From: a virus
DNA length: 64,000 nucleotides
IMG/VR virus record: IMGVR_UViG_3300034105_003151
Coordinates: 62,001-126,000 of that record
Strand: one strand, 5' to 3'
This document shows positions 1-64,000 of the stretch, in pieces. Within the stretch, counting starts at the first letter, position 1, and each line of letters begins with the position of its first letter. The position numbers were made by a program, and so were the translations under genes. A model generated the notes under the pieces. The model did not search any database, was not told the DNA's origin, and saw only the letters and a list, made by a program, of their open reading frames with translations.

Positions 1-2
1 AT

Positions 3-218
3 CTAAATACTGTAAATGACGCCCTCACATACTTGTCTGCATTAAAACCTATAATAACCCCGATTACAAATTCTAAAGGAACAGTACTCTATACTGGTTG
101 TGTGATTCCTTTTAGATTATATCGAAATGAACAGAATCAAAAGTGTCATTCTATTACTGTTTTTAATCTTTTTGACGAGAATAATATTGATCAATATCTA
201 TCGGTGACAATACAATGA
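3..218 (+). CDS. 3' end of an unidentified gene, cut by the window edge
   Basis: The reading frame is open from the first bases of the window to the stop at 216-218, so the true start lies upstream. The visible 71 residues show no motif I recognise. Its stop overlaps the next gene's ATG (ATGA), so it belongs to the same translationally coupled operon. No function is assigned. Confidence 0.6.
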   Translation, partial: LNTVNDALTYLSALKPIITPITNSKGTVLYTGCVIPFRLYRNEQNQKCHSITVFNLFDENNIDQYLSVTIQ

Positions 219-856
219 TAGACGTAGTATTACTATGTAGTGGGATTGCTAAGGGCATGAAGAGTTATGGCCCCCGATCAATTGTGCCCATTGGCAAAAC
301 AAATAAGCCCTTTATCCTGCATCAAATAGCTTCTATTAAAAAACAGAAACCAAGAGCTAATATTTATGTGGTTGTGGGGTTTAATAGTAAAAAAATCAAA
401 ACAATCATAGAAGATGAGTATCCTAATGTAAATTTTATATCACATGAAAACTATGAAAATGAGAACAATGGTGGAGCCTTATTAGAAGCACTTAAAGTAA
501 TAGATAATAAATGTTTTATTTTTGATGACGGGGTGTGTTGTTCATCTTTAGTTAATAGTAAACAATCATATATCCCCATTCTCAATAAACTTAACAAAAA
601 ATTCAATATAGGAAGCATCAGTCAAGATAATAATGTGATTAATCTATTCTATGATTTACCAAATAATTGGGCAGAATTCTTTTTTCTAACAAAAGAAGAT
701 CTACTAAAAACAAAAAACATTATGGAAGATAAGATGAGAAATATGTTCTTATTTGAAGTTCTTAACTGTCTAATAGATAAAGATATAAGATTTTTACATT
801 CCGAAACAGAAAACAAAAAAGTAGACAAAATTATTAATCATAAGGTGAGTGTATAA
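215..856 (+). CDS. nucleotidyltransferase-like protein (sugar-nucleotide or glycosyltransferase fold)
   Basis: 213 residues. It begins with a hydrophobic strand (VVLLCSG), then KGMKSYGPRSIVPIGKTNKP and IYVVVGFNSKKI. That pattern resembles the nucleotide-binding N-terminus of sugar-phosphate nucleotidyltransferases. FIFDDGV at about residue 100 could be the metal-binding Asp region. The canonical GxGTRL signature is not intact, so activity is uncertain. The gene overlaps both neighbours by a few bases. It may take part in glycan synthesis together with the following two genes and the dehydratase at 42318-43397; that link is inference. Confidence 0.45.
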   Translation: MIDVVLLCSGIAKGMKSYGPRSIVPIGKTNKPFILHQIASIKKQKPRANIYVVVGFNSKKIKTIIEDEYPNVNFISHENYENENNGGALLEALKVIDNKCFIFDDGVCCSSLVNSKQSYIPILNKLNKKFNIGSISQDNNVINLFYDLPNNWAEFFFLTKEDLLKTKNIMEDKMRNMFLFEVLNCLIDKDIRFLHSETENKKVDKIINHKVSV

Positions 857-1539
857 TGAGCATTTTTTGGAGTCCAATAGGTTCAGATAGAGCGACTGTT
901 TTATTAACACAGGCATTATCAAATATTGCTGGGTTTAATATTTATACTTTTGATGCAGATTCTATAGAACAAATGGTGGGTTATTATAATCCTAATTATA
1001 TAGTATTGAATGATAAGCAATATAAAGACAACATTCAAAAAATAGATTCCTTGAATAAGAACTTCCACACCAAGATTATTACTACGAATATTTCTAGTAG
1101 AAAAAGCAATAAACTAAAAACTATACAGATTGACCCGAACTCGTTTAGTTTGTATAATGAATACCATACTCCATCTAGTTCTGGTATTGGTAGTAATTAT
1201 TATTTTTGTGATTTAGATAATTCTAATCCGTCTAATAATTTATCATTAGAATCTATTACCTATCCCAAGTTTAAAACTAATATAGTTAAGTTAGTGAATT
1301 GTCCTACTTTTAATCATCCTCAAAATATCGGGATAGCATCTGAACAAGAAATACTTAATATGATTCATGGGTGCGATATCTATATCAATATCAGTAATCA
1401 ATATATAATTGATGCGCTTATGATGGATAAAAAAATACTTAATCTATCAGAATCAAATAATTATGCTGATGCTGAAATATTCCCAAAACCAGAAATCATT
1501 AAAACGTCAGAGGTAATTAAAAAATGCGTAAGAATGTAG
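856..1539 (+). CDS. hypothetical protein, possibly glycosyltransferase-like
   Basis: 227 residues with alternating hydrophobic strands and Asn/Ser-rich loops. The C-terminal half (EQEILNMIHGCDIYINIS, then ALMMDKKIL) is reminiscent of the sugar-nucleotide half of GT-B glycosyltransferases, where a 'xxx.ad.yi..S..ig...lEALAxGkPvi' pattern is usual. The match is weak. It starts at the last base of the upstream stop codon and overlaps the next gene by 16 bases. Context with the nucleotidyltransferase-like gene supports a role in glycan work, but no function is established. Confidence 0.45.
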   Translation: MSIFWSPIGSDRATVLLTQALSNIAGFNIYTFDADSIEQMVGYYNPNYIVLNDKQYKDNIQKIDSLNKNFHTKIITTNISSRKSNKLKTIQIDPNSFSLYNEYHTPSSSGIGSNYYFCDLDNSNPSNNLSLESITYPKFKTNIVKLVNCPTFNHPQNIGIASEQEILNMIHGCDIYINISNQYIIDALMMDKKILNLSESNNYADAEIFPKPEIIKTSEVIKKCVRM

Positions 1540-1994
1540 GAAGTATCCTAATAGAAACAAAAACAGAAAATGATAGCAATGTTGCTCATCTATTAAATGG
1601 ATTGGCTTTTAAAAAAGATATCAATTTCAGCTTGTTCACGCCCGATTTTTCAATCATTATGAACCAGCCAAAATTCTTTACAATATTACCTTTGCATGAA
1701 GCAAAGTTCTATTTTGGTTCTTTATTCATTTGGGATTTAATCATGTTGGACCTAATTACTTCTCCACCAGTTTTTCCTAATTTAGAAAAAATACTATTCT
1801 ATCAGAACGCAGATTTACCATGGATGAGAAATAAGAACGTCCCATATTCTACATGGAATAGATTTTTTAATAATCCAAGAGTACAAATATTCACAGATAA
1901 TATGTTGGCTAAAGATATTATTAACAACACTTGGAATTCTAATTGTAAATTTCTTCATCAAATTAACCCGGATACACTATATGAAATCCTATGA
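1524..1994 (+). CDS. hypothetical protein, glycan-operon member
   Basis: 156 residues. The segment ILFYQNADLPWMRNKNVPYS followed by RVQIFTDNMLAKDIIN is glycosyltransferase-like in rhythm, but short for a complete enzyme. It might act as a second half together with the preceding protein. It overlaps the preceding gene by 16 bases and the following gene by 14, so all are translated from one mRNA. No signal peptide or membrane segment is seen. Confidence 0.45.
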   Translation: MRKNVGSILIETKTENDSNVAHLLNGLAFKKDINFSLFTPDFSIIMNQPKFFTILPLHEAKFYFGSLFIWDLIMLDLITSPPVFPNLEKILFYQNADLPWMRNKNVPYSTWNRFFNNPRVQIFTDNMLAKDIINNTWNSNCKFLHQINPDTLYEIL

Positions 1995-2775
1995 AAAAAT
2001 GTCGGATAATGAAAAGCAAATCCTGATACAAGACTATTATATTGGTAAACTTATGAGCTTTGCCGAAATAGCAGATTTAACAGATACATATGCTAATAGA
2101 ATCAGAAGAGATGCTATAAAACTCAAAATACAAATCAGAAACAAAAGCGAAGCTCAAAAACTAGCTCTAGAATGTGGTCGCCATAAACATCCCACAAAGG
2201 GTGAAAAACGATCAGAAGAAGTGAAGCAGAAGATTGGGGCTGGTATAATGCAGTCCTGGGAGAATATGTCCGAGGAGGCATTAAATGGTCGAAAGTTAAA
2301 AGCTAAAGAAAATTGGGACAAATTATCAGAGGATGAGAAGGCGAACTTTACTCATAAGGCCAATTTAGCTGTTCGTAAAGCTAGCGACGAGGGAACAAAG
2401 TTAGAGAAATACTTACATAACGCCCTATTAAAAGAGGGATATAGGGTTGAGTTTCATAAAGAGCAGTTTCTTTTAACGACCAAGTTGCAAATTGACCTGT
2501 TCCTACCTACAATGAACGTAGCAATCGAAATTGACGGCCCAAGTCATTTTTCTCCCATTTGGGGACAGGATGCTCTGGATAAGAATATTAAATATGACAA
2601 TAAAAAGAGCGGGTTGATTTTAGGTAAAGGTATGGTTCTTATAAGAATCAAACAACAAAAAGACTTCTCAAAAACCAGAGCCTCCCAAATACTAGATAAA
2701 CTATTGATAGAGATTAAACAGATAGAGTTTAAGTTTCCCGAACCTGGGGATAGAAACATAGAAATAGGAGATTGA
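1981..2775 (+). CDS. PD-(D/E)XK endonuclease with N-terminal helix-turn-helix, homing-type
   Basis: 264 residues. Residues about 1-60 form a helix-turn-helix-like module (SFAEIADLTDTYANRIRRDA). The middle (SEEVKQKIGAGIMQSW) resembles the NUMOD3 DNA-binding motif of homing endonucleases. The C-terminal third has the Vsr/DUF559 layout: KLEKYLHNALLKEG, then QIDLFLPTMNVAIEIDGPSH, giving the D...E-x-D catalytic set, and MVLIRIKQ as the last strand. The protein should cut DNA at a site specified by its N-terminal modules. It sits inside the operon rather than in an obvious intron. A Holliday-junction or repair role is an alternative. Confidence 0.65.
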   Translation: MKSYEKMSDNEKQILIQDYYIGKLMSFAEIADLTDTYANRIRRDAIKLKIQIRNKSEAQKLALECGRHKHPTKGEKRSEEVKQKIGAGIMQSWENMSEEALNGRKLKAKENWDKLSEDEKANFTHKANLAVRKASDEGTKLEKYLHNALLKEGYRVEFHKEQFLLTTKLQIDLFLPTMNVAIEIDGPSHFSPIWGQDALDKNIKYDNKKSGLILGKGMVLIRIKQQKDFSKTRASQILDKLLIEIKQIEFKFPEPGDRNIEIGD

Positions 2776-2778
2776 TAA

Positions 2779-3489
2779 ATGGTTAAAAACAAAACAACAA
2801 CAACAGCAGCAGTGGAAACAACAACAGAAGAAAAGAAGATTCTTTCGGTTCATGATGTTGAATGGACTGACTATGTGCTATCTCTATTAACAGAAGATGA
2901 ATTCTTTAATGGTAATCCCACAACCGATGGTTTGCGTAGAATATTTGAGAAGGCTCTTGAGGTATTTTTGATAGGTAATGAAACAACTATTATTCAGGTT
3001 CCTACTAAGGAAAATGAAAACCGGGCGTCTGCACAAGTTACTTTAACCTTTGTTCCTAAAGCTGCTATGCATATGTCAGATAAGCCTATTTTCAAAGTCG
3101 TAGGTTCTAGTGATGCTTATTGGGGCAATACTGATAAGCTATATAGAAATCACTTAATTGCTGTGGCCGAAACCAAGGCGGAAGGTCGTGCTTTGCGTAA
3201 GGCACTAAAGCTTAGAAAAACAATTACGGCTGACGAAGCTCCGGTTGATGTTGCAGAAGATAACAGTATCACTTCAACACAGATCGGATTCCTCTCTCAT
3301 AAGTGTTCTTCTTTAGATATAAATGTAAAGAAACTACTTGACAGTATGGGTCTTGATAGCGATAATATAGCGAAGGTTCCTTATTCTGATGCTCAACAAA
3401 TACCCGGAGTATTGTCTAAGTATCAGCAAGATTTAGGTACTATTCCTGAGAGTATTAAAGGTTATGACCCTAATTGGAGAGAAGTATGA
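2779..3489 (+). CDS. probable single-strand annealing / recombination protein (Rad52-like phage family)
   Basis: 236 residues. The centre carries AVAETKAEGRALRKALKLR, close to the A-x-T-x-A-x-GRALR helix typical of Rad52/ERF-type annealing proteins, preceded by DAYWGNTDKLYRNHLI. The poly-Thr N-terminus and the C-terminal ~70 residues look like accessory regions. Annealing proteins pair complementary single strands during phage recombination. The gene lies next to a nuclease and a zinc-ribbon protein, which suits a recombination cluster. The family assignment rests on motif memory; a profile search against Rad52/ERF/RecT families would settle it. Confidence 0.45.
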   Translation: MVKNKTTTTAAVETTTEEKKILSVHDVEWTDYVLSLLTEDEFFNGNPTTDGLRRIFEKALEVFLIGNETTIIQVPTKENENRASAQVTLTFVPKAAMHMSDKPIFKVVGSSDAYWGNTDKLYRNHLIAVAETKAEGRALRKALKLRKTITADEAPVDVAEDNSITSTQIGFLSHKCSSLDINVKKLLDSMGLDSDNIAKVPYSDAQQIPGVLSKYQQDLGTIPESIKGYDPNWREV

Positions 3490-3836
3490 AAGTAATTTAT
3501 AACATCAGCGATAAGCTGTCATTTGAAGTTGAGTCAAAAAGCCAAAAGGATCTATTTGGAGAACTAGCAAGTATTCAAGAAATCTTTGGCGAAGATAAGT
3601 GTGGGGTGTGCGGTAATTCTAATTTAAGATTCGTAACACGCGAAGTGGATGGTAATGCATTCTACGAGTTACGATGTGGTAATCATTCTTGTAAGGCTGT
3701 TCTAGGTTTTGGACAGCACAAAAAGAGTGACACACTATTCCCGCAGCGTAAGGACAAAGAAGGAAAGTATCTACCTAATAACGGATGGCACAAGTGGCAA
3801 CCAACAACAGAAGAAAGCAAAGCTCCGAAAAAGTAA
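3486..3836 (+). CDS. zinc-ribbon protein, possibly single-strand DNA associated
   Basis: The ATG at 3486 overlaps the upstream stop (ATGA), giving 116 residues and a better start than the alternative 12 bases upstream. Two Cys pairs, CGVC near residue 40 and CGNHSC near 68, can hold one zinc ion. The rest is charged and ends in a Lys-rich tail. Tight coupling to the annealing-like gene suggests a partner in recombination or single-strand binding. I do not recognise a named family with certainty. Confidence 0.6.
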   Translation: MKVIYNISDKLSFEVESKSQKDLFGELASIQEIFGEDKCGVCGNSNLRFVTREVDGNAFYELRCGNHSCKAVLGFGQHKKSDTLFPQRKDKEGKYLPNNGWHKWQPTTEESKAPKK

Positions 3837-4627
3837 AACTATCGTTCTTTGCTAGTTTATTTTTTCACACGGCGTTCTTGTTGATTCTTTCTTGCATAAT
3901 ACTAAGAGCAGAAACAAAACCTGCTCCGATTCTTAATCTAAATTTTTCAGAAGAAATATCTGTTTTTGAGGATTTAGAAGTATTACCGCTTGAAATAGAG
4001 GTTCTTGAAAATAATCAAGAGATTCATAACGAAGAGTCCGAGACTATTCAGATACAACTGGATAGCTCGGATTTTTCTTTTGATACGCCCGAAATCTTTC
4101 AGGAGACGATCCCTGGGCTTGTTATTAAAGATGAGCCTGCTGAGACTGCCAAAATTAAAACAATGCCCGCACAGTCAATCAGACGGCACGATAGCGGGTT
4201 TGGAAATGGTCCAGAGGAGATGAAATCCAGACTGCGAGTTACCGGAGCTAAAACTGGAGATATTCAAATCTCTATATCTTGGGACAATAGTAATGACATT
4301 GATCTTTGGGTGCATTGCTCGGGTTCTAATTTTGAAGAATATATTGGCTGGAATAATAAGATGGGATTTAGTGGTGGTTGGCTAGATGTGGATGCTAATA
4401 TCTATCCTTATAGTTTAACTAAAACACCTGTGGAAAATATCTTTTGGGCCACCAATTCAGCACCAAGAGCCAGATACTTTGTTTATGTTCATTTTTATCA
4501 AAAATGGGATACCGCAGATACTACCCAGGTTTTAATCAGAGTTCTGCAAAACGGTCGGGAGACTTATAGGAAGGTTAGTTTGAGATTTGGAGAAGAACCC
4601 CGCCAAGTCTTATCTTTTCAACATTGA
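3785..4627 (+). CDS. membrane-anchored protein with YfaP/DUF2135-like C-terminal domain
   Basis: 280 residues. Residues about 20-42 (FFASLFFHTAFLLILSCIIL) form one transmembrane segment of the TonB-like N-anchor type. An acidic, low-complexity linker follows. The C-terminal ~120 residues contain SWDNSNDIDLWVHC, GWLDVDANIYPYS and PVENIFW, a pattern I associate with YfaP/DUF2135-like domains in planctomycete surface proteins. The start overlaps the previous gene by 52 bases; a downstream non-ATG start before the membrane segment is possible. It is likely host-derived; the role may be envelope modification or adhesion. Its 3' end overlaps the convergent next gene by 18 bases. Confidence 0.6.
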   Translation: MAQVATNNRRKQSSEKVKLSFFASLFFHTAFLLILSCIILRAETKPAPILNLNFSEEISVFEDLEVLPLEIEVLENNQEIHNEESETIQIQLDSSDFSFDTPEIFQETIPGLVIKDEPAETAKIKTMPAQSIRRHDSGFGNGPEEMKSRLRVTGAKTGDIQISISWDNSNDIDLWVHCSGSNFEEYIGWNNKMGFSGGWLDVDANIYPYSLTKTPVENIFWATNSAPRARYFVYVHFYQKWDTADTTQVLIRVLQNGRETYRKVSLRFGEEPRQVLSFQH

Positions 4628-4957
4628 GTTGATCCATATTTCTAGTCTTATGGTCTTATTTAACCACCATTCATTTAACCATTGCTGTCTCGCTGGACAG
4701 TTACATTCTTTTCTGGTTAGTCTATAGATTCGCTCTTTGGTAATTCCGAAGAAAGTTAAAACTTTCTCAATAAGATCACCCAACATAATTTTTGGTAAGA
4801 CTAAACGAATCTTACTTTTAGGCATAGGATTTTGTTTGAGAATCTTTTTGGCAGAAATAGGGCGTGGGGGTTTACAGTTTCTTATTAATGATGGTAAGTC
4901 TGTTTCGTATCCACACACCTCACATCTTCCGTGAATAAATTTGCACAAATTAGACAT
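4610..4957 (-). CDS. small Cys-containing phage protein, last gene of the virion block
   Basis: 115 residues. The N-terminus has CKFIHGRCEVCGYETD, a likely metal site. The C-terminal half (GDLIEKVLTFFGITKERI, then CNCPARQQWLNEW) matches a small domain seen in many phage proteins near tail genes: 'GD.v...l...GItkeRv......C.C..R...LN'. Function is unknown. It is the final gene of the leftward block and ends against the rightward operon with an 18-bp convergent overlap and no obvious terminator between them. Confidence 0.6.
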   Translation of the reverse strand: MSNLCKFIHGRCEVCGYETDLPSLIRNCKPPRPISAKKILKQNPMPKSKIRLVLPKIMLGDLIEKVLTFFGITKERIYRLTRKECNCPARQQWLNEWWLNKTIRLEIWINSMLKR

Positions 4958-6422
4958 TATATGACACCGTAATGTTTAATCCTGTTGGTGGAGTTCCAGA
5001 CCCTATATAGTAATACCAATTATTTTCAGGAGGAATAGGAAGATAGTATGGAATGGTTTTAGAAATACTGAAATCGGTAATTTCATGACATATTCTAGGT
5101 CTGCAATTTGTGTGGCCTTTATAAGAAAAACTCTGACTCCCAAAAGATGGTTTAGCATCCACTTCTATAAAATAATTAACATAATCTCCACTACAGACAA
5201 ATGGGACTCCACTATTATAGCTTGATAGTTTACCCAATAAGGGTGTGACTTTTAATTCTATTAATCTATAATCAACATTATTATCAGTATTAGAGTCAGC
5301 AATTTTAAAAGACCCATACCAAAATCCATATATCCAATCTAGTTCATAACTATTACTTAAGTCTGAAAAATGAGGAACACCACTCAAACTAACAGACACA
5401 ATAATAGGAGCTACGTCGCAAACTACCATATCAACATAACCTCCAGAAAAATCAACTGTATATTCATATGGGTCAAAGTTTGGATAATATGGACTAACAA
5501 CTCTTTCTCTCCAGCATTCAACACACACCTCTTCATCTATAGTACAACCAGGGTCTGCATAAGTAAAAACACCAGATGCTCCGGTATTCATTATTTTACA
5601 CTGACACATATTTAATGGGTTACTTACTGGTTCTGTAGGATAGCGAGTATTGGCTAAACCACTACTATCAAATATATATTGTGATACTTTTTGATTAGGA
5701 TAAATAGTGTATCCAGTTGTAGAGAAAGAAAAATTACAAATAGCATCGCTGATTCCTTCCCCACCACCAAAAGAAGGATCAAAAGGCGCATTATAATTAA
5801 GAGTATCCATTAGTCCGGTCCCGGTATTATCTATGTTTCGAAAATTATCTTTATAACTTAAATATCCACTAGAACATATGGACTCAATCCATTGTTCTCC
5901 TTCATAATGTCCTCCTTTTGTTAAGCTTAATAATCCATATTCAGTACTATAAGATAGATTATCACTAGTCGGAGAATTACCTCCAACATTTGAAAAAGGA
6001 AAACTTACACTGTCTAATTTACCTCTATAATAATAAATATAGAAATTACTAATATCCCATAGATAAGACTCACATCTATTATGTAAACACGTTAAATATG
6101 TACAGATATAGCTATCATAAGAAGGATATGTTGTTTCAACGCTATATAATTTATAGTATCGATATGTTCTAAAGATTGTGTTTGGATCTCTAACATAATC
6201 TATATAGTAATCGTAACCACCATTCTGCTCATAGCCGGTAGGTACTGGATAAGATCCAGTTAGATTTACTAGGAATGTATCAACATTATTAAAACATCCG
6301 TCACATTTACAACAATATTGACATTCTCCACATTTTGAACCTAACATAAATCCACCAGCAACTGTTCCAATAGCAGATAGAGTTTCTATATCGAATAAAT
6401 AATCCATAAATCCTCTTAACAC
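4950..6422 (-). CDS. Cys- and Tyr-rich virion protein, probable tail tip or receptor-binding protein
   Basis: 490 residues. After a short hydrophobic, Gly-rich N-terminus (SAIGTVAGGFMLGSKC) comes a dense Cys cluster, CGECQYCCKCDGC. More Cys pairs follow (CQCKIM, CVECWRE), and the protein is rich in Tyr, Ser and Asn. Position just after the large tail-tip protein suggests a receptor-binding or terminal tail role. An internal ATG five codons in is an equally good start. No catalytic motif is seen. Confidence 0.55.
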   Translation of the reverse strand: MLRGFMDYLFDIETLSAIGTVAGGFMLGSKCGECQYCCKCDGCFNNVDTFLVNLTGSYPVPTGYEQNGGYDYYIDYVRDPNTIFRTYRYYKLYSVETTYPSYDSYICTYLTCLHNRCESYLWDISNFYIYYYRGKLDSVSFPFSNVGGNSPTSDNLSYSTEYGLLSLTKGGHYEGEQWIESICSSGYLSYKDNFRNIDNTGTGLMDTLNYNAPFDPSFGGGEGISDAICNFSFSTTGYTIYPNQKVSQYIFDSSGLANTRYPTEPVSNPLNMCQCKIMNTGASGVFTYADPGCTIDEEVCVECWRERVVSPYYPNFDPYEYTVDFSGGYVDMVVCDVAPIIVSVSLSGVPHFSDLSNSYELDWIYGFWYGSFKIADSNTDNNVDYRLIELKVTPLLGKLSSYNSGVPFVCSGDYVNYFIEVDAKPSFGSQSFSYKGHTNCRPRICHEITDFSISKTIPYYLPIPPENNWYYYIGSGTPPTGLNITVSYNV

Positions 6423-9400
6423 TCCGCAGCAATTAAATAATAATTTCCATCTTGATGATGACTTATACTACACCATTTACCACTACCAATATTGGCATAG
6501 TTATTGTACGCATACATATAAAATTGTTTACCTAACCAATTATCAGGAATATAACCGCTCGTATTACTATTAAAAAATCCAGTATTTGGTGGTAGTTTAA
6601 TCGCACAAGAATCTCCAAAAGAACAGTTATAATACATATTATCATATCTGCTTAGTGGTAATCTTTGATAAGTTCCTTTGTTCCATATTCCTGTTGTTTT
6701 ACACATTAATGCTGATGTATTATTTACAGATGAAACTACCCACTCATTTCTTATATAGGTAAACATACCCATTTGTCCTGGGATTAAACCAAATCCTAAT
6801 GGATTATTAAAAACACCAGAGATATATCCAGAATAAGCAGAATGACGATAGGGAATATCTCTACTATAACTATCAATTAATAAAACTATACCAGTTTTTG
6901 CTACTCTATATTGTGACCCATTTAAGAAAGGAGTTCTATTTTCTTGCATACTAATATCATATATCATACCAGATGTTGATATGTTATTTCTGCTAATGGG
7001 TTCATAATAGCCTAAACTCTCATCATAATAACAAAGTATTTTAGCACCACTAGGGGCACCATAAGATGCTGTACTGTCTTTAACAAAAACTAATCTTTTT
7101 TCTCCGCTAGGAAGAGGACTTCCGCTGTCAACAACATTTAAATAACCTCTAGCAGCAAAATTGGGTTTAAGATCATCTTCTAGTTTTACAGAAACAAATT
7201 TAGGTTGAGGCGATGACCACACTTTGCGTTCTTGGTTCCATCTTAAATCAACGGGGCCGGCAACCCATGTATCTGGTCTTAATCCCCAACCGCTAGCAAA
7301 TGTATTTTCTTTATAGGCGTCAGTCCATCCTGTGCCGGGAACCCATGTTTGATTTTTACCAAGAATAGTCCCACTAAAAGAAGGATTATAAGATCCAGTA
7401 CTATCTGTTTTAGACGCTATCTTCAATGGATTACCGCTGGCATCAATAGATTTAGGATCACCACTACTATTAGGCACAGGGAATCCTTCTATATCATATC
7501 CCCAGCCATTAATAACAAGTGGTCCCTTTAGTCCTAAAAATCTATAGTTCATTAGGTGAGATGATGGAGTTCTTCCATTTTCTAAATCAAACTGATAACT
7601 ATTCCAGTCTAAATTTGAAGAAGAAGCATTCTGATCCAAATACCCACTATCATCTAACGCTAAATTATCATTAAAAGATAATGATCCCTTCATAGGAACT
7701 AAACTACGACCTACAACATCTATTTGATGAGCATTATAGTCGCCACTTTGAGCGAATCTATTACGAAGCTCCCCCGTTGGCATGATAAAAGGATTTAAGT
7801 CTACATAACTAATTTGTTTACGTCTCATCTGTTCAATAAGACCCGACATTTTAGTTAAATCTCTAATAGTACCAGTATCTGCTTGACTAGATAATAAATA
7901 TACACTACTACTATTATACTTGTCTAATGAACCTGTAGAATTAATTATAGAAGAAGATGATTCACAACTATCACAATATTTTGATATTCCACTTTCTGTA
8001 TACGCCTTAGTACCGTTACATACTGGACAATATGCTGTGATATATTTTTTAAAAGCTGTGGTAGAACCATTAAGTGTTGGATAAAAAGATACTGGAGACA
8101 ATAATCCATCTAGACTCATAATAGCCTTAGATGCATACTGACTATCAAATTCTTGTGGTAATTCTCTAGCATCTTGCAGAGTAACAATAGAGTTTTGTTT
8201 TAGTGAATCTCTTGTCCATGAACCATATTTAAATCTGCCGGGCGACCCAGATGCTTTGGGACTGATATAAGGATAAGAATATCCTACCAAAATACCCATA
8301 GGAGAATATTCATTTAACTTTGATGTTTTATAATTAAAATTATTAACCGTTGGAGAGCTACTTAATGCCAGCATTTTTGCTGCTACATTTCTTACCTTTT
8401 GATTAATATCTCTATTTAATTTGATGGTTGTTCTAGCACTATTTTGTAGCTTATCAGCATTTTCTTTATTAAATAGTGAGAACTTACGAGTAAATGTTCT
8501 AAACGTATATGTTGTTGTTGGTCCCTGCTCACTAATCTGAACTTGAACATTGCTAATTGTAGGACCGTTAAATGTATCAGCCGCCGCTTTTAGTTCATCT
8601 CCCAGTTTTAACAGGGGGAGGCCATAGGTTACTAATTGACCTTCTTCAGTTGTAATATTGTAATTATTTTCAGAACCAACTAATTGCAGGGCTGCTTCGT
8701 CTAGTACTCTCATACCACCATAGTTCCAAGGAACAAGCCCCTCATTAACTTCTACTTTTGTTCCTCCAACTAGGTTTTCCAACCTTGTTACTGCATTATT
8801 AGAAAAGATAGTATTAGCGGCACGATCAGGAGTACTAACCCAGGGTCCATAAACAGAGTTATTGAATTGAATCGGAACTCCAACAAATGCTGGCATAGCC
8901 GCTTTAGGGGCGATACTAATATTGTTATATTGTTTATTTCCAAAGTCTTGAGCAAATGGCGAAGGAGTGCTATTGTTGTTAAACAAAGGAATAAGGGATA
9001 GTATTTTCTTTCCTACAGATGCTGAAACCCCTGTATATTTACTAGCGAGGAATTCTACCGCCGCAGTTGTCACATTTAATGCTTCTGGGTAAACAGGATT
9101 TAGATGAATACCTTCGCTTTTCACTATGACTTTTGCAGTTAGGGCTCCTCCGACATAGTAGGGCACAATATTCTTTTCTACTGTTGCTTTTGTATATAGT
9201 TTGTATCCCGGTATATTGTAAGTACCAAATGCATCAGGAACAGTAGAACCAACACCCACAACATACTGATTATTATCTGGAGTTATACTTAAAGAGGGTT
9301 CATAAAAACTACTTAATGCCGACGATCCGCCAGCAAAACTTAAACCAGCTTTTAGATAAGCATCGTGTTTCCAAAAATTAAACCACTCATTATAGTTTGA

Positions 9401-11935
9401 ATTTCCAGCAGCATTAGCCGTCCACCAATTTTTACCATATGCTTTTTGATAATTAAATTGGTAAGTATAGTTATATCCAATTATTGGCTCAATAGATCCA
9501 TTGTCTTGTGTTAAACTATCCATACTAGCACTACCAACATATAAATGATCGTCTATAATATTGCCCGGTTCTTCCCAGGCAAAATCTGTTGGCTCATAAG
9601 AATAGTATGTTTCTAATGTTCCATCTAATAAATATAATGGATCATTATTAGAGTCTACTCCAACTTGTATTTGAGGGCTAAACTCTCTAGCGTCTGTCCA
9701 ATAAGCTGGTGTTGGAACAGAAACCATAAACTGTTTACCATAATAAGTATTTCCAATATCTCCTAAGAAATTTTGCAGTTTTGTTAAAACGTCTAATACT
9801 ACAGGATTTGCATTATAGTTAGCTTCTCTTCCCATAGGAATAGAACCGTGACCATGTCTTGAATTATTATACTTGTTATAGTTTTCAGAAATACCATTAA
9901 CCATTAATTTGAATGCGCCATTACCCAAAATAGGATATATAATTTTATCCCATAAATCTAAGCACCCACTAGAACTTCCATTAATTTTAGTATAATCTTT
10001 TATTACAGCAGAAATGAATCCTGCAAAAGAGTCTGGCCCCTGCATTGCTGCTCTGATTTCTGTTTCACTAACATTAACAGTAGAGGGAGTTGCGAAAGAA
10101 TAACCTATACCCAGTCCTATTTCAGTATTTGTAAACTGTACTAAATAATCAGCATCAATTGGTTGACTACTAACAGGGTCCAACCCTTCTGCTCTACGAT
10201 AAACTTTTCTTACAGCGCCAGTAATATTATTGGTTCCAAAATATGGACATATAGCATCCGTATCAGATGCCGCATATAGTGCATTCAGTACTTGCCCAAT
10301 TGAACCAGCGACTTTTTGTGTAGCTGAAAAATTACCATAAATAGATGATCCCGTACCCTCCCAATCAGCATCGGAAGTATTAAAGTTTGTTGAATTTGGT
10401 AATTCTACTCGACCGTAATATGTTTTTCCACTATCGTAATTAGTATAATATGATGGGTTTCTCGTACTAGTAATATCTGGGTAGCGATAATAACTATATT
10501 TTGTTTGATGATCTATAGTAACAAATCCACCAGTGATAGAGTTATATCTTAAAGTAGATTGCTTAAGTGCATATTTTGTAAGTTTAACCTGATATAGTCT
10601 TTGTTGCTTCCCACCAATAATCATCGTTCTTACTGGATCAGAAGAATTATAGGATTTACCTTTAGAGTATTCTATAACACTGGTTCCTAGTGATGCAGCA
10701 TATGAGATGAAACTATCGACTGCTCCATCGTATGTTTGACTAAGTGTGGATACAGTATTGACTGTGATGACCGGGGCTATTAATCCAGAAGATATGGATA
10801 GTGATAAACCAATAAAGAATTGTCGGCCTGTACTTGAACAAACTGAACTAATAAAATCCTGTAGGGACATTGTACTTTGAGAAATTCTCATATAAGACAA
10901 TAGTGAAGATATTTCTATATCGCTTAATGCAGATAGATCGACTCTGTATCCTAGTCTGTATTGTCCATAACCATCTTGTTGTGGGTATATTAAACCCATA
11001 TCATAAGAACTAGTAATAACAGAACCATTACTCTTAAGAGTAGGCATTCGTCCTATTATTCTTGCAAAAGGTGAGAACTTATAAATATTATTGTTGGGTG
11101 AGGATGAACTTAATAAAGCGTCCACGGCTGTTATTACATTATTTGCTGGTATGCCTTCTGAATTTCTTCCAGAATATCCATACAAAACAGGAATAGCTTG
11201 AGATAATCCTAGTGCTTCTAAATAACCATAAACATTAATAACATTAGGAGTATTACCTTCTGCTATTAATCCTTGATAGCTTTCTCCAGCAGTATTTCTA
11301 GCATAGCCAGGAAAACCATAAGAATCTCTTGTTCCATTATTATAGATACGAAAAACTGTACCACTATAACTATCTAGAATTAAATTAGTTTGATTTAATA
11401 AGTGAGTGGGCGATTCTATAATAACAGTCCATATTTTAGTTCCTCCCGCACCTCCATTATTACTATAACTCTGCACTACTCCATTGAATTCAAAATTATC
11501 AAACTTAAAATATACAGCAGAACCCAGGATGTCTATATCATTTCCATAAAACCCTGGATCTGCACCATAGTGATATCTAGATATTAAAGAAGACCCGTAT
11601 GGTACATAGTAAACTTTGCCCGGTATGAGTGAGTTTCCATCAGAATCCTTTTGAAAACTATCTGCGGCCCTGCTTACTAAATAATCATTATTTGTACTGT
11701 TTGTAGCTGGTCTAGTTACTGGATTTCCTGCACCATCTGTAAAATAAGGATATTCACAAGAATCTTCTATTATTTCCACTGTTAATCTGCTGGATTCGCC
11801 CGTCCAAGCTAAAGACGAATTATAGCTTTTAACACTGCATCCTAAGAATAATGTTTGAGCATATTTACTTCCATTACATAATACATATGTTCTAGAAGAT
11901 CCACCATTTTGTCCATCTCTGATAATTGTTGTCAT
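6416..11935 (-). CDS. very large tail-tip / baseplate-hub-like structural protein
   Basis: 1839 residues, rich in Ser, Asn, Tyr and Gly, with repeated beta-strand-like stretches as in virion proteins. A CPVCNG...CDSC pair near residue 1310 may bind zinc. It lies in the tail-tip position, two genes downstream of the tape measure, where siphophages encode their central tip protein (the J-like position in lambda). I see no enzymatic motif. Its start overlaps nothing; the preceding gene ends three bases before it. The tip assignment comes from size and gene order. Confidence 0.6.
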   Translation of the reverse strand: MTTIIRDGQNGGSSRTYVLCNGSKYAQTLFLGCSVKSYNSSLAWTGESSRLTVEIIEDSCEYPYFTDGAGNPVTRPATNSTNNDYLVSRAADSFQKDSDGNSLIPGKVYYVPYGSSLISRYHYGADPGFYGNDIDILGSAVYFKFDNFEFNGVVQSYSNNGGAGGTKIWTVIIESPTHLLNQTNLILDSYSGTVFRIYNNGTRDSYGFPGYARNTAGESYQGLIAEGNTPNVINVYGYLEALGLSQAIPVLYGYSGRNSEGIPANNVITAVDALLSSSSPNNNIYKFSPFARIIGRMPTLKSNGSVITSSYDMGLIYPQQDGYGQYRLGYRVDLSALSDIEISSLLSYMRISQSTMSLQDFISSVCSSTGRQFFIGLSLSISSGLIAPVITVNTVSTLSQTYDGAVDSFISYAASLGTSVIEYSKGKSYNSSDPVRTMIIGGKQQRLYQVKLTKYALKQSTLRYNSITGGFVTIDHQTKYSYYRYPDITSTRNPSYYTNYDSGKTYYGRVELPNSTNFNTSDADWEGTGSSIYGNFSATQKVAGSIGQVLNALYAASDTDAICPYFGTNNITGAVRKVYRRAEGLDPVSSQPIDADYLVQFTNTEIGLGIGYSFATPSTVNVSETEIRAAMQGPDSFAGFISAVIKDYTKINGSSSGCLDLWDKIIYPILGNGAFKLMVNGISENYNKYNNSRHGHGSIPMGREANYNANPVVLDVLTKLQNFLGDIGNTYYGKQFMVSVPTPAYWTDAREFSPQIQVGVDSNNDPLYLLDGTLETYYSYEPTDFAWEEPGNIIDDHLYVGSASMDSLTQDNGSIEPIIGYNYTYQFNYQKAYGKNWWTANAAGNSNYNEWFNFWKHDAYLKAGLSFAGGSSALSSFYEPSLSITPDNNQYVVGVGSTVPDAFGTYNIPGYKLYTKATVEKNIVPYYVGGALTAKVIVKSEGIHLNPVYPEALNVTTAAVEFLASKYTGVSASVGKKILSLIPLFNNNSTPSPFAQDFGNKQYNNISIAPKAAMPAFVGVPIQFNNSVYGPWVSTPDRAANTIFSNNAVTRLENLVGGTKVEVNEGLVPWNYGGMRVLDEAALQLVGSENNYNITTEEGQLVTYGLPLLKLGDELKAAADTFNGPTISNVQVQISEQGPTTTYTFRTFTRKFSLFNKENADKLQNSARTTIKLNRDINQKVRNVAAKMLALSSSPTVNNFNYKTSKLNEYSPMGILVGYSYPYISPKASGSPGRFKYGSWTRDSLKQNSIVTLQDARELPQEFDSQYASKAIMSLDGLLSPVSFYPTLNGSTTAFKKYITAYCPVCNGTKAYTESGISKYCDSCESSSSIINSTGSLDKYNSSSVYLLSSQADTGTIRDLTKMSGLIEQMRRKQISYVDLNPFIMPTGELRNRFAQSGDYNAHQIDVVGRSLVPMKGSLSFNDNLALDDSGYLDQNASSSNLDWNSYQFDLENGRTPSSHLMNYRFLGLKGPLVINGWGYDIEGFPVPNSSGDPKSIDASGNPLKIASKTDSTGSYNPSFSGTILGKNQTWVPGTGWTDAYKENTFASGWGLRPDTWVAGPVDLRWNQERKVWSSPQPKFVSVKLEDDLKPNFAARGYLNVVDSGSPLPSGEKRLVFVKDSTASYGAPSGAKILCYYDESLGYYEPISRNNISTSGMIYDISMQENRTPFLNGSQYRVAKTGIVLLIDSYSRDIPYRHSAYSGYISGVFNNPLGFGLIPGQMGMFTYIRNEWVVSSVNNTSALMCKTTGIWNKGTYQRLPLSRYDNMYYNCSFGDSCAIKLPPNTGFFNSNTSGYIPDNWLGKQFYMYAYNNYANIGSGKWCSISHHQDGNYYLIAAEC

Positions 11936-11938
11936 ATA

Positions 11939-13660
11939 TTATGCACATCCTGTCGAGTATACCCAAGATATATCCCAGCTAAATCTTCCTTCCATCGGAT
12001 TCCATACTTGATTATTTGAAGTTATAAATACTATTCCTGTATTAGATATACCATAACTACTTGTTGGTGCCAATGTAGCAAACGCAACAGGAGCTATTGG
12101 TTTAAAAGATTCGATCAACTGTGTCAATTGTCTAAATTCTGCCCTGTTCTTGTTTATTACGCAGTCTGGTGACTGTGGATGAGCTTGGTTGTATCCGGTT
12201 GGTGCTGGATAAACGATCTCAACATTCACCCTTCTTTCGCTCTTTGAGTTTCCTACCTTTTCCAATTTTGGTCCTAGTGGGCGACCCAATATAAATGCTT
12301 CTGCTATTTGATCACTAGCAATATTGTCCGTTACTGTTACCACACTAGATAATACCCCGGAAAGCCACGCACCGGGCTTATTATTGTAAGACACATTATA
12401 AGAAATTGTTCCGGCAATAGGATTCAATGTTTCTGAATAACTTACCGGAGTTATATTTAATGGATTAGGAGTTGTTCCAATCCACTGTACAGGCAAACTT
12501 CTGCCCGCTGGAGCAGAGGGATTTGGTACAGAGGATAGGGCTTGACTAGCTCTCTGATATAAGAACGGTTTAACGCCAGAAACATAAGAACCTAGGGCAT
12601 TAAAATACTTATTATTTGAAGATGTTTGATTACTAAAGTTTTTCTTAAACAAGCCTGATATATTTCCTGTCATAGCAACATCGGGAAAAACACTAAAACC
12701 GGCACTAGCTTCTTCTAATCCTCTGATTGTGCCCTGTACTGTTACTGTTTTGATAGTTTTATCGTCTGTACTAATTTCCCAGGTAAAATCTTCAGTATAT
12801 TTGACTCCTGTACCCAAAGCTAACCAAGTATCACTTAGACTATATGTTCCAGCACTAATTGTAGAATCTATAGTTCTCATATGATTATAGAGTCTTAATC
12901 CTTCTGATGTTGCTGCATTATAAATACCTATTCCAGAAGGAGAAGAAGATGATGTATAGACACTATTTGCCTTGTTTAAGACCCATTTTGCCGCTTGTGC
13001 ATATGCTTGTGATCTTGATGATCCTGTATCTAGTGTATGTCCAACGGCACTAATCTTATGACTAATTCTGTATTGCAGGAAATTGGTGATGTTATATCCT
13101 GTTGACAAGATATTCATCTGAGTTAATGAAGGAGGTTGGGCTGTTGATACGCTACTATTATTGAATTCGTATATTCTAGAATTAGTAGTGCTATTATAAT
13201 AAGCAACTTCATCTAAAGGTTCTACTGTCCATGATTCGTCAAATGATTCGATGAGTCCATTACTAACATCTTTTGAATATATGCTTTCTAAAGATAGATT
13301 ATAGGGGATTGTAGTTACCCAATTATTATTACTTTTTTCTGCATTGGCACTACTGAAATATGTACCGCTAAATTCTAATATCAAAGCTGAATCACAATAT
13401 ACTTGAAAAGATTTTCCTTGTTTATTATTATCGCTGAAGAAATCAATAATTCCACTATAAGATTTTAAACATCCACTAGTATTATTGCCAAAAATTAAAC
13501 CATCTAAACTAATAGTACTTTTGTAAGATAAGATATTGCCATCAAAATCCTTTGTAGGATTTGTACTAATAGTCATAAGAGGAGTAGGAGTAGCATTAAG
13601 CACAGAATCTGTGATAACATTAAAAGTTGATCCACCATAATTATATGTGATATTAGCCAT
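11939..13660 (-). CDS. tail structural protein, distal-tail-like position
   Basis: 573 residues encoded directly after the tape measure, the usual place of the distal tail protein in siphophages. The sequence is beta-rich with SLDGLIFGN near the N-terminus and an RISHKISAVGHTLD segment near residue 190. VNVEIVYPAPTGYN near residue 475 and the aromatic C-terminus (GRFSWDISWVYSTG) look structural. No catalytic residues are evident. The spacing to the tape-measure stop is two bases. The functional label is by position only. Confidence 0.55.
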   Translation of the reverse strand: MANITYNYGGSTFNVITDSVLNATPTPLMTISTNPTKDFDGNILSYKSTISLDGLIFGNNTSGCLKSYSGIIDFFSDNNKQGKSFQVYCDSALILEFSGTYFSSANAEKSNNNWVTTIPYNLSLESIYSKDVSNGLIESFDESWTVEPLDEVAYYNSTTNSRIYEFNNSSVSTAQPPSLTQMNILSTGYNITNFLQYRISHKISAVGHTLDTGSSRSQAYAQAAKWVLNKANSVYTSSSSPSGIGIYNAATSEGLRLYNHMRTIDSTISAGTYSLSDTWLALGTGVKYTEDFTWEISTDDKTIKTVTVQGTIRGLEEASAGFSVFPDVAMTGNISGLFKKNFSNQTSSNNKYFNALGSYVSGVKPFLYQRASQALSSVPNPSAPAGRSLPVQWIGTTPNPLNITPVSYSETLNPIAGTISYNVSYNNKPGAWLSGVLSSVVTVTDNIASDQIAEAFILGRPLGPKLEKVGNSKSERRVNVEIVYPAPTGYNQAHPQSPDCVINKNRAEFRQLTQLIESFKPIAPVAFATLAPTSSYGISNTGIVFITSNNQVWNPMEGRFSWDISWVYSTGCA

Positions 13661-13662
13661 CT

Positions 13663-16600
13663 TTAACTTCCTTCGTTTTGTCTATTTTTACGCATGAACG
13701 ATTCTTCAATCGATTTCTTAACTAATTCCCCTAGTGGTCCTGCTAGAACATTTTGTAATATTGCGGCCCCATTAATAATCACATTAACATCGTGTTTTCC
13801 TTCTACCCCAACACTAGAAGGCAATACTTCCTTCATCTGCTGTACAAAATTATTTAGGGTCGTCGCTAATCCGTCCATAGACTGAGATCCAGCTACTGGT
13901 CCTACTGATCCTCCGTTCTGTCTATATATTACCCCGCCATTAGAATATCCTCTGTTGATATTTTCTAATAGGCCGATATTTTTTTGTGTTGACTTTCTAT
14001 TAACAACATACTCACCCTTACTTAACATTGCTGGAACAGTGTCTGTTCCTCTAGGAATCATACCACCAGTACTCCATCCTTCTATTCTTTTAGCGCCCGT
14101 TCTCATAGTATAATTAGCATTTTTCATTGCTGTTATTCTATTATTATACGCCTCTCCTCTTTGCGTTCTTTGGTTCTTAAACTGATTAGCCCTATCATCT
14201 CTCATCTGCTGTAATTCTTTCATTCTTCTTTGACCTATGCTAAACATACTAACACTATCCCCGTTCATGTTTCTGATATAGGCTTCTTGCATAATGTTAT
14301 AGCCCATTCTAGCAAAATCCAAACTTGACATTTCGTGGATATTTTTATTTCCAAAGAAAGTATTTTGAAGCTGCTGATTACCAGCCACATCTGTTTTAAC
14401 ACCACCTCCAAAGGGCATTCCTCCATTATTTAGATATGATGTCGCCCCTGATCTACCTCTAATATCTATACCAGAACCCCCGTTTGTACTGCCTTTACCT
14501 ACTTCAAACTTTCCAATACGAGGAATCGATCCTCCACCGGCTCTATTGATAGACTTTAATAATGGTAGATGTTTTGATGTCGATTTAGCGTTAACAACAA
14601 ACTCTCCTGGCGTAAGCATCGCAGGAACAGTATCTGTACCCTTGGGTTGGAAATTAATTAATTGTCCTTTTGAAGCATATACCATTCCACCATCAACTTT
14701 ATTGATTGGTTTTTTGTTTTTACTATTATGTTTAGCTTCCATGCCAGCTATATCAATATCTCTTGCTTCTCTTTCTGTTTGTTCCCAGGAGTATTCTTCA
14801 TGGTCATCACGATCTAAATCACCAGCTAATTGATTTCTTTTTACCCAATAGTAAAATAGTCTAACAAGACTTGTCTTTGTTTCGCCACTCTTCCACTGTC
14901 CCATTTTTGCAGTAGTTGTCTTGCTATATAATTCGGGATATTTCTCTTCATATCCGCTACCATAGTTTATATCAGGAAACTCGCCTGTTATTTTTTTCTT
15001 AGGAAAAAATAATTCTTTTGGGACATCGTTAATATGTGCAAATCCATAATCTGTTAGCGCTTGTTTTAAAGATTCTGGAGCAAATTTATTCCATTTATAT
15101 GTACCAGATTTAGTTTTTTCTCCTAAATTATTATATCTTTGAGCAGTAATTGTTTCGGCGTTCCAGTCTACTGCATCTATGCTAGCAAACATACCTCCTC
15201 TTTCTTCTGCTGTTCCGTATCTTTTACCTGTATTTCCTCTTGATTGAAAAAATCTAGGATTAGTTTCTCTACGACCACCAGCAGCATTGGTTTCCACCAT
15301 ATCAAAAGAACCTCCTTGTCCCATAAATTCTCCACCATTTTTTAACATGGAGTCTCTCTTTGAGGTATCTTTATCATCCATTAAGTTTGTAACACCAGTA
15401 GATCTTTTTCCTATATCTCTGGAGTTTTGTAAAGTATAAGCGCTTAATGCTTTACTTTGTTCTACAGCCAATGCTCTTGATTCATAAGAAAGTTTTTTCC
15501 AATTAACTTTAACTATTTGATTATTATCTGCTCGTCTTAAAGCTACCCAAGATAAACTATGATCAACGGGTTCTTCAAGACTAGCCATAACACTAAATTT
15601 TCCAGACTTATCAGTAAATTTTGCTGGTTTTGGTCTACTAATTCTCTCGTCTGATCCTGCAAATCCTCCATCTTTTAAGTAATTTACATCTCCACCTTTA
15701 CTACGATTAATACTGTGTAACAATCCCATATTTTTAGATGCAGATTTAGAATTAACAACAAATTCACCAGGGGTCAACATTGCTGGCACGGTATCTGTGC
15801 CTTTGGGCTTGAAATTAATTAATTTACCTCCTGATGCATATACAACTCCTCCGTTGTTAAATGGTGCTGCTTGAGCGCCACGCATTGCTGCTTGTCTATC
15901 TTCTTCTGCTTGTCTTTTTTGATCTTTAGATTCTATTTCTATACCAAGATTTTCAGAATTAGGCGATTGTGTTCTATTTTGTAAATCCTTTTTTTGCCGA
16001 GCCGCTTCTGCTTCTCTGCGTCCTTGATCAACAATTCCAGCGGCCCATCCCGGCCCAAATTGACCATTAACTGGTTGTACTTGATTTGGTACTTGAGTTT
16101 TTTCTAATCCTCTTTCTGTTGCGGCTCTTGCTAGACTTTCGTTTAGTGATGCCGTAGCGGCATTGATACCAGTAATTAGTTCATTAGCTGTATTTTCCAA
16201 TAGTCTCTTTGACTCATCATCAAGTTTAGCTGCTTCTGTTACCGCCTGTTGTTGCATTGCTCTTAATATTTCGGCTTCTGCTCTTAGGGCTTTAAGTACA
16301 GGATCTCTATCTGCTCTTTGATCTGGAGTTTCTCTTAATTGAGCAATTATATTTTTGAGTATAGGATTATTATTTGTTCCTTGGGCTTTAGCCATAGATT
16401 CAAGCATATTAGCTTTCATATTATCTATGTCTGGCCCACTAACTCCCGCTACCTTAACTAATTCATCAAACATTTGCAATGCGTTTTTATTTTCATTAGC
16501 ATACGCTTGTTGAGCTTCCATAACGGCTTCTTGTACGCTCTTACCATCATTAAGCGCTTGAAAATATGCCTGTTGTGCATCGCTAGATTGTTGTATATTG

Positions 16601-19600
16601 CTTACATTTCCTCTGATGGCATTATTCATAACAACAAAACTACGATTCATATCCATTAATTCTTTAGGAGTACTAGTAACCATTTTTTCTGCTAGTCCTT
16701 GACCAGCAGCTTTGGTAGCTTCTAAAAGTCCTACTCTTTTTTGCATTTCGTTAAATATATCACTGATACTAGCTTCTAAAGTTTGTGGAAGCTTTAAAAG
16801 TTCTTCTTTAGTTCTAGCAATAGCAGTATTAAAGGCTTGAACGTTTTGTGTTAATCTACCGGCCATAGCAAAATTATTATTGTTTAAAGCATTAGTAGCC
16901 TGATTAGCAGCATTGTCTCTTTGGTTCTGCATATCTTTTATTTTTGCAGATAGATTTTGTGGCGTTGCCTGGGCTCCTCCTAGCATAGAGTTACGAGACA
17001 CAGATGCCATACGAGCATTGATTTTTTCTCTATAGTCTACCCTGGACCCCAATGCTTCTTTTTGAGAAAGCCTACTACTAGCTTGCATAGACAATAGATC
17101 ATTTTCTCTATCGAATTTTTTGTATTCAATTTCTACTATACTAGCTGTTATCTTTGATAATGCCGCAAAATTATCAGATACAAGCTTAAGACTTTCTTGC
17201 ATTGCTTTGGAGGCTTTATCGGATACTCCTTTTAATGGGCCTGTTATTTTTTCTAAAACAGCATTCCAATCAACGGCTTGTCCATTTTTTGCTGCTTCGT
17301 CTATAGCTCCACTTATTGAATTATTTAGCGTATCTATTAATCCTCTAGATATATTACCTTCTCCAAAATTAGCAACAATATTAGCCTCTAATGTTCTTCT
17401 GATACTATCACCAATATCTGGATTAGCTTTTCCTTGTTTTTCAGCATTTTTAATAGTTGTAGATGTTAATGAATCTAGAGAATCTCCAAAATTAACTAAT
17501 CTTTCAGCAACTGGACCCATATCTCCTAACAGTTTAGAACCAGACGATACGGCTTTGGCACGATCTTCTTTAGAGTATGCAGATGGATTTTTAAGTATAT
17601 CAATATTTTGCTCTGCTGCTGATGCTCTAACTGTTGTTTTACCCGAAATAATCTCTTCGGCTTTATTAGAAATATTAGCTAAATCAAAAGAAGACTTATT
17701 TAAAGACTGAGAAACTACATCAAATGATGTTTCTATGCTAAGTATAGATTTCTTTAAAAGAATTGCTGCTTGTCTGGCTTCTTCTGCCGCCTTTGCTGTT
17801 TTAATAGTTGCGTCTTCGGCAGCAAAAAGATTAGCTGCTTCTGATGCTAAAAATTCTTGTCTCTTTTTTTCAAATGCGGCCTGGGCTTCATCGGCACCCT
17901 TATCATTTCCTGCATATCTTAAGTTTTCAATATATGAATCCTGAGCAGCTACCATTTGGATGTATTCTTTGCTTGATCTAGCAACTAGCATATTTAGCTG
18001 TTTAAATTCTTCTGGGTCCATAGATGTTGCTAATTCAGCAAAAGTTTTATTAGTGGCCTTCATATCGGCAACTATAATATTTTTAGTTTCTTGTAGAGGC
18101 TTACTGAACTGAGAAGAATACTCTTGAGCAAAACTACTAATATTTTTTTGTATATCAGCTTGAGATCCACTAGTATCAAATTTTTTAGGAGCAACCGTCA
18201 ATGCGAGTCCAGCTACAACATCTCGTTGCATCATGGCATTTTGTCTATTTTCTTCTGTTCTATCAGTAACATAAGCAGCGGTATTTTTAGTTAGTCTTTC
18301 TCCTTGCATTTCTAAATCTTTTTTATTTGCCTCTAATTTAAAAGCTTTGGCAGCTTTTTCTGCTTCATAAAATCCCATCGTTAGTCCTATTAATGCTCCA
18401 GCAGTACCTCCAATAGCTGTTCCTAATGGACCAAACATAGAACCAACAGCAGCGCCTGTAGATCCATAATTAAGAGCATTCGTACCCATATGATTTACTT
18501 GTCTACCAGCGTCTGTAGATTCTCCACCCAAAGCAGAAGAAACACTACTAATAGCCGCTCCTCCTCCCATCATAAGGCCAAGACTAGCTAGTGGGTTTGT
18601 TGGTCCTTTGGGTAATTTCTTAGCTATTCCTGTCATTCCTAATTGGGCGAATAGTCCTCTTAATCCTGTAGTTGCTGGCCCCATACCCTTAAAAGATGTT
18701 GCTGTGTTATTTGCTGCTTGTCCAACATTTTGTAATGCCTGTGCTGTTTTTTGAGCCTGTGCAGAAATACCACTTGTTATCCAAGGATTAATATTTTGAG
18801 GAGAAGCCATTTGCCCGGTTCCTCCTGTCCACGGATTTCCTCCTTGGGCAAATTTTTGTACTCCTCCTCCTTTATTGAATCCCTGAACTTTATCAGCATG
18901 ATTCATTTTATGAAGAGAAGATAGTCCTATGCGACTAGCAGCTTTTTTATTTATAACAAATTCGCCAGGAGTTAGTAGCGCAGGAACGGTATCTTGTGGA
19001 GAACCACCCTTGGCAAATTTTTGAATAGGACCACCAAAATTTCTTGATTGAATAATTCCTTGCTGTCTTAAAGATTGGAATGCTTGTAAATCCTTTTTTT
19101 GCGTACTACTCAATATTTCATTATTTTGAGACTTATCAAATATACTCCAAAGATAATCTTTTCTCTTAGGGCTAATCTTTGTTTCTTCTCCACCTCTTTG
19201 TCTATTTTTTACTATTCCTAATTCATTATTAATCTGTCTCTGAGCTTTGGCTTGTAATGATCCATCTCCTGTAAACTGCGCACCGTCAAAAGAAGCTTTT
19301 GCATCTACCCACTTTTTTGGTAAATTACTATAATTATCTTTTAATTGTGATGGTAATCCATCTGGAAAATCAAAAGGTCTTTGAGCTTCTGTTTGTCCAA
19401 AAGGACCAGCCTTCATTGTTCTTAGAACGTCTTCAAATAGGTTTCCTCTGGTTCCTTCATTAATACCACTTAAGAAAGAATCTTGATCTTTTTTATTGAT
19501 TTTAGTTGCTGGAACACCTAAATCTTTAGATAATAAACGAGTAGCATAATTGACCCCTCTAATAACACCCTCATTTATAGCAGCCATAAAAGATTGGTTG

Positions 19601-21468
19601 GTTTCTTTATTTAAACCTTCTTTTATTCCTATTATTTCTTTGGTTTCATTGCCCAGGGTAACTCCAAAAGTTTTTGAAGATGGTTTCTGCCCATATTCTA
19701 ATACGGCAGCACCAACTCTAGGATCTCTTTTTAGATCATCAACAATTCCTCCATTAGCATACTTATTCATTCCTGCTAGTTTATCCGCACCAATAGCCTG
19801 AACAGCTTTTTTACGAATAACAAATTCGCCAGGAGTTAACATAGCAGGAACAGTATCGCCGTTTCCTTGACCGGGAACAAAACCTCCACTAGCAAATCTA
19901 GGAATTGATCCTCCTTCATGGCGACGTAATCCGCCCACAAATCCTCTACCAAAACTAACAGCAGCACCAGCACCTCTAATAGTTCCAATAGCTAACAATG
20001 CTGGCATAATTCCCTTGGCAGCATCTGCTAGTTTGATTAGTGAGCTAGTTAAATCTAGTGTTAATTTAATAAATGTTTGAAATCCTTGGCTTTCACCAAT
20101 AGATCTAACTAAAGCAATAAACTCTTCACGAACCTTAGTCATCTTATTAGCAACACTCTCTTGAGCAATCGCGGCATCTTTTGCAAGAGAACCTTGACCC
20201 TGTTGGGCGACCTTAAGAGCTTCCTGGGCAGTTGCAAATTGTTGAATAAGAGGAATAACCTTACCAATTTGACGGAATCCACCAAGTTCTTCTACTATTT
20301 GACTAAACTTTAGATCTCTTGGGTCTAGTTTGCTTAATCCTTCGCTTAGTCTACGAGAAGCTTCATATGGCCCAACGAACTTTCCTTCTAAGTCCGTTAA
20401 TACAACTCCGAATTGTTTTAGGGCATCGATGGTATCTTTTCTCTGTAGTCTAGTAAAGATGGTTCTTAGGCCAGTAGAAATTGTTTCAGCACTTTCACGG
20501 GTAGTTGCTCTGATACTTGTGAATACTGCAATAAACTCATTAAGAGCATCCTTACCTTCACTAACACCTTTACTAGCTGTTGCGAACACACCTCCCGTTC
20601 TTTGAATAGCTGTAATAATGTCACCGGCTTCTACAGCGAACTTAGCAGCAACAGCATTAACACTACCGAGCGCACCTTCAAGATCACCGGCTCCAATATT
20701 AAACTGTCTCATAAGAGCAATAGAGCCTTCTACCGTATCATTCAGGCTATCGAACGATGGAGCAAGGGCACTAAGGGCAAGAGCTTTTAGGGCTTTTTCA
20801 GTATCGCGGGCACTTAGACCGGCCTGAGCTAAAGTACTAGATACTTTAATTAAGTCATTAGAAGCCACACCAAGATTAACTGATAATCCAGTAATCTCTC
20901 TTACCAATCCATCAAGTCCAGATAAACTAGTATCAGTAACCTGTGCTACTCTAACTAATTCTTTGTTAAATTCAACGAATTCTTTAGTAGCAGAATCTAG
21001 AGAATTACCAAACTTATATATGATACTAGTAACAGTTGCCATAGCAGCAAATCTTCTAACAGCTATAGCACTTTGGCGACCAAATTCTTCAAATTGATTA
21101 CCGCATTGTTGAGTATTTCTTCTAAGTGCTGTTAGACTAGTAGCTAATTGACCAGCAGCAGTGGCATTATTTTGTAGATTCTGTTGTAGGTTATTTAATG
21201 GATTATTAGCTTGACCGATTGCTTGACCCAAAGCTCTAATAGCTTGAGCGGCACTATTTGCATTTGTTGATGTATTATTAAGTACGCTATTTAAATTAGT
21301 TAGCGATGATGTTAGTTTAGTTATGTTTCCCGTAGTATTATTACTTACATTAACATTTACGTTAGCATTAATATTCCCAATCTGCTGCTTAATATTTTTT
21401 ACAATACTAGCAACGTTGGTTGGTCCTTGTAGATTTAGTTGTGCTGTTAAATTAAATCCAGATGCCAT
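13663..21468 (-). CDS. tail tape measure protein (TP901-type core)
   Basis: 2601 residues. The N-terminal ~500 residues match the TP901 tape-measure core: Ala/Leu-rich helices with LVREITGLSVNLGVASNDL and FVEFNKELVRVAQVTD. A Gly-rich hydrophobic segment lies near residue 1010. Five copies of a DTVPAMLTPGEFV-type repeat occur near residues 543, 831, 1898, 2285 and 2485. Tape-measure length sets tail length; at about 0.15 nm per residue this predicts a tail near 390 nm if the whole protein is extended. The gene follows a chaperone-like gene and an intrinsic terminator. Confidence 0.93.
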   Translation of the reverse strand: MASGFNLTAQLNLQGPTNVASIVKNIKQQIGNINANVNVNVSNNTTGNITKLTSSLTNLNSVLNNTSTNANSAAQAIRALGQAIGQANNPLNNLQQNLQNNATAAGQLATSLTALRRNTQQCGNQFEEFGRQSAIAVRRFAAMATVTSIIYKFGNSLDSATKEFVEFNKELVRVAQVTDTSLSGLDGLVREITGLSVNLGVASNDLIKVSSTLAQAGLSARDTEKALKALALSALAPSFDSLNDTVEGSIALMRQFNIGAGDLEGALGSVNAVAAKFAVEAGDIITAIQRTGGVFATASKGVSEGKDALNEFIAVFTSIRATTRESAETISTGLRTIFTRLQRKDTIDALKQFGVVLTDLEGKFVGPYEASRRLSEGLSKLDPRDLKFSQIVEELGGFRQIGKVIPLIQQFATAQEALKVAQQGQGSLAKDAAIAQESVANKMTKVREEFIALVRSIGESQGFQTFIKLTLDLTSSLIKLADAAKGIMPALLAIGTIRGAGAAVSFGRGFVGGLRRHEGGSIPRFASGGFVPGQGNGDTVPAMLTPGEFVIRKKAVQAIGADKLAGMNKYANGGIVDDLKRDPRVGAAVLEYGQKPSSKTFGVTLGNETKEIIGIKEGLNKETNQSFMAAINEGVIRGVNYATRLLSKDLGVPATKINKKDQDSFLSGINEGTRGNLFEDVLRTMKAGPFGQTEAQRPFDFPDGLPSQLKDNYSNLPKKWVDAKASFDGAQFTGDGSLQAKAQRQINNELGIVKNRQRGGEETKISPKRKDYLWSIFDKSQNNEILSSTQKKDLQAFQSLRQQGIIQSRNFGGPIQKFAKGGSPQDTVPALLTPGEFVINKKAASRIGLSSLHKMNHADKVQGFNKGGGVQKFAQGGNPWTGGTGQMASPQNINPWITSGISAQAQKTAQALQNVGQAANNTATSFKGMGPATTGLRGLFAQLGMTGIAKKLPKGPTNPLASLGLMMGGGAAISSVSSALGGESTDAGRQVNHMGTNALNYGSTGAAVGSMFGPLGTAIGGTAGALIGLTMGFYEAEKAAKAFKLEANKKDLEMQGERLTKNTAAYVTDRTEENRQNAMMQRDVVAGLALTVAPKKFDTSGSQADIQKNISSFAQEYSSQFSKPLQETKNIIVADMKATNKTFAELATSMDPEEFKQLNMLVARSSKEYIQMVAAQDSYIENLRYAGNDKGADEAQAAFEKKRQEFLASEAANLFAAEDATIKTAKAAEEARQAAILLKKSILSIETSFDVVSQSLNKSSFDLANISNKAEEIISGKTTVRASAAEQNIDILKNPSAYSKEDRAKAVSSGSKLLGDMGPVAERLVNFGDSLDSLTSTTIKNAEKQGKANPDIGDSIRRTLEANIVANFGEGNISRGLIDTLNNSISGAIDEAAKNGQAVDWNAVLEKITGPLKGVSDKASKAMQESLKLVSDNFAALSKITASIVEIEYKKFDRENDLLSMQASSRLSQKEALGSRVDYREKINARMASVSRNSMLGGAQATPQNLSAKIKDMQNQRDNAANQATNALNNNNFAMAGRLTQNVQAFNTAIARTKEELLKLPQTLEASISDIFNEMQKRVGLLEATKAAGQGLAEKMVTSTPKELMDMNRSFVVMNNAIRGNVSNIQQSSDAQQAYFQALNDGKSVQEAVMEAQQAYANENKNALQMFDELVKVAGVSGPDIDNMKANMLESMAKAQGTNNNPILKNIIAQLRETPDQRADRDPVLKALRAEAEILRAMQQQAVTEAAKLDDESKRLLENTANELITGINAATASLNESLARAATERGLEKTQVPNQVQPVNGQFGPGWAAGIVDQGRREAEAARQKKDLQNRTQSPNSENLGIEIESKDQKRQAEEDRQAAMRGAQAAPFNNGGVVYASGGKLINFKPKGTDTVPAMLTPGEFVVNSKSASKNMGLLHSINRSKGGDVNYLKDGGFAGSDERISRPKPAKFTDKSGKFSVMASLEEPVDHSLSWVALRRADNNQIVKVNWKKLSYESRALAVEQSKALSAYTLQNSRDIGKRSTGVTNLMDDKDTSKRDSMLKNGGEFMGQGGSFDMVETNAAGGRRETNPRFFQSRGNTGKRYGTAEERGGMFASIDAVDWNAETITAQRYNNLGEKTKSGTYKWNKFAPESLKQALTDYGFAHINDVPKELFFPKKKITGEFPDINYGSGYEEKYPELYSKTTTAKMGQWKSGETKTSLVRLFYYWVKRNQLAGDLDRDDHEEYSWEQTEREARDIDIAGMEAKHNSKNKKPINKVDGGMVYASKGQLINFQPKGTDTVPAMLTPGEFVVNAKSTSKHLPLLKSINRAGGGSIPRIGKFEVGKGSTNGGSGIDIRGRSGATSYLNNGGMPFGGGVKTDVAGNQQLQNTFFGNKNIHEMSSLDFARMGYNIMQEAYIRNMNGDSVSMFSIGQRRMKELQQMRDDRANQFKNQRTQRGEAYNNRITAMKNANYTMRTGAKRIEGWSTGGMIPRGTDTVPAMLSKGEYVVNRKSTQKNIGLLENINRGYSNGGVIYRQNGGSVGPVAGSQSMDGLATTLNNFVQQMKEVLPSSVGVEGKHDVNVIINGAAILQNVLAGPLGELVKKSIEESFMRKNRQNEGS

Positions 21469-21485
21469 ATGTTTTCCTATTTCTT

Positions 21486-21519
21486 AAAAAAAACGCCATG
21501 CTGCGAGAACAACATGGCG
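21486..21519 (-). terminator. intrinsic terminator upstream of the tape-measure gene
   Basis: On the minus strand a CGCCATG/CATGGCG stem (7 bp, 12-base loop) is followed by eight T. It lies between the chaperone-like gene and the tape-measure gene, so part of the transcription should stop before the tape measure. Confidence 0.8.
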
Positions 21520-21554
21520 ATTCTAAATAATACCACTAGCTTTTAATACACTAA

Positions 21555-22388
21555 TTAGTCTTGTTTTTGTTCTGATTTTACCTCTTCAACCTTGGCCGGT
21601 TTTTCATCAAAAACCACAGGTTTTCCATCATCGTCTAGGAATGGTTGCTCGTCTACTAGAAATTCACCATCTTTAGTTAGTAGATTACCAAACTTATCAA
21701 TTCTACGATTATCAGTATCTACATAAAACCCGTCTTTATCTACTAGCTTGCCATCACGATCTGTTAAATGGCCTTCTTTATTAACAAAGTGTAGATCAGT
21801 ATTTACGAACTTATACTTTAGTAAGAACTTGTTTTCTGGTAGATTTTTTTCATAACTACTATCTAGGCCATAAAATAGTTCCGCATAATTACGAGCAGCT
21901 TCAGCAGCTAGGGGTTCTGATCCTCTGTTGAGATAATCTTCTAGATTTTCAAAACACTTAGAATTATCTGACTTTTTAAATGCACAAGCAGATACCAGAT
22001 AATCAAACTGAGCATTATCAGCCTGACCTTCCGCACTGTTAGAATCTAGAGAATTTCTCGACATTAACAAATCTCTAATAGACTTGCGACTATCAGCAAT
22101 TTCTAGGGCTAGGGCGCGAGCTTCTGATAATTTAATACCACCCCTAGCAAGTCTCTTTTCTTGAGAGGTGAGATTTTTTTGAAGGTTCTTTAGTTCATTT
22201 TCCTTCTCATCACTCCACATTCCCTGCTTAATCAATACGTCATTGATCTTTCCCCTAACAATTGCTCCGCTACTAATAGCATCAGCAAAAGCAGAGTTAT
22301 ATATCTTCTTGGCTTCTTTTTGATCAGATAGTGTTGCAGAACGAACATAGTACTGAACATCGTCAATTGTAAAATCTTTCGTTTTCAT
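21555..22388 (-). CDS. tail assembly chaperone-like protein
   Basis: 277 residues, largely helical and charged. The last ~60 residues hold short repeats built on a K(D/E)G unit (NKEGHLTDRDGKLVDKDG). It sits immediately before the tape measure, where long-tailed phages encode chaperones that coat the tape measure. No slippery frameshift site was looked for systematically. The opening MKTKDFTIDDVQYYVRSATL resembles phage proteins that precede the tape measure, but the family name is not certain. Confidence 0.5.
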   Translation of the reverse strand: MKTKDFTIDDVQYYVRSATLSDQKEAKKIYNSAFADAISSGAIVRGKINDVLIKQGMWSDEKENELKNLQKNLTSQEKRLARGGIKLSEARALALEIADSRKSIRDLLMSRNSLDSNSAEGQADNAQFDYLVSACAFKKSDNSKCFENLEDYLNRGSEPLAAEAARNYAELFYGLDSSYEKNLPENKFLLKYKFVNTDLHFVNKEGHLTDRDGKLVDKDGFYVDTDNRRIDKFGNLLTKDGEFLVDEQPFLDDDGKPVVFDEKPAKVEEVKSEQKQD

Positions 22389-22699
22389 TCTCTATTCTCC
22401 TTGTCCTTGTTTATAACGGGAAATCTGTAATTATATCGGGTGTTTTTACTACCGGATAGTATTTTAGTTAAATCTTCTTCCAATAGTCGTTTCTGTTTAT
22501 TTCCATGATTTAGGATATTATTCCTAACATCTTGCCACATATTATCAAAATACCCCTCTTGCTCTGTCAATTGATCTGCATTATCTTTATAGTGCGCCCA
22601 CAGATAACCAAAGACATTTTCAAACTTTGACAATGAACCAATCATCGTTGTTTCTAATGCTTTGATCGCCCGCTGAACACACTCTTCTGTATTGTTCAT
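22385..22699 (-). CDS. hypothetical protein in tail chaperone cluster
   Basis: 104 residues, helical and charged, ending in a basic region. Its start overlaps the previous stop and its stop overlaps the next start (ATGA-type junctions), so the three genes are translated together. It lies between two proteins of the tail-assembly cluster. No motif is recognised. Confidence 0.55.
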   Translation of the reverse strand: MNNTEECVQRAIKALETTMIGSLSKFENVFGYLWAHYKDNADQLTEQEGYFDNMWQDVRNNILNHGNKQKRLLEEDLTKILSGSKNTRYNYRFPVINKDKENRE

Positions 22700-23730
22700 T
22701 TTTTCCTCTGGCTATTTAGTTGTTGTAATAGGTCTGATTTAACATCCGGCAAATCTATTACATTAATCCCTTGTTCGTTATTCTTAATCAAGTTCTCTCT
22801 TTGTTTTATTATTCTTTGAGATTCTAAAGAATTCAATCCAATAATTTCCGATGCAGATTCTCTATCTGCTACAATAAACATTTCTTTCGCGTTCCTATGT
22901 TTATCATATACACTATTTGCTTCATTTTCTTTCTTTTGTGCATCATTTTTTTGTTTTTGATATAACATCCAACCATCTAACATATCATCATCAGCGATTA
23001 TTTTTTCATCTGGACACTCAGGATGTTCATAAATCCTGTCATACATCATAGATAGGTTAATTAGACTTTTTTGTTCTTCAGTTAGTGAGGTGGGAGATTT
23101 TCCAAATACATTACTTTTGTCACAATTCCAAATTGATTTCCAATGTTCGCTTCTTGCTACTTCTTTCAATTCGTTATTAGTAATATTGTAGGAATGAATA
23201 CAAGATATCAATAGGTTAAAAAAATGCTGATCATTAGCTTCTAGATTTTTAGAAAACACTCTTTTTTTTGAGAGCTTATCATATAAGGTATTGATAATGA
23301 CGAATTCTGTTTTTCGGGTTTGAGCATAATCTTCTAGAGTTAAATAGTCTAAGCTATGCTTATTTTCATATAGAGATATTAGTGATTCCTTATATACTTC
23401 AAGATCCTTTCGAATAATTTTAATCCTATTGGCATTCAATCTACTAGAATACAAGTCCAACTTAGTCTTATCTATAGTCTTTTCTAATTGTGTTATTTGT
23501 TTATCATTGTCTTGATTCCATAACTTTAGCTTTCTCAACCAGTATTCGGCGTCTGGTCTTCTCATTACATCAGAAAATTTATTGTTCTCTAAAATTGAAC
23601 TATATAATCTTTCTGCTTCATATTTTATGGATAATGAAGGACATTTGAGTATATACTCTTTATTATCATGTTCAAAGTATAGTTTTTCTGAACAGATTCT
23701 ATAAATTAAATAAGAAACATTAGATTCCAT
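22696..23730 (-). CDS. hypothetical helical protein, tail-assembly region
   Basis: 344 residues, highly charged. Coiled-coil-like stretches occur near 75-120 (TQLEKTIDKTKLDLYSSRL) and near 255-330. The N-terminal strand-rich part (KLYFEHDNKEYILKCPSLSI) looks like an assembly-protein fold. It may be a chaperone or adaptor acting with the neighbouring genes. Its ATG overlaps the previous stop codon by one base (TAATG). Confidence 0.5.
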   Translation of the reverse strand: MESNVSYLIYRICSEKLYFEHDNKEYILKCPSLSIKYEAERLYSSILENNKFSDVMRRPDAEYWLRKLKLWNQDNDKQITQLEKTIDKTKLDLYSSRLNANRIKIIRKDLEVYKESLISLYENKHSLDYLTLEDYAQTRKTEFVIINTLYDKLSKKRVFSKNLEANDQHFFNLLISCIHSYNITNNELKEVARSEHWKSIWNCDKSNVFGKSPTSLTEEQKSLINLSMMYDRIYEHPECPDEKIIADDDMLDGWMLYQKQKNDAQKKENEANSVYDKHRNAKEMFIVADRESASEIIGLNSLESQRIIKQRENLIKNNEQGINVIDLPDVKSDLLQQLNSQRKK

Positions 23731-23879
23731 TAAGATACAACTGTTTTATTTTCCTGTAGTTCTCTGATGATATTATCTTTTTCGGATAATTTCTTTTGTA
23801 AAGAATCTATTACAGACTGAAGGGAAACGATATCTAAGTAAAGCTTCCCAACAGTCATGTATAGTTTTTCGGGGTCCAT
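23730..23879 (-). CDS. 49-residue coiled-coil protein
   Basis: Small gene between the tail-tube gene and the helical protein. The product begins MDPEKLYMTVGKLYLDIVSL and continues with a heptad pattern (VIDSLQKKLSEKDNIIREL), so a short coiled coil is likely. Its TAA shares one base with the next ATG, a strong sign of real translation. It fills an otherwise unexplained gap of about 150 bases. Confidence 0.6.
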   Translation of the reverse strand: MDPEKLYMTVGKLYLDIVSLQSVIDSLQKKLSEKDNIIRELQENKTVVS

Positions 23880-23893
23880 TGTTAATCCAATCC

Positions 23894-24976
23894 TTAGAGA
23901 ATATTATTGACACCACTTACAGAGAAGGAGTTAAATGTTTGGTAACTATAAGAAACTTCTACGTTACCACCACCAGTATCTCCACCTGTTTGATTAGCAC
24001 TTGTTAATCTATTAGTTGTTCCTAGATCAAACACATAAGCCGTACTAGTACTGTTAGGATCACAAATACGAATAACGATAGGCAAGTTAGTCAAGTTACC
24101 AGCGGCACTAGCAGAACATCCAACTTGAGTGCTAAAGTCATCTGCGTTTACTTGCGCACCGCTAACGGCTGTCACAGAAAATTCACTAGTAACTTCTACA
24201 GGGAAGTTGATATAGCGATAATATGGGGCTCTTACACCTAGCTTATTGATAGATTCACGACCAATATTACAATTAAGGGTAATACTATTGATGTGAACAG
24301 TACCAGCGGTTGCTGTTAGTCCAGCAATACCTCCACCAGAACCAGTTGGTAGAACACTAGTAGTAGTATCTAGTGACCATCTACGAGCAATTCTCTTGAC
24401 TTCATTTCCTGGTAGACCAGAATTAAAGCTAGTAATTCCACCACCAGTAGAAGGTTGCCATCTTAGATTGTTACTAACTAATGTTAGATCTTCTGTAAAA
24501 TTACCATCACTATTAAAGTTAAAAGCAATACTGCTTACATATGTTCCGCTACTAACAGCATACGCCTGTGCTGCTCCATTTGTTGTAATAACAGATTCAT
24601 CCCAAATACCAAGAGCAATATCACATCTACGATCAGAGATTTGAGTTAAACCTAAACCATTACTAAGAGAAGGTCCGGTCATTGATGATCCTGAAAGAGT
24701 ACCACTACCATCTAAACATAAGTTATATAACAGTCTTGTTCCGTCTAGAATACTATTAAGTGTAATTTCAACGTCTGGTACTTCTTCAATATTTGAATAC
24801 AGACCAAGCTGACCTAATTGATAAGCTTGTTCTAGATTGAAGTTTGTATTCATACCTATACTTTGAACTCCTCTAGCAACAACTTCGCTACCATAAATGT
24901 TATTTCCAGCAGCATTTGCTTGACATGGTCTAATCTTTACGGCTTGAACAGCATAGAAAATACGATTATTTGGCAT
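23894..24976 (-). CDS. major tail (tube) protein
   Basis: 360 residues, beta-rich and low in charge. The N-terminus (NNRIFYAVQAVKI, then SEVVARGVQSIGMNTNFNLE) and the VPDVEITLNSILDG segment resemble tail-tube subunits of long-tailed phages. ARRWSLDTTTS and VHINSITLNCNIGRE fit the tube beta-sandwich. It lies between neck genes and the chaperone/tape-measure genes, the usual location. Many copies stack to form the tail tube. Confidence 0.7.
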   Translation of the reverse strand: MPNNRIFYAVQAVKIRPCQANAAGNNIYGSEVVARGVQSIGMNTNFNLEQAYQLGQLGLYSNIEEVPDVEITLNSILDGTRLLYNLCLDGSGTLSGSSMTGPSLSNGLGLTQISDRRCDIALGIWDESVITTNGAAQAYAVSSGTYVSSIAFNFNSDGNFTEDLTLVSNNLRWQPSTGGGITSFNSGLPGNEVKRIARRWSLDTTTSVLPTGSGGGIAGLTATAGTVHINSITLNCNIGRESINKLGVRAPYYRYINFPVEVTSEFSVTAVSGAQVNADDFSTQVGCSASAAGNLTNLPIVIRICDPNSTSTAYVFDLGTTNRLTSANQTGGDTGGGNVEVSYSYQTFNSFSVSGVNNIL

Positions 24977-24995
24977 TTGAAGAACCCCTATAAGG

Positions 24996-25937
24996 TTAGA
25001 AAATAATTTCGGTAGTTAATCTAACAATACACCAAAACAAAGTTGACGATACATTTTGTTGTGCGTCTATAAATGATACATCTTTAATAGACATTGTATT
25101 CCATAATAAATCATCTCTGCTAATAAGTTGACCGTAATTTAATCCTGAAGGATTACGAGATCCATTTCTATTTAACCCATCATAATTTCCCACGGCTACT
25201 TTATTAATATCATAAATTTTAAGATATTTTTCTTCTTGTAGTTTTAAGATATCAACTATATTTTTTCTTTGAGCATCAGATTCTGTATAAATATGGGCTA
25301 AGATATCTTGATTACGATAACAAACTAAAGACCCTAATTCGTATGGTTCTGCATTTGTTCTAGCAATAGACTCTATTATAATACATGGTAGCGGAAGAGA
25401 GTGGTTATTTTCCACGCTAGTATTAATATTTTTATAATTTAAAGTTTGTAATATTCTTCTACCTTCATGATCACTAGAGTTCAATACTTTGCACCATTTA
25501 TAAGCATAATTCATAGATACAGAAGTTGTTGGAGAAACAGCCTTGTCAAAAACTACTTGACTATTATTATAGTCTAGAGTATATGTCACTGCTCCGCTTC
25601 CCGATGGCCCTGGATAAAAAACATTATTTACAGTTAGTCCACTAATTTGTATAGGGGTTTGCGTATTATAAGATATTCCTGTTTCCCAGACCCATGGTGA
25701 TTTATGAGTTCCCCAAACAATATTTTCTTTATATGCAGGATCTTTTATTGGTTTTAGTTTATTAAGACTATTATTGTATAAACCACTTGCTGGAGCGACT
25801 ATATTTACAAAACCCCCAATATTTAAAAAACCATAGTCTATAAAATTTCGTAGATTTTCTTCTACAGAATTAATATAGAATGTGTCCGATAAGCTCGTCA
25901 CAAAGTTAAATTTTCCAAAATCATTATTGACGCTCAT
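24996..25937 (-). CDS. neck / tail-completion-like structural protein
   Basis: 313 residues. The N-terminal FYINSVEENLRNFIDYGFLNI with GGFVNI resembles proteins that join the tail tube to the neck. The rest is beta-rich with SNVEN-type turns and no enzymatic motif. It lies one gene before the tail tube in transcription order. The gene starts four bases inside the preceding one. Confidence 0.5.
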   Translation of the reverse strand: MSVNNDFGKFNFVTSLSDTFYINSVEENLRNFIDYGFLNIGGFVNIVAPASGLYNNSLNKLKPIKDPAYKENIVWGTHKSPWVWETGISYNTQTPIQISGLTVNNVFYPGPSGSGAVTYTLDYNNSQVVFDKAVSPTTSVSMNYAYKWCKVLNSSDHEGRRILQTLNYKNINTSVENNHSLPLPCIIIESIARTNAEPYELGSLVCYRNQDILAHIYTESDAQRKNIVDILKLQEEKYLKIYDINKVAVGNYDGLNRNGSRNPSGLNYGQLISRDDLLWNTMSIKDVSFIDAQQNVSSTLFWCIVRLTTEIIF

Positions 25938-26590
25938 ATATTACTCTTTATTGTAGACTGTATAATTGCAACTACTTGTTTTTCGCATGTACTTAATGCT
26001 CTTGTTATCCAGTTATTAGTGATCGTTCCTGCGTATTGAGGAGGAACTCTCCAATTTGTATTAGAACGTTTCATTAATGCACCACCAGTTCTTGAATAGG
26101 TGCTAGGTTCAAGAACCACTTCATAATTTTTTACAATGGGCGAACTACCTTCAAATAACAACCATTCTAACCAAGGTAATGAATACTGTCTTTGTAAATC
26201 GATTACTCTAGCATTAGAAGATAATGTAATTGCTTGTAAATCCTGCTTACCTATCATCTTATATACAAAACCTCCACTTATTCCATAGTTTGTAATTTTA
26301 GTATTTTTATTATCTATCTGACCAGTCTCTACCAGGGCTTGTACCAGCTCATCTATACTGTTTGGATTTGCTATACCAAGTTCATATCTAAGGGTTCCTG
26401 TTTTAAGTGAAAGATATTCGGGTTCGTCTCTTAATGCTTTAGCTACTATTTTTTGAATACTCAGATTAATAATAGGTAAACTTTTTTGAATTGTTTTATT
26501 CACTTCTGATAATAAAGAATTAAGAATTAAAGTCCTAACTTGTTTATCACTTTCTAGTATTTTAGCAGATATTCTCACGGTAGGGTCCAA
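25934..26590 (-). CDS. head-tail joining protein, gp10-like position
   Basis: 218 residues. It opens with a long helix (LNSLLSEVNKTIQKSLPIIN) and includes SLKTGTLRYELGI and LEWLLFEGSSPIV, a layout seen in some neck and tail-terminator proteins. The gene overlaps its upstream neighbour by 16 bases and its downstream neighbour by four. Function is by position. Confidence 0.5.
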   Translation of the reverse strand: MDPTVRISAKILESDKQVRTLILNSLLSEVNKTIQKSLPIINLSIQKIVAKALRDEPEYLSLKTGTLRYELGIANPNSIDELVQALVETGQIDNKNTKITNYGISGGFVYKMIGKQDLQAITLSSNARVIDLQRQYSLPWLEWLLFEGSSPIVKNYEVVLEPSTYSRTGGALMKRSNTNWRVPPQYAGTITNNWITRALSTCEKQVVAIIQSTIKSNI

Positions 26591-27084
26591 TTAGTTAATA
26601 AGTAGTCTTGATTACCAAATCCTAAAGGAGTAGGATATCCAGATTTTGTATATAGATTGTTATTAGTAGGTAAAGAAGAATTAAGAACTGCTTGAGTACA
26701 ATTTTCTAATTTATTAAGCAGAGATATCGGGCATAGTGTTTGTGCTGCCATATTAGGAATGTTAACAAATTTTGGCCCCCAGTTCATCCAATATTTACTA
26801 TCAATTATAACTGCCATATATACTGTTTCTTGTGAGTCATAATCTACCTTACCAAAACCACCACAAACGGGACACAAACTACCTTCTTGAAAACTTACTG
26901 GTCCAGAATTATTATACTTATTTAGTGATTGATTTAATATTGTGTCATACACACAGTTATTGCAAAACTTATAATTTGTAGAATTATATTTTAATATACA
27001 AGGTACTGTTAATCCATCTTGTGCTAAAATCATATCTATATGAGTATTAAATAATGCTTTTAGTTCTGGAGTAATTAGGTTCAT
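26575..27084 (-). CDS. Cys-containing head-closure-like protein
   Basis: 169 residues. Two Cys pairs, FCNNC near residue 35 and CPVCGG near 65, could form a zinc site, unusual for a neck protein. Later segments (YWMNWGPKFVNIPNMAAQT) look structural. Gene order (connector, this, head-tail joining) suggests a head-closure or stopper role. Overlaps of 4 and 16 bases place it in a coupled set. Confidence 0.5.
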   Translation of the reverse strand: MNLITPELKALFNTHIDMILAQDGLTVPCILKYNSTNYKFCNNCVYDTILNQSLNKYNNSGPVSFQEGSLCPVCGGFGKVDYDSQETVYMAVIIDSKYWMNWGPKFVNIPNMAAQTLCPISLLNKLENCTQAVLNSSLPTNNNLYTKSGYPTPLGFGNQDYLLTNWTLP

Positions 27085-27596
27085 GAGTAAAAGTCTCTAC
27101 TTCTAGCGAGATTAGTACGAATACTTCTTGGATCAAACTTATTACCAACGAACGGAGAAAGAACAGCACGAACAGCAGTTGCTTCTTTTACGTCCCAATG
27201 ACTTGTTAATTCGTCATAGAATGCACACGGTCCCTGTTCTATAATTAACTTAATTCCAGTGAGATTTCCAGCAACACTTAATTGTGCCGGTCCTAGAGAG
27301 GCTCTAATGCCTTCGCTAGCGGCTTTTGTTCTTAATGTACTCTGATCTACTAAACACGCAGCTTTAAGACTTACTAGCATAACAAAAATATTGTCATTGC
27401 TAATAGATGGATCAGGAGTAATATTTGGATCAACAACATTTATTTCGTATGGTGTTTCAAGATTAACATCAAACTCTACTTGTTTTGCAGCAACTGTGAT
27501 GACCTGAAGTAGTCTTTCGTCGCTATATGTGGGACTATCTGATAAATCATTAATTAGTGTTCTAACAATAATAGGTATTTCAATATTCCAACTCAT
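27081..27596 (-). CDS. head-tail connector (adaptor) protein
   Basis: 171 residues. The pattern ...IPIIVRTLINDLSDSPTYSD then LLQVITVAAKQVEFD, followed by ALKAACLVDQSTLRTKAASE, resembles gp6/gp15-type adaptors: helical proteins that dock onto the portal ring. It heads the neck group. An RBS-like purine run precedes the ATG. Confidence 0.55.
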   Translation of the reverse strand: MSWNIEIPIIVRTLINDLSDSPTYSDERLLQVITVAAKQVEFDVNLETPYEINVVDPNITPDPSISNDNIFVMLVSLKAACLVDQSTLRTKAASEGIRASLGPAQLSVAGNLTGIKLIIEQGPCAFYDELTSHWDVKEATAVRAVLSPFVGNKFDPRSIRTNLARSRDFYS

Positions 27597-27638
27597 ATAG
27601 GTTTCTCCGATAATTTAATTTTTACAATAACAAATACA

Positions 27639-28184
27639 CTAAATACTGGACCCTTCTATAAAAGCTCGGTCAAGATCACTTGCTGATAATCCTAGCTGAA
27701 AAGCCAGAGAGTTTATCCACTGATACGATCTTTCGATATATGGAGCATATTCCCATTCTGTTCGTATACTTTCTCTTAAGACCGGATCTTCTATAGAGTC
27801 TATAACAGAATTTATCATATTGAGATCAATACCATTATGAATTAGCCACAATCTAGCTTGTCTAGCACTAATCCTCTCCCCAGGAACAACAGTCTCTAAA
27901 GAAACTAATTTTTCATTCATGTCAGAAACTTTTTTGTCTAAAACGGATACTGGAGATGCTGGGTCAATTGTGATTAATGGATTTTCCCCAGGGTTTCGCG
28001 GTGTCAGTCCTAGATCTAAACACGCCTGAACGTATTCCTGATGATTTGTGCCTATCCAATACACTGTAGTACCAGCACCAACTGTTGTAACACAATTAGA
28101 GGGAGTTAGTCCGTCATAATAAGACACCCCATCTGATAGTATCCAGTATGTTGGCTCTTTTGGAAAAATAATCTGAGAAGTCAT
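27639..28184 (-). CDS. tail-associated protein with C-terminal phage tail-fibre-type domain
   Basis: I chose the ATG at 28184, which overlaps the upstream stop; a longer reading would overlap the preceding gene more. The product is about 181 residues. The C-terminal ~75 residues (ISARQARLWLIHNGID, EWEYAPYIERSYQWINS, LGLSASDLDRAF) match a helical module common in phage tail and fibre-associated proteins. The N-terminal region has YWILSDGVSYYDGLTP. A fibre-attachment or fibre-assembly role fits the adjacent adhesin genes. Confidence 0.6.
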   Translation of the reverse strand: MTSQIIFPKEPTYWILSDGVSYYDGLTPSNCVTTVGAGTTVYWIGTNHQEYVQACLDLGLTPRNPGENPLITIDPASPVSVLDKKVSDMNEKLVSLETVVPGERISARQARLWLIHNGIDLNMINSVIDSIEDPVLRESIRTEWEYAPYIERSYQWINSLAFQLGLSASDLDRAFIEGSSI

Positions 28185-31177
28185 GCTTGAAACCCTCCAT
28201 CGGTAATCGTCCATCCGTAGTTTACTAGTCGCTGTCTAGCACCGGAGCTAGCGGCGGTATATTTAGCGGTGCCAAAGTTTACGTTTATTCCTGTGGCCCA
28301 GGGCTTTATTGGATTTCCTGTGGAAGTAGTGGCCCATGAATTCAATAATAAGTCATAGTTGCCACTTCCAATATTAGTATTTATCATGAAATTATTAAAA
28401 TTGGTACAATTACATAGATTCCAACCAGTTAACGATACTTGTAGACTACTACAGTTTGTGAACATATTGCTGACTGTTGTTATTCCTGTAACATTCCAAT
28501 TGTTCAAGCCGTTTCCTATAAATGATGCGGCACCGAAAAACATATTAGAACAGACATTATTTCCTTGAAAAGTCCAGTTTGAAAAATCACCAGAAGTCAT
28601 AAGATTTCCACCAAACATATTGATACAATCTGCACCATTTGGTATAGTCCATCCAGTAATCCCGACCTTCAACGAGCCGTTAGTAAACATAGAAGCAAAA
28701 GTCACACTTTTACTAATGTTCCAATTGCTTAGTCCTGAGCCTGCAAAACTAGTACAACCACCAAACATATTAAACAACGTATTTTTGGTAGTATTCCAAT
28801 TGCTTGCATCAAAATTTAGATTAGCGTTGTTAGTAAATATACTATTCATATTACTTATTCCGCTAGTATTCCAAGATTCCAATCCAACTCCTCTAAAATT
28901 TGTACATCCATTAAACATATTGGTACAGTTGATATTATTCCCATTAAAGATCCAGTTTGAAAAATTACCAGAGTTTATGTTAGATGCCCCCTGAAACATA
29001 CTAGTGAGATTAGCTCCGCTTGCTATAGTCCAGCCACTAATACCAACTGTTGACGAATTAGTATTATTCAAAAACATATTGCTAAAGTTTGTGCATTTGC
29101 TTACATTCCAGTTGCTTAATCCACTTTTTGCAAAATTATTAGCTGTTTGAAAAGCATTTGCCATTGTAGTAACATTAGCAACATTCCATCCACTCAAATT
29201 GTTATTAAAATTAGTGTTGCCCAAAAACATATTAGTCATGTTGCTGATACCACTAGTATTCCAATAGTCCAATCCAATTCCTCGGAAGTTTGTACATCCA
29301 TTAAACATACTAGTGCAATTGATTCCGCTTCCATTGAAGGTCCAATTTTGAAAATTAGCAGAATTTATAGCAGTAGAACTTTGAAACATACTAGAAAGAT
29401 TTGCATCACTAGCTATAGTCCAACCGCTAATTCCAACAGCTAAAGGATTGACTTGGTTCATAAACATACTGCTAAAATTTATACACTTATTTGGCCTCCA
29501 ATTACTTAATCCACTTCCCGCAAAGGAATTAGCCCCTCGAAACATATTAGCCATATTTGTAACATTGCTAGTATCCCAACCACTAACATTAGTATTAAAA
29601 TTCCCGCATAACAAAAACATACCACTCATATTGGTAACATTGCTAGTATTCCAATTGCTTAAATTTCCAACAATCATTGTTGAGTTTATGTTTTCAAACA
29701 TTCGATTCATATCAACAATTCCGCTGGTATTCCACGAGCTAAGATCAACATTTAAACTATTGAATGCCGCCGGATAATTAAAACCTGCAAACATTCTAGC
29801 AGTACTACTATTTGAACCAAAAGTCCATCCTGATAAGGAAATAAATTTACTTGCATATGTATCTCCAAACATTCCTAAGCAATTAGCTCCACTTGCTATA
29901 TTCCAGTTGTCTATTCTTATAGAAGCATTTCCTCCAGCATTTAGACCAACAGATCTTAACATAAAATACTGAAAATTGGTTACTTTGCTGACATTCCAAT
30001 TACTTAAATCAGCAACCATAAAATCACTACCAAACTGAAACATACTGCTCATATTTGTAACACCGCTCACATTCCAATCGTTTAATCCACTCTTCGTTCC
30101 ATTCACACCGTAGAACATATTGTTAAGATTTGTTACCCCTCTTAAATCCCAGCTTGGCATATACAAATTAGTTACGCTAGCGGGGGCACTAGTTCCCGCA
30201 TTAAACATACCATTTGCAAGTGATGTTAATCTCCATCCTGAAAGGGTGCAGTTGTTTAATGTGGCTCCAAGAAACATATTTATAGTATTATTTCCGCTCC
30301 AATTTATAAAAGAACAATCGTTTATATTCGAAAAAGAGAACATCGACGGAGCCCCATTACACGCCCATCCACTAAAAGTAATGTTTGACAGTCTGGTATT
30401 TGTAAATGCATTTCCGAAATTCACCACCAGATTAGTATTCCAATTCCAGTCTCCATTAACGGTAATATTACAATTTTGAAAAGATCTTCTCATATCAATA
30501 ACATTCGAAGTGTCCCATTGGGTAAAATTACTGGTATTAAGATTTGAACATCCATTAAAACAATCGGCCAAATTTCTTCTAAAAGGGGCACCAGCAGCAG
30601 GGTCCGTGGGCTTGATATAAGGAGGAACACTCAAAAGACTAGCTCCGCAAGCAGAGTGATTCACGACGGTGGTGATCGTAACTAAATCCCCATAAGATAA
30701 AATAGCAACCGTTGCCAATCCAGCATGTGGAACATTAGTAATCGTATATCCCATTATTCCTTTAATAACAACTGTGTATATACCATGTTTAGGATAAGTA
30801 TGAGACACAGTAAAGAGACTTATAGAAAGTGCAGTTGGCTCAAATCTTGTTTCATAACTTCCAGGTCTTCTAATCTGAGTTGTTCCCGCCGGAATAAGTC
30901 CTCCACTCGTACCGTCTCCCCAGAATATCTCTATAACAGATCCTTGAAGACTTATTCCCATAGATAAAACAATAGTTGTTGATCCACCCTTAGTAGTATC
31001 TATTACCATCACAAAATCTTTACTACTAAAACCATCATTGTTTCCAATCCTAAAGTCATCAATTTTAGGATAATGATAAGGAGTCGGGACTGTTTGCGGA
31101 ATTCCCAATAAAGGTTTTATTCCAACAAGGTCTGTGGCGACAGAAAAATTTGGAGTACCAAGTATGCCGTTATTCAC
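28181..31177 (-). CDS. BspA-type (DUF285) repeat adhesin in the virion cluster
   Basis: 998 residues. The N-terminal ~150 residues carry a PKD/Ig-like signature (EIFWGDGTSGG, then HTYPKHGIYTVVIKG). The rest is made of about 25-30 tandem DUF285 units built on NMSSMF...LSNWNVSKVTN. DUF285/BspA repeats are known from bacterial surface adhesins and form leucine-rich-repeat-like solenoids. In this context the protein is probably a tail-fibre or capsid-surface adhesin that binds a host or matrix surface. Repeat number may change by recombination. Its stop overlaps the next ATG. Confidence 0.8.
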   Translation of the reverse strand: MNNGILGTPNFSVATDLVGIKPLLGIPQTVPTPYHYPKIDDFRIGNNDGFSSKDFVMVIDTTKGGSTTIVLSMGISLQGSVIEIFWGDGTSGGLIPAGTTQIRRPGSYETRFEPTALSISLFTVSHTYPKHGIYTVVIKGIMGYTITNVPHAGLATVAILSYGDLVTITTVVNHSACGASLLSVPPYIKPTDPAAGAPFRRNLADCFNGCSNLNTSNFTQWDTSNVIDMRRSFQNCNITVNGDWNWNTNLVVNFGNAFTNTRLSNITFSGWACNGAPSMFSFSNINDCSFINWSGNNTINMFLGATLNNCTLSGWRLTSLANGMFNAGTSAPASVTNLYMPSWDLRGVTNLNNMFYGVNGTKSGLNDWNVSGVTNMSSMFQFGSDFMVADLSNWNVSKVTNFQYFMLRSVGLNAGGNASIRIDNWNIASGANCLGMFGDTYASKFISLSGWTFGSNSSTARMFAGFNYPAAFNSLNVDLSSWNTSGIVDMNRMFENINSTMIVGNLSNWNTSNVTNMSGMFLLCGNFNTNVSGWDTSNVTNMANMFRGANSFAGSGLSNWRPNKCINFSSMFMNQVNPLAVGISGWTIASDANLSSMFQSSTAINSANFQNWTFNGSGINCTSMFNGCTNFRGIGLDYWNTSGISNMTNMFLGNTNFNNNLSGWNVANVTTMANAFQTANNFAKSGLSNWNVSKCTNFSNMFLNNTNSSTVGISGWTIASGANLTSMFQGASNINSGNFSNWIFNGNNINCTNMFNGCTNFRGVGLESWNTSGISNMNSIFTNNANLNFDASNWNTTKNTLFNMFGGCTSFAGSGLSNWNISKSVTFASMFTNGSLKVGITGWTIPNGADCINMFGGNLMTSGDFSNWTFQGNNVCSNMFFGAASFIGNGLNNWNVTGITTVSNMFTNCSSLQVSLTGWNLCNCTNFNNFMINTNIGSGNYDLLLNSWATTSTGNPIKPWATGINVNFGTAKYTAASSGARQRLVNYGWTITDGGFQA

Positions 31178-31572
31178 AGATCTGCCCCTAGTGCTATGAT
31201 ATTAAAACCTTGAGCCGGCCCTACGCTATTAGTAGCACTTAAAATCTGGCCACTCATTAATACAAGGTTATTGTAGGTTGTACTAATTCTTGTGGCCTTA
31301 ACGCTCGCGGAGGGAGCGGCTACTGCGATAGTTATTTCATCAAATAATGGATTACCAACAATTCCAACTCCAGAGATATAAACTCTAGCTAGACCAGCAA
31401 CGGTTGTTCCTGTTGCCTGAATAACAATTTCGGCTATTCTTGTGCCATTACTTGCCCCACTGGCAAATGGAACGTATCCAGACCCTGAGATTCCATCTCG
31501 GTTGTTATTTAGAATCGTTACAAAACCATTTCCAATTTCTGGAATTACTGCAAATGCCGGATTATCAGCCAT
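31174..31572 (-). CDS. small virion protein of the fibre module
   Basis: 132 residues, mostly beta and low in charge. Segments RIAEIVIQATGTTVAGLARV and VKATRISTTYNNLVLMSGQ recur in small phage proteins I have seen beside capsid or fibre genes, but with no fixed name. It may be a decoration or fibre-linker protein. It is coupled to the adhesin gene by a four-base overlap. Confidence 0.55.
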   Translation of the reverse strand: MADNPAFAVIPEIGNGFVTILNNNRDGISGSGYVPFASGASNGTRIAEIVIQATGTTVAGLARVYISGVGIVGNPLFDEITIAVAAPSASVKATRISTTYNNLVLMSGQILSATNSVGPAQGFNIIALGADL

Positions 31573-31583
31573 GTTATTTTCCT

Positions 31584-33809
31584 TTATCTATAAGTTGACC
31601 ATAAGAATAAATTTTTCCCATTGTTCACATTTACACCATTGATAAATAACGAATTATTACTAAAGGTTAATCCGCTTTGACCAATTATGCCCGAGCTTGT
31701 TCCGTCTGAAACTAATACTCTTCCAGAGCCTGGATCGGATACGGAAACACTGCTTCCTCCACCCCCACCAGAAGCGTTAATTGTATAAATTCCGCTAGTA
31801 CTAGTGATAGTTACATTATTACCGGGGAGTAGTTCCTTAACTGGCAACAGCCCGCTGACTCCGCTATCAAAATTTGAAATATCAGAAACTAAATGGGTGT
31901 GTCCACTTAAGCTAACACCCGTATTATTTAGTCTTAGATAATTAAAAACATTCAATCCACTAGATGCAGTACCACTTGCAAAACTTAAACCGTATGTTAC
32001 AAGCATATTAGGTACTATAGCACCTACAAGCGGATTATTATTTCCAATAGAAGTGTTTCCATCTTCGTCCACATTAAAGCTAGGAGTGTTACAGACAAAG
32101 AGGGTATCTACATATAAGTTATTAAATACGGCATCGTTTAACTGAGCATAAGGAGTTAGTAATCCACTAACACTGCTATTAAAATTACCAATATCTGAAC
32201 TTGTTATTCCGCTGTTACGCCAAAGCGATCCGTCATATTTCAAAAATTGTCCACTAATCGCTCCGGTTGTTGCAACATTATGTAGTTCTTCTAGTTCAAA
32301 ACCATTTTGTATAGAAACCTCTATGATCCCTTGATTAACGTGATTTCTAACTATTTTGCCGACAACTACCATATGATTTGGGGCAGTTGGTTTTATGGCT
32401 GTTAAGTTGCCAGAAACACTCGGGCTTAGATATAGAGTACTGCCCTCCACAGCACCAAACTGGTCAGTATTAACATCAATCAATTCTCCAAAAACAACAA
32501 CATCTCCAGCACTATTATTATTTATCTGACTAGCGGTAATGCCGTAAGTTTTACTAGATCCAGCTTCACTAGAAGCGATAGATTTTTGTATTGTTGGCCT
32601 ATTCCCATGACCTCCATTAATATAAACCACAGTCATCTTTGGTAAAGTAGATCCGGTCCTATTTTCGCATCTTGTTATTAATGAAGAAGCACTACTAGCA
32701 GCAACACCATATGCTGTCACAGTATAAATTCCAGAAGTCACCCCTATCTGTATTCCAGAACCGGCGAGAATGTCTTTTACAGAAATAAGATTATTAACCG
32801 ATGTATTAAAGTCTGTTATTTGCGAGCTAGTATGAGTATGCCCGCTTAAACTTACAGGAACTCCGTTTACCCGCAGGGTTATAAAGTTGCCACTATTTAA
32901 TAAAGCATAGGGAGTTAGCAGTCCACTTACTGATGAATTAAAGTTTGTAATATCGCTTGAAGTATGATTATGTCCTACTAAGCTGTAATTGCCACTTGGC
33001 TGTAAACCTGTTACAGAAACAGAGAATAGTCCGGTTGTTGAAACGATATTAACATATCCACTACCAATCACATTTTTAACTGGTATTAATGAGCTAACAC
33101 TAGAGTTAAAATCTGTTATTTGTGAGCTAGTATGCGTATGTCCACTTATGCTATAGTTTCCACTAGGCTGTAATCCCGTGACCGATACCGTAAAAACCCC
33201 TCCAGAAGACGCTACAGAAGCGTATCCGCTGCCCAATATATTTTTTACTGACAATAGTCCACTTACGCTAGAATTAAAATCAGTTATTGCTGAAGCTGTG
33301 TGGGAGTGTCCGCTGATGCTAACAGGAGTTCCGCTTATAGACAGAGAATTAAAATTACCTGTACCAGATATTACGTTTATGGATACTCCACTATTTAATA
33401 GACTCTGTATCTGAGAACTACTAAGACCGAATGTTCCGGTTGTATATATTGTGTATAAATTTCCATTTTGACTTACAGAGATACCGCTGGTTCCTGAAAG
33501 AGTAATATTTTGAGCAAGAGCATTTATAGTTATTGATCCGTCTAGTCCAGAAGCAAATACTATTCCCGATCCAGAATATAATCCACTCACTCTATTTATA
33601 GGTAATAATCCTGTTGTATAACTTATAGGATAGGTGTCTGGAAAATCACTAGGAAGTATTTTATCTCTATTACTAATTTCTAAGTAAACACCACCAGAAG
33701 TAATTATTTCTATAGAAGGAACATCTGTGCCACTAGCCCCAACGGCTACTTCTAAAGAATAAGACGGTTGTTCTATTATTTCAATATTAAAATCTGTCAT
33801 ATTTGACAC
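31584..33809 (-). CDS. tail fibre protein with SGHTHTSSQITDF repeats
   Basis: 741 residues. At least six copies of SGHTHTSSQITDFNSSVSGL-type units alternate with VKNILGSGYASV...GLQPSGNY units, the typical repeat grammar of trimeric phage fibre shafts. A capsid/fibre-like block sits near 400-480 (MTVVYINGGHGNRPTIQK). The C-terminus holds a Gly/Ser-rich stretch. The protein likely forms a trimeric fibre. It overlaps its upstream neighbour by 13 bases. Confidence 0.85.
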   Translation of the reverse strand: MSNMTDFNIEIIEQPSYSLEVAVGASGTDVPSIEIITSGGVYLEISNRDKILPSDFPDTYPISYTTGLLPINRVSGLYSGSGIVFASGLDGSITINALAQNITLSGTSGISVSQNGNLYTIYTTGTFGLSSSQIQSLLNSGVSINVISGTGNFNSLSISGTPVSISGHSHTASAITDFNSSVSGLLSVKNILGSGYASVASSGGVFTVSVTGLQPSGNYSISGHTHTSSQITDFNSSVSSLIPVKNVIGSGYVNIVSTTGLFSVSVTGLQPSGNYSLVGHNHTSSDITNFNSSVSGLLTPYALLNSGNFITLRVNGVPVSLSGHTHTSSQITDFNTSVNNLISVKDILAGSGIQIGVTSGIYTVTAYGVAASSASSLITRCENRTGSTLPKMTVVYINGGHGNRPTIQKSIASSEAGSSKTYGITASQINNNSAGDVVVFGELIDVNTDQFGAVEGSTLYLSPSVSGNLTAIKPTAPNHMVVVGKIVRNHVNQGIIEVSIQNGFELEELHNVATTGAISGQFLKYDGSLWRNSGITSSDIGNFNSSVSGLLTPYAQLNDAVFNNLYVDTLFVCNTPSFNVDEDGNTSIGNNNPLVGAIVPNMLVTYGLSFASGTASSGLNVFNYLRLNNTGVSLSGHTHLVSDISNFDSGVSGLLPVKELLPGNNVTITSTSGIYTINASGGGGGSSVSVSDPGSGRVLVSDGTSSGIIGQSGLTFSNNSLFINGVNVNNGKNLFLWSTYR

Positions 33810-34198
33810 TCTAAAGCGGTTGTGCTTTGACTAAATCTCTTAACTATAGTAATAACTCCATAGAGTATTCTTTCTGTAAAAAATCCTCCATTAGTATAGA
33901 AATTATCTGGACTTTGTAATTCAAAGTCATATTTTGCAGTATTAAATAGGTAGCTGTTGGTAGTGGTTGCGGGCCATAATAAAGTGAATTTTCCATTAGG
34001 AGCATCTAAAGTAAATTTGTAATCTGGTCCATTATGTCCTGTTTGAAAAATTATTGTATCATTACTATTAGTTTTGCAAATAATTCGACCACACCAATCT
34101 GTTAGATCAACAATATTACCATCAGCATCCTTATATACTAATACTAAGCTATAAGAAGATCCTTGTTCTATATTAAAATCATATTTTGCTGCTGCCAT
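33797..34198 (-). CDS. fibre/baseplate N-terminal-type virion domain protein
   Basis: 133 residues. The sequence AKYDFNIEQGSSYSLVLVYK, GNIVDLTDWCGR and YDFELQSPDN matches a widespread small phage structural domain ('F.i.qG..f...l...d..g.p.dLtg......i'). This domain often links fibres or baseplate wedges. It heads the fibre module right after the capsid terminator. Confidence 0.6.
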   Translation of the reverse strand: MAAAKYDFNIEQGSSYSLVLVYKDADGNIVDLTDWCGRIICKTNSNDTIIFQTGHNGPDYKFTLDAPNGKFTLLWPATTTNSYLFNTAKYDFELQSPDNFYTNGGFFTERILYGVITIVKRFSQSTTALECQI

Positions 34199-34253
34199 AA
34201 TTGATCTTTCATAGTTTTAGATAAAAGTACTAGATAATAATACACCTTGATAT

Positions 34254-34289
34254 AAAAAAAAGAACCGCACCTTTTTAGGGATGCGGTTC
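34254..34289 (-). terminator. intrinsic terminator after the major capsid gene
   Basis: Minus strand: an 8-bp GAACCGCA/TGCGGTTC stem followed by eight T, 30 bases past the capsid stop. It separates the abundant capsid message from the fibre and tail genes. Confidence 0.85.
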
Positions 34290-34318
34290 AGAAAAGTTTT
34301 AACTTTTAGTTAGAGATA

Positions 34319-35317
34319 TCAGATAGCACCCAAGATAACTCTACGGTTATCTAGAACAGCAAAGCCTTGTTCTGCCCATCCGTAAAAACCGGCTCTCTTT
34401 TGACGATGTAGAGTATCGTCTTCAAAAATCTGAACCTGTTCACGAATTGGCATTATGAAACTATCACGCTTACGAAGATCCAATCCAACGATTAGCTCAC
34501 TCTTAGTACCAACAGATCCGCTCAAGGCGTTTAGATAGTATAGTTGATATTCTTGACCTTCGCCCAACTCGTCTAGGTCGTGTAGGTTAACACCGAAGAT
34601 ACGATTAACAGTACCGTCAGCAGCAGTATAGATTTCTCTACGAGTAAATTCATCGATTTGATCAACGTTCCAGTTACGCATATCTTCCATAGCTTCTGGA
34701 GAAACGTAAAGGTCTGTTAATAGTCCACGATTTGTACTAGCAGAGTTACCACCACCGTTACGGCGCATAGTTGTCTTAAGAAGAGATACAACTCTCTTGC
34801 TTAATAAACCAGTTGGAGCATCACTATCATATACTAGAATATTACGATCTAGACCAGCGGCTAATAGTGTGTGCCATCCATCATCATTCATTTTCTTTAC
34901 AAATGAACCTTCTAGAACTTCCATAGCGCGTCCGACAACGTCCCAACGGGCGTCACGGGCATACTTTAGAAGATAATCGATACTTGAACCAACGTCATAA
35001 GTAGGAACCATAACGTAGTCAGACTCAACGTGCTTTTCTGGAATATATCCGTGGTTAGGAATAGTAAAAGCAACAAAGTCTTTTTCAGTACCAGGGCTTA
35101 GTAAGTCAAGAGGAAACTCTGGAGTAGCACTTTGAGCTAAAGGAATTGGCTCAAAAATACCGTCAAGAATATTTCCATTTAGAACACCCTGACGTAGAGG
35201 TAGTTCTAGAGCTTTGGCGAATTCTGCATTAGCTGCAAGAGATTCTTCTTTTCTTTGTGAACCAGAACGTACTAGCAAATCAGTTAGTTCTTTTGTTGGT
35301 TGAAATACTTCAGGCAT
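34319..35317 (-). CDS. major capsid protein
   Basis: 332 residues. The order portal, protease-scaffold, decoration-like protein, then this gene identifies it. Features of an HK97-fold shell protein include DYVMVPTYDVGSSIDYLLKY, the long spine-helix-like LLKTTMRRNGGG, DLYVSPEAMEDMRNW and the C-terminal KRAGFYGWAEQGFAV. A clear ribosome-binding site (AGGGAG) precedes the ATG and a strong terminator follows, as expected for the most abundant product. It has charged, GC-richer coding than its neighbours. Confidence 0.88.
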   Translation of the reverse strand: MPEVFQPTKELTDLLVRSGSQRKEESLAANAEFAKALELPLRQGVLNGNILDGIFEPIPLAQSATPEFPLDLLSPGTEKDFVAFTIPNHGYIPEKHVESDYVMVPTYDVGSSIDYLLKYARDARWDVVGRAMEVLEGSFVKKMNDDGWHTLLAAGLDRNILVYDSDAPTGLLSKRVVSLLKTTMRRNGGGNSASTNRGLLTDLYVSPEAMEDMRNWNVDQIDEFTRREIYTAADGTVNRIFGVNLHDLDELGEGQEYQLYYLNALSGSVGTKSELIVGLDLRKRDSFIMPIREQVQIFEDDTLHRQKRAGFYGWAEQGFAVLDNRRVILGAI

Positions 35318-35351
35318 TTTAATTATCTCCCTTTAGTTTTAATTATTAGAA

Positions 35352-35813
35352 TCAAGTGATAACAATTGATAGTTTAGCATAACCATCGGCATCTTTGGCA
35401 CTTAAGAATTGACCAATCTTAGTAGCATTAGTCGAAACAGTACCGATCAAACCGCTATTTCCAACATAAGCATCACTTCCAGCGGTTGGATTAATACCGG
35501 GCACAAGCATATTTGTGCTAACTTGACCGTTGCGTAACAATGTTACCTTACCACCAAGTTGCATTTCATCCTTGAACCAGTTAATGTGCTGACGAGTTAG
35601 GTCATAATTAACAACGTCATTTAGTAGAATACCCATTGGTCTTGCTCCGCTGTTACCAGCAGCATAGGCCACAATAGCATTAGAATCGTCCATTGAAACA
35701 CCGCTATTTGTTTTTGAAGTATCTACAGTAGCAATTCCGCCACGTTCACAAACAGTGTTGCAGAAAAAGCTGATGTCAGTCAATACTTCGATACGATCTG
35801 GTTTTAGAGCCAT
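35352..35813 (-). CDS. capsid decoration/stabilisation-like protein
   Basis: 153 residues, beta-rich. It contains ARPMGILLNDVVNYDLTRQH and GGKVTLLRNGQVSTN, a pattern seen in small head proteins encoded beside the capsid gene (DUF2190-like). Position between scaffold and capsid supports a capsid decoration role. A Cys pair (CNTVC) near residue 20 is unusual. Confidence 0.6.
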   Translation of the reverse strand: MALKPDRIEVLTDISFFCNTVCERGGIATVDTSKTNSGVSMDDSNAIVAYAAGNSGARPMGILLNDVVNYDLTRQHINWFKDEMQLGGKVTLLRNGQVSTNMLVPGINPTAGSDAYVGNSGLIGTVSTNATKIGQFLSAKDADGYAKLSIVIT

Positions 35814-35816
35814 TTG

Positions 35817-37310
35817 TCATTCTCCCTTGTTATTAGAATTAGTTTTACTGTTCTTGCCAAATCTAGAAGACATAAAAGCCGATAGTTCTGAGCGAACACT
35901 AGCCATTGCAGAATTCTCAGAGTCTGATCCAACAGATGGAACAAAATCTTCCGTTGTTTCCGCATTATCTAGAACAGAAGCCTTAGTATTTTCTACTGAA
36001 CACTTTGCTTTCACATCGCCAGCTTCGTCTTTTTTATCTTTCTTTTTATTTAGCCAATCTGGCTTTTGGGCAGCTAGTAGAGTTGTCATGGCGCTAAAAG
36101 CTTCGTCATCTAAAGAATCAAACTTTTCAGAAGCAGCTTCTGCTTCGTCAGTAGATGCACCTAGTTCTGTTAGAGAAGCCATTCTCTTCATCTTCTTTTC
36201 TTTCTTCATCATCTCTTCTTCTTTGCCTTTATATGCGGCAATAGTTTCAAGAGCAGATTCTAGTTCAGACTTAACTTTCTTAAATTCTTCTTCTGACTTC
36301 TTCTGGTATTCTTCAGCACTACCAGCTAAAGTAGATTTTTCGCTATTTAGAGTTTCAATAGTCTTTTCATAAGAAAGAATTTTATTTTGTAGCTCGTCAA
36401 CTGTTGCTTGAGTAGTTGCGGCAGTTGCCAAAGTGTCTATCTTGGCTTTCATTTCGGCAACGTCAATTTCTAAACTCATAGTTTGGTTCTCCACGTTAAG
36501 GTTTGACTGAGAAATAGATACACCTGAAAAAACAAATTCACTATTTTTTTCTGTTTCTGTTTTAATATTTGGACTAATACTAAAAATTATACTTTCTGGA
36601 TTAGCTGGTTTATCAACAAATCCTTTGCCGGTAAAAGTAATATTTCTTAATACTCTACCTATTTTATAGTTTTGATGATTACCATTTCCACCATATGCTC
36701 TTAGATATTTAGTTAGGTGGGCAGTACTATTATTTCTAGATAATACCTTATAATTCCCCTGAGCATCCATAATACCGTAATCGAAATTTTTGAATAAACA
36801 TTCCATACTAACATATTTACTTTTATTCTCAATAGAACTTATTAAGTCTTTTGCACGAGAAATTAGTTCTGGATTGGTAAAAGCCTTATAGATTACTGAT
36901 CCTGTTAGGATGTGATATTTGGGCGGCAAGTCTGATATGTTAATGTCTTTTGGAATTATTTTGAAGTCTTCTGTTACTGGAGTATTTGAAATAATATGTC
37001 CAACAATAATACTTTCGTCATGATCTAGATTAGTAGGCTTATCTTCTGGTGTGTCCTTAGCCATCCATAGTTCTACGGGATCAAATATATCATCATTTAA
37101 ATTCCAAGAAGAAGTTACCATAATACTATCTGCATAATATAGATCTTTATCATTATAAGAAGCTAAACTCTTAAAATCTGTTTTGATTTTTTCATTTAGA
37201 ATATTATCTGTAGATGGCTCTAATTGACTAGCAATAAGTATTGATGCAGAAGATTGGATCTTATGCTCTAGTCCATCTTGTATTTCTGATAAATATGTTG
37301 GAATTGTCAT
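35817..37310 (-). CDS. prohead protease fused to scaffolding domain
   Basis: 497 residues. The N-terminal ~220 residues look like a prohead serine protease: PTNLDHDESIIVGHI supplies the His region and SKYVSMECLF the Ser region. Residues about 285-375 form a long coiled coil (ATVDELQNKILSYEKTIETL), followed by an acidic, Lys/Glu-rich tail, which is typical of a scaffold. Fusion of protease and scaffold is common in such phages. The protein should guide shell assembly and then digest itself. Confidence 0.75.
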   Translation of the reverse strand: MTIPTYLSEIQDGLEHKIQSSASILIASQLEPSTDNILNEKIKTDFKSLASYNDKDLYYADSIMVTSSWNLNDDIFDPVELWMAKDTPEDKPTNLDHDESIIVGHIISNTPVTEDFKIIPKDINISDLPPKYHILTGSVIYKAFTNPELISRAKDLISSIENKSKYVSMECLFKNFDYGIMDAQGNYKVLSRNNSTAHLTKYLRAYGGNGNHQNYKIGRVLRNITFTGKGFVDKPANPESIIFSISPNIKTETEKNSEFVFSGVSISQSNLNVENQTMSLEIDVAEMKAKIDTLATAATTQATVDELQNKILSYEKTIETLNSEKSTLAGSAEEYQKKSEEEFKKVKSELESALETIAAYKGKEEEMMKKEKKMKRMASLTELGASTDEAEAASEKFDSLDDEAFSAMTTLLAAQKPDWLNKKKDKKDEAGDVKAKCSVENTKASVLDNAETTEDFVPSVGSDSENSAMASVRSELSAFMSSRFGKNSKTNSNNKGE

Positions 37311-37336
37311 ATGTTACTCTTTTGTTATAGGTATTG

Positions 37337-39514
37337 CTATTCTGAATACACCATACTATAAAAAGAAGCTTTAGCCTGTTTCATATCTTCCACAGTTAAT
37401 TGCTTATCTAGATCTACTGCAATATCTTGACAGTATTTTTTAAGATCATCAAAAGTAGCCATTCTAATATTTTGAACTTTTTGGAGTGACTCCTGAACAG
37501 AACCTTCATTAATATTTGTAAAGGGCTGTGTAGCAAACAATATTTTTGTTTTTAAGTCTTCTAACTCATCAGTCTCAGAACTAGCCAAACTTCTTAAATT
37601 CTTCTTGTTATACAGATCTAAAATCATAGGATTTACAATTTCGCTTATTTTATCTTGGGCGTTTACTGCCCAAAGATTTAATGAGGCTCCAGTTCTTGGA
37701 CTGAAAGTTTTAGTTTTGCGTTTTGAGCTATCTTTGCTGGTTTTTGGGCGACCTTGACCGGACACTCCTGGCAAAGATTCTGACGAATCTTTTGCCAACT
37801 TTGTTGGGGAAACAGCCTGACGCATTTCAAGAACCGTTTTTTCTCCAGCTTTCTTTTTATCTAATTCTAATCCAACTTGGCTAGGAGTAGCAGTACCTCC
37901 CTGTAATGCTATTTTCTTTAAAGAATTTTCAATTTGTGGATCAAACCAAGGTCCAGTTTTTCTAACCATTCTATTGCTCTTACGTTCGCGTGTCTCTCTC
38001 ATTAATCTAGCTTTTTCCATATCTGGATCAAAACCAAATTTCTTTTGTAGTAATTCATCGCTAATTACATTTCTATCAGCTAATTGAATTAATAGAGCCT
38101 TTTCTGTATCTTCATTACTTAGATCCATTCTATCAAATTCTATTTTAGCCGGGTGTTGAAAACCCATAGCTTTTTGTACTAATTCAAATTCCTTTTCCCA
38201 AAATTCTATAACTAAATCTCTACCATACTGTAGTCTTTGTGTCATAGTTTTTAGACTTATGAAATTATTGGTTGTTCCTGCCGCACCAAATGTGCCCGTT
38301 AAAGTTGGAGGAATACCAAGACCAGCATATACGCTATTTAAGTGAGGAATATATTTTGACTCACCTAAAAATTGATGTACACTAGTTTTACTTTCTATAA
38401 GTTCTAAGTCTGGTCCCCAGATCAAATCCATAGTACCACCACCAACATTATTGCCTAGAATCTGTGCTAATTTAGCAACAGCAGCTTTTGTTGGTGCAAT
38501 TTTATGTTCTAGACTACCTAGTTTAAAAATACGAATATTACTAATAGCTCCATCAAGAGCGGCAAGGTCTGCTAGTTTTAATTTTTCTATTATGAAAATA
38601 TCATCCATAATTGCATATATCATAGGATAAGCCCAGCTTTGCCAATCATCTTTCTTGTAATGAAAAACAATAGTTTTTTGAGGATCTAATGGATAAGGCT
38701 TTTTAGCTTTTGCTGCTTCTACTATCTGTGCTGGTAACTGAGCAACAATAGCCTTTTCAGCATCTGTTCTTGGGCTATTAATTAGTTTTCTCATTTGGGC
38801 CGGAATAGTGATCTCATACTGCTTACTCTGTACAAAAGAGGCTAATCCACCAGCAGACATTTGCACACAAATAGGATCGATAAAAGTATACTTCCAAGGG
38901 ATTTCTCTTTTTTCTACCTTTATTTGATCTATACTATCGATATATAAGTCTGGAGATCCCATACTTTTGTATAAACCATCAATGACTTTAACATTTAATT
39001 TTGCCGTTTGACGATTTAATACAACGCTGCCTGTGCGATAGATGTTGTTCAAAAATCTTTCGCTACGATCCTTACCCTTCACTTTTTTAAACCATTGCTT
39101 ATAAAATCTTTCGATACGCTTATTTCTATGAACAGGAGTAATACCTTGTACTGCAAAATCAGCCATAAGATCAATAACGTTTCTAATCAATCCCATTTTT
39201 TGATAGATATCATCTGCTCTACGACAGATTGCTTTTATTTCACGGGGAACAGTTTCATCTGGACGGAAAAATTCGTAATCTGCACGGGTTAGTCCTGGGC
39301 GACCTCCCGTATTTGAGTCTAGATTGGAAAAGTCAACACCGTATCGTCTATCGGCAACAGACTTGTATATTCCAAACTCCTCTAAAGCACTAGCAGAGTC
39401 ATGTAATGCTTTGCTTTTACTTAATAAGTCATCTCCCCAAGTAACATAAGCATCTGCTCCATCATATTGTGCCGCTGCAACGGCTTCACTTTTAGGGTAT
39501 TTTTGTTTAGGCAT
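37337..39514 (-). CDS. portal protein
   Basis: 725 residues. It lies between the large terminase and protease-scaffold, the standard portal position. The core includes LTRADYEFFRPDETVPREIK, VIDLMADFAVQGITPVHRN, the IPHLNSVYAGLGIPPTLTGT loop and QRLQYGRDLVIEFWEKEFEL, typical of portal stem and wing. A basic linker (SKRKTKTFSPRTG) near residue 610 leads to an extra C-terminal helical region, longer than in small siphophages. Twelve copies form the DNA channel. Confidence 0.85.
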   Translation of the reverse strand: MPKQKYPKSEAVAAAQYDGADAYVTWGDDLLSKSKALHDSASALEEFGIYKSVADRRYGVDFSNLDSNTGGRPGLTRADYEFFRPDETVPREIKAICRRADDIYQKMGLIRNVIDLMADFAVQGITPVHRNKRIERFYKQWFKKVKGKDRSERFLNNIYRTGSVVLNRQTAKLNVKVIDGLYKSMGSPDLYIDSIDQIKVEKREIPWKYTFIDPICVQMSAGGLASFVQSKQYEITIPAQMRKLINSPRTDAEKAIVAQLPAQIVEAAKAKKPYPLDPQKTIVFHYKKDDWQSWAYPMIYAIMDDIFIIEKLKLADLAALDGAISNIRIFKLGSLEHKIAPTKAAVAKLAQILGNNVGGGTMDLIWGPDLELIESKTSVHQFLGESKYIPHLNSVYAGLGIPPTLTGTFGAAGTTNNFISLKTMTQRLQYGRDLVIEFWEKEFELVQKAMGFQHPAKIEFDRMDLSNEDTEKALLIQLADRNVISDELLQKKFGFDPDMEKARLMRETRERKSNRMVRKTGPWFDPQIENSLKKIALQGGTATPSQVGLELDKKKAGEKTVLEMRQAVSPTKLAKDSSESLPGVSGQGRPKTSKDSSKRKTKTFSPRTGASLNLWAVNAQDKISEIVNPMILDLYNKKNLRSLASSETDELEDLKTKILFATQPFTNINEGSVQESLQKVQNIRMATFDDLKKYCQDIAVDLDKQLTVEDMKQAKASFYSMVYSE

Positions 39515-39565
39515 AGTTAATTGAACCGTGATAGGAATGTATTCTGATTAATAAAATGTATTACA

Positions 39566-41623
39566 CTAATTTCGATATATTCCTGTGTAAATATCATCAT
39601 TTCCTCCACCTCCAGTAAACCAATCTGGCCCCCTATACATCTGACCATCATGCTTCACAACGTCCGCTCTGTTATTACCCACAACATCATATTCAATAGG
39701 AGATAGTATTCTATTCATTTGTCTAGCTATCATATTAGCAATTAGTAAAGAACTATAACGGTCTTTTCTAAGTCTTCCTTTTTTACCACCGGGCATTTTA
39801 ACTTCTGGAGTATCCCATCTGTCTCTAGCGTTTGGACCTGTACTAGTTTGTGTCATTACTATGGTAGTTAGTTCATCTTTTAGTTCTTCTATTTCTAGAA
39901 TACACTCACTTAAACTATCATATAATGGACTAAGATCAGTTTCTAGAATACTCAAGTCTTCTCCCTGTAATGCTAAACCTAGAGATACAGGATCGAATCT
40001 TGGAAATAATAATACTTTATCTTCCATATCTTTTCTTAATCCGTGATTAGCTTGACTAGTCCAATCAGACTTGGCAAACTGTACCATTTCTAATATATGT
40101 AAGCCTTGTTGATCATCGGTATCTTTAGCTTTTTCAAAATCTATAATAGGCCATATTAGATGTTCACCTTGTTCTAATTTGCTAGGATCGTGTAGTGCTT
40201 CTTCAATAGCTACTCCTCCACCCTGAGCATCTAATCCAATCCGTTCGCAAGGGAATATTTTCATTAGGTTTCTGATCTTCCTTGCACAAAAGGCATAGAA
40301 GTCATGATCGATAGTAGTTCCTGCTTTTTGACGCTCTTTAAAATTGCTTCTATTTGTTGTCCAACAATAAACCACTCTAGAGTGATCTGGATGGATTTCT
40401 AAAATAACTAAGCTAAAATTATCTTTTTCACTAGCAGGATCGATACCGTAAACATAACGGAGAGATGGTCTGCCTTTAATCATTGGGTCAAATATTACAA
40501 CTTTATTATTAATAGTTATAGGTTTTGTATCAGAAACAACACAACCTTCTATGAGTGTTCTTCTAAAAAATCCTTCACTATCATTAACAAAACACGCAGC
40601 ATATTCCATATTATAAATACCGGCATGAATAGTAGCGCGGGCGCGACTTACTTGCTTATCATCCATAAAACCCTTTGGTATTAACTCATAAGGAATACGA
40701 ATAATACAATAGTCTTTCCAGTTAAAATTCTCTGGAACTTCGCCTTTGAATAATTCGTCTAGTTTATTAGGATCACCCTTACTTTCGATAATAGACTTAT
40801 ATCTTCTCCAATATGAAGCAAAGTGTTTAAATGAATAATCTGCGGTTCCTGAAATAATGGCTTGATTACCCATTTTATATTGTAGTGCTTCTAATTCATC
40901 GTTCCAAATACCAGCCTCAATCATGGCTAGTTTTTTTGCTTCGTCTTTTACATTTTGCATAGGAGATGCACTAACTGACGCGAAACCCGCAACAACTGTT
41001 TCATATATTTCTGGTGAAATTGATGCGAACTCGTCAGCGATAATAATATGCGCTCTTAGACCTCTGATTTTAGTCCCATCACCCATAGGAATAGCAATAG
41101 CCACGCTATCTCCTAGTCTCATTGTCCATCTATCAGTATCTTTACGCATACCATCATTTGATCCGTTAAATATGGATCGAAGTATCGGAGAGCCATTCCA
41201 AATAGTTTCCATATACTCTAGAACCAATTTGCTTTGTCTAAAACCCGCTCCTACTACAACTATTTTAGTTCCTGGCTTTAGTATGCATCTGAGGATACAG
41301 TATAGAGCCATAAGAAAGCTCTTACCGAATCCACGACTAGCAATATACATTGGAAAAGCCCTAATCCAGAACTCTTGCAAAATTGCCACCTGCATTGGGT
41401 GCAGTTCTATATTGAATAGTAATTTACAGGTTGTTCCAAAATATAATGGATTACTCAATAGTCTTAGTAAATGGCGATCTGGATATTCAATATCATATTC
41501 TGATCGATCTACCAGCGCACTACGAAGAGAGTCTATAAGAGATGTGTCGCCCAGACCTAACCAAGCATCATCATATGGAGTTATTATTTTTTTATTGGGC
41601 TTTATTATTGTACTCAAGTTCAT
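39566..41623 (-). CDS. terminase large subunit
   Basis: 685 residues. The ATPase shows Walker A ASRGFGKS (about 95-102) and Walker B HIIIADE (about 192-198). The C-terminal nuclease begins with VYGIDPASEKDNFSLVIL and has RIGLDAQGGG and the final catalytic-region Asp in NRADVV/DRYSSLLIAN. It cuts concatemers and pumps DNA through the portal. Start overlaps the ERCC4 nuclease gene by 32 bases, which suggests joint translation. Confidence 0.93.
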   Translation of the reverse strand: MNLSTIIKPNKKIITPYDDAWLGLGDTSLIDSLRSALVDRSEYDIEYPDRHLLRLLSNPLYFGTTCKLLFNIELHPMQVAILQEFWIRAFPMYIASRGFGKSFLMALYCILRCILKPGTKIVVVGAGFRQSKLVLEYMETIWNGSPILRSIFNGSNDGMRKDTDRWTMRLGDSVAIAIPMGDGTKIRGLRAHIIIADEFASISPEIYETVVAGFASVSASPMQNVKDEAKKLAMIEAGIWNDELEALQYKMGNQAIISGTADYSFKHFASYWRRYKSIIESKGDPNKLDELFKGEVPENFNWKDYCIIRIPYELIPKGFMDDKQVSRARATIHAGIYNMEYAACFVNDSEGFFRRTLIEGCVVSDTKPITINNKVVIFDPMIKGRPSLRYVYGIDPASEKDNFSLVILEIHPDHSRVVYCWTTNRSNFKERQKAGTTIDHDFYAFCARKIRNLMKIFPCERIGLDAQGGGVAIEEALHDPSKLEQGEHLIWPIIDFEKAKDTDDQQGLHILEMVQFAKSDWTSQANHGLRKDMEDKVLLFPRFDPVSLGLALQGEDLSILETDLSPLYDSLSECILEIEELKDELTTIVMTQTSTGPNARDRWDTPEVKMPGGKKGRLRKDRYSSLLIANMIARQMNRILSPIEYDVVGNNRADVVKHDGQMYRGPDWFTGGGGNDDIYTGIYRN

Positions 41624-42071
41624 ATACCTTTTTCATTAGAGTAATAGCAATTTTGGAAGCATTTGAGGGATCTCCGCAAAAAAGCACATGAATATTATGT
41701 TTGAGTTGAAGTTCTAAGAGATTCTTTAAAATAAATCCCGATGTAATCTTTAGCTTATCCCACATTCTTTTAGGTACATTAGACCCTATTGGATATCTAT
41801 AAATATCTTCTAGACTAAATTCTAGTATCAAATAAGAGTACTTATATGTTTTCATCCTATCAATAACGTCTTTGAATCTTTTTTCCGTTATATTATTAGC
41901 TATTTCACTAACACTCTTTTTTCTCTCTACACACAATAAATGCTCGTAGCCCTCAACACTATAATCACCCGTATCTAGTTTTCTATTAGCATAAGCCACC
42001 CTATCAAATTCCCAGGGTTGTTGCTCTCTAGTATCTATGATAACTTTAAAATTGTTATAATCTACGTTCAT
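41592..42071 (-). CDS. ERCC4-type nuclease
   Basis: 159 residues. The core ERCC4 motif is complete: VIIDTREQQPWEF at 10-22, LDTGDYSVEG, then CVERKKSVSEIANNI. XPF/Mus81-family nucleases cut branched or forked DNA. In this phage it is encoded between the HNH gene and the terminase, so it may resolve branches before packaging or act in terminase cleavage. It lacks the helix-hairpin-helix tail of cellular XPF. Confidence 0.88.
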   Translation of the reverse strand: MNVDYNNFKVIIDTREQQPWEFDRVAYANRKLDTGDYSVEGYEHLLCVERKKSVSEIANNITEKRFKDVIDRMKTYKYSYLILEFSLEDIYRYPIGSNVPKRMWDKLKITSGFILKNLLELQLKHNIHVLFCGDPSNASKIAITLMKKVYELEYNNKAQ

Positions 42072-42337
42072 TTTTTCTTCCCTGCTAATATTTTAAAAAA
42101 CACGGCAGCATATATGGTTTCTAGTCCGCTAATCATTTTATGATGAGCATAACAAAGAGTGATTCCATTTTCGACAACAAACCGCAATGCTGGACTATCA
42201 GCCCATCTAACAATATGATGAGCGTTTAACCGCTTTTTAATATTACACCCAGGCCACTGACAACAGTGATTATCTCTTTTGTATACTTCCTTACGCCACT
42301 TTACATATAGTGGATCTTTAAACCAACGTTTGGTCAT
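42068..42337 (-). CDS. HNH endonuclease
   Basis: 89 residues. A compact HNH fold: CCQWPGC (zinc Cys), NAHHIVRW (catalytic His), N57 and CYAHH. Small HNH proteins next to terminase genes assist cohesive-end or headful cleavage in several siphophages. Starts 20 bases inside the dehydratase gene and ends in a four-base overlap with the ERCC4 gene. Confidence 0.88.
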   Translation of the reverse strand: MTKRWFKDPLYVKWRKEVYKRDNHCCQWPGCNIKKRLNAHHIVRWADSPALRFVVENGITLCYAHHKMISGLETIYAAVFFKILAGKKK

Positions 42338-43397
42338 AAGATACCATCTCTTCTACTAATTGTTCAAAGCTAATTTCTGGTTTCCACCCTAGCTGCATAG
42401 TAGCTTTAGTAGGATAACCTCTTAGATAATCCACCTCTGCTGGTCTATAGAACTGGGGATCGATAACTATAAAATCTTTATAATCAAGATCAAACTTACT
42501 AAAAGCAATCTTTAAAAAGTCTTCTACGCTGTGAGTTTCGCCCGTTGCTACTACAAAGTCATCAGCCTCTTTTGCTTGCAACATCATCCACATTGCCCTT
42601 ACATAATCCTTTGCATGACCCCAATCACGGTAGGCTTTAATGTTACCTAGACGTAGTTTTGGAAATGCTATTGGGCCACGACTTGTTGGTTTTCCATAGT
42701 AAATAGTATCAGACTCATCAGGATCAAAAAATCTTCCAATTGTTGCAAACTCTTGATCGCCCCATTTATTAAACTCGCCCAGCCACTTAGTAATCTTGCG
42801 AGTAACAAACTTCTCGCCCCTACGAGGACTCTCATGATTAAATAAAATTCCTGAGCAAGCAAAAATACCATATGCCGAGCGATAGATTCTTACCAAGTTA
42901 TGAGCAGCTAACTTAGCCACCCCATAAGGACTTTGAGGAAGCATTGTTGTCTTTTCGTCTTGGTATGGATTTCCATTTAAATCTTTATCATAATTAAAAC
43001 CAAACATTTCACTAGTACTAGCTTGGTAGAATCTTGTCTTGGGCGAACATTGACGAATAGATTCTAAGATATGTAAAACACCCAAGGCATCCATCTCAAA
43101 TGTAGATACTGGTTGTTCAAAACTAGTACCAACATGACTCTGAGCAGCTAAGTTATAGAATTCATCTGGCTTATATTTATTGACTAAGCTAAAACAACCT
43201 GATGAATCTGTAAGATCGAATTCCTCAAGGGAAAAATTGGGATTGTTTTGCAGAGAAAGGATTCTGCTTTGTGTGTTCGTACTTGACCGGCGATATAGAC
43301 CCACTACTTTATAACCCTTTTCCAAAAGTAATTCGGCCAAATAGCTTCCGTCTTGTCCTGTTATTCCACTTACTAGTGCTGTTTTTTGTTTAGTCAT
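42318..43397 (-). CDS. gmd: GDP-mannose 4,6-dehydratase
   Basis: 359 residues, full length for the family. It has the Rossmann motif GITGQDGSYLAE (about 11-22), STSEMFG, and the catalytic SPYGVAKLAAH with the YxxxK pair, plus FNHESPRRGEKFVTRK. It converts GDP-mannose to GDP-4-keto-6-deoxymannose, a precursor of fucose- or rhamnose-type sugars. It is embedded in the packaging module with overlaps at both ends. The sugar could decorate virion proteins or alter host surface glycan; both are inferences. Confidence 0.92.
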   Translation of the reverse strand: MTKQKTALVSGITGQDGSYLAELLLEKGYKVVGLYRRSSTNTQSRILSLQNNPNFSLEEFDLTDSSGCFSLVNKYKPDEFYNLAAQSHVGTSFEQPVSTFEMDALGVLHILESIRQCSPKTRFYQASTSEMFGFNYDKDLNGNPYQDEKTTMLPQSPYGVAKLAAHNLVRIYRSAYGIFACSGILFNHESPRRGEKFVTRKITKWLGEFNKWGDQEFATIGRFFDPDESDTIYYGKPTSRGPIAFPKLRLGNIKAYRDWGHAKDYVRAMWMMLQAKEADDFVVATGETHSVEDFLKIAFSKFDLDYKDFIVIDPQFYRPAEVDYLRGYPTKATMQLGWKPEISFEQLVEEMVSYDQTLV

Positions 43398-44235
43398 TGG
43401 TTTTAGTCTCCTGATGGTCTTCTTTTACACTGTCTGCTGTTAAAAATGGTCTGTCCACTGTTCCATCTATGTATTGATGATAAGCGTGTAGTTTGGTTTC
43501 TTTTACTTTGTTAGTAGCCAACTTGTATAACTCCATCTCTCGCCCCTCTTTCTCTCTGATCGCCTCGTCCTCTAACATTTTCACAAGCCCCGTCCAACTA
43601 CTCTTACCATCTTCGATTCTTTTGATTCTTTGTTCTCTTGTGGCTTTTAGATCCTTACTAATGTTTTGGGCTTCTTTAGATAATTTAGTCCATTCATTAG
43701 TATAGTTAGATAGGGCATTTCGGGCAAAGCTCAACTGGGTTTCCATACTAGTTAATCGGGGCAAGTCTCTCTGATCTTCTGTTTTTTCATATTCTTTATC
43801 AACACCCTTTTGCAATCTATCTATTTCTTTAACATGACGCTTGCGGTCTTCCATACATCTGTTGAGCAGGATTTCAAGGGTGATGTATTGTTTGATCTGG
43901 AGTTCTTCGGCGGGTAACACATCGTCTTTAAACTGCTTAATAAGACCAATCCATGTATTTTCAAATAGAGTTAGTTCGCCGTTCTCTTCGTCAAACTGTT
44001 TTAAGATTTCGGGCCAGAAGGTTTTACTATGAAGCATCAAACGAATCATTTCTTGCTCTTTGCGAGTTTCTTCGTTAACCAGTAGGGCGTTTTCAGTAAT
44101 AAATCTTCTGATGGGGGCTTCTGTTCTATTTAAAGCCTCCGCTATTTGTTCCATACTTAATTCGTTAACATTGTCACGAATAAAACCCTCTTCATCCAGA
44201 CTCAACTGGCCCCTTTTCTTATTAGCGCTCATCAT
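43390..44235 (-). CDS. probable terminase small subunit
   Basis: 281 residues. The N-terminus has a helix-turn-helix (LSMEQIAEALNRTEAPIRRF). A long charged coiled coil follows (about 130-235). It is encoded upstream of the HNH and large terminase genes and should bind phage DNA to start packaging. It is longer than typical small terminases. A related N-terminal helix-turn-helix appears in the 75-residue protein at 45050-45277. Confidence 0.6.
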   Translation of the reverse strand: MMSANKKRGQLSLDEEGFIRDNVNELSMEQIAEALNRTEAPIRRFITENALLVNEETRKEQEMIRLMLHSKTFWPEILKQFDEENGELTLFENTWIGLIKQFKDDVLPAEELQIKQYITLEILLNRCMEDRKRHVKEIDRLQKGVDKEYEKTEDQRDLPRLTSMETQLSFARNALSNYTNEWTKLSKEAQNISKDLKATREQRIKRIEDGKSSWTGLVKMLEDEAIREKEGREMELYKLATNKVKETKLHAYHQYIDGTVDRPFLTADSVKEDHQETKTND

Positions 44236-44851
44236 TTTCCCCCATAAGTTCTTTTATATGCTTGCGTAATTTTTTAATTAGTACTGTACTAACTCTGGCC
44301 CCGTTCTTTAGTTTTAAGTAGATTTCTCTAAATTCTGGCTTAGTAATATTAGAATCTAAAAAGTCTATAATTTCTTTTGATCCTATTAAATTAGATGGGT
44401 CATCGGGGGTTGTGCAGGAGTCGGAGATATGTTCTATGCTCTGGGGCACCATGATATTTTTTTTACTTTCATTCCGGCGACTCCATCCAGCAAATGGTTC
44501 ACATTCATTTTTGTCGGGAAATTTTTCACACTGGTTACTAGATTTTAAACAGTGGGCGTCATAGAGAGGACAGCTTAAACAAGGCTTGTCGGGGCGCTGG
44601 TAGTTATTTCTTTTATAATTAAAGAGGCGATTTCTAATGTGGGTCCATAAGAAATTAGCAAGGGGGCGCTTATTATCATATTTTTCTAGCGCTTCTATTC
44701 CGAAGGTAACACCCAATTGCTTCATATCAGCTTCTTCGTGATAGCCGAATCTGAATTTTTTAGCTAATCGGGGCATTACCTTATCTATAGCTTCTAGAAA
44801 ATCAGCTTCTGTCACCCCGTTCGGCATCGTCGCCTTCTTCTGTTTGCTCAT
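44222..44851 (-). CDS. sigma-factor-like protein with Cys-rich insertion
   Basis: 209 residues. Residues about 37-86 resemble sigma region 2: EADMKQLGVTFGIEALEKYD, then LANFLWTHIRNRLFNYKR. A Cys-rich insert follows (PCLSCPLYDAHC, then C near 107 and 116), likely a zinc site. The C-terminal IKKLRKHIKELM could be a region-4 remnant. It may direct late transcription, as T4 gp55 does. It is the second gene of the virion block, immediately after its strong promoter. The first ~8 residues may be replaced by an internal ATG. Confidence 0.6.
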   Translation of the reverse strand: MSKQKKATMPNGVTEADFLEAIDKVMPRLAKKFRFGYHEEADMKQLGVTFGIEALEKYDNKRPLANFLWTHIRNRLFNYKRNNYQRPDKPCLSCPLYDAHCLKSSNQCEKFPDKNECEPFAGWSRRNESKKNIMVPQSIEHISDSCTTPDDPSNLIGSKEIIDFLDSNITKPEFREIYLKLKNGARVSTVLIKKLRKHIKELMGENDER

Positions 44852-44969
44852 CTAATAATTCGGAAATGCTTTTTCCGTCCTGTAGTTCTAAGTCTTGTGT
44901 AACATTAACGCTTCCTACGCAACGCACCTCTAGTACGCTATCAACTAATTCGGGTGTATCATTATTCAT
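44802..44969 (-). CDS. 55-residue acidic protein, first gene of virion block
   Basis: Start at ATG 44969, preceded by AAGGAG; a TTG 15 bases upstream is also possible. The product (MNNDTPELVDSVLEVRCVGS...) is acidic with a charged C-terminus and no known domain. It overlaps the start of the sigma-like gene by 50 bases in another frame. It could modulate that factor; this is a guess from adjacency. Confidence 0.5.
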   Translation of the reverse strand: MNNDTPELVDSVLEVRCVGSVNVTQDLELQDGKSISELLDEQTEEGDDAERGDRS

Positions 44970-45001
44970 ATCAGCTCCTTGCAAAATGTGGTCAACATAC
45001 T

Positions 45002-45029
45002 ATTATAAAGGGGTATACACTTTTGTCAA
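45002..45029 (-). promoter_or_regulatory. strong sigma70-like promoter of the virion block
   Basis: Minus strand: TTGACA (45029-45024), 16-bp spacer, TATAAT (45007-45002). Both boxes are perfect. It is the only clear leftward promoter I found for the 40-kb block and carries no G(T/A)CGATA heptamer. Confidence 0.8.
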
Positions 45030-45049
45030 TGTTTTTACAAAGGAATCTT

Positions 45050-45277
45050 ATGAAAAGTTATAAAAAATGGACACTAAGCGAGCAGGATTTTATTAGAAAC
45101 AACTGTGTTCTTATGCACGATGCCTTGTTGGCTAGTAAGTTGAGCCAGATGACGGGCCAGAATATTAGTGCTGAAATGGTTCGCAACCAGAGACGAAAGC
45201 AGCAAATTGTTAAAAAGGCGGGACGGCCAACAAAGTCGGGAGTTAAGCCATTAGATAACGAGGGGAAAATCGGCTAA
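45050..45277 (+). CDS. small helix-turn-helix protein
   Basis: 75 residues. WTLSEQDFIRNNCVLMHDALLA with SKLSQMTGQNISAEMVRNQR forms a likely DNA-binding helix-turn-helix; the tail is basic. The ATG at 45050 follows AAAGGAAT. A -10-like ATTATA and TTGCAA at 44979-45006 could provide a divergent promoter. It is the first rightward gene and might regulate the divergent region. Its N-terminal pattern resembles the small terminase N-terminus. Confidence 0.65.
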   Translation: MKSYKKWTLSEQDFIRNNCVLMHDALLASKLSQMTGQNISAEMVRNQRRKQQIVKKAGRPTKSGVKPLDNEGKIG

Positions 45278-45322
45278 TTTGTTTAGGGAGTGCCTACTTA
45301 TTTTGAACCACCCGGCGTTTTC

Positions 45323-45351
45323 CTTGACATTCTTGACATTCCCTTGACAAT
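45323..45351 (+). repeat. three tandem TTGACA boxes
   Basis: CTTGACATT occurs twice in tandem followed by CTTGACAATT within 29 bases. Each contains a perfect -35 box. No matching -10 box sits at a normal distance, so these may be binding sites rather than promoters. An A6C8 run follows. Confidence 0.5.
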
Positions 45352-45368
45352 TGAAAAAACCCCCCCCT

Positions 45369-45443
45369 TCCACCCCGCCCGATTCGTCATAAGTCTTTAC
45401 GCAGTAAGGGTTTAGGTCGAGTGTTGACGCAAGTGGTGTGCCG
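45369..45443 (+). repeat. intergenic element 1 (single arm, reversed core order)
   Basis: GC-rich core CACCCCGCCCG precedes one 29-bp arm at 45388-45416. A TGGCAC-type site (CGGCACA-N4-TTGCG) lies on the minus strand at 45428-45443. No second 29-bp arm is found. The 304-base gap 45278-45581 holds the tandem boxes, this element and the promoter at 45514. Confidence 0.7.
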
Positions 45444-45513
45444 TGTGTGGATGAGGAAAAAAAGATTGTGGTTTGGTATGGAAAATTATTTTGAGATTTT
45501 CTAGATTTTTCTC

Positions 45514-45541
45514 TTGACGCTGTCGATAAAAATGGTATAAT
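45514..45541 (+). promoter_or_regulatory. promoter, heptamer in spacer
   Basis: TTGACG, 16-bp spacer containing GTCGATA, TATAAT. Drives the gene at 45582. Confidence 0.8.
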
Positions 45542-45581
45542 AGAAGCACAAGAGAAAACGAAGGATAGCGGAGAGAAGATC

Positions 45582-45797
45582 ATGAAGAACTACTTTGGCA
45601 AGGCGATTGCCCCTAACGCTGACGTTCAGCGACACAACGAACAGATCGCTCACCTGCGTGAACAACTTGCTAATGCAGAAACTAACAATGATGGGAGTCG
45701 TTGTGCCAAGATGGAAATCGAAGCCTATCAAAACTTCCTTCGTATCGCTCTGGAAAGCAAGGCCAACGTTGCCTCTACCATGTTCAAGAGGAAGTGA
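45582..45797 (+). CDS. hypothetical 71-residue helical protein
   Basis: Mostly helical and charged (HNEQIAHLREQLANAETNND). It has its own promoter and a purine-rich leader with GGAGAG eight bases before the ATG. A CCTTAC/GTAAGG hairpin follows the stop. No known family. Confidence 0.7.
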   Translation: MKNYFGKAIAPNADVQRHNEQIAHLREQLANAETNNDGSRCAKMEIEAYQNFLRIALESKANVASTMFKRK

Positions 45798-45801
45798 GAA
45801 A

Positions 45802-45819
45802 CCTTACGATTTTGTAAGG
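45802..45819 (+). promoter_or_regulatory. CCTTAC/GTAAGG hairpin
   Basis: 6-bp stem with 6-base loop just after the stop codon and 11 bases before the next -35 box. No T run follows, so it may be a 3'-end stabiliser, weak terminator or operator. Confidence 0.6.
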
Positions 45820-45830
45820 AAACTTTCTCA

Positions 45831-45859
45831 TTGACAATCCCTTTCCTAGACGATAAAAT
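45831..45859 (+). promoter_or_regulatory. promoter, heptamer merged with -10
   Basis: TTGACA, 17-bp spacer, TAAAAT; GACGATA runs into the -10 box. Confidence 0.8.
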
Positions 45860-45890
45860 ACAAGCACAAGAGAACACAAAGGAAAAAGAA

Positions 45891-46055
45891 ATGACTACAC
45901 TCTATCGGGTTGAATTGCATTCGGAAGGCTCTACGGTCTATCTTCTCACGAATAAGGGTTGGGCTGATATCGTCCATTTCAAGGAAAATGCCGAATATCG
46001 TGCCAACGCTTGGGTGAAGAATCAAGAGCGACTTGACCGAATGGACAATGGCTGA
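45891..46055 (+). CDS. hypothetical 54-residue protein
   Basis: Start at ATG 45891, behind AAGGAAAAAGAA. The product (MTTLYRVELHSEGSTVYLLT...) looks like two strands and a helix. Its C-terminus (ENAEYRANAWVKNQERLDRM) resembles the end of the 46-residue protein at 47035, suggesting a paralogous pair. Confidence 0.7.
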   Translation: MTTLYRVELHSEGSTVYLLTNKGWADIVHFKENAEYRANAWVKNQERLDRMDNG

Positions 46056-46056
46056 A

Positions 46057-46074
46057 CCTTACGGAATTGTAAGG
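46057..46074 (+). promoter_or_regulatory. CCTTAC/GTAAGG hairpin
   Basis: 6-bp stem directly after the stop codon, 11 bases before the next -35 box. Same geometry as the hairpin at 45802. Confidence 0.6.
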
Positions 46075-46085
46075 AAAGAAAGCTG

Positions 46086-46114
46086 TTGACATCCCCACAC
46101 AAAGACGATAAGAT
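46086..46114 (+). promoter_or_regulatory. promoter, heptamer merged with -10
   Basis: TTGACA, 17-bp spacer, TAAGAT with GACGATA. Confidence 0.8.
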
Positions 46115-46138
46115 ACTAGGACACAAAGGAAAAAGACA

Positions 46139-46312
46139 ATGAAGACTTTCTATATGTATGAGGCTGTTGGCAACGAGTACCGATATTGGGGTACGTTGTT
46201 TGCCGACAACTGGGTTGATGCTAGGGCTACAGCGGTTAGCCTTTGGGGTATCTCCTTTGGCAACATTGTTGCTGCTAGTACTCGCCTTCCCTTCTCTATG
46301 GTTACGGAGTGA
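46139..46312 (+). CDS. hypothetical 57-residue protein
   Basis: Start at ATG 46139 behind AAAGGAAAAAGACA. The product (MKTFYMYEAVGNEYRYWGTL...) looks like a small strand-strand-helix protein. Its end (GGAG at 46306) provides the ribosome-binding site for the next gene. Confidence 0.65.
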   Translation: MKTFYMYEAVGNEYRYWGTLFADNWVDARATAVSLWGISFGNIVAASTRLPFSMVTE

Positions 46313-46316
46313 ACAG

Positions 46317-46505
46317 GTGAATAGGTTTGATGGTTACGATACGATAGAGTTGGGTAAGAGGCTTGTGCAGTTCCAGGCTGCTCTGGAGAAGTGTACGCCT
46401 GAACAACCTAACGCTCGTACATATATCAGAGAGATGATTCGTGCTATCGCCCGTGAACTACTGTATAGGTATCGTCAAGAGACTGAGCTACTGTACAGTA
46501 AGTGA
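46317..46505 (+). CDS. 62-residue helical protein, paralogue of 48425-48607
   Basis: GTG start at 46317, seven bases after GGAG, is supported by homology: YDTIELGKRLVQFQAALEKC and ARELLYRYRQET align with YDTHELGLRMVQFQESLAKC and ARELLYRYRRET of the gene at 48425. Function unknown. Confidence 0.7.
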   Translation: MNRFDGYDTIELGKRLVQFQAALEKCTPEQPNARTYIREMIRAIARELLYRYRQETELLYSK

Positions 46506-46539
46506 TCATATGTACACTCATAAGCACCTAAGACCTTGA

Positions 46540-46621
46540 CGTAAAGCCTTACTGCATAAGGACTTGCGACAAGGCGGGCGGGCCGCATTTGACGTAAACC
46601 CTTGTGGCGTATAGACTTACG
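46540..46621 (+). repeat. intergenic element 2 (two arms)
   Basis: Left arm 46540-46568, 24-bp core with GGCGGGCGGGCCG, right arm 46593-46621. Both arms are 29-bp imperfect palindromes. Confidence 0.9.
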
Positions 46622-46657
46622 ACTGTACTATCTAAATTACGCTACTAGAGCCCTGCT

Positions 46658-46673
46658 TGGCACGGTATTTGCA
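46658..46673 (+). promoter_or_regulatory. sigma-54-type site TGGCACG-N4-TTGCA
   Basis: Perfect match to the -24/-12 consensus with correct spacing, 50 bases upstream of a sigma70-like promoter. Activity unknown. Confidence 0.55.
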
Positions 46674-46709
46674 CATCGAAAATATTTTGGATTTTCTTGG
46701 ATTTTTCTC

Positions 46710-46738
46710 TTGCAAGAGGTCGATAGAGTATGTATAAT
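46710..46738 (+). promoter_or_regulatory. promoter, heptamer in spacer
   Basis: TTGCAA, 17-bp spacer with GTCGATA, TATAAT. Confidence 0.75.
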
Positions 46739-46775
46739 GCACTCACAAGAGAAACGAAGGAAAAAGGAAAAGAAA

Positions 46776-46952
46776 ATGCGAGACATCAAAGTTGGCGAGC
46801 GGGTGGTTTTGGTGGAATCCGATTGGCTGTATGATGACGGTCAAGAGCCGCGTGGTGTGGTCGTTCGAGATTTGGGTCAAGGTGGATTTGTGATCCTGTG
46901 GGATGATGGTGAAGAGGGATCGGTTTCGGAAGAACAACTGGCTCACGAATAA
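46776..46952 (+). CDS. 58-residue SH3/KOW-like protein
   Basis: MRDIKVGERVVLVESDW followed by GVVVRDLGQGGFVILWDDG matches a small beta-barrel (KOW/SH3-like), similar in layout to the gene at 48904. It is acidic at the C-terminus. Such barrels often bind RNA or proteins. Start ATG 46776 follows AAGGAAAAGAAA. Confidence 0.65.
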   Translation: MRDIKVGERVVLVESDWLYDDGQEPRGVVVRDLGQGGFVILWDDGEEGSVSEEQLAHE

Positions 46953-46968
46953 AAAAGAAAAAAGGCTA

Positions 46969-46997
46969 TTGACAGCGGTGAAAAAAGTCGATAAAAT
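46969..46997 (+). promoter_or_regulatory. promoter, heptamer merged with -10
   Basis: TTGACA, 17-bp spacer, TAAAAT with GTCGATA. Confidence 0.8.
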
Positions 46998-47034
46998 ACT
47001 AGAACAAGAGAACGAAGAACAAAGGAAAAAGAAA

Positions 47035-47175
47035 ATGTACGCTGTCAAGAATGTCGATTGCAAGTGGGTTGTGGTGGCTGGCAAGGTTGAGTTGGCCTCT
47101 TTCGCCACGGAGAATGAGGCTAACCGCTATGCCGATTATATGGATCGGATGGATCGTCGGGACAACGGTCGATAA
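47035..47175 (+). CDS. hypothetical 46-residue protein
   Basis: Two strands and a helix (MYAVKNVDCKWVVVAGKVEL; ATENEANRYADYMDRMDRRD). It resembles the protein at 45891 at the C-terminus. ATG 47035 follows AAAGGAAAAAGAAA. Confidence 0.65.
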   Translation: MYAVKNVDCKWVVVAGKVELASFATENEANRYADYMDRMDRRDNGR

Positions 47176-47188
47176 TTCAAAAAAGCTG

Positions 47189-47217
47189 TTGACAGATTCG
47201 GATTCGGACGATAAAAT
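47189..47217 (+). promoter_or_regulatory. promoter, heptamer merged with -10
   Basis: TTGACA, 17-bp spacer, TAAAAT with GACGATA. Confidence 0.8.
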
Positions 47218-47252
47218 CCTAGCAGATCGATAACCCCAAAAGGATTCTGAAA

Positions 47253-47435
47253 ATGGACAACTTCACGGGCGAGATGTTTGCCGATTTTGATGTCTATCAA
47301 GCCAGAATGGAGAATGAAGCCATGCCTTATGAGGATTGCGAAACTTATGACCCCATTATGGGGGGTGATGAGGATTGGACCGAAACGGACGATGATTTTG
47401 CCGCCGATTATTACGGCGAAGAGGAGTTTGCCTAA
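47253..47435 (+). CDS. strongly acidic 60-residue protein
   Basis: About one third of residues are Asp or Glu (DEDWTETDDDFAADYYGEEE). Very acidic small phage proteins can mimic DNA and block host restriction or nucleoid proteins. No family match is recognised, so the mimic idea is inference. Confidence 0.65.
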   Translation: MDNFTGEMFADFDVYQARMENEAMPYEDCETYDPIMGGDEDWTETDDDFAADYYGEEEFA

Positions 47436-47448
47436 AAGGGCAACTTGA

Positions 47449-47500
47449 CCTAAACCTTTGCCTCGTAAAGACTTACGGCGAGGCGGGCGGGCCGATTTTT
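47449..47500 (+). repeat. intergenic element 3 (left arm and core only)
   Basis: Left arm 47449-47477, then GGCGGGCGGGCCG and a T7 run. The right arm is missing; the TGGCAC dyad follows at once. Confidence 0.8.
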
Positions 47501-47537
47501 TTGGCACGGTATTTGCATTTAGCAAACGGTGTGCCAA
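47501..47537. promoter_or_regulatory. TTGGCAC...GTGCCAA dyad with sigma-54-type sites on both strands
   Basis: Plus strand TGGCACG-N4-TTGCA (47502-47517) and minus strand TGGCACA-N4-TTGCT (47537-47522). The dyad also has TTTGC/GCAAA inner arms around ATTTA. The two sites face each other. Confidence 0.6.
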
Positions 47538-47602
47538 TTACCTCGCCAATTTTCTTTTCTGTTTGGCATGGAAAATAATTTCAAATTTCTTGGATTTTTT
47601 TC

Positions 47603-47630
47603 TTGAAACTCAAGTTTGTCTCTGTATAAT
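47603..47630 (+). promoter_or_regulatory. promoter, heptamer after -10
   Basis: TTGAAA, 16-bp spacer, TATAAT then GTCGATA. Confidence 0.75.
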
Positions 47631-47672
47631 GTCGATAGATAAGAGAGAAACGAAACCCAAGAGGATACGATC

Positions 47673-47900
47673 ATGCGAGCCATCGAAAACGCTAACGTCA
47701 AGGAAAACACCTATTACGAAATCAGCATCGCCTCCCCTATCTGTGGTACTTATACCATACGGGGAATGTTTTTCTTCGTTGACGTTGATGCTAACAAAGT
47801 GGGAATTATTCCCGCATGGAACACCAATATCCTGCTCAACTACGATGCTGATTGGATTGTGAGTGTTGACGGTGTTGACGGAGACACGAAGGGGGATTGA
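47673..47900 (+). CDS. hypothetical 75-residue beta-rich protein
   Basis: Strand-rich (TYYEISIASPICGTYTIRGM; DADWIVSVDG). Small barrel likely. Starts behind AAGAGGATACG. A CCTTAC hairpin follows 36 bases after the stop. Confidence 0.65.
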   Translation: MRAIENANVKENTYYEISIASPICGTYTIRGMFFFVDVDANKVGIIPAWNTNILLNYDADWIVSVDGVDGDTKGD

Positions 47901-47935
47901 TATTCCCCACAAGGGGAGGAAGAAACCTTACGGAA

Positions 47936-47953
47936 ATGTAAGGAAACTTTCTT
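47936..47953 (+). promoter_or_regulatory. CCTTAC/GTAAGG hairpin
   Basis: 6-bp stem, ending one base before the next -35 box at 47955. No T run. Confidence 0.6.
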
Positions 47954-47954
47954 G

Positions 47955-47982
47955 TTGACACTCAATTCCTACCCTGTATAAT
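47955..47982 (+). promoter_or_regulatory. promoter, heptamer after -10
   Basis: TTGACA, 16-bp spacer, TATAAT then GTCGATA. Confidence 0.85.
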
Positions 47983-48024
47983 GTCGATAGATTCACAAGA
48001 GACACAAGCCCAAAGGAAAAGACC

Positions 48025-48192
48025 ATGCACCCCACAATCCCCAAGCACTTCGAAGCTCGATTTGTTCTCCAGTATGATTCTTCTTTTAATGTCTACAACG
48101 TTTATGAGAAAATGAATGGTGGGGGAGTGCAGATTATCGCAGGTTTTCCTACTTTTTCGCAAGCTGTTCGATGCATGGAACAGAATGAATGA
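48025..48192 (+). CDS. hypothetical 55-residue protein, AGFPT family
   Basis: ATG 48025 behind AAAGGAAAAGACC. The segment QIIAGFPTFSQAVRCMEQ matches HIVAGFPTLEEANIWCHQ of the gene at 63217, indicating paralogues with a strand-strand-helix layout. Function unknown. Confidence 0.65.
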   Translation: MHPTIPKHFEARFVLQYDSSFNVYNVYEKMNGGGVQIIAGFPTFSQAVRCMEQNE

Positions 48193-48199
48193 AGGCGAA

Positions 48200-48217
48200 C
48201 CTTACGAAAATGTAAGG
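48200..48217 (+). promoter_or_regulatory. CCTTAC/GTAAGG hairpin
   Basis: 6-bp stem between a stop codon (48192) and the next -35 box (48229). Confidence 0.6.
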
Positions 48218-48228
48218 AAAGTTTTCTG

Positions 48229-48257
48229 TTGACAACCCTTCCCCTAGACGATAGAAT
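48229..48257 (+). promoter_or_regulatory. promoter, heptamer merged with -10; leaderless mRNA expected
   Basis: TTGACA, 17-bp spacer, TAGAAT at 48252-48257, ATG at 48264. The transcript should begin at or next to the start codon. Confidence 0.75.
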
Positions 48258-48263
48258 ACAAAC

Positions 48264-48413
48264 ATGACACAACAAATGCAAAACACGCTTAGTCGCCTCA
48301 CCGCTACCCACGGCTATACTCCTACCTTTGTGCAGGATTTGGGCTATGGTATTCATGTGTACAGTATCGGTGGATACTACTACAAGCTTCGCGGCGATGG
48401 TACGATTCTGTGA
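48264..48413 (+). CDS. 49-residue protein from a probable leaderless mRNA
   Basis: The -10 box ends six bases before the ATG, so there is no room for a ribosome-binding site. An internal ATG at codon 5 has none either. The product (MTQQMQNTLSRLTATHGYTP...) has no known family. Its stop overlaps the leader of the next gene. Confidence 0.6.
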   Translation: MTQQMQNTLSRLTATHGYTPTFVQDLGYGIHVYSIGGYYYKLRGDGTIL

Positions 48414-48424
48414 AAGGGAAAACT

Positions 48425-48607
48425 ATGTTTGAAAGCTACGATACTCACGAGCTTGGTTTGCGGATGGTGCAATTCCAAGAGTCTTTGGCTAAGTGTAAGC
48501 CTGAACAGGTGTTCGTCTGTTCATTCCTTCGCCAGATGATTTCCTCTATGGCTAGGGAACTGTTGTACAGGTACAGGCGAGAGACTAAACTTCTGTGCAG
48601 TAGGTGA
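48425..48607 (+). CDS. 60-residue helical protein, paralogue of 46317-46505
   Basis: ATG 48425 behind AAAGGGAAAACT. YDTHELGLRMVQFQESLAKC and MARELLYRYRRET align with the earlier gene. Function unknown. Confidence 0.7.
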   Translation: MFESYDTHELGLRMVQFQESLAKCKPEQVFVCSFLRQMISSMARELLYRYRRETKLLCSR

Positions 48608-48621
48608 ACAAAAGTACTCGA

Positions 48622-48703
48622 CGTAAAGCCTTACCACATAAGGACTTACGACTAGGCGGGCGGGCCGCGTTTTTCGTAACTCCTTATCTGGCAACGACTT
48701 AGG
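48622..48703 (+). repeat. intergenic element 4 (two arms)
   Basis: Left arm 48622-48650, 24-bp core, right arm 48675-48703. A minus-strand CGGCACG-N4-TTGCG site follows just downstream. Confidence 0.9.
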
Positions 48704-48736
48704 TCAAATGCTAACGCAAACCGCGTGCCGTTCGTT

Positions 48737-48772
48737 TTGGCACGGAAAATGCATTTAGCAAAGAGTGTGCCA
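48737..48772. promoter_or_regulatory. TTGGCAC...GTGCCA dyad
   Basis: Plus: TGGCACG-N4-ATGCA (48738-48753). Minus: TGGCACA-N4-TTGCT (48772-48757). The plus -12 box has one mismatch. Confidence 0.55.
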
Positions 48773-48800
48773 TTCGTGATGAAAATTGGAAAAAGTTGTG

Positions 48801-48816
48801 TCAAAATCTCTTGACA
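48801..48816 (+). repeat. TCAAAATCTCTTGACA upstream box
   Basis: Shared with 50141-50160 and 51301-51320, about 20-40 bases upstream of three promoters. Confidence 0.6.
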
Positions 48817-48836
48817 AAAAAATCCAAAAAAATCTC

Positions 48837-48864
48837 TTGCATTCTCAAGTTGGCGTGGTATAAT
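48837..48864 (+). promoter_or_regulatory. promoter, heptamer after -10
   Basis: TTGCAT, 16-bp spacer, TATAAT then GTCGATA. Confidence 0.75.
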
Positions 48865-48903
48865 GTCGATATAAGAGTAAGAGACAAAGAAAGAGAGAAA
48901 AGA

Positions 48904-49056
48904 ATGTTTGAGATTGGTGACCGGGTGATTGTGGATTGCGACGTTGTGGGTCGGATTATCGGATGGAGATATGACGAAGGTAATGTGTGGGCCGTACAGA
49001 TCACCAATGGTGATATCATTGAATGTGCCGACGATTATCTCTCTCCAGCTAAGTGA
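48904..49056 (+). CDS. 50-residue SH3/KOW-like protein
   Basis: MFEIGDRVIVDCDVVGRIIG and VWAVQITNGDIIECADDYLS form a predicted small beta-barrel, close in plan to the gene at 46776. Starts behind AAGAGAGAAAAGA. Confidence 0.65.
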   Translation: MFEIGDRVIVDCDVVGRIIGWRYDEGNVWAVQITNGDIIECADDYLSPAK

Positions 49057-49073
49057 TTCCAATCCTTACGATA

Positions 49074-49091
49074 TTGTAAGGAAACTTTTCC
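49074..49091 (+). promoter_or_regulatory. CCTTAC/GTAAGG hairpin
   Basis: 6-bp stem 18 bases after a stop; it ends two bases before the next -35 box at 49094. Confidence 0.6.
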
Positions 49092-49093
49092 TG

Positions 49094-49122
49094 TTGACAA
49101 ATCGCACAAAAGACGATAAAAT
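49094..49122 (+). promoter_or_regulatory. promoter, heptamer merged with -10
   Basis: TTGACA, 17-bp spacer, TAAAAT with GACGATA. Confidence 0.8.
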
Positions 49123-49148
49123 AGAAACACAAGAAAGAAAAAACAAAA

Positions 49149-49475
49149 ATGAGCAAGTTGAACAGTATCACGCTTCGTAAAGATAACAGTATGATTGAGC
49201 ATTACATTCGTGAGGATGGTGTTCAAGATATCTATCGTTTCAAGAATGGTTATGGTGCTAGCGTTGTATGTTCTTGCGGTAGTTATGGTGGTAAACAGGG
49301 ATTGAAAGAGTTGGCAGTTCTTGATAAGGATGGACATATCTGTTATGATACTCCGATTACTGGTGATGTTCTTGGATGGCTGACGGATGAGCAAGTAGAA
49401 GAGTATCTGAGTCAGATTGCGAACCTTCCTACTGAAGTGAAAAAGCTCTCTACCGAAGTTAAGAGACTTACATAG
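49149..49475 (+). CDS. conserved phage protein, 108 residues
   Basis: NGYGASVVCSCGSYGGKQGL, then ELAVLDKDGHICYDTPITGD and VLGWLTDEQVEEYLSQI resemble a small conserved phage family with the phrase 'YGASV...ELAVL..D....YDTPIT.DV.G.L'. Function unknown. The C-terminus is a short coiled coil (TEVKKLSTEVKRLT). Confidence 0.7.
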   Translation: MSKLNSITLRKDNSMIEHYIREDGVQDIYRFKNGYGASVVCSCGSYGGKQGLKELAVLDKDGHICYDTPITGDVLGWLTDEQVEEYLSQIANLPTEVKKLSTEVKRLT

Positions 49476-49527
49476 GTTAGATTAGGACGTTTAGTAAACT
49501 ACAGTTTTTACACAGAAAGAAGAAAAG

Positions 49528-49719
49528 ATGTACAGTTTCATTTGGCTGTGTCGGATGATGCAAGAGCGAACGGAAGTCGTTCTTTTGGGTGGTGATAATA
49601 AGACCTACTATGGTACTATTAATAGTATCGTCATCGATGATGGTAGTGGTAGGAGCTGGGTTGTAACGCTTGCGTTGGTTGGTGGTGGATATAAAACTAT
49701 TCTTGTAAAGGCTGAGTAA
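49528..49719 (+). CDS. 63-residue beta-barrel-like protein
   Basis: Strand-rich (TEVVLLGGDNKTYYGTINSI; RSWVVTLALVGGGYKTILVK). It could be a small KOW/SH3-like barrel. It shares the last base of its stop with the next ATG. An internal ATG 27 bases in is possible. Confidence 0.6.
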   Translation: MYSFIWLCRMMQERTEVVLLGGDNKTYYGTINSIVIDDGSGRSWVVTLALVGGGYKTILVKAE

Positions 49720-49982
49720 TGAACGGTTACGAACTGCTTGAACTTTTTGGCCGACAACTGCGTGAGGCTATCGAGGTTCCTAATTCTTGGCTTCCCGAAG
49801 AGTTTAGGGACGAGCGTACCGATAGTGTTACACTTGCCGATCTGGAACATAAGTGTGACATTCGTGATAGTAACAACATGACCGACTACGAATACGAAAA
49901 GGCCGAAAAGGCCAAGCGTATACTGTTGTACACTGAACAGGTGAACAGTGGTGCAGAAGAATTGACCTATCTACAAAAGTGA
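49719..49982 (+). CDS. hypothetical 87-residue helical protein
   Basis: Helical, charged product (MNGYELLELFGRQLREAIEV; YEYEKAEKAKRILLYTEQV). Coupled to the preceding gene by TAATG. No family recognised. Confidence 0.65.
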   Translation: MNGYELLELFGRQLREAIEVPNSWLPEEFRDERTDSVTLADLEHKCDIRDSNNMTDYEYEKAEKAKRILLYTEQVNSGAEELTYLQK

Positions 49983-49983
49983 T

Positions 49984-50065
49984 CGTAAGTGGTTGTTGCA
50001 TAAGGACTTACGACGAGCGGGGCGGGCCGTTTTTAACGTAAACCCTTATCACCAAAGGACTTGCG
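49984..50065 (+). repeat. intergenic element 5 (two arms)
   Basis: Left arm 49984-50012, 24-bp core, right arm 50037-50065. Confidence 0.9.
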
Positions 50066-50100
50066 ACAAGTGTTTTAGCCAAACTACCCAGATGCCGCAC

Positions 50101-50116
50101 AGCAAGTCTTGTGCCA
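50101..50116 (-). promoter_or_regulatory. sigma-54-type site TGGCACA-N4-TTGCT, minus strand
   Basis: Correct -24/-12 spacing on the minus strand; no plus-strand partner. Confidence 0.5.
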
Positions 50117-50140
50117 AACAGGCCCAAAATAAGGAAAAGT

Positions 50141-50160
50141 TTTGTCAAAATCTCTTGACA
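50141..50160 (+). repeat. upstream box TTTGTCAAAATCTCTTGACA
   Basis: Identical 20 bases occur at 51301-51320; a shorter match at 48801. Confidence 0.75.
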
Positions 50161-50180
50161 ATATTTTTGGGATTTTTCTC

Positions 50181-50208
50181 TTGCGTTCTCAAGTGGATAT
50201 GGTATAAT
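50181..50208 (+). promoter_or_regulatory. promoter, heptamer after -10
   Basis: TTGCGT, 16-bp spacer, TATAAT then GTCGATA. Confidence 0.75.
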
Positions 50209-50247
50209 GTCGATATGAGAGTTAGAGACAACAAGAGAGAAAACCAA

Positions 50248-50430
50248 ATGAACATCGAAACTGACCACATCATCCGACTTCTGACCAGCCTGTTTAATGA
50301 ACGGGAAAAGGAGTCGGTCATGTCTATGGCCTACGCAAAACTGACGGTGGACATCCTGCAAATCGAAAAGATTCTCGCTCATCGTGGTGTCGATGTTGGG
50401 CAAATCTTCTCAAACCTTACGGAAATGTAA
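50248..50430 (+). CDS. hypothetical 60-residue helical protein
   Basis: Helical (HIIRLLTSLFNEREKESVMS; LTVDILQIEKILAHRG). Its stop codon TAA lies inside the 3' CCTTAC/GTAAGG hairpin, which therefore encodes its last residues. Confidence 0.65.
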   Translation: MNIETDHIIRLLTSLFNEREKESVMSMAYAKLTVDILQIEKILAHRGVDVGQIFSNLTEM

Positions 50431-50432
50431 GG
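50415..50432 (+). promoter_or_regulatory. CCTTAC/GTAAGG hairpin overlapping a stop codon
   Basis: 6-bp stem; the downstream arm contains the stop of the preceding gene. Next -35 box starts at 50444. Confidence 0.6.
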
Positions 50433-50443
50433 AAAGATTTCGC

Positions 50444-50472
50444 TTGCAATCCTCAAGACCATCGGGTAAAAT
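50444..50472 (+). promoter_or_regulatory. promoter, heptamer after -10
   Basis: TTGCAA, 17-bp spacer, TAAAAT then GTCGATA. Confidence 0.75.
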
Positions 50473-50504
50473 GTCGATATAGAAGAAAAGAAAGAAAGAA
50501 GAAA

Positions 50505-50681
50505 ATGAGAAAGTTTTACAAAATTTCGGATGATGGATATGATCGTTATAAAGATGATCGTGATGGATATGTTTCTGCTCAAGAACAGCTTGATAGGCAA
50601 GCTGCGTTTGCCAAAGAGATCGGTGATATACAAGCCAAGTCGTTGGCGCTGTTTTGCAAGAAGAATGGATTGAAAGACTGA
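50505..50681 (+). CDS. hypothetical 58-residue protein
   Basis: Charged product: MRKFYKISDDGYDRYKDDRD then a helix (SAQEQLDRQAAFAKEIGDI). Start behind AAAGAAAGAAGAAA. No family recognised. Confidence 0.6.
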   Translation: MRKFYKISDDGYDRYKDDRDGYVSAQEQLDRQAAFAKEIGDIQAKSLALFCKKNGLKD

Positions 50682-50683
50682 AT

Positions 50684-50857
50684 ATGAGAACTGTATACGT
50701 TTACAAGTGGATTAACCACACTACTGTTTATATGGGAACCGTTAGGATTCCTAGTGATAACTTCCTCGCTCAGTTGAAGGTTATTCACGACACTTTTGGT
50801 GATGATTGTGTGTGGTACAATCGTCCGATTCTTGATCCTCTTGCTCTGAATGGTTGA
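50684..50857 (+). CDS. hypothetical 57-residue protein
   Basis: ATG 50684, two bases after the previous stop. Strand-strand-helix-like (TVYVYKWINHTTVYMGTV; FLAQLKVIHDTFG). Confidence 0.6.
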   Translation: MRTVYVYKWINHTTVYMGTVRIPSDNFLAQLKVIHDTFGDDCVWYNRPILDPLALNG

Positions 50858-50859
50858 AT

Positions 50860-51102
50860 ATGACTATCTCTGATTTAAATATGGATGATGTGTGCTGTGT
50901 TACCTACACGGCTCCTCATAGGTTGGTGCCTCATAGTAATTATGTTGGTACTGTTGTACGTCTTGGTAAGGCCGGTGGTGGTCCGATCCGCCCTGGATAC
51001 TCCAGCGATAGTGATGATCATTATGTTATTATCCGACTGAATGATGATACTCACCGTACTCTTTCTCAGAGTAAGGTTATCAACATCTCTCTGTGGGAGT
51101 AA
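50860..51102 (+). CDS. hypothetical 80-residue beta-rich protein
   Basis: ATG 50860 (a TTG two codons earlier is possible), two bases after the previous stop. NYVGTVVRLGKAGGGPIRPG and DHYVIIRLNDDTHRTLSQ suggest a small barrel. Ends an operon of three genes. Confidence 0.6.
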   Translation: MTISDLNMDDVCCVTYTAPHRLVPHSNYVGTVVRLGKAGGGPIRPGYSSDSDDHYVIIRLNDDTHRTLSQSKVINISLWE

Positions 51103-51118
51103 ATAAAAGAAAACTCGA

Positions 51119-51200
51119 CCTAAACCCTTGTCAGATAAGGACTTAGGGCAAAAACGGCGGGCCGCGTTCGCCGTAAACCCTTACGCGGCAACGACTTACG
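51119..51200 (+). repeat. intergenic element 6 (two arms)
   Basis: Left arm 51119-51147, 24-bp core, right arm 51172-51200. The 307-base gap to 51409 also holds the TGGCAT dyad, the upstream box and the promoter. Confidence 0.9.
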
Positions 51201-51241
51201 ACAAGTCATGAGGCAAACCGTGTGCTACAAAAAAATATTCT

Positions 51242-51278
51242 TTGGCATGGAACGTGCATTAGCAAACCCCGTGCCGAA
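51242..51278. promoter_or_regulatory. TTGGCAT...GTGCCGAA dyad
   Basis: Plus TGGCATG-N4-GTGCA (51243-51258); minus CGGCACG-N4-TTGCT. Degenerate version of the dyads at 47501 and 48737. Confidence 0.5.
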
Positions 51279-51300
51279 CTAGATCAAAATGACCCAAAGT

Positions 51301-51320
51301 TTTGTCAAAATCTCTTGACA
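51301..51320 (+). repeat. upstream box TTTGTCAAAATCTCTTGACA
   Basis: Second exact copy of the 20-base box at 50141. Confidence 0.75.
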
Positions 51321-51340
51321 CAAATCCGAGAAGATTTTTC

Positions 51341-51368
51341 TTGCAAAGTGGATTTTGTCTGGTAAAAT
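51341..51368 (+). promoter_or_regulatory. promoter, heptamer variant after -10
   Basis: TTGCAA, 16-bp spacer, TAAAAT then GCCGATA. Confidence 0.75.
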
Positions 51369-51409
51369 GCCGATATACAAGATAGGACACAAGGAAAAAA
51401 GGAAAGAAC

Positions 51410-51601
51410 ATGAAAACGGTCACCCTCACCATCGACACCTACAACAAGAGCTTCGCCCTCCATGCGGCTGTCAAGGGTCGGATCGATCATCTCTCAGAGT
51501 TGCTCTCTAGCAAGGGATTGAGCGGTGAAGTCAAGGACATTTTCCGCAAGGATTTGGCCGAACTTAAGGCTATGCAAAAGCAGTTGGACAACTGGGATTG
51601 A
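51410..51601 (+). CDS. hypothetical 63-residue helical protein
   Basis: A strand (MKTVTLTIDTYNKSF) followed by a long charged helix pair (HLSELLSSKGLSGEVKDIF; LAELKAMQKQLDN). ATG follows GGAAAGAAC. No family recognised. Confidence 0.65.
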   Translation: MKTVTLTIDTYNKSFALHAAVKGRIDHLSELLSSKGLSGEVKDIFRKDLAELKAMQKQLDNWD

Positions 51602-51620
51602 ACCTAACGAAATTGCAAGC

Positions 51621-51649
51621 TTGACACCGCCGCGACGATTTGCTAGAAT
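51621..51649 (+). promoter_or_regulatory. promoter, partial heptamer in spacer
   Basis: TTGACA, 17-bp spacer with GACGAT, TAGAAT. Preceded by a degenerate CCTAAC/GCAAG version of the 3' hairpin. Confidence 0.75.
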
Positions 51650-51684
51650 CCAATCTCACAAGAAAACTCCAAAGGAAAAAGACA

Positions 51685-52020
51685 ATGACTGATATCCAAA
51701 CCCTCTCGACTCGCAAGCTCATCCGTTACGCCAAGCGTCAAGCTCGCTCTAGCTTCCTTGGCATGGTTACGGAAAGTGAAGATAAGGAAGTCGATGGTAT
51801 TCCTGTGACGGTTCACACTGTTCGCAAGTTCAATCGGAAGGCTCTGCTGAATCCGCCCAAGGTTAAGAAGGATCGTCCCGCTGGTGATGCTAGTATCATT
51901 CGCGTCGGTAATCCCGGTTCGTCTGAGCGTCTGGATGCCTACGCTGCGTTCTACGCTGCGAATGGTTGCGTTAATAATAAGTACGATGGTAACATTTCCC
52001 CTTTTATGGACATGAATTGA
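51685..52020 (+). CDS. hypothetical basic protein, 111 residues
   Basis: Basic N-terminus (TRKLIRYAKRQARSSF), central PPKVKKDRPAGD and Tyr/Ala-rich C-terminus (LDAYAAFYAANG). May bind nucleic acid. Start behind AAAGGAAAAAGACA. Confidence 0.6.
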   Translation: MTDIQTLSTRKLIRYAKRQARSSFLGMVTESEDKEVDGIPVTVHTVRKFNRKALLNPPKVKKDRPAGDASIIRVGNPGSSERLDAYAAFYAANGCVNNKYDGNISPFMDMN

Positions 52021-52022
52021 AT

Positions 52023-52190
52023 ATGATCAAGGTTTACATTGTGATGCAGACCAATAGTACTACTGACTATGCTGTTGGTGTGTTTCTTTCGTTGGATTCT
52101 GCCCGAAAATGTGTTGACCAATTGAAGGCTCATCCCAATAATAAGTATCTGCATTTCTGGATTGACTCTAATAACACTTTACAGGATTAA
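52023..52190 (+). CDS. hypothetical 55-residue protein, strand-helix family
   Basis: Start ATG 52023, two bases after the previous stop. MIKVYIVMQTNSTTDYAVGV then SLDSARKCVDQLKA resembles the next protein, suggesting a duplicated pair. Confidence 0.6.
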   Translation: MIKVYIVMQTNSTTDYAVGVFLSLDSARKCVDQLKAHPNNKYLHFWIDSNNTLQD

Positions 52191-52192
52191 CA

Positions 52193-52396
52193 ATGACTGT
52201 TTACCTTGTTTTTACAACTATGCTTGATCAAACCTCTTTTGTGGGTGCTTATCAAACCCGCGAACTAGCCGATGAAACAATCAAGATGCTTAAGAGTGTT
52301 CAGTTCGTTGGTAAAGAATACTGGGTGATCGAAGAACCAGTTGTAACAAAACTGTATGAAGTCGATCCTTGGCTCGGAGCCAATCGAAACACTTAG
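52193..52396 (+). CDS. hypothetical 67-residue protein, strand-helix family
   Basis: MTVYLVFTTMLDQTSFVGAY then TRELADETIKMLKSV, same plan as the preceding gene. Last gene before element 7. Confidence 0.6.
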   Translation: MTVYLVFTTMLDQTSFVGAYQTRELADETIKMLKSVQFVGKEYWVIEEPVVTKLYEVDPWLGANRNT

Positions 52397-52412
52397 TACG
52401 ATACGAACTTGA

Positions 52413-52494
52413 CGCAAACCCTTGCTGCGTAAGGACTTACGGCGAGGGCGGCGGGCCGCGTTTGACGCAAACCCTTTGGAGGCAACAACTTACG
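52413..52494 (+). repeat. intergenic element 7 (two arms)
   Basis: Left arm 52413-52441, 24-bp core, right arm 52466-52494. A half copy of the 3' hairpin (CCTTACGG) follows. Confidence 0.9.
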
Positions 52495-52517
52495 TCAACC
52501 TTACGGAAAATTCAGAA

Positions 52518-52545
52518 TTGACATTTGAGAAAGTTGTGGTATAAT
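52518..52545 (+). promoter_or_regulatory. promoter, heptamer after -10
   Basis: TTGACA, 16-bp spacer, TATAAT then GTCGATA. No ORF starts before the next promoter. Confidence 0.8.
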
Positions 52546-52549
52546 GTCG

Positions 52550-52632
52550 ATAGTGATAGGAGAGGGATGGTTGGAGTAGGACTGTCCAATCTAATCATCA
52601 CCAGTTGGCCCCGTAGTCAGTAGTCAGTGGGC
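52550..52632 (+). ncRNA. candidate small structured RNA
   Basis: Transcript from the promoter at 52518 covers about 85 bases without an ORF. GGTTGG/CCAATC can pair around AGTAGGACTGT, and outer GTGAT/ATCAC adds to the stem. It ends in repeated GTAGTCAGTAGTCAGT before the next promoter at 52633. It could alternatively be a 5' leader. Confidence 0.35.
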
Positions 52633-52660
52633 TTGACAAGTAAAGATTTCTTGGTAGAAT
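52633..52660 (+). promoter_or_regulatory. promoter, heptamer after -10
   Basis: TTGACA, 16-bp spacer, TAGAAT then GTCGATA. Confidence 0.8.
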
Positions 52661-52679
52661 GTCGATAAAGGAGAAAAGC

Positions 52680-52838
52680 ATGATTCTTGCTCTACAGGTT
52701 GCTGGTCTGTTTTTTGGTATCTGGTTCGCATCTGTGAATATTGCTAATATTATTCATGGATATGCAGTGAATTGGAAGAATATGCTGGTTATGTCTGCGG
52801 CATGGACTTCATTCATTACTGCGACATGGTTGATTTAA
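52680..52838 (+). CDS. 52-residue membrane protein
   Basis: ATG 52680 behind AAGGAGAAAAGC. Two hydrophobic segments (LALQVAGLFFGIWFASVNIA and MLVMSAAWTSFITATWLI) predict two membrane passes. Possible roles include holin, superinfection exclusion or spanin partner; none is shown. Confidence 0.65.
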   Translation: MILALQVAGLFFGIWFASVNIANIIHGYAVNWKNMLVMSAAWTSFITATWLI

Positions 52839-52854
52839 AAAAGGGAAAATAATA

Positions 52855-53163
52855 ATGGGACTACAAGCACTGATTAATGCTCTCGCCGCTGCTGACCAAG
52901 ATTACGTCGCTCCGTTTGGGTTTGGATCGCCCGATAGTTATCGTGGTTACTATTTTGACGTAGCTTTCGAACCTGAACGAAATGTGACTGTCGCATCAAT
53001 GCTTGCTCATGCGAAGAGTGCATTGGGAGCAACATTTACAGGATATAAGGGTGGAGAGTATGTGATGGGTCCACATACGGACTGCTATATTGCACAATAT
53101 GGTGAATGTTATGGAGATAAGATTGGCCCCGTCTTGGTTGCTTATCTTACGGGTCAGGCTTGA
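52855..53163 (+). CDS. conserved phage protein, 102 residues
   Basis: FGSPDSYRGYYFDVAFEPER, NVTVASMLAHAKSALG and TFTGYKGGEYVMGPHT fit a widespread small phage family of unknown function. The stop TGA is embedded in the next promoter's TTGACT. Confidence 0.75.
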   Translation: MGLQALINALAAADQDYVAPFGFGSPDSYRGYYFDVAFEPERNVTVASMLAHAKSALGATFTGYKGGEYVMGPHTDCYIAQYGECYGDKIGPVLVAYLTGQA

Positions 53164-53187
53164 CTTTTCTGCGTAGCATGATACAAT
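53160..53187 (+). promoter_or_regulatory. promoter overlapping a stop codon, no heptamer
   Basis: TTGACT, 16-bp spacer, TACAAT. The -35 box contains the upstream TGA. Confidence 0.7.
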
Positions 53188-53207
53188 TATCCAAAAGGAA
53201 AACTTCG

Positions 53208-53423
53208 ATGAAAATCAGTATGTGTATTGGCAATTGGGTTGCTTTCAGAGAGATAAAGCCCAACACTCTTTTCCAATTTTGTGAAAGGACATATCTCAAA
53301 CTTGACGAACAAAATCTATGTGGTGTCAATCTTCATTCTGCCACAATCACTCATTTTGAGGAAGAGGATGTTGTTATCCCGCTAGAGTCCAATATTCTGA
53401 TAGTACATCCAGTTGTAGACTAA
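53208..53423 (+). CDS. VxFRDI family small protein (copy 1)
   Basis: 71 residues. WVAFREIKPNTLFQF, LKLDEQN and VVIPLESNILIVHP follow a pattern repeated in four other genes here: V-x-F-[KRE]-[DES]-[IL]-x-x-G-x-x-F ... V-x-P-[LI]-[ND]-x-x-L. Phage family of unknown function, beta-rich. ATG 53208 behind AAAAGGAAAACTTCG. Confidence 0.7.
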   Translation: MKISMCIGNWVAFREIKPNTLFQFCERTYLKLDEQNLCGVNLHSATITHFEEEDVVIPLESNILIVHPVVD

Positions 53424-53440
53424 CAAAAAAGGAGAAAGTA

Positions 53441-53659
53441 ATGATTTTTGAACGAGCAAAGCCAAAAGTTACATCTGTGGAGTTTCGGGATCTCCCCTTT
53501 GGTGCTAATTTCATATATGGGGGCGAACTATTTCTCAAGGTGATTAATCCAACCTCCGATAATAATTCTGTTGGTCTTGAGGCCAACCGCATGTGGTGGT
53601 TTGGTAAAGACATTGTGGTTACTCCCACTAAAGTCAAGATAGTTGAGGTGACAGAATGA
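53441..53659 (+). CDS. VxFRDI family small protein (copy 2)
   Basis: 72 residues. VEFRDLPFGANFIYGGELFL, GLEANRMWWFG and VVTPTKVKIVEV fit the family. Start behind AAAAAGGAGAAAGTA. Confidence 0.7.
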   Translation: MIFERAKPKVTSVEFRDLPFGANFIYGGELFLKVINPTSDNNSVGLEANRMWWFGKDIVVTPTKVKIVEVTE

Positions 53660-53817
53660 AATGCTACTATGTTGTTTATAAAGCAACTCCAAATAGTATT
53701 GTCGAGGCGAGAGCCGTCATAACCGAAAATATTGACGATTACTTTCCTACTGGAACAATTATCCTCGATATTTATGAAATGATTAGTATGTCTGATAAGA
53801 CAGGAGTTGTGAAATAA
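53656..53817 (+). CDS. hypothetical 53-residue protein
   Basis: ATG 53656 overlaps the previous stop (ATGA). MKCYYVVYKATPNSIVEARA then FPTGTIILDIYEMISM; strand-rich, no family recognised. Confidence 0.6.
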   Translation: MKCYYVVYKATPNSIVEARAVITENIDDYFPTGTIILDIYEMISMSDKTGVVK

Positions 53818-53821
53818 TCAA

Positions 53822-54058
53822 ATGAAAAGTATGCTCAAGGTTAGCCACAAAACTGTTATTGAGAATCAGGGGCCGTGCGGAACTGGCTGGGATGATTATT
53901 CTTGGGAGGTAGCATATCATGATGGTACTGATCCATCTTTTACTATCTCATACATTGAAGTATCGGACTACAAGAACAATCAGCACAACAATATGACAGT
54001 GGAGGAAGCCGTCCAGATTGCCCGTGCTATCCTTAGAATGGTGGGAGAAAAAGAATGA
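53822..54058 (+). CDS. hypothetical 78-residue protein
   Basis: Strand region (CGTGWDDYSWEVAYHDG; FTISYIEVSDYKN) then a helix (TVEEAVQIARAILRMVG). The stop TGA abuts element 8 without a gap. Confidence 0.65.
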   Translation: MKSMLKVSHKTVIENQGPCGTGWDDYSWEVAYHDGTDPSFTISYIEVSDYKNNQHNNMTVEEAVQIARAILRMVGEKE

Positions 54059-54059
54059 A

Positions 54060-54108
54060 CGTAAACCCGTGTGGCGTAAGCACTTACGTCAAATCGGGCG
54101 GGCCGCGA
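54060..54108 (+). repeat. intergenic element 8 (left arm and core)
   Basis: Left arm 54060-54088 overlaps the region just past the stop codon; core CGGGCGGGCCGCG follows. No right arm. Confidence 0.8.
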
Positions 54109-54161
54109 AAATCGTGCCAAAGAATTTTGCGATTTTGCAGAAAGATTTCTCTAGATTCTGC

Positions 54162-54189
54162 TTGACGGTGCCGATAAATATGGTATACT
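54162..54189 (+). promoter_or_regulatory. promoter, heptamer variant in spacer
   Basis: TTGACG, 16-bp spacer with CCGATA, TATACT. Confidence 0.75.
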
Positions 54190-54208
54190 TAGAGCATCAC
54201 AAGGAGAA

Positions 54209-54511
54209 ATGAAAGTGGAACATAACGGATTCAAGAACAAAGCAACGTGGCTCGTCTCGCTCTGGCTGAATAACCAAGAGCATATCTATACCCATTGGCG
54301 GAATGTCGCCCACACCATTGGCAGACAATATCCTCCTATGAATGAGGCTGTGGTTCGGCTCGCGGATCGATTGGAAGATTGTTTTCAGAGTATGGCCGTT
54401 GATGCTCTTGAAACCAATCCAATGTTTGTCGATATTCTTCAATCGGCTCTGGCCGATGTTGATTGGAAAACGATTGCTGGACATTTCATCGATGCGGCAG
54501 CGGGTGCTTGA
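54209..54511 (+). CDS. conserved phage protein, 100 residues (NGFKNKATWLV family)
   Basis: The opening MKVEHNGFKNKATWLVSLWL is a recognisable start of a widespread phage family; the rest is helical (VVRLADRLEDCFQSMAVDA). Function unknown. The stop codon lies inside the next promoter. Confidence 0.75.
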   Translation: MKVEHNGFKNKATWLVSLWLNNQEHIYTHWRNVAHTIGRQYPPMNEAVVRLADRLEDCFQSMAVDALETNPMFVDILQSALADVDWKTIAGHFIDAAAGA

Positions 54512-54535
54512 CAAACTCTTTTCGTGTGTTAGAAT
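54508..54535 (+). promoter_or_regulatory. promoter overlapping a stop codon, no heptamer
   Basis: TTGACA with TGA of the upstream gene, 16-bp spacer, TAGAAT. Confidence 0.75.
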
Positions 54536-54557
54536 ACGGATTCACAAGGAGAAAATC

Positions 54558-54731
54558 ATGCGGGACTTTGATGAAATCAACTTGATTCTTGACCAGCTTC
54601 ACGCCGAAGGAATGGTAGAGCCGGTAGTCGAGCCTATTGATGATCCTTCCCTCCAAATTGACTTTTACGATTGGGCAGAAATCGTGGGAATTGATGTTGA
54701 CGAATGGGCACCGGAGGAGTACAATGCCTGA
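54558..54731 (+). CDS. hypothetical acidic 57-residue protein
   Basis: MRDFDEINLILDQLHAEGMV, then DFYDWAEIVGIDVDEWAPEE. Acidic, no known family. Its tail contains GGAGGA, the ribosome-binding site of the next micro-ORF. Confidence 0.65.
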   Translation: MRDFDEINLILDQLHAEGMVEPVVEPIDDPSLQIDFYDWAEIVGIDVDEWAPEEYNA

Positions 54732-54795
54732 ATCATTTCTGGTCTTTGGTTTCTGGATCATGGTTTCAATTATGTTTCTAACCTACAAGGAATAA
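54724..54795 (+). CDS. 23-residue membrane micropeptide
   Basis: ATG 54724 sits eight bases after GGAGG. The product has one hydrophobic stretch (FLVFGFWIMVSIMFLTY) and could span the membrane. Very short, but the ribosome-binding site is the best in the region. Confidence 0.5.
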   Translation: MPESFLVFGFWIMVSIMFLTYKE

Positions 54796-54800
54796 ATATC

Positions 54801-54953
54801 ATGGGTTTTAATGATCATGACAACACGGAACACGATTCCGATTTCTACGATTCCGTGGGCGATGTAATGGACGGAGATCACGATTCCGCCATGCGTGATG
54901 CGGGATGGGGGACGGACGAGGATTATGGATTTTTCGGTGGCGATGACGATTGA
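54801..54953 (+). CDS. extremely Asp-rich 50-residue protein
   Basis: Product MGFNDHDNTEHDSDFYDSVG... ends GGDDD; roughly a third of residues are Asp. DNA mimicry or metal binding are possibilities. Its stop lies inside the next promoter. Confidence 0.6.
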   Translation: MGFNDHDNTEHDSDFYDSVGDVMDGDHDSAMRDAGWGTDEDYGFFGGDDD

Positions 54954-54977
54954 CAAAACGTTTTGTTGTGGTATACT
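54950..54977 (+). promoter_or_regulatory. promoter overlapping a stop codon; CGATA after -10
   Basis: TTGACA containing the upstream TGA, 16-bp spacer, TATACT then TCGATA. Confidence 0.75.
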
Positions 54978-55020
54978 TCGATAGTTGTTTGGATTTTCTT
55001 TCACAAAGGGATTTTTTAGT

Positions 55021-55452
55021 ATGAATAATGTCAGTTTTTCTGTTGCTCTTTTTGTTGTCGCTCTTGTTGGTGCGGTGGTTGGTTATCTGGCCTATAACAG
55101 TGCATATGGTGGACTCAAGTATAGGCTGAATAAGGTTAGTCTGACCAATGCCCAAAAGGGTGAGGTTTATAACTTTACTTATTGCCAGCCTCTTAGTGGA
55201 AAGCGTGAACGTTATCTGGCAAGGGTTGAGAATGTTAATCTGCTGACTGCACAACAGATCAGTAGACTTAATACTCATAGTAATTATCGTGCTAATGATC
55301 CTTCATTTGAGCGTAGTAGCACTCTTGTTACTGTTCGTACTTATGATGGTCAGATTCGGAATGTGTATGCTGAACGTTGTGTAAATGTACGCAAGCCTTA
55401 TCTTGGACAAAAGCTGTTTGGTATGCCCAAGGTTGCGGCATATCTGCTCTAA
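55021..55452 (+). CDS. membrane-anchored protein, 143 residues
   Basis: One N-terminal membrane segment (VALFVVALVGAVVGYLAY), then a soluble domain: KGEVYNFTYCQPLSGKRERY, HSNYRANDPSFERSSTLVTV and QIRNVYAERCVNV. That pattern resembles a small phage domain of unknown function. ATG 55021 follows a weak ribosome-binding region. Confidence 0.65.
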   Translation: MNNVSFSVALFVVALVGAVVGYLAYNSAYGGLKYRLNKVSLTNAQKGEVYNFTYCQPLSGKRERYLARVENVNLLTAQQISRLNTHSNYRANDPSFERSSTLVTVRTYDGQIRNVYAERCVNVRKPYLGQKLFGMPKVAAYLL

Positions 55453-55472
55453 AAACGAGCAACGCTACTCGC

Positions 55473-55554
55473 CGTAAACCCTTTGTGCGTAAGCACTTAG
55501 GGCACGGCGGGCGGGCCGTTTTTGACGTAAGTCTTTATGCAGTAAGGGGTTGAG
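55473..55554 (+). repeat. intergenic element 9 (two arms)
   Basis: Left arm 55473-55501, 24-bp core, right arm 55526-55554. Confidence 0.9.
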
Positions 55555-55579
55555 TCGAGTTTTTTTCTAAAGGTTCGTG

Positions 55580-55607
55580 TTGACACTGGACGATAAGATG
55601 GTATGAT
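55580..55607 (+). promoter_or_regulatory. promoter, heptamer in spacer
   Basis: TTGACA, 16-bp spacer with GACGATA, TATGAT. Confidence 0.75.
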
Positions 55608-55627
55608 TCGTAAACGGAGGCTGACCA

Positions 55628-55780
55628 ATGAGTTACGTTTGGTGGGTGATTGTGGGATGTAGGAGAGTTGGGTATGTTGAGAGTCCTAGTGAAATTGGGG
55701 CGACTAGGGCGGCAAAAGAGAAGTTTGGTGATTCCGCCTGGGTTGAGAGGTACTCGGATATGAATGTGTGTAACTTCTAA
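55628..55780 (+). CDS. hypothetical 50-residue protein
   Basis: MSYVWWVIVGCRRVGYVESP then a helix (EIGATRAAKEKFG). Strand-helix layout as in other small genes here. Start behind CGGAGGCTGACC. Confidence 0.6.
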   Translation: MSYVWWVIVGCRRVGYVESPSEIGATRAAKEKFGDSAWVERYSDMNVCNF

Positions 55781-55828
55781 ACCCTCCTGTTTGTGCCGCT
55801 GTGCGTTAGTCAGTTAAAGACTATGGGG

Positions 55829-55857
55829 TTGACAGGTCGATAAAACGATGGTAGAAT
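55829..55857 (+). promoter_or_regulatory. promoter, heptamer in spacer
   Basis: TTGACA, 17-bp spacer with GTCGATA, TAGAAT. Confidence 0.75.
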
Positions 55858-55875
55858 GGTGGAAAAGAGGATAAA

Positions 55876-56043
55876 ATGAGAACATTTGCTCAATTTGAAC
55901 AATGGGCCAAAAGTATTGGCTACGTTGTAGAGAGGGTTGGTCGGCGTATTGAATGGTATCATAAGGATAATCATAGTATTATTGGAGTGTGTTCTACTAT
56001 CCAACAAACTATTGATGAAATCTGTGATGATATTCTAGCTTGA
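55876..56043 (+). CDS. hypothetical 55-residue protein
   Basis: MRTFAQFEQWAKSIGYVVER then RRIEWYHKDNHSIIGVCSTI. Strand-helix layout, no family recognised. The stop lies inside the tRNA-array promoter. Confidence 0.6.
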   Translation: MRTFAQFEQWAKSIGYVVERVGRRIEWYHKDNHSIIGVCSTIQQTIDEICDDILA

Positions 56044-56067
56044 CAAAAACGAGATCTGGTGTATAAT
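56040..56067 (+). promoter_or_regulatory. promoter of the tRNA array, overlapping a stop codon
   Basis: TTGACA, 16-bp spacer, perfect TATAAT; tRNA-Ala begins ten bases downstream. No heptamer. Confidence 0.85.
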
Positions 56068-56076
56068 GGAAGACAC

Positions 56077-56147
56077 GGGCTTGTAGTACAATGGGAGTAC
56101 ATTCGGCTTGCATCCGAAAAATGAGGGTTCGATTCCCTTCCTGTCCA
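56077..56147 (+). tRNA. tRNA-Ala (anticodon TGC), mismatched acceptor stem
   Basis: D, anticodon and T arms fold normally; anticodon loop CTTGCAT. The acceptor GGGCTTG/CCTGTCC has the alanine-type G3-U70 pair but two adjacent mismatches (positions 5-68 and 6-67). No encoded CCA. Confidence 0.7.
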
Positions 56148-56152
56148 CTTAT

Positions 56153-56223
56153 GCGAGTGTAATACAATGGTAGTATGTCTGCCTTCCAAGCAGAACATGG
56201 GAGTTCGATTCCCCCTACTCGCA
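56153..56223 (+). tRNA. tRNA-Gly (anticodon TCC)
   Basis: Acceptor GCGAGTG/TACTCGC, anticodon loop CTTCCAA, T loop TTCGATT. Full cloverleaf, no encoded CCA. Confidence 0.93.
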
Positions 56224-56235
56224 CTTGATGATTTT

Positions 56236-56306
56236 AGGTGAATAGTATAATGGTAGTACCGCCGTCTCCAAAGCGGCTCGCGTGGGTTCGATTCCTACTT
56301 CACCTG
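56236..56306 (+). tRNA. tRNA-Trp (anticodon CCA)
   Basis: Acceptor AGGTGAA/TTCACCT, anticodon loop CTCCAAA, discriminator G. No encoded CCA. Confidence 0.93.
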
Positions 56307-56316
56307 CTTTAGTTAT

Positions 56317-56389
56317 GGTCCGTTGGCCTAGCGGTTAAGGTATCTCGTTTACACCGAGAGGATCGGGGGTTCGAATCCCTCACGGACTA
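56317..56389 (+). tRNA. tRNA-Val (anticodon TAC)
   Basis: Acceptor GGTCCGT/ACGGACT with G1-U72 wobble, anticodon loop TTTACAC, discriminator A. No encoded CCA. Confidence 0.9.
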
Positions 56390-56435
56390 CTTAGAAATGG
56401 TGTATAATTTTGGTATAACAAGAAAGATTATACCA

Positions 56436-56780
56436 ATGACAAAATACACAGAAAAAACTTGTAAGAAACATGGGATTTGTAGATTTGTATTAGAAGGAAG
56501 TGGGTACTACAGGTGTACAAAATGTAGATCTACTGCTGTACATAATAGGCGTAAAAAAGTAAAACTACTATTAGTACAGTACAAAGGTGGTAAGTGTGAA
56601 CAATGCGGCTATAATAAGTGTGTAGCAGCATTAGAGTTTCATCACTTGGACCCTACACAAAAAGACTTTGGTATTGGTGCTAATGGTCATACTTTGGCAC
56701 TAGCAAAATTGAAACAAGAGGTAGATAAATGTATTTTGGTTTGTTCAAATTGTCATAGAGAGATACATGATGCGGGATAG
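56436..56780 (+). CDS. HNH homing-type endonuclease inside the tRNA array
   Basis: 114 residues from ATG 56436 (a start 39 bases upstream would include a TATAAT box). Zinc Cys (CRSTAVHNRRKK region, CEQCGY), ALEFHHLDP (catalytic His), then CILVCSNCHREIH. This is the usual small phage HNH type. The last ten bases, including the stop, lie within the tRNA-Asn gene. Confidence 0.88.
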   Translation: MTKYTEKTCKKHGICRFVLEGSGYYRCTKCRSTAVHNRRKKVKLLLVQYKGGKCEQCGYNKCVAALEFHHLDPTQKDFGIGANGHTLALAKLKQEVDKCILVCSNCHREIHDAG

Positions 56781-56842
56781 CATAACGGTAATGCGCCAAC
56801 CTGTTAAGTTGTCAGATATAGGTTCGATTCCTATTCCCGTAG
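56771..56842 (+). tRNA. tRNA-Asn (anticodon GTT)
   Basis: Acceptor TGCGGGA/TCCCGTA, anticodon loop CTGTTAA, discriminator G. One mismatch at the outer anticodon stem. Its 5' end overlaps the HNH gene by ten bases. Confidence 0.88.
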
Positions 56843-56852
56843 TTTTTAATTT

Positions 56853-56926
56853 GGGCTTGTAGCATAACTGGATAATGCCCCCGACTGTCCATCGGGTGAT
56901 TGCGGGTTCAAATCCCGTCAGGCCCG
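56853..56926 (+). tRNA. tRNA-Asp (anticodon GTC)
   Basis: Acceptor GGGCTTG/CAGGCCC, anticodon loop CTGTCCA, discriminator G. No encoded CCA. Confidence 0.93.
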
Positions 56927-56932
56927 CTTTTT

Positions 56933-57004
56933 GTTGCTCTGGCTGAATGGCAAGGCGAGGGACTGCAAATCCCTTTTTTGTGGGTTCGAATCCCACGGGC
57001 AATT
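56933..57004 (+). tRNA. tRNA-Cys (anticodon GCA)
   Basis: Acceptor GTTGCTC/GGGCAAT, anticodon loop CTGCAAA, discriminator T, as usual for cysteine. No encoded CCA. Confidence 0.9.
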
Positions 57005-57020
57005 CTCAAAGGATAGAATA

Positions 57021-57176
57021 ATGGGAATTAAAACCAATCAATCTATAAAAGCTATCAAAGATTTATGCTTCATGGGCTGCACAACCCGCTGGGCTAAGAA
57101 TCATTCTAATCGCATTTCTAGACGCGATGCTAAGAACGAAATTCGTAAGGAAATACAGTATAAGGTTGAAAATTAA
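57021..57176 (+). CDS. hypothetical basic 51-residue protein
   Basis: MGIKTNQSIKAIKDLCFMGC, then RRDAKNEIRKEIQYKV. Basic and helical; may bind RNA. The ATG follows AAAGGATAGAATA. It lies right after tRNA-Cys. Confidence 0.55.
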   Translation: MGIKTNQSIKAIKDLCFMGCTTRWAKNHSNRISRRDAKNEIRKEIQYKVEN

Positions 57177-57179
57177 AGT

Positions 57180-57225
57180 CGGCCCGCCGGTTTTGACGTA
57201 ACTCCTTATGCAGCAACAACTTACC
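57180..57225 (+). repeat. intergenic element 10 (core remnant and right arm)
   Basis: GGCCCGCCGG core remnant (57181-57190) then right arm 57197-57225. No left arm. Confidence 0.75.
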
Positions 57226-57254
57226 TCAAGCAAATAATTTCTCATGCTATGGGC

Positions 57255-57282
57255 TTGACATGGCCGATACCTATGGTAGAAT
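57255..57282 (+). promoter_or_regulatory. promoter of the tRNA-like RNA
   Basis: TTGACA, 16-bp spacer with CCGATA, TAGAAT. Sole visible product is the RNA starting at about 57298. Confidence 0.8.
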
Positions 57283-57297
57283 GAACGAGTAAGACAT

Positions 57298-57397
57298 GGT
57301 GAAGGTAGCGTAGTGGTAGCGTGAGAGAAGTTCCGAACTGCGATAGCAGAGTAGGCAAGCAAATGCTCTTGTGATGGTTCGATTCCATCCCTTCACC
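57298..57397 (+). ncRNA. aberrant tRNA-like RNA with 8-bp acceptor stem
   Basis: GGTGAAGG/CCTTCACC forms an 8-bp acceptor (as in tRNA-His with G-1:C73, or tRNA-Sec). D arm (GCGT/GCGT) and T arm (GATGG-TTCGATT-CCATC) are intact. Between them are about 50 bases rather than 23: AGAG/CTCT encloses a 38-base loop with AGTT/AACT and CTGC-GATA-GCAG hairpins. No standard anticodon loop is visible. It has its own promoter. Confidence 0.65.
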
Positions 57398-57399
57398 CC

Positions 57400-57427
57400 T
57401 TGACAAACACGCAAAGCGTGATACAAT
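57400..57427 (+). promoter_or_regulatory. promoter with ACGC-AAA-GCGT spacer
   Basis: TTGACA, 16-bp spacer containing an inverted repeat, TACAAT. No heptamer. Drives the structured RNA below. Confidence 0.8.
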
Positions 57428-57433
57428 TCTCGT

Positions 57434-57620
57434 GGACGAATGCGGTTAGATTGGAGTAGCCTAATACTGATGAACTGTGGCAGGGGATAGAACCCTGGTA
57501 GTCATAGTCTTACTGTTTGCTACGCAGAGTCAGTACTTAGCCAATCTACGGGGAGGTCGCGTCCCCGCCACGATTCATACACCCTGCGGGTTCGTAGGTT
57601 GTCCTCAAGGGGGGAGGATG
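57434..57620 (+). ncRNA. candidate structured RNA
   Basis: No ORF from the promoter at 57400 to the gene at 57697. TAGATTGG (57447-57454) pairs with CCAATCTA (57541-57548), enclosing TACTGA/TCAGTA and the CAGGG-GATAGAA-CCCTG hairpin. GTAGC/GCTAC would cross TACTGA/TCAGTA, a possible pseudoknot. GGGGA/TCCCC and ACCC/GGGT hairpins follow. The 3' end is not defined. Confidence 0.5.
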
Positions 57621-57696
57621 TAAAAGACAGTGGGATAGTACTATAGCTCTATTGTTCCATACCCCCACCATACAACTCGTTAGAAAAGGAAAAGAT

Positions 57697-57897
57697 ATGA
57701 AAAGATTGACAATAAACGAAAAACAGGCGGCAAACCTAGTGCTTTGGGTGCAATGGACAAAAGAAGATATGGAGAAGATAGAACATCGATATCGATATAA
57801 TTGTAGTATTGGTGCTAGAGATGGTGATCCAAACGCATTCAAAGAAATGATTGATTCTGTTCTGGAATTGGCTGGAAGCCTTGACATTCTCGCGTAG
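57697..57897 (+). CDS. hypothetical 66-residue helical protein
   Basis: MKRLTINEKQAANLVLWVQW and MIDSVLELAGSLDILA are helical. ATG 57697 follows AAAAGGAAAAGAT. Its 3' end contains the next promoter's -35 box. Confidence 0.65.
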   Translation: MKRLTINEKQAANLVLWVQWTKEDMEKIEHRYRYNCSIGARDGDPNAFKEMIDSVLELAGSLDILA

Positions 57898-57908
57898 TGT
57901 GGTAGAAT
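57881..57908 (+). promoter_or_regulatory. promoter inside a gene's 3' end, no heptamer
   Basis: TTGACA, 16-bp spacer, TAGAAT; overlaps the last codons and stop of the gene at 57697. Confidence 0.75.
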
Positions 57909-57923
57909 AGCAGAAAGAAAACA

Positions 57924-58061
57924 ATGCTTATCCAAACCAAAAATCCCGATCTGTATAGGCTATGGATCGAATACTATGATGCTTTTCGTCCCGACATGAG
58001 AGGATATGAAAAGAGAACCTACGCCTTTTTTAATAGCGAAAAGGGCATTTATCCGGGTTGA
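57924..58061 (+). CDS. hypothetical 45-residue protein
   Basis: MLIQTKNPDLYRLWIEYYDA then RGYEKRTYAFFNSEKG. Aromatic and charged; no family. ATG 57924 behind AGAAAGAAAACA. Stop lies in the next promoter. Confidence 0.55.
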   Translation: MLIQTKNPDLYRLWIEYYDAFRPDMRGYEKRTYAFFNSEKGIYPG

Positions 58062-58085
58062 CTCTCACGCAAAGCGTGGTAGACT
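58058..58085 (+). promoter_or_regulatory. promoter overlapping a stop codon, ACGC-AAA-GCGT spacer
   Basis: TTGACT with the upstream TGA, 16-bp spacer, TAGACT. Confidence 0.7.
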
Positions 58086-58104
58086 TGTAAAAAAGGAGCC
58101 AAAG

Positions 58105-58323
58105 ATGAAGATGAAGATTAAGCGTAGAGGAGAAGAGGAGCAGAGAGTTTCATTTGAGTCTCTTGAACCGGGACAGCTTTTTGAATACGCTAATAGGCTA
58201 ATGATCAAAATGGGTCCATATGAAGATGATGATGCTTTTGATATTGATAACAATATCACATTAATCATTTATCGACTCACTCAAGTACTGCCCCTTAACG
58301 CCACACTAACCATAGAGGAATAA
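58105..58323 (+). CDS. VxFRDI family small protein (copy 3)
   Basis: 72 residues. VSFESLEPGQLFEYANRLMI and VLPLNATLTIEE fit the family. Start behind AAAAAGGAGCCAAAG; a second ATG two codons later is possible. Confidence 0.7.
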   Translation: MKMKIKRRGEEEQRVSFESLEPGQLFEYANRLMIKMGPYEDDDAFDIDNNITLIIYRLTQVLPLNATLTIEE

Positions 58324-58324
58324 G

Positions 58325-58552
58325 ATGAAGATTCAAGAGAATGAGAAACCCAAGATGGTTCCTTTTCGTGATATTGAACGTGGAGGTGTTTTTCGATATG
58401 CAAATGACATTATCATGAAGACTGATATCTATACGGTTGCAATAGGAACTCTTAAAGCGATCCGTTTGACAGATGGAGCGGGATTCGTATGTGTCTTTGA
58501 TGATGAAAAAACTCTTGTTGAGCCTCTTGACACTACTCTGGTGATTAACTAG
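58325..58552 (+). CDS. VxFRDI family small protein (copy 4)
   Basis: 75 residues. VPFRDIERGGVFRYANDIIM and LVEPLDTTLVIN fit the family. ATG just after the previous stop. Confidence 0.7.
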   Translation: MKIQENEKPKMVPFRDIERGGVFRYANDIIMKTDIYTVAIGTLKAIRLTDGAGFVCVFDDEKTLVEPLDTTLVIN

Positions 58553-58563
58553 GAGAATTGAAC

Positions 58564-58782
58564 ATGAAGATTACCAAAAAAAAGCGGGATTGGGTTAATT
58601 TCAAAGATATCCCGGTAGGTCAAACCTTCCGTGATGTGGATGAAGAGCCTTGTCTCAGAATAGAAACGACTGATTCAGGACATAACGCCATTTCCCTCTC
58701 AATTAATCGTGCTTATGAGTTTAGGGAAAATAATCTGGTGACTCCTATTAATGCAGAGTTGATTGTTGATGATCATCAATAA
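58564..58782 (+). CDS. VxFRDI family small protein (copy 5)
   Basis: 72 residues. VNFKDIPVGQTFRDVDEEPC and LVTPINAELIVDD fit the family. ATG 58564 lies after AGGAGAATTGAAC. Confidence 0.7.
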   Translation: MKITKKKRDWVNFKDIPVGQTFRDVDEEPCLRIETTDSGHNAISLSINRAYEFRENNLVTPINAELIVDDHQ

Positions 58783-58797
58783 GTACCGGGAGTAAGT

Positions 58798-58953
58798 ATG
58801 ACTTACAAGTGGCTTGACGAAGCGGCAAAAGAAATCCTTGATAAGTTCACTATTGATCCAAATAGCAAGGTGGAGAATGGACTGACCGCGAAAGAAAGAA
58901 TGATTAGTTATATCCTAGCAGCTATTGACAATATCGAAAGGGAGTTAGAATGA
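58798..58953 (+). CDS. hypothetical 51-residue helical protein
   Basis: MTYKWLDEAAKEILDKFTID then ISYILAAIDNIERELE. ATG 58798 after GGGAGTAAGT. ATGA overlap with the next gene. Confidence 0.6.
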   Translation: MTYKWLDEAAKEILDKFTIDPNSKVENGLTAKERMISYILAAIDNIERELE

Positions 58954-59210
58954 CTATCGGTCAACTAATCGAAAAAATTGGTAATCTTCAACAGTACAAA
59001 CCTTGTATCAATCATGATTCAGGGTTTCCTTGGGCGGGTATGGAAGAATCTACTAAGGATGGATTTATTTTCGCGGCTGATCTCAAAAACATTCTAGAGG
59101 AGTTTCTTACAGGCTTGACTCTGGAAGCGATTGAAACCGTAATCAACTCTCCTAATAAGAATAAGCCTAAGATTGAACCTAAACTCTTGCCCGGTAAGGA
59201 CTTAGGGTGA
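58950..59210 (+). CDS. hypothetical 86-residue protein
   Basis: Helical with a Pro/Lys tail (SPNKNKPKIEPKLLPGKDLG). Its last codons and stop are encoded by the left arm of element 11, so the element overlaps coding sequence. Confidence 0.65.
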   Translation: MTIGQLIEKIGNLQQYKPCINHDSGFPWAGMEESTKDGFIFAADLKNILEEFLTGLTLEAIETVINSPNKNKPKIEPKLLPGKDLG

Positions 59211-59259
59211 ACCGGGCCAGCCCGATGTGTCGTAACTCCTTACGCAGCAACGACTTGCA
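59178..59259 (+). repeat. intergenic element 11 (two arms, overlaps a gene end)
   Basis: Left arm 59178-59206 (inside the preceding gene), 24-bp core, right arm 59231-59259. The core (CCGGGCCAGCCCGATG) is the most divergent. Confidence 0.85.
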
Positions 59260-59262
59260 GCA

Positions 59263-59323
59263 AGTTGTCAGAACTGACACTTATCCCCCCAAAACAGCCA
59301 TAAATTGCCAGAAGTGACACTCA
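59263..59323. promoter_or_regulatory. paired operator-like sites
   Basis: TGTCAG-AA-CTGACA is a perfect dyad at about 59266-59279; a related TGCCAG-AA-GTGACA follows near 59307. Both lie just upstream of the promoter at 59335. A repressor-type binding pair is likely. Confidence 0.5.
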
Positions 59324-59334
59324 AGATTTCGCTC

Positions 59335-59362
59335 TTGACAAGACGATATTGGGGTGTAGAAT
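59335..59362 (+). promoter_or_regulatory. promoter, heptamer in spacer
   Basis: TTGACA, 16-bp spacer with GACGATA, TAGAAT. Confidence 0.8.
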
Positions 59363-59382
59363 GATAGAACAAGGAGAGGATT

Positions 59383-59775
59383 ATGTATCGTGTTCGTTTT
59401 CATCTTCAATCTGGCAAAAACTACAAATGCTGGCAGATTTGTCAGATGAATGGTAGTCGGCGTGTCAAAGAAATCTACTACGACCCATCAAAGGTTCAGC
59501 TAGAACTAGTTGAGTGCAAGTTGGTCAACAAGGTTAAGATTGCTCGCAGGGTTCATGCCGAAGGTGTCAGGGATGTGGCAGGATGGGTTGAGTGCTTGGA
59601 AGTGAAAATCTCTGAAAATCCAGTTGACGGTCTTGAGAGATTATTTTACAACCCAATTCTCGATCCAAATTGGCGTAGAGATGGAGACAATGGGGAGTTT
59701 GTGTGGGACGATAGCGAATACAAAACACTGGTTACACAGGGCAAACGGGTTTATATTCTTGAAGAAAGGGTTTGA
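59383..59775 (+). CDS. conserved phage protein, 130 residues
   Basis: The start YRVRFHLQSGKNYKCWQI, then EIYYDPSKVQLELVECKLVN and VAGWVECLEVKISE fit a widespread phage family of unknown function. Starts behind AAGGAGAGGATT. Confidence 0.7.
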   Translation: MYRVRFHLQSGKNYKCWQICQMNGSRRVKEIYYDPSKVQLELVECKLVNKVKIARRVHAEGVRDVAGWVECLEVKISENPVDGLERLFYNPILDPNWRRDGDNGEFVWDDSEYKTLVTQGKRVYILEERV

Positions 59776-59776
59776 A

Positions 59777-60169
59777 ATGATTAGTATTGAAATGACCGTT
59801 GCAGAGATTCTCGATCTTTATCGCAATTGCGATGTGAATTACAAGCTTAAGGAGCGTCTTGTTGCTGCTCTGGAGAAAGCTGTTGCTGTTAAGGGTATGG
59901 GTAATAACTATACATTCACTTTTTACTCACTGCGAAATCCAGAAAACTTCATTAACTGCATTAAGATCATCCGTCTTCACACAAAGATGCATCTTAGAGA
60001 CGCTAAAGAGTTTATGGATGTGGTTCGTGGGACGTTGTCTTATGATAATGTCTATCGTGGAGGCACTTCAAAGAATCTCACTGGTTATAGTGAAGATATC
60101 TGTTCTAAAATTGTGAGCGACCTTCGTGATATTGGCGAATGGGATATTAATTATACTCCATCTACTTGA
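59777..60169 (+). CDS. 130-residue protein with L7/L12 C-terminal-like helix
   Basis: Starts at ATG 59777, overlapping the previous stop region. CIKIIRLHTKMHLRDAKEFM resembles the C-terminal domain of ribosomal protein L7/L12 (IK..R..TgLgLkEAK..V). That domain recruits translation factors, so mimicry is conceivable. Sequence similarity is limited to one motif. Confidence 0.55.
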   Translation: MISIEMTVAEILDLYRNCDVNYKLKERLVAALEKAVAVKGMGNNYTFTFYSLRNPENFINCIKIIRLHTKMHLRDAKEFMDVVRGTLSYDNVYRGGTSKNLTGYSEDICSKIVSDLRDIGEWDINYTPST

Positions 60170-60177
60170 TCGCTCTT

Positions 60178-60259
60178 CCTAAGTCCTTTCCCCGCAAGGG
60201 GTTAGGGCCGGGGCGGCGGGCCGCGTTTGACGTAACTCCTTATCCCACAACCTCTTACG
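60178..60259 (+). repeat. intergenic element 12 (two arms)
   Basis: Left arm 60178-60206, 24-bp core, right arm 60231-60259. Confidence 0.9.
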
Positions 60260-60271
60260 TCAACTACTCAC

Positions 60272-60287
60272 AGCAAATCCCATGCCA
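60272..60287 (-). promoter_or_regulatory. sigma-54-type site TGGCATG-N4-TTGCT, minus strand
   Basis: One base from the -24 consensus, correct spacing. Confidence 0.45.
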
Positions 60288-60309
60288 AAGATTTTTTCAA
60301 GAAGAGGTG

Positions 60310-60337
60310 TTGACATGGACGATATAAGAGGTAGAAT
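60310..60337 (+). promoter_or_regulatory. promoter, heptamer in spacer
   Basis: TTGACA, 16-bp spacer with GACGATA, TAGAAT. No convincing ORF before the next promoter. Confidence 0.75.
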
Positions 60338-60394
60338 ACAACAGTACGAGCAAGGAAACAGGGACGAGCAAAAAACAAAATCGACCAACTGCCC

Positions 60395-60422
60395 TTGACA
60401 AGTACACTTTGCGTTGTATAAT
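60395..60422 (+). promoter_or_regulatory. promoter, no heptamer
   Basis: TTGACA, 16-bp spacer, perfect TATAAT, 85 bases after the preceding promoter. Drives the gene at 60460. Confidence 0.8.
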
Positions 60423-60459
60423 TTTGGAAATGGTTCTAACACTTTTGAGGAATATAAAA

Positions 60460-60762
60460 ATGGATAAGATCAACGTTTGCGAGTTCAAGGTTAGTGTTTC
60501 GGGTGTTTCTGAGTCTTTCGACTATGCCGATGTGGTTGATACGATCAAGGCCGCTCTTGTCGAGGCACTGCCGGATAGCTACGGTGTTTATGCCCGTGCA
60601 GAGCAGATTCGTGAGATGACGCACCAGGGTTGGCTGAATTGCCGTGCCCGTGTGTACAACGTGACTGCTGTGGAAGCCGGTGACGGTAAGAGTGCCAGCA
60701 AGGTTATCAAGCTGACAGGAAAGAAGGTCAAGGAAGAGGAGACTGCTACGGCTACCGCCTGA
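60460..60762 (+). CDS. hypothetical 100-residue protein
   Basis: Alternating strands and helices (VCEFKVSVSGVSESFDYADV; IKAALVEALPDSYG), with a Thr/Glu/Ala tail. ATG 60460 after TTGAGGAATATAAA. No family recognised. Confidence 0.65.
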   Translation: MDKINVCEFKVSVSGVSESFDYADVVDTIKAALVEALPDSYGVYARAEQIREMTHQGWLNCRARVYNVTAVEAGDGKSASKVIKLTGKKVKEEETATATA

Positions 60763-60763
60763 C

Positions 60764-60791
60764 TTGACAAACTCGACCCAGCGAGTATAAA
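60764..60791 (+). promoter_or_regulatory. promoter, no heptamer
   Basis: TTGACA one base past a stop codon, 16-bp spacer, TATAAA. Confidence 0.75.
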
Positions 60792-60796
60792 CAGCT

Positions 60797-60930
60797 TTTA
60801 GGCTGGGTGCGGTGGAACAGTAACCATCCTGTTCCGCGTAAGGATTATCGGCGTGGGATTCGCCGGTCTAGTAGAGTCTAACCAACTGATAAGACAGTGG
60901 TACTCGTTGAAGCGGCTTGCTACTAGTATT
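60797..60930 (+). ncRNA. candidate structured RNA
   Basis: No ORF. Hairpins: CAGC/GCTG, GGAACAG/CTGTTCC and CGGCG-TGGGATT-CGCCG; CTAGTAG (60868-60874) pairs with CTACTAG (60920-60926). Together they give a compact, multi-stem RNA of about 130 bases with its own promoter. Confidence 0.5.
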
Positions 60931-60935
60931 ATAAT
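60907..60935 (+). promoter_or_regulatory. promoter of the small zinc protein
   Basis: TTGAAG, 17-bp spacer, TATAAT. A strong GC hairpin (AGCCCTCACGG/CCGTGGGGGCT, GACG loop) lies in its 5' leader at about 60966-60991. Confidence 0.7.
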
Positions 60936-61027
60936 GTGGTAAAGTAGTCGCACCACAAAACCGTTAGCCCTCACGGGACGCCGTGGGGGCTTGCGGCATT
61001 AGTAGACCTAATAAACTGGAGAAAAAA

Positions 61028-61186
61028 ATGGCAAAGTCAAAGAGTTATGATCCTAGTACAAAGTTGACAAAGTGTACTTGTAAGCACGCTTTTCAGGATG
61101 CTGAGTATGGCGAAGATATTCGTCTCATGAATAAGAAAAAGGCCGGTGGTTTTTGCTGCACTGTTTGTGGTAAAGACAAGGTATAA
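61028..61186 (+). CDS. 52-residue zinc-finger protein
   Basis: Starts MAKSKSYDPSTKLTKCTCKH and ends GGFCCTVCGKDKV: four Cys plus His can bind zinc. A widespread short phage protein of unknown function. Ribosome-binding site GGAG. The leader hairpin could control its translation. Confidence 0.7.
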   Translation: MAKSKSYDPSTKLTKCTCKHAFQDAEYGEDIRLMNKKKAGGFCCTVCGKDKV

Positions 61187-61187
61187 T

Positions 61188-61320
61188 CAATAATAATATG
61201 ACGATTAAAGTCGAACGTAATCGTTGAAAGTCGGAACAAAAAAGCTAAATAAAGACTAGTGAGTTAGCCTCCTCCTAGTCTGGTACACCTAATCTACCCA
61301 ATTAGCAAACAAAATCCGAC
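61188..61320 (+). ncRNA. candidate small RNA with CCTCC loop
   Basis: ACGATTA/TAATCGT hairpin (61201-61224) and AGACTAG/CTAGTCT hairpin (61253-61281); the second loop contains CCTCCTC, able to pair with ribosome-binding sites. A TATAAT box at 61182 overlaps the preceding stop, but its -35 is weak. Confidence 0.3.
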
Positions 61321-61326
61321 ATAAGT

Positions 61327-61408
61327 CACAAGTCCTTATACAGCAAGTACTTAGGGCTGGGCCGGCGGGCCGCGTTCGCCGTAAGTCCTTATCTACCAAC
61401 ACTTTACG
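61327..61408 (+). repeat. intergenic element 13 (two arms)
   Basis: Left arm 61327-61355, 24-bp core, right arm 61380-61408. The 338-base gap 61187-61524 holds the small-RNA candidate, this element and a promoter. Confidence 0.9.
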
Positions 61409-61432
61409 AGTTGTTTCGCCTTCTGCAACAAC

Positions 61433-61448
61433 TGCAAATATCATGCCA
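61433..61448 (-). promoter_or_regulatory. sigma-54-type site TGGCATG-N4-TTGCA, minus strand
   Basis: One mismatch in the -24 box, correct spacing. Confidence 0.45.
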
Positions 61449-61471
61449 AAGATTTTTCAAAGATTTACCCC

Positions 61472-61499
61472 TTGACTTGCCGATAAGATATTGTAGAAT
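61472..61499 (+). promoter_or_regulatory. promoter, heptamer variant in spacer
   Basis: TTGACT, 16-bp spacer with CCGATA, TAGAAT. Confidence 0.75.
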
Positions 61500-61524
61500 G
61501 ACAGGACACAAGGGAGAATGAAAA

Positions 61525-62244
61525 ATGAAGATTGCTGATGGTAACGATAAGCTCGGCAAGAATTGTATTGTGGTGTCGCGTCCGGTTGGCGATACTTGTC
61601 CAATCGAAGGATCAGACCGTCCGTGTGCCTTTTTTAATAACGGATGCTATGCGGAAGCTACTGAAAATCAGTATAAGAATGCCCGCACTGCTGGTTTTGC
61701 CAATGTGATTACAAAAAAGAATCTTATTCGCTCTATGATTCTTGACGCTATTAAGCGTAAGAAAAGCATTCGTTGGCATGAGCGTGGCGATTTCTTTATT
61801 GACAATAAACTCGATACCGATTATGTTGACAATATAACCTGGGCTTGTGAGAGCGTGTTGGCCGATGGTATTAAATTGCCTAAGATGTGGTTTTATACCC
61901 ATATCTATGACCCTGCTCTGGTCGCGTTAGGTAAGTTTATGAGTGCTTATGCTAGTGTTCATAATGATGATGATATGAATGCTGCTAAGGCTGTTGGTTT
62001 TACTAAGTTTGCGTGGTGCGATAGTGATAAGAAAATTGCCCCTAAGCGTCCTAAGAGTAAGGCTAAGGCTGATGCTTGGCGTAAAGAGTTGCCAAAGTTT
62101 GTTATCCTGAACAACGAGCGTTTTGTTACTTGCCCTGAGATTCGCAAGGGACGAACGTTTGTTACTTGTAGTGGTAGTAAGGATAGTCAAGCGTGTGATA
62201 TGTGTATCAATGGTCGTGCTAGTGTCTTTTTCCCCTGTCATTGA
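61525..62244 (+). CDS. Cys-rich conserved phage protein (DUF7227-like)
   Basis: 239 residues. CPIEGSDRPCAFFNNGCYAE near residue 30 and CSGSKDSQACDMCINGRASV at the C-terminus hold Cys sets seen in a phage family I associate with DUF7227. A metal or iron-sulfur site is likely; function unknown. Ribosome-binding site AAGGGAG. Confidence 0.65.
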   Translation: MKIADGNDKLGKNCIVVSRPVGDTCPIEGSDRPCAFFNNGCYAEATENQYKNARTAGFANVITKKNLIRSMILDAIKRKKSIRWHERGDFFIDNKLDTDYVDNITWACESVLADGIKLPKMWFYTHIYDPALVALGKFMSAYASVHNDDDMNAAKAVGFTKFAWCDSDKKIAPKRPKSKAKADAWRKELPKFVILNNERFVTCPEIRKGRTFVTCSGSKDSQACDMCINGRASVFFPCH

Positions 62245-62253
62245 GGATTTACA

Positions 62254-62433
62254 ATGAATAAGTGGATTAAAATTGATGATGAAAAGATTCTGCACTTGTG
62301 GCAGTGTGCGGATTGTAATGAAACTCGCTATGTTTATCCTTGGTTCTATTCAGAAATGGGCGAACCCTGTTGTGAAGGATGTGATGGAGATATGGAATAC
62401 ATTCATACAGAGATGGAGGTTGACAATGGCTAA
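62254..62433 (+). CDS. 59-residue zinc-ribbon protein
   Basis: Two Cys pairs, CADC and CCEGC, in a compact ribbon; acidic C-terminus. ATG 62254 after TTGAGGATTTACA. It overlaps the next gene by eight bases. Confidence 0.65.
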   Translation: MNKWIKIDDEKILHLWQCADCNETRYVYPWFYSEMGEPCCEGCDGDMEYIHTEMEVDNG

Positions 62434-62671
62434 GTACTATGTTAACTGTGGTTCGGTCAAGGTAATATATGATATGGGACCAAAAGGAAAGCATATGGAC
62501 GCGGCAGTTAGGGCTTTTCTAGATACTAATAAGGATGATAAACTGGACAACTATATGATTGTAAGCGAGCAAGGATTCCGCGATCAATTTGATATGATGC
62601 CCGTACATGATATGGCATACAGTATTACAAAAGTACAAAGAGTGGCAGAGAAAAGACAACGAAAGAAATAA
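62426..62671 (+). CDS. hypothetical 81-residue protein
   Basis: MAKYYVNCGSVKVIYDMGPK, MDAAVRAFLDTN and a basic tail (VQRVAEKRQRKK). Start follows GGAGGTTGACA. No family recognised. Confidence 0.65.
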   Translation: MAKYYVNCGSVKVIYDMGPKGKHMDAAVRAFLDTNKDDKLDNYMIVSEQGFRDQFDMMPVHDMAYSITKVQRVAEKRQRKK

Positions 62672-62676
62672 CTCGC

Positions 62677-62758
62677 CGTAAACCCTTGCCACTAAACGAC
62701 TTAGGGCGAGGGCGGCGGGCCGGGCTCCTCCTAAACCCTTATGCAGCAAGTACTTAGG
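62677..62758 (+). repeat. intergenic element 14 (two arms)
   Basis: Left arm 62677-62705, 24-bp core, right arm 62730-62758. A weak promoter with GTCGATA and TATGGC follows near 62790-62810. Confidence 0.9.
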
Positions 62759-62838
62759 TCAAAATATTTTTTCTCAAGGTTCGTCCTGGGATTGGTCGAT
62801 AAGGGTGTATGGCAGTTCAGTTGACAAGGAGAGAAAAG

Positions 62839-63192
62839 ATGATACAATGGGTAGGGTTGGGTTTGGCTATTATTGGTTTTCTGTATAATGGCTTTAAAGA
62901 TTACCAAAATGGGGTAATTAAAGTTGCCCCCTTGACAACCCAAAATCAGACTGTAGAATATCCTAAGCAAGAGCCGATAAGATACTATCAAGCGGCCTTC
63001 AATCCCAATACTGGAAAGATTTACTTTCTCTATCCTGACGGACAATGGTATGAGCAAATCCCGCAAATACGAACCGATCAAACTCAATATCCGGCCAATA
63101 TGGCAGTTGGGCAAGGGACACAACAGCCATCTGTCGGGCAGCGGATCGCACAACAGCCTGCCCAAACGGCAAAGAACCCGTGGTTCCAGTAA
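62839..63192 (+). CDS. membrane-anchored protein with Gln-rich tail
   Basis: 117 residues. One N-terminal hydrophobic segment (IQWVGLGLAIIGFLYNGF), then a Tyr/Gln/Pro-rich region (FNPNTGKIYFLYPDGQWYEQ). Probably exposed on the membrane. Ribosome-binding site AAGGAGAG. Confidence 0.65.
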   Translation: MIQWVGLGLAIIGFLYNGFKDYQNGVIKVAPLTTQNQTVEYPKQEPIRYYQAAFNPNTGKIYFLYPDGQWYEQIPQIRTDQTQYPANMAVGQGTQQPSVGQRIAQQPAQTAKNPWFQ

Positions 63193-63216
63193 TAGGAAGG
63201 CTATGGAGGATCAGTA

Positions 63217-63432
63217 GTGTACGTTATCGAAAAGTGGAATGGTTTGATGTGTAATGGCTATACACACATTGTTGCTGGTTTTCCAACCCTAGAAGAAGCA
63301 AATATTTGGTGTCATCAACAATCGCCTACTAATGACTATGGCGAGCTTATGGATATGAAGAAAGCTTTCGATATCTATCGTGTTGAAGGCAAAACCGTGA
63401 CCTTAATTCCTTATCCCTGGGAGGATCAGTAA
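63217..63432 (+). CDS. hypothetical 71-residue protein, AGFPT family
   Basis: GTG start, seven bases after GGAGG. HIVAGFPTLEEANIWCHQ pairs with the gene at 48025. Shares its last base with the next ATG. Confidence 0.65.
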   Translation: MYVIEKWNGLMCNGYTHIVAGFPTLEEANIWCHQQSPTNDYGELMDMKKAFDIYRVEGKTVTLIPYPWEDQ

Positions 63433-63623
63433 TGGATCTTGACAAGTTAGATAGAATTAATATTGAAATGAAGGACGGTACGGAATGGATTGGAGTAAGA
63501 TTTATCAAAGATGTAACCGATGCGAGTGATAGACTCCTCTCATTTGAGCATAACGTCTTTGGGATGGTGGTCGTGAACTGGAGCGATGTTAAGATTGCTT
63601 ACTTCTATGAGGGAGAAGACTAA
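63432..63623 (+). CDS. hypothetical 63-residue beta-rich protein
   Basis: MKDGTEWIGVRFIKDVTDAS and FGMVVVNWSDVKIAYFY: barrel-like. GGAGG before ATG. Confidence 0.6.
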   Translation: MDLDKLDRINIEMKDGTEWIGVRFIKDVTDASDRLLSFEHNVFGMVVVNWSDVKIAYFYEGED

Positions 63624-63811
63624 TGAGTCTAGATAAAGGAGTAGAATATGGTAAGGAACGCCGTAGGGACTATCAGGGAAGTAAAAGATTTGATAGGTCA
63701 TGCCGTAATCATGGTTCCTGTGGTTATTGTCGTACTGGTCGTGAACATAGTGGTAAAAAGCGTCAATTGTCTGCTATGGAAAAAATGAACGATTACGAAA
63801 ATAATGCTTAA
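63623..63811 (+). CDS. hypothetical basic 62-residue protein with Cys pairs
   Basis: KERRRDYQGSKRFDRSCRNH followed by CGYCRTGREHSGKKRQ; a small zinc-type basic protein that may bind nucleic acid. TAATG junction with the previous gene. Confidence 0.6.
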   Translation: MSLDKGVEYGKERRRDYQGSKRFDRSCRNHGSCGYCRTGREHSGKKRQLSAMEKMNDYENNA

Positions 63812-63864
63812 TAACGGGATGGTTTTGGTGTACAATGGGATAATTGTAAGTATGAAGAATAAAT

Positions 63865-63951
63865 GGCTAGGTGGCAGAGCGGATTATTGCATCGGTCTTG
63901 AAAACCGAAGACGCCTCAAAACGTCCGTGGGTTCGAATCCTACCCTAGCCG
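63865..63951 (+). tRNA. tRNA-Ser (anticodon TGA)
   Basis: Class II with long variable arm. Acceptor GGCTAGG/CCTAGCC, anticodon loop CTTGAAA, discriminator G. No encoded CCA. A -10-like TACAAT lies 29 bases upstream. Confidence 0.93.
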
Positions 63952-63952
63952 C

Positions 63953-63981
63953 TTGACACCGGGAGAGTTTTGGTGTATAAT
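63953..63981 (+). promoter_or_regulatory. promoter at window edge, probably for another tRNA
   Basis: TTGACA, 17-bp spacer, TATAAT; its spacer end (TTTTGGTG) and following GAAGACACGGG resemble the tRNA-array promoter at 56040. Confidence 0.8.
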
Positions 63982-64000
63982 GAAGACACGGGTTTTCCCG

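What the first reader, a model, noticed from the sequence alone, without database searches (positions are those of the whole stretch)
45388..62758. Fourteen intergenic elements with a fixed 29-24-29 architecture
Ten elements (2, 4, 5, 6, 7, 9, 11, 12, 13, 14) have two 29-bp imperfect palindromes separated by exactly 24 bp; elements 1, 3, 8 and 10 keep one arm. Arm consensus is CGTAAACCCTT, 7 variable bases, AAGGACTTACG. The core carries GGCGGGCCG in nine of ten. The arm-to-arm period is 53 bp, about five helical turns, so both arms face the same side of DNA. Outer pairs vary as G-C or C-G in a compensating way, showing that dyad symmetry is selected. They recur every 1-2 kb at transcription-unit boundaries, only in the plus-strand accessory arm. 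I know of no described element of this form.
Basis: seen in the sequence. Interest (0 to 1): 0.92.

Follow-up and report, generated by a model that had tools for sequence, protein, structure and literature searches.

The report
Paired palindromes upstream of phage promoters
A large group of uncultured phages carries dozens of 82-bp sites, each made of two near-palindromes at a fixed distance, just upstream of the promoters of their small accessory genes; they look like docking sites for an unidentified DNA-binding protein that works with RNA polymerase, and no published element of this exact form was found.

Summary
The window holds ten complete 29-24-29 elements and four with one arm; two more complete ones lie to the right in the same 151-kb phage record. 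Relatives from environmental metagenomes keep the design. Across 298 arms the inner spacer is always 7 bp, and 129 of 130 close pairs are exactly 53 bp apart; a second set gave 462 more pairs. The 'compensating pairs' claim fails: base-pair covariation is absent, A-C mismatches are as common as G-T, and copies share no RNA fold. The new finding is where the elements sit. In relatives they lie immediately upstream of sigma-70-type promoters, on one side only, with the end-to-(-35) distance peaking at 18, 28-29, 39 and about 50 bp, which is a 10.5-bp helical phase. An A/T-rich UP-like stretch lies between, and the core's central 10 bp are 94% G+C. One relative has unrelated palindrome pairs (CTGCCAAAATGGCAG, period 29) before eight orthologous gene families. 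Best reading: a DNA-level, bipartite upstream regulatory site, more likely activating than repressing, for an unidentified protein. Nearest published relatives in kind are SPBRE of SPbeta, ESAS of cluster K mycobacteriophages and L5 stoperators. Binding and effect are not shown.

The parts
45388..45416 (-). Element 1: one arm kept
   Evidence: downstream promoter TTGACG-16-TATAAT at 45514-45541
46540..46621 (+). Element 2: complete 29-24-29
   Evidence: core GGCGGGCCG at 46577; -35 TTGCAA 88 bp beyond its end
47449..47494 (+). Element 3: left arm and core, right arm lost
48622..48703 (+). Element 4: complete
49984..50065 (+). Element 5: complete
51119..51200 (+). Element 6: complete
52413..52494 (+). 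Element 7: complete; TTGACA-16-TATAAT begins at 52518
54060..54105 (+). Element 8: left arm and core, right arm lost; promoter at 54162
55473..55554 (+). Element 9: complete; TTGACA at 55580
57180..57225 (+). Element 10: inverted core (CGGCCCGCC) and right arm; TTGACA at 57255, 29 bp beyond its end
59178..59259 (+). Element 11: complete, atypical core; TTGACA at 59335
60178..60259 (+). Element 12: complete; TTGACA at 60310
61327..61408 (+). Element 13: complete; TTGACT at 61472
62677..62758 (+). Element 14: complete; TTGACA at 62821
52495..52545 (+). Example of the attached promoter (element 7): short A/T-rich stretch, TTGACA, 16 bp, TATAAT, then GTCGATA
45050..45277 (+). First gene at the array: 75-aa small HTH-like protein with a conserved K-rich RGRP tail, present across the clade; candidate general regulator, not the type-specific one
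   Evidence: homologues; weak match to phrog_323, D5-like transcriptional regulator, E 0.029; no Pfam match

Best explanation
Each element is a bipartite upstream regulatory site in double-stranded DNA. A sequence-specific DNA-binding protein (phage- or host-encoded, not identified) binds the four half-sites CSTAA-NN-CNTT of the two dyads, bends or wraps the G+C-rich 24-bp core, and, standing just upstream of an A/T-rich UP-like stretch, contacts host sigma-70 RNA polymerase at the promoter on its right. The effect is most likely activation of accessory (early) transcription units in the manner of a class I activator. Shown: anatomy, exact geometry, polarity, helical phasing to the -35 box, conservation across phages, replacement by an unrelated dyad pair at orthologous genes. 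Inferred: that a protein binds, that it touches polymerase, and that the sign is positive.
For: Exact geometry: inner spacer 7 bp in 284 of 284 scored arms, none at 3-6 or 8-11; arm period 53 in 129 of 130 close pairs and in 462 pairs of a second set. Invariant TAA/TTA and TT/AA at all four half-sites, with different preferences at positions 6-9, so the element is polar. Promoter on one side in 280 elements and on both sides in none; distance to -35 peaks at 18, 28-29, 39 and about 50, Rayleigh R = 0.65 at 10.5 bp, n = 255; R = 0.50, naive p 3e-9, n = 79 after strict removal of similar sequences, and R = 0.45 without the main peak. A promoter is found in 280 oriented flanks but only 40 control anchors. 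A/T-rich UP-like stretch between element and -35. Class I CRP sites show the same ~10.5-bp dependence (PMC6301791). Promoters next to elements have a weaker -10 (TAGAAT 49%, TATAAT 15%) than other promoters of the arrays (19% and 46%), as expected if they are assisted. Phage-specific dialects at positions 22-24 and 59-61, z up to 14.7, and an unrelated dyad pair at the same place before eight orthologous gene families, fit tracking of a trans-acting factor.
Against: No DNA-binding protein tracks the element: genes shared by element-bearing phages and missing from the two relatives without it are a ferritin-like protein, HNH nucleases and short unknowns. Many attached promoters are close to consensus and might need no activator. 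In the window's own phage the distances are longer and looser (23-140 bp). The weaker -10 could reflect promoter descent rather than activation. No expression or binding data exist.
Confidence: 0.55

Rival explanations
1. Repressor operator grid: a phage repressor binds all elements and silences the accessory units, by looping or wrapping at the promoter (SPBRE/MrpR-like) or as roadblocks (stoperator-like). Different dyad pairs in different phages would be different immunity types.
For: Repeated intergenic sites in one arm of the genome, with type replaced as a set, resemble SPBRE bound by MrpR (PMC10516654) and stoperators, whose consensus varies among cluster A phages (PMC5712189). The attached promoters are strong by sequence and could need repression.
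Against: The elements lie upstream of the -35 box rather than over the promoter or downstream of it. Promoters beside them have a weaker -10. No recognisable tyrosine recombinase; no integrase or repressor gene was recognised among the proteins examined, and nothing suggests a temperate phage.
Confidence: 0.25
2. RNA element: a double hairpin in the 3' end of the upstream transcript (terminator, RNase site or put-like signal).
For: The arms can fold as hairpins and some copies fold better than shuffles (z down to -4.0); the elements lie at transcription-unit boundaries.
Against: No covariation. Wobble pairs are no more frequent than A-C mismatches at the arm ends (about 55 against 78, counted from the columns). 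Copies do not share one fold. No terminator-like site on the + strand at any element. No Rfam family. Phasing to a DNA promoter is unexpected for an RNA element.
Confidence: 0.07
3. Recombination sites: each 11-7-11 arm is a tyrosine-recombinase core-type site and the units between elements are movable cassettes (integron-like).
For: 11-7-11 layout with inner CTT/AAG and a variable 7-bp centre resembles core-type sites; small gene units lie between the elements.
Against: No tyrosine recombinase found in the phage (control positive in 14 of 14 genomes). Order of orthologous units is conserved among phages. A recombination site has no reason to be phased to a promoter.
Confidence: 0.05
4. DNA-topology or nucleoid element (gyrase, HU-like or partition protein; BIME-like boundary between tandem units).
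For: Very G+C-rich core beside an A/T-rich stretch, fixed geometry, one per transcription unit.
Against: Polarity and phasing to the promoter on one side only. No REP-associated (Y1) transposase in the phage. The rapid change of sequence specificity is unusual for a conserved host topoisomerase.
Confidence: 0.08

Closest known systems
Extended start-associated sequences (ESAS) of cluster K mycobacteriophages (PMC3203893)
   Same: Pairs of imperfect inverted repeats before a subset of genes, only in the non-structural half of the genome; consensus differs between subclusters; hairpins little supported; function unknown
   Different: 17-bp repeats with a variable 4-13 bp spacer beside a 13-bp SAS at the start codon; here two 29-bp dyads with an invariant 24-bp core, upstream of the promoter, and no SAS
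SPBRE, bound by the MrpR master repressor of Bacillus phage SPbeta (PMC10516654)
   Same: Repeated intergenic element of a large phage, bound by a protein with tyrosine-recombinase fold; the window's terminase is a distant relative of SPbeta's YonF (24.7% identity)
   Different: Single 15-bp motif, not a bipartite 82-bp element; no recognisable recombinase-fold protein in this phage
Stoperators of cluster A mycobacteriophages such as L5 (PMC5712189)
   Same: About 24 short sites, mostly intergenic, in one orientation to transcription; consensus varies between phages
   Different: 13-bp asymmetric single sites whose occupation lowers expression downstream; here paired dyads phased to the next promoter; consensus not enriched
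Class I activator sites of bacteria (CRP at lac and its spaced derivatives; PMC6301791)
   Same: Dyad upstream of the alpha-CTD/UP region, activity with ~10.5-bp helical periodicity
   Different: One 22-bp dyad centred near -61.5; here two dyads, the nearer one centred near -70 to -90 by sequence, and the protein is unknown

Membership tests
ESAS/SAS of cluster K mycobacteriophages | 13-bp SAS (GGGATAGGAGCCC) next to the repeat pair | tested here: not met
   0 matches with up to 2 mismatches in the window
ESAS/SAS of cluster K mycobacteriophages | 17-bp inverted repeats with variable 4-13 bp spacer | tested here: not met
   29-bp arms, spacer fixed at 24 bp
SPBRE / MrpR | Repeated intergenic phage element | tested here: met
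SPBRE / MrpR | Cognate repressor with tyrosine-recombinase fold in the phage | tested here: inconclusive
   No PF00589 match, but MrpR-like proteins diverge in sequence and no fold search was made
Stoperators | 13-bp asymmetric site, consensus GGTGGMTGTCAAG | tested here: not met
   3 matches against 1.6 expected; the elements are dyads
Integron attC / tyrosine-recombinase core sites | Integrase gene and shuffled cassettes | tested here: not met
   No PF00589; order of units conserved
REP/BIME elements | REP-associated Y1 transposase in the same genome | tested here: not met
   No PF01797 match
Intrinsic terminators | G+C-rich hairpin followed at once by a U run, on the transcript strand | tested here: not met
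   None at the elements on the + strand; no covariation
Class I upstream activator site | Helix-phased position upstream of a sigma-70 promoter | tested here: met
   (relatives; looser in the window's own phage)
Class I upstream activator site | Bound activator that contacts alpha-CTD and raises transcription | not testable with these tools
   needs binding and reporter assays

The most novel reading that the evidence does not exclude
A new class of phage promoter architecture: a large, uncultured phage clade puts a bipartite, protein-wrapped enhancer-like site, phased to the polymerase, in front of nearly every accessory transcription unit, and whole genomes switch all their sites to a different dyad pair (53-bp type A, 29-bp type B, perhaps a GGCCCGGGCC type C) together with a change of an unidentified cognate factor, while the promoters and their genes stay the same.
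Probability: 0.35. Interest if true: 0.78.

Novelty: new variant of a known kind. Interest (0 to 1): 0.62.

Why it matters
The helical phasing gives a direct sequence-based clue to how these phages use host polymerase for dozens of small, mostly unknown genes. The same genes carry different dyad pairs in different phages, which makes co-evolution of a regulator with a whole set of sites testable. The rigid 11-7-11 / 24 / 11-7-11 layout can also be used to find such phages in metagenomes.

Tried and rejected
RNA hairpin reading: rejected on covariation, wobble counts, folding and terminator scans. Rfam: only tRNAs and a Pistol ribozyme in the region. Recombination or integron reading: no tyrosine recombinase, conserved unit order. 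REP/BIME: no Y1 transposase. Search for the trans-acting protein by comparing shared genes of element-bearing phages with two relatives lacking type A: no convincing candidate. A 110-aa HTH-like protein (record 44479-44811) was considered because it looked specific, but the relatives without type A have diverged versions at the same place, and its putative recognition helix varies among type A phages as well. The 75-aa HTH-like protein at the array start has a constant recognition helix in all types, so it is not the type-specific factor. Isolate relatives: none. The exact pattern in bacterial genomes gave six stretches on five short MAG contigs binned to unrelated phyla, several with multiple elements, probably phage contigs; no host could be read from them. 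Literature searches for a described element of this form found none.
Full report
What was checked. The window is bases 62001-126000 of a 151.3-kb uncultured virus record: a tailed phage with tape-measure protein, portal, terminase, split PolIII alpha, DnaB, RuvB and ligase, a tmRNA and at least 26 tRNAs. The finding was re-derived with a position weight matrix over the whole record. Two more complete pairs lie beyond the window (record 128638 and 130136). A 29-mer pattern scan has 17 hits in the window against 0 in every shuffle.

Are they conserved? The terminase found 367 relatives, of which 80 were kept. Many carry the same arms, again 53 bp apart. With a symmetric half-site model on 20 stretches of relatives plus the window's phage: 298 arms; inner spacer 7 in 284 of 284 and never 3-6 or 8-11; close pairs 53 bp apart in 129 of 130 cases. 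That set was chosen by a pattern that already fixes the geometry, so it serves for promoter distances rather than as new evidence for geometry.

DNA or RNA? Over 124 distinct elements, partner bases within arms do not covary beyond shuffles made within each phage; the only positive hint is z = 2.1 at positions 2/28, and inner positions 6-9 are slightly anti-paired. From the column counts, G-T pairs at arm positions 1/29 and 3/27 number about 55 and A-C mismatches about 78, so wobble is not favoured. Six copies fold in different ways, with z from -0.6 to -4.0. No terminator-like structure lies at the elements on the transcribed strand. The conserved feature is four half-sites CSTAA-NN-CNTT in double-stranded DNA with invariant TAA/TTA and TT/AA. 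The two arms have different preferences (for example A at position 6 but G at position 59), so the element has a direction.

Where do they sit? In relatives the element is followed by an A/T-rich stretch resembling an UP element and then TTGACA-16/17-TAGAAT or TATAAT with CCGATAAT in the spacer. In the first set the distance from element end to -35 clusters at 17-19 and 27-30 with a smaller group at 37-39. In the second set the peaks are 18, 28-29, 39 and about 50, with few cases between; a promoter is present on one side in 280 elements, on both sides in 0; R = 0.65 at 10.5 bp, n = 255. Near-identical sequences inflate such counts, so similar flanks were removed strictly: n = 79, R = 0.50, naive p 3e-9, and R = 0.45 without the main peak. 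The period is only loosely determined (10.5 to 11.5 all score well). Control anchors 250-600 bp upstream gave 40 promoters against 280. The window's own phage is less regular (23 to 140 bp), and there a further motif (TTGGCAC-N5-TTGC and its mirror image) often lies between element and promoter. Element 10 of the window is in phase, with -35 29 bp beyond its end.

Core. The central 10 bp of the 24-bp core are 94% G+C on average in genomes of about 36% G+C, without a fixed sequence; GGCGGGCCG is the local dialect of this phage. Such a G+C-rich centre flanked by A/T suggests indirect readout, such as bending or wrapping (inference).

Change of type. In a relative with 72% identical terminase and no type A arrays (contig of 159 kb), 14 pairs of CTGCCAAAATGGCAG-like palindromes, always 29 bp apart with a CGCGGCC-like core, lie 12 or 23-25 bp upstream of TTGACA in the compact cases. 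Eight families of orthologous downstream genes have the 53-bp type in some phages and this type in that one. A third relative has GGCCCGGGCC palindromes before promoters, one of them before a gene family that has the 53-bp type elsewhere. Within the 53-bp type, positions 22-24 and 59-61 show phage-specific dialects (z up to 14.7; the orientation of one pair of contigs there was uncertain). This is what a set of sites following a changing protein would look like (inference).

Mechanism. Shown: a polar, bipartite DNA element with exact geometry, helix-phased to a sigma-70-type promoter. Inferred: a protein binds both dyads and contacts polymerase. The sign is uncertain. Activation is favoured because attached promoters use the weaker TAGAAT in 49% and TATAAT in 15% of cases, against 19% and 46% for other promoters in the same arrays, and because class I activators show the same ~10.5-bp dependence (PMC6301791). 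Repression remains open: SPBRE bound by MrpR (PMC10516654) and stoperators (PMC5712189) are repeated intergenic repressor sites.

Known relatives. The nearest published form is ESAS of cluster K mycobacteriophages (PMC3203893): pairs of imperfect 17-bp inverted repeats with a variable spacer, a subcluster-specific consensus, and little support for hairpins. The SAS motif is absent here, the stoperator consensus is not enriched, and no PF00589 or PF01797 protein was found. The element therefore belongs to a known kind (phage-wide repeated regulatory sites) as a new, more rigid variant tied to promoters.

Limits. No trans-acting protein was found, no host is known, all promoters are inferred from sequence, and the phages are uncultured.

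Noticed in passing
window 60771-60843 (+): Pistol self-cleaving ribozyme (Rfam RF02679, 55.2 bits, E 8e-8) in the accessory arm, just after a 117-codon ORF.
   Followed up: no
promoters throughout window 45500-64000 and relatives: GTCGATA/CCGATA motif in or just after nearly every TTGACA-TATAAT promoter, shared by phages with different element types; probably a second regulator's site.
   Followed up: partly
window 45802, 46058, 47926, 48200, 49064, 50417: Small palindrome CCTTACG-N4-TGTAAGG directly before the -35 box of internal promoters; also in relatives.
   Followed up: partly
window 47500-47540, 48733-48770, 51260-51270; several relatives: TTGGCAC-N5-TTGC, often with its mirror image GCAAA-N-GTGCCAA, between element and promoter; resembles a sigma-54 -24/-12 box but is dyad-symmetric.
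   Followed up: no
L156 and L155 (G019): Analogous type B elements: CTGCCAAAATGGCAG pairs, period exactly 29 bp, G+C-rich core, upstream of TTGACA.
   Followed up: yes
L157 and L158 (G025): GGCCCGGGCC palindromes upstream of promoters in another relative; possible third type.
   Followed up: partly
L052 2220-4043 (G012): Repeated GCAAAATGC words (TGTAGCAAAATGC, several per array) downstream of some elements.
   Followed up: no
window 45050-45277 (+): 75-aa HTH-like protein with RGRP tail at the start of the array, conserved across the whole clade with a nearly constant RRQRRKL helix.
   Followed up: partly
window 57299-57397 (+): Unusually long tRNA-like match (99 nt, Rfam tRNA 41 bits) that ARAGORN does not call.
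   Followed up: no
G000 8785-9138: Phage-encoded tmRNA with tag GETQLALAA, besides at least 26 tRNAs.
   Followed up: no
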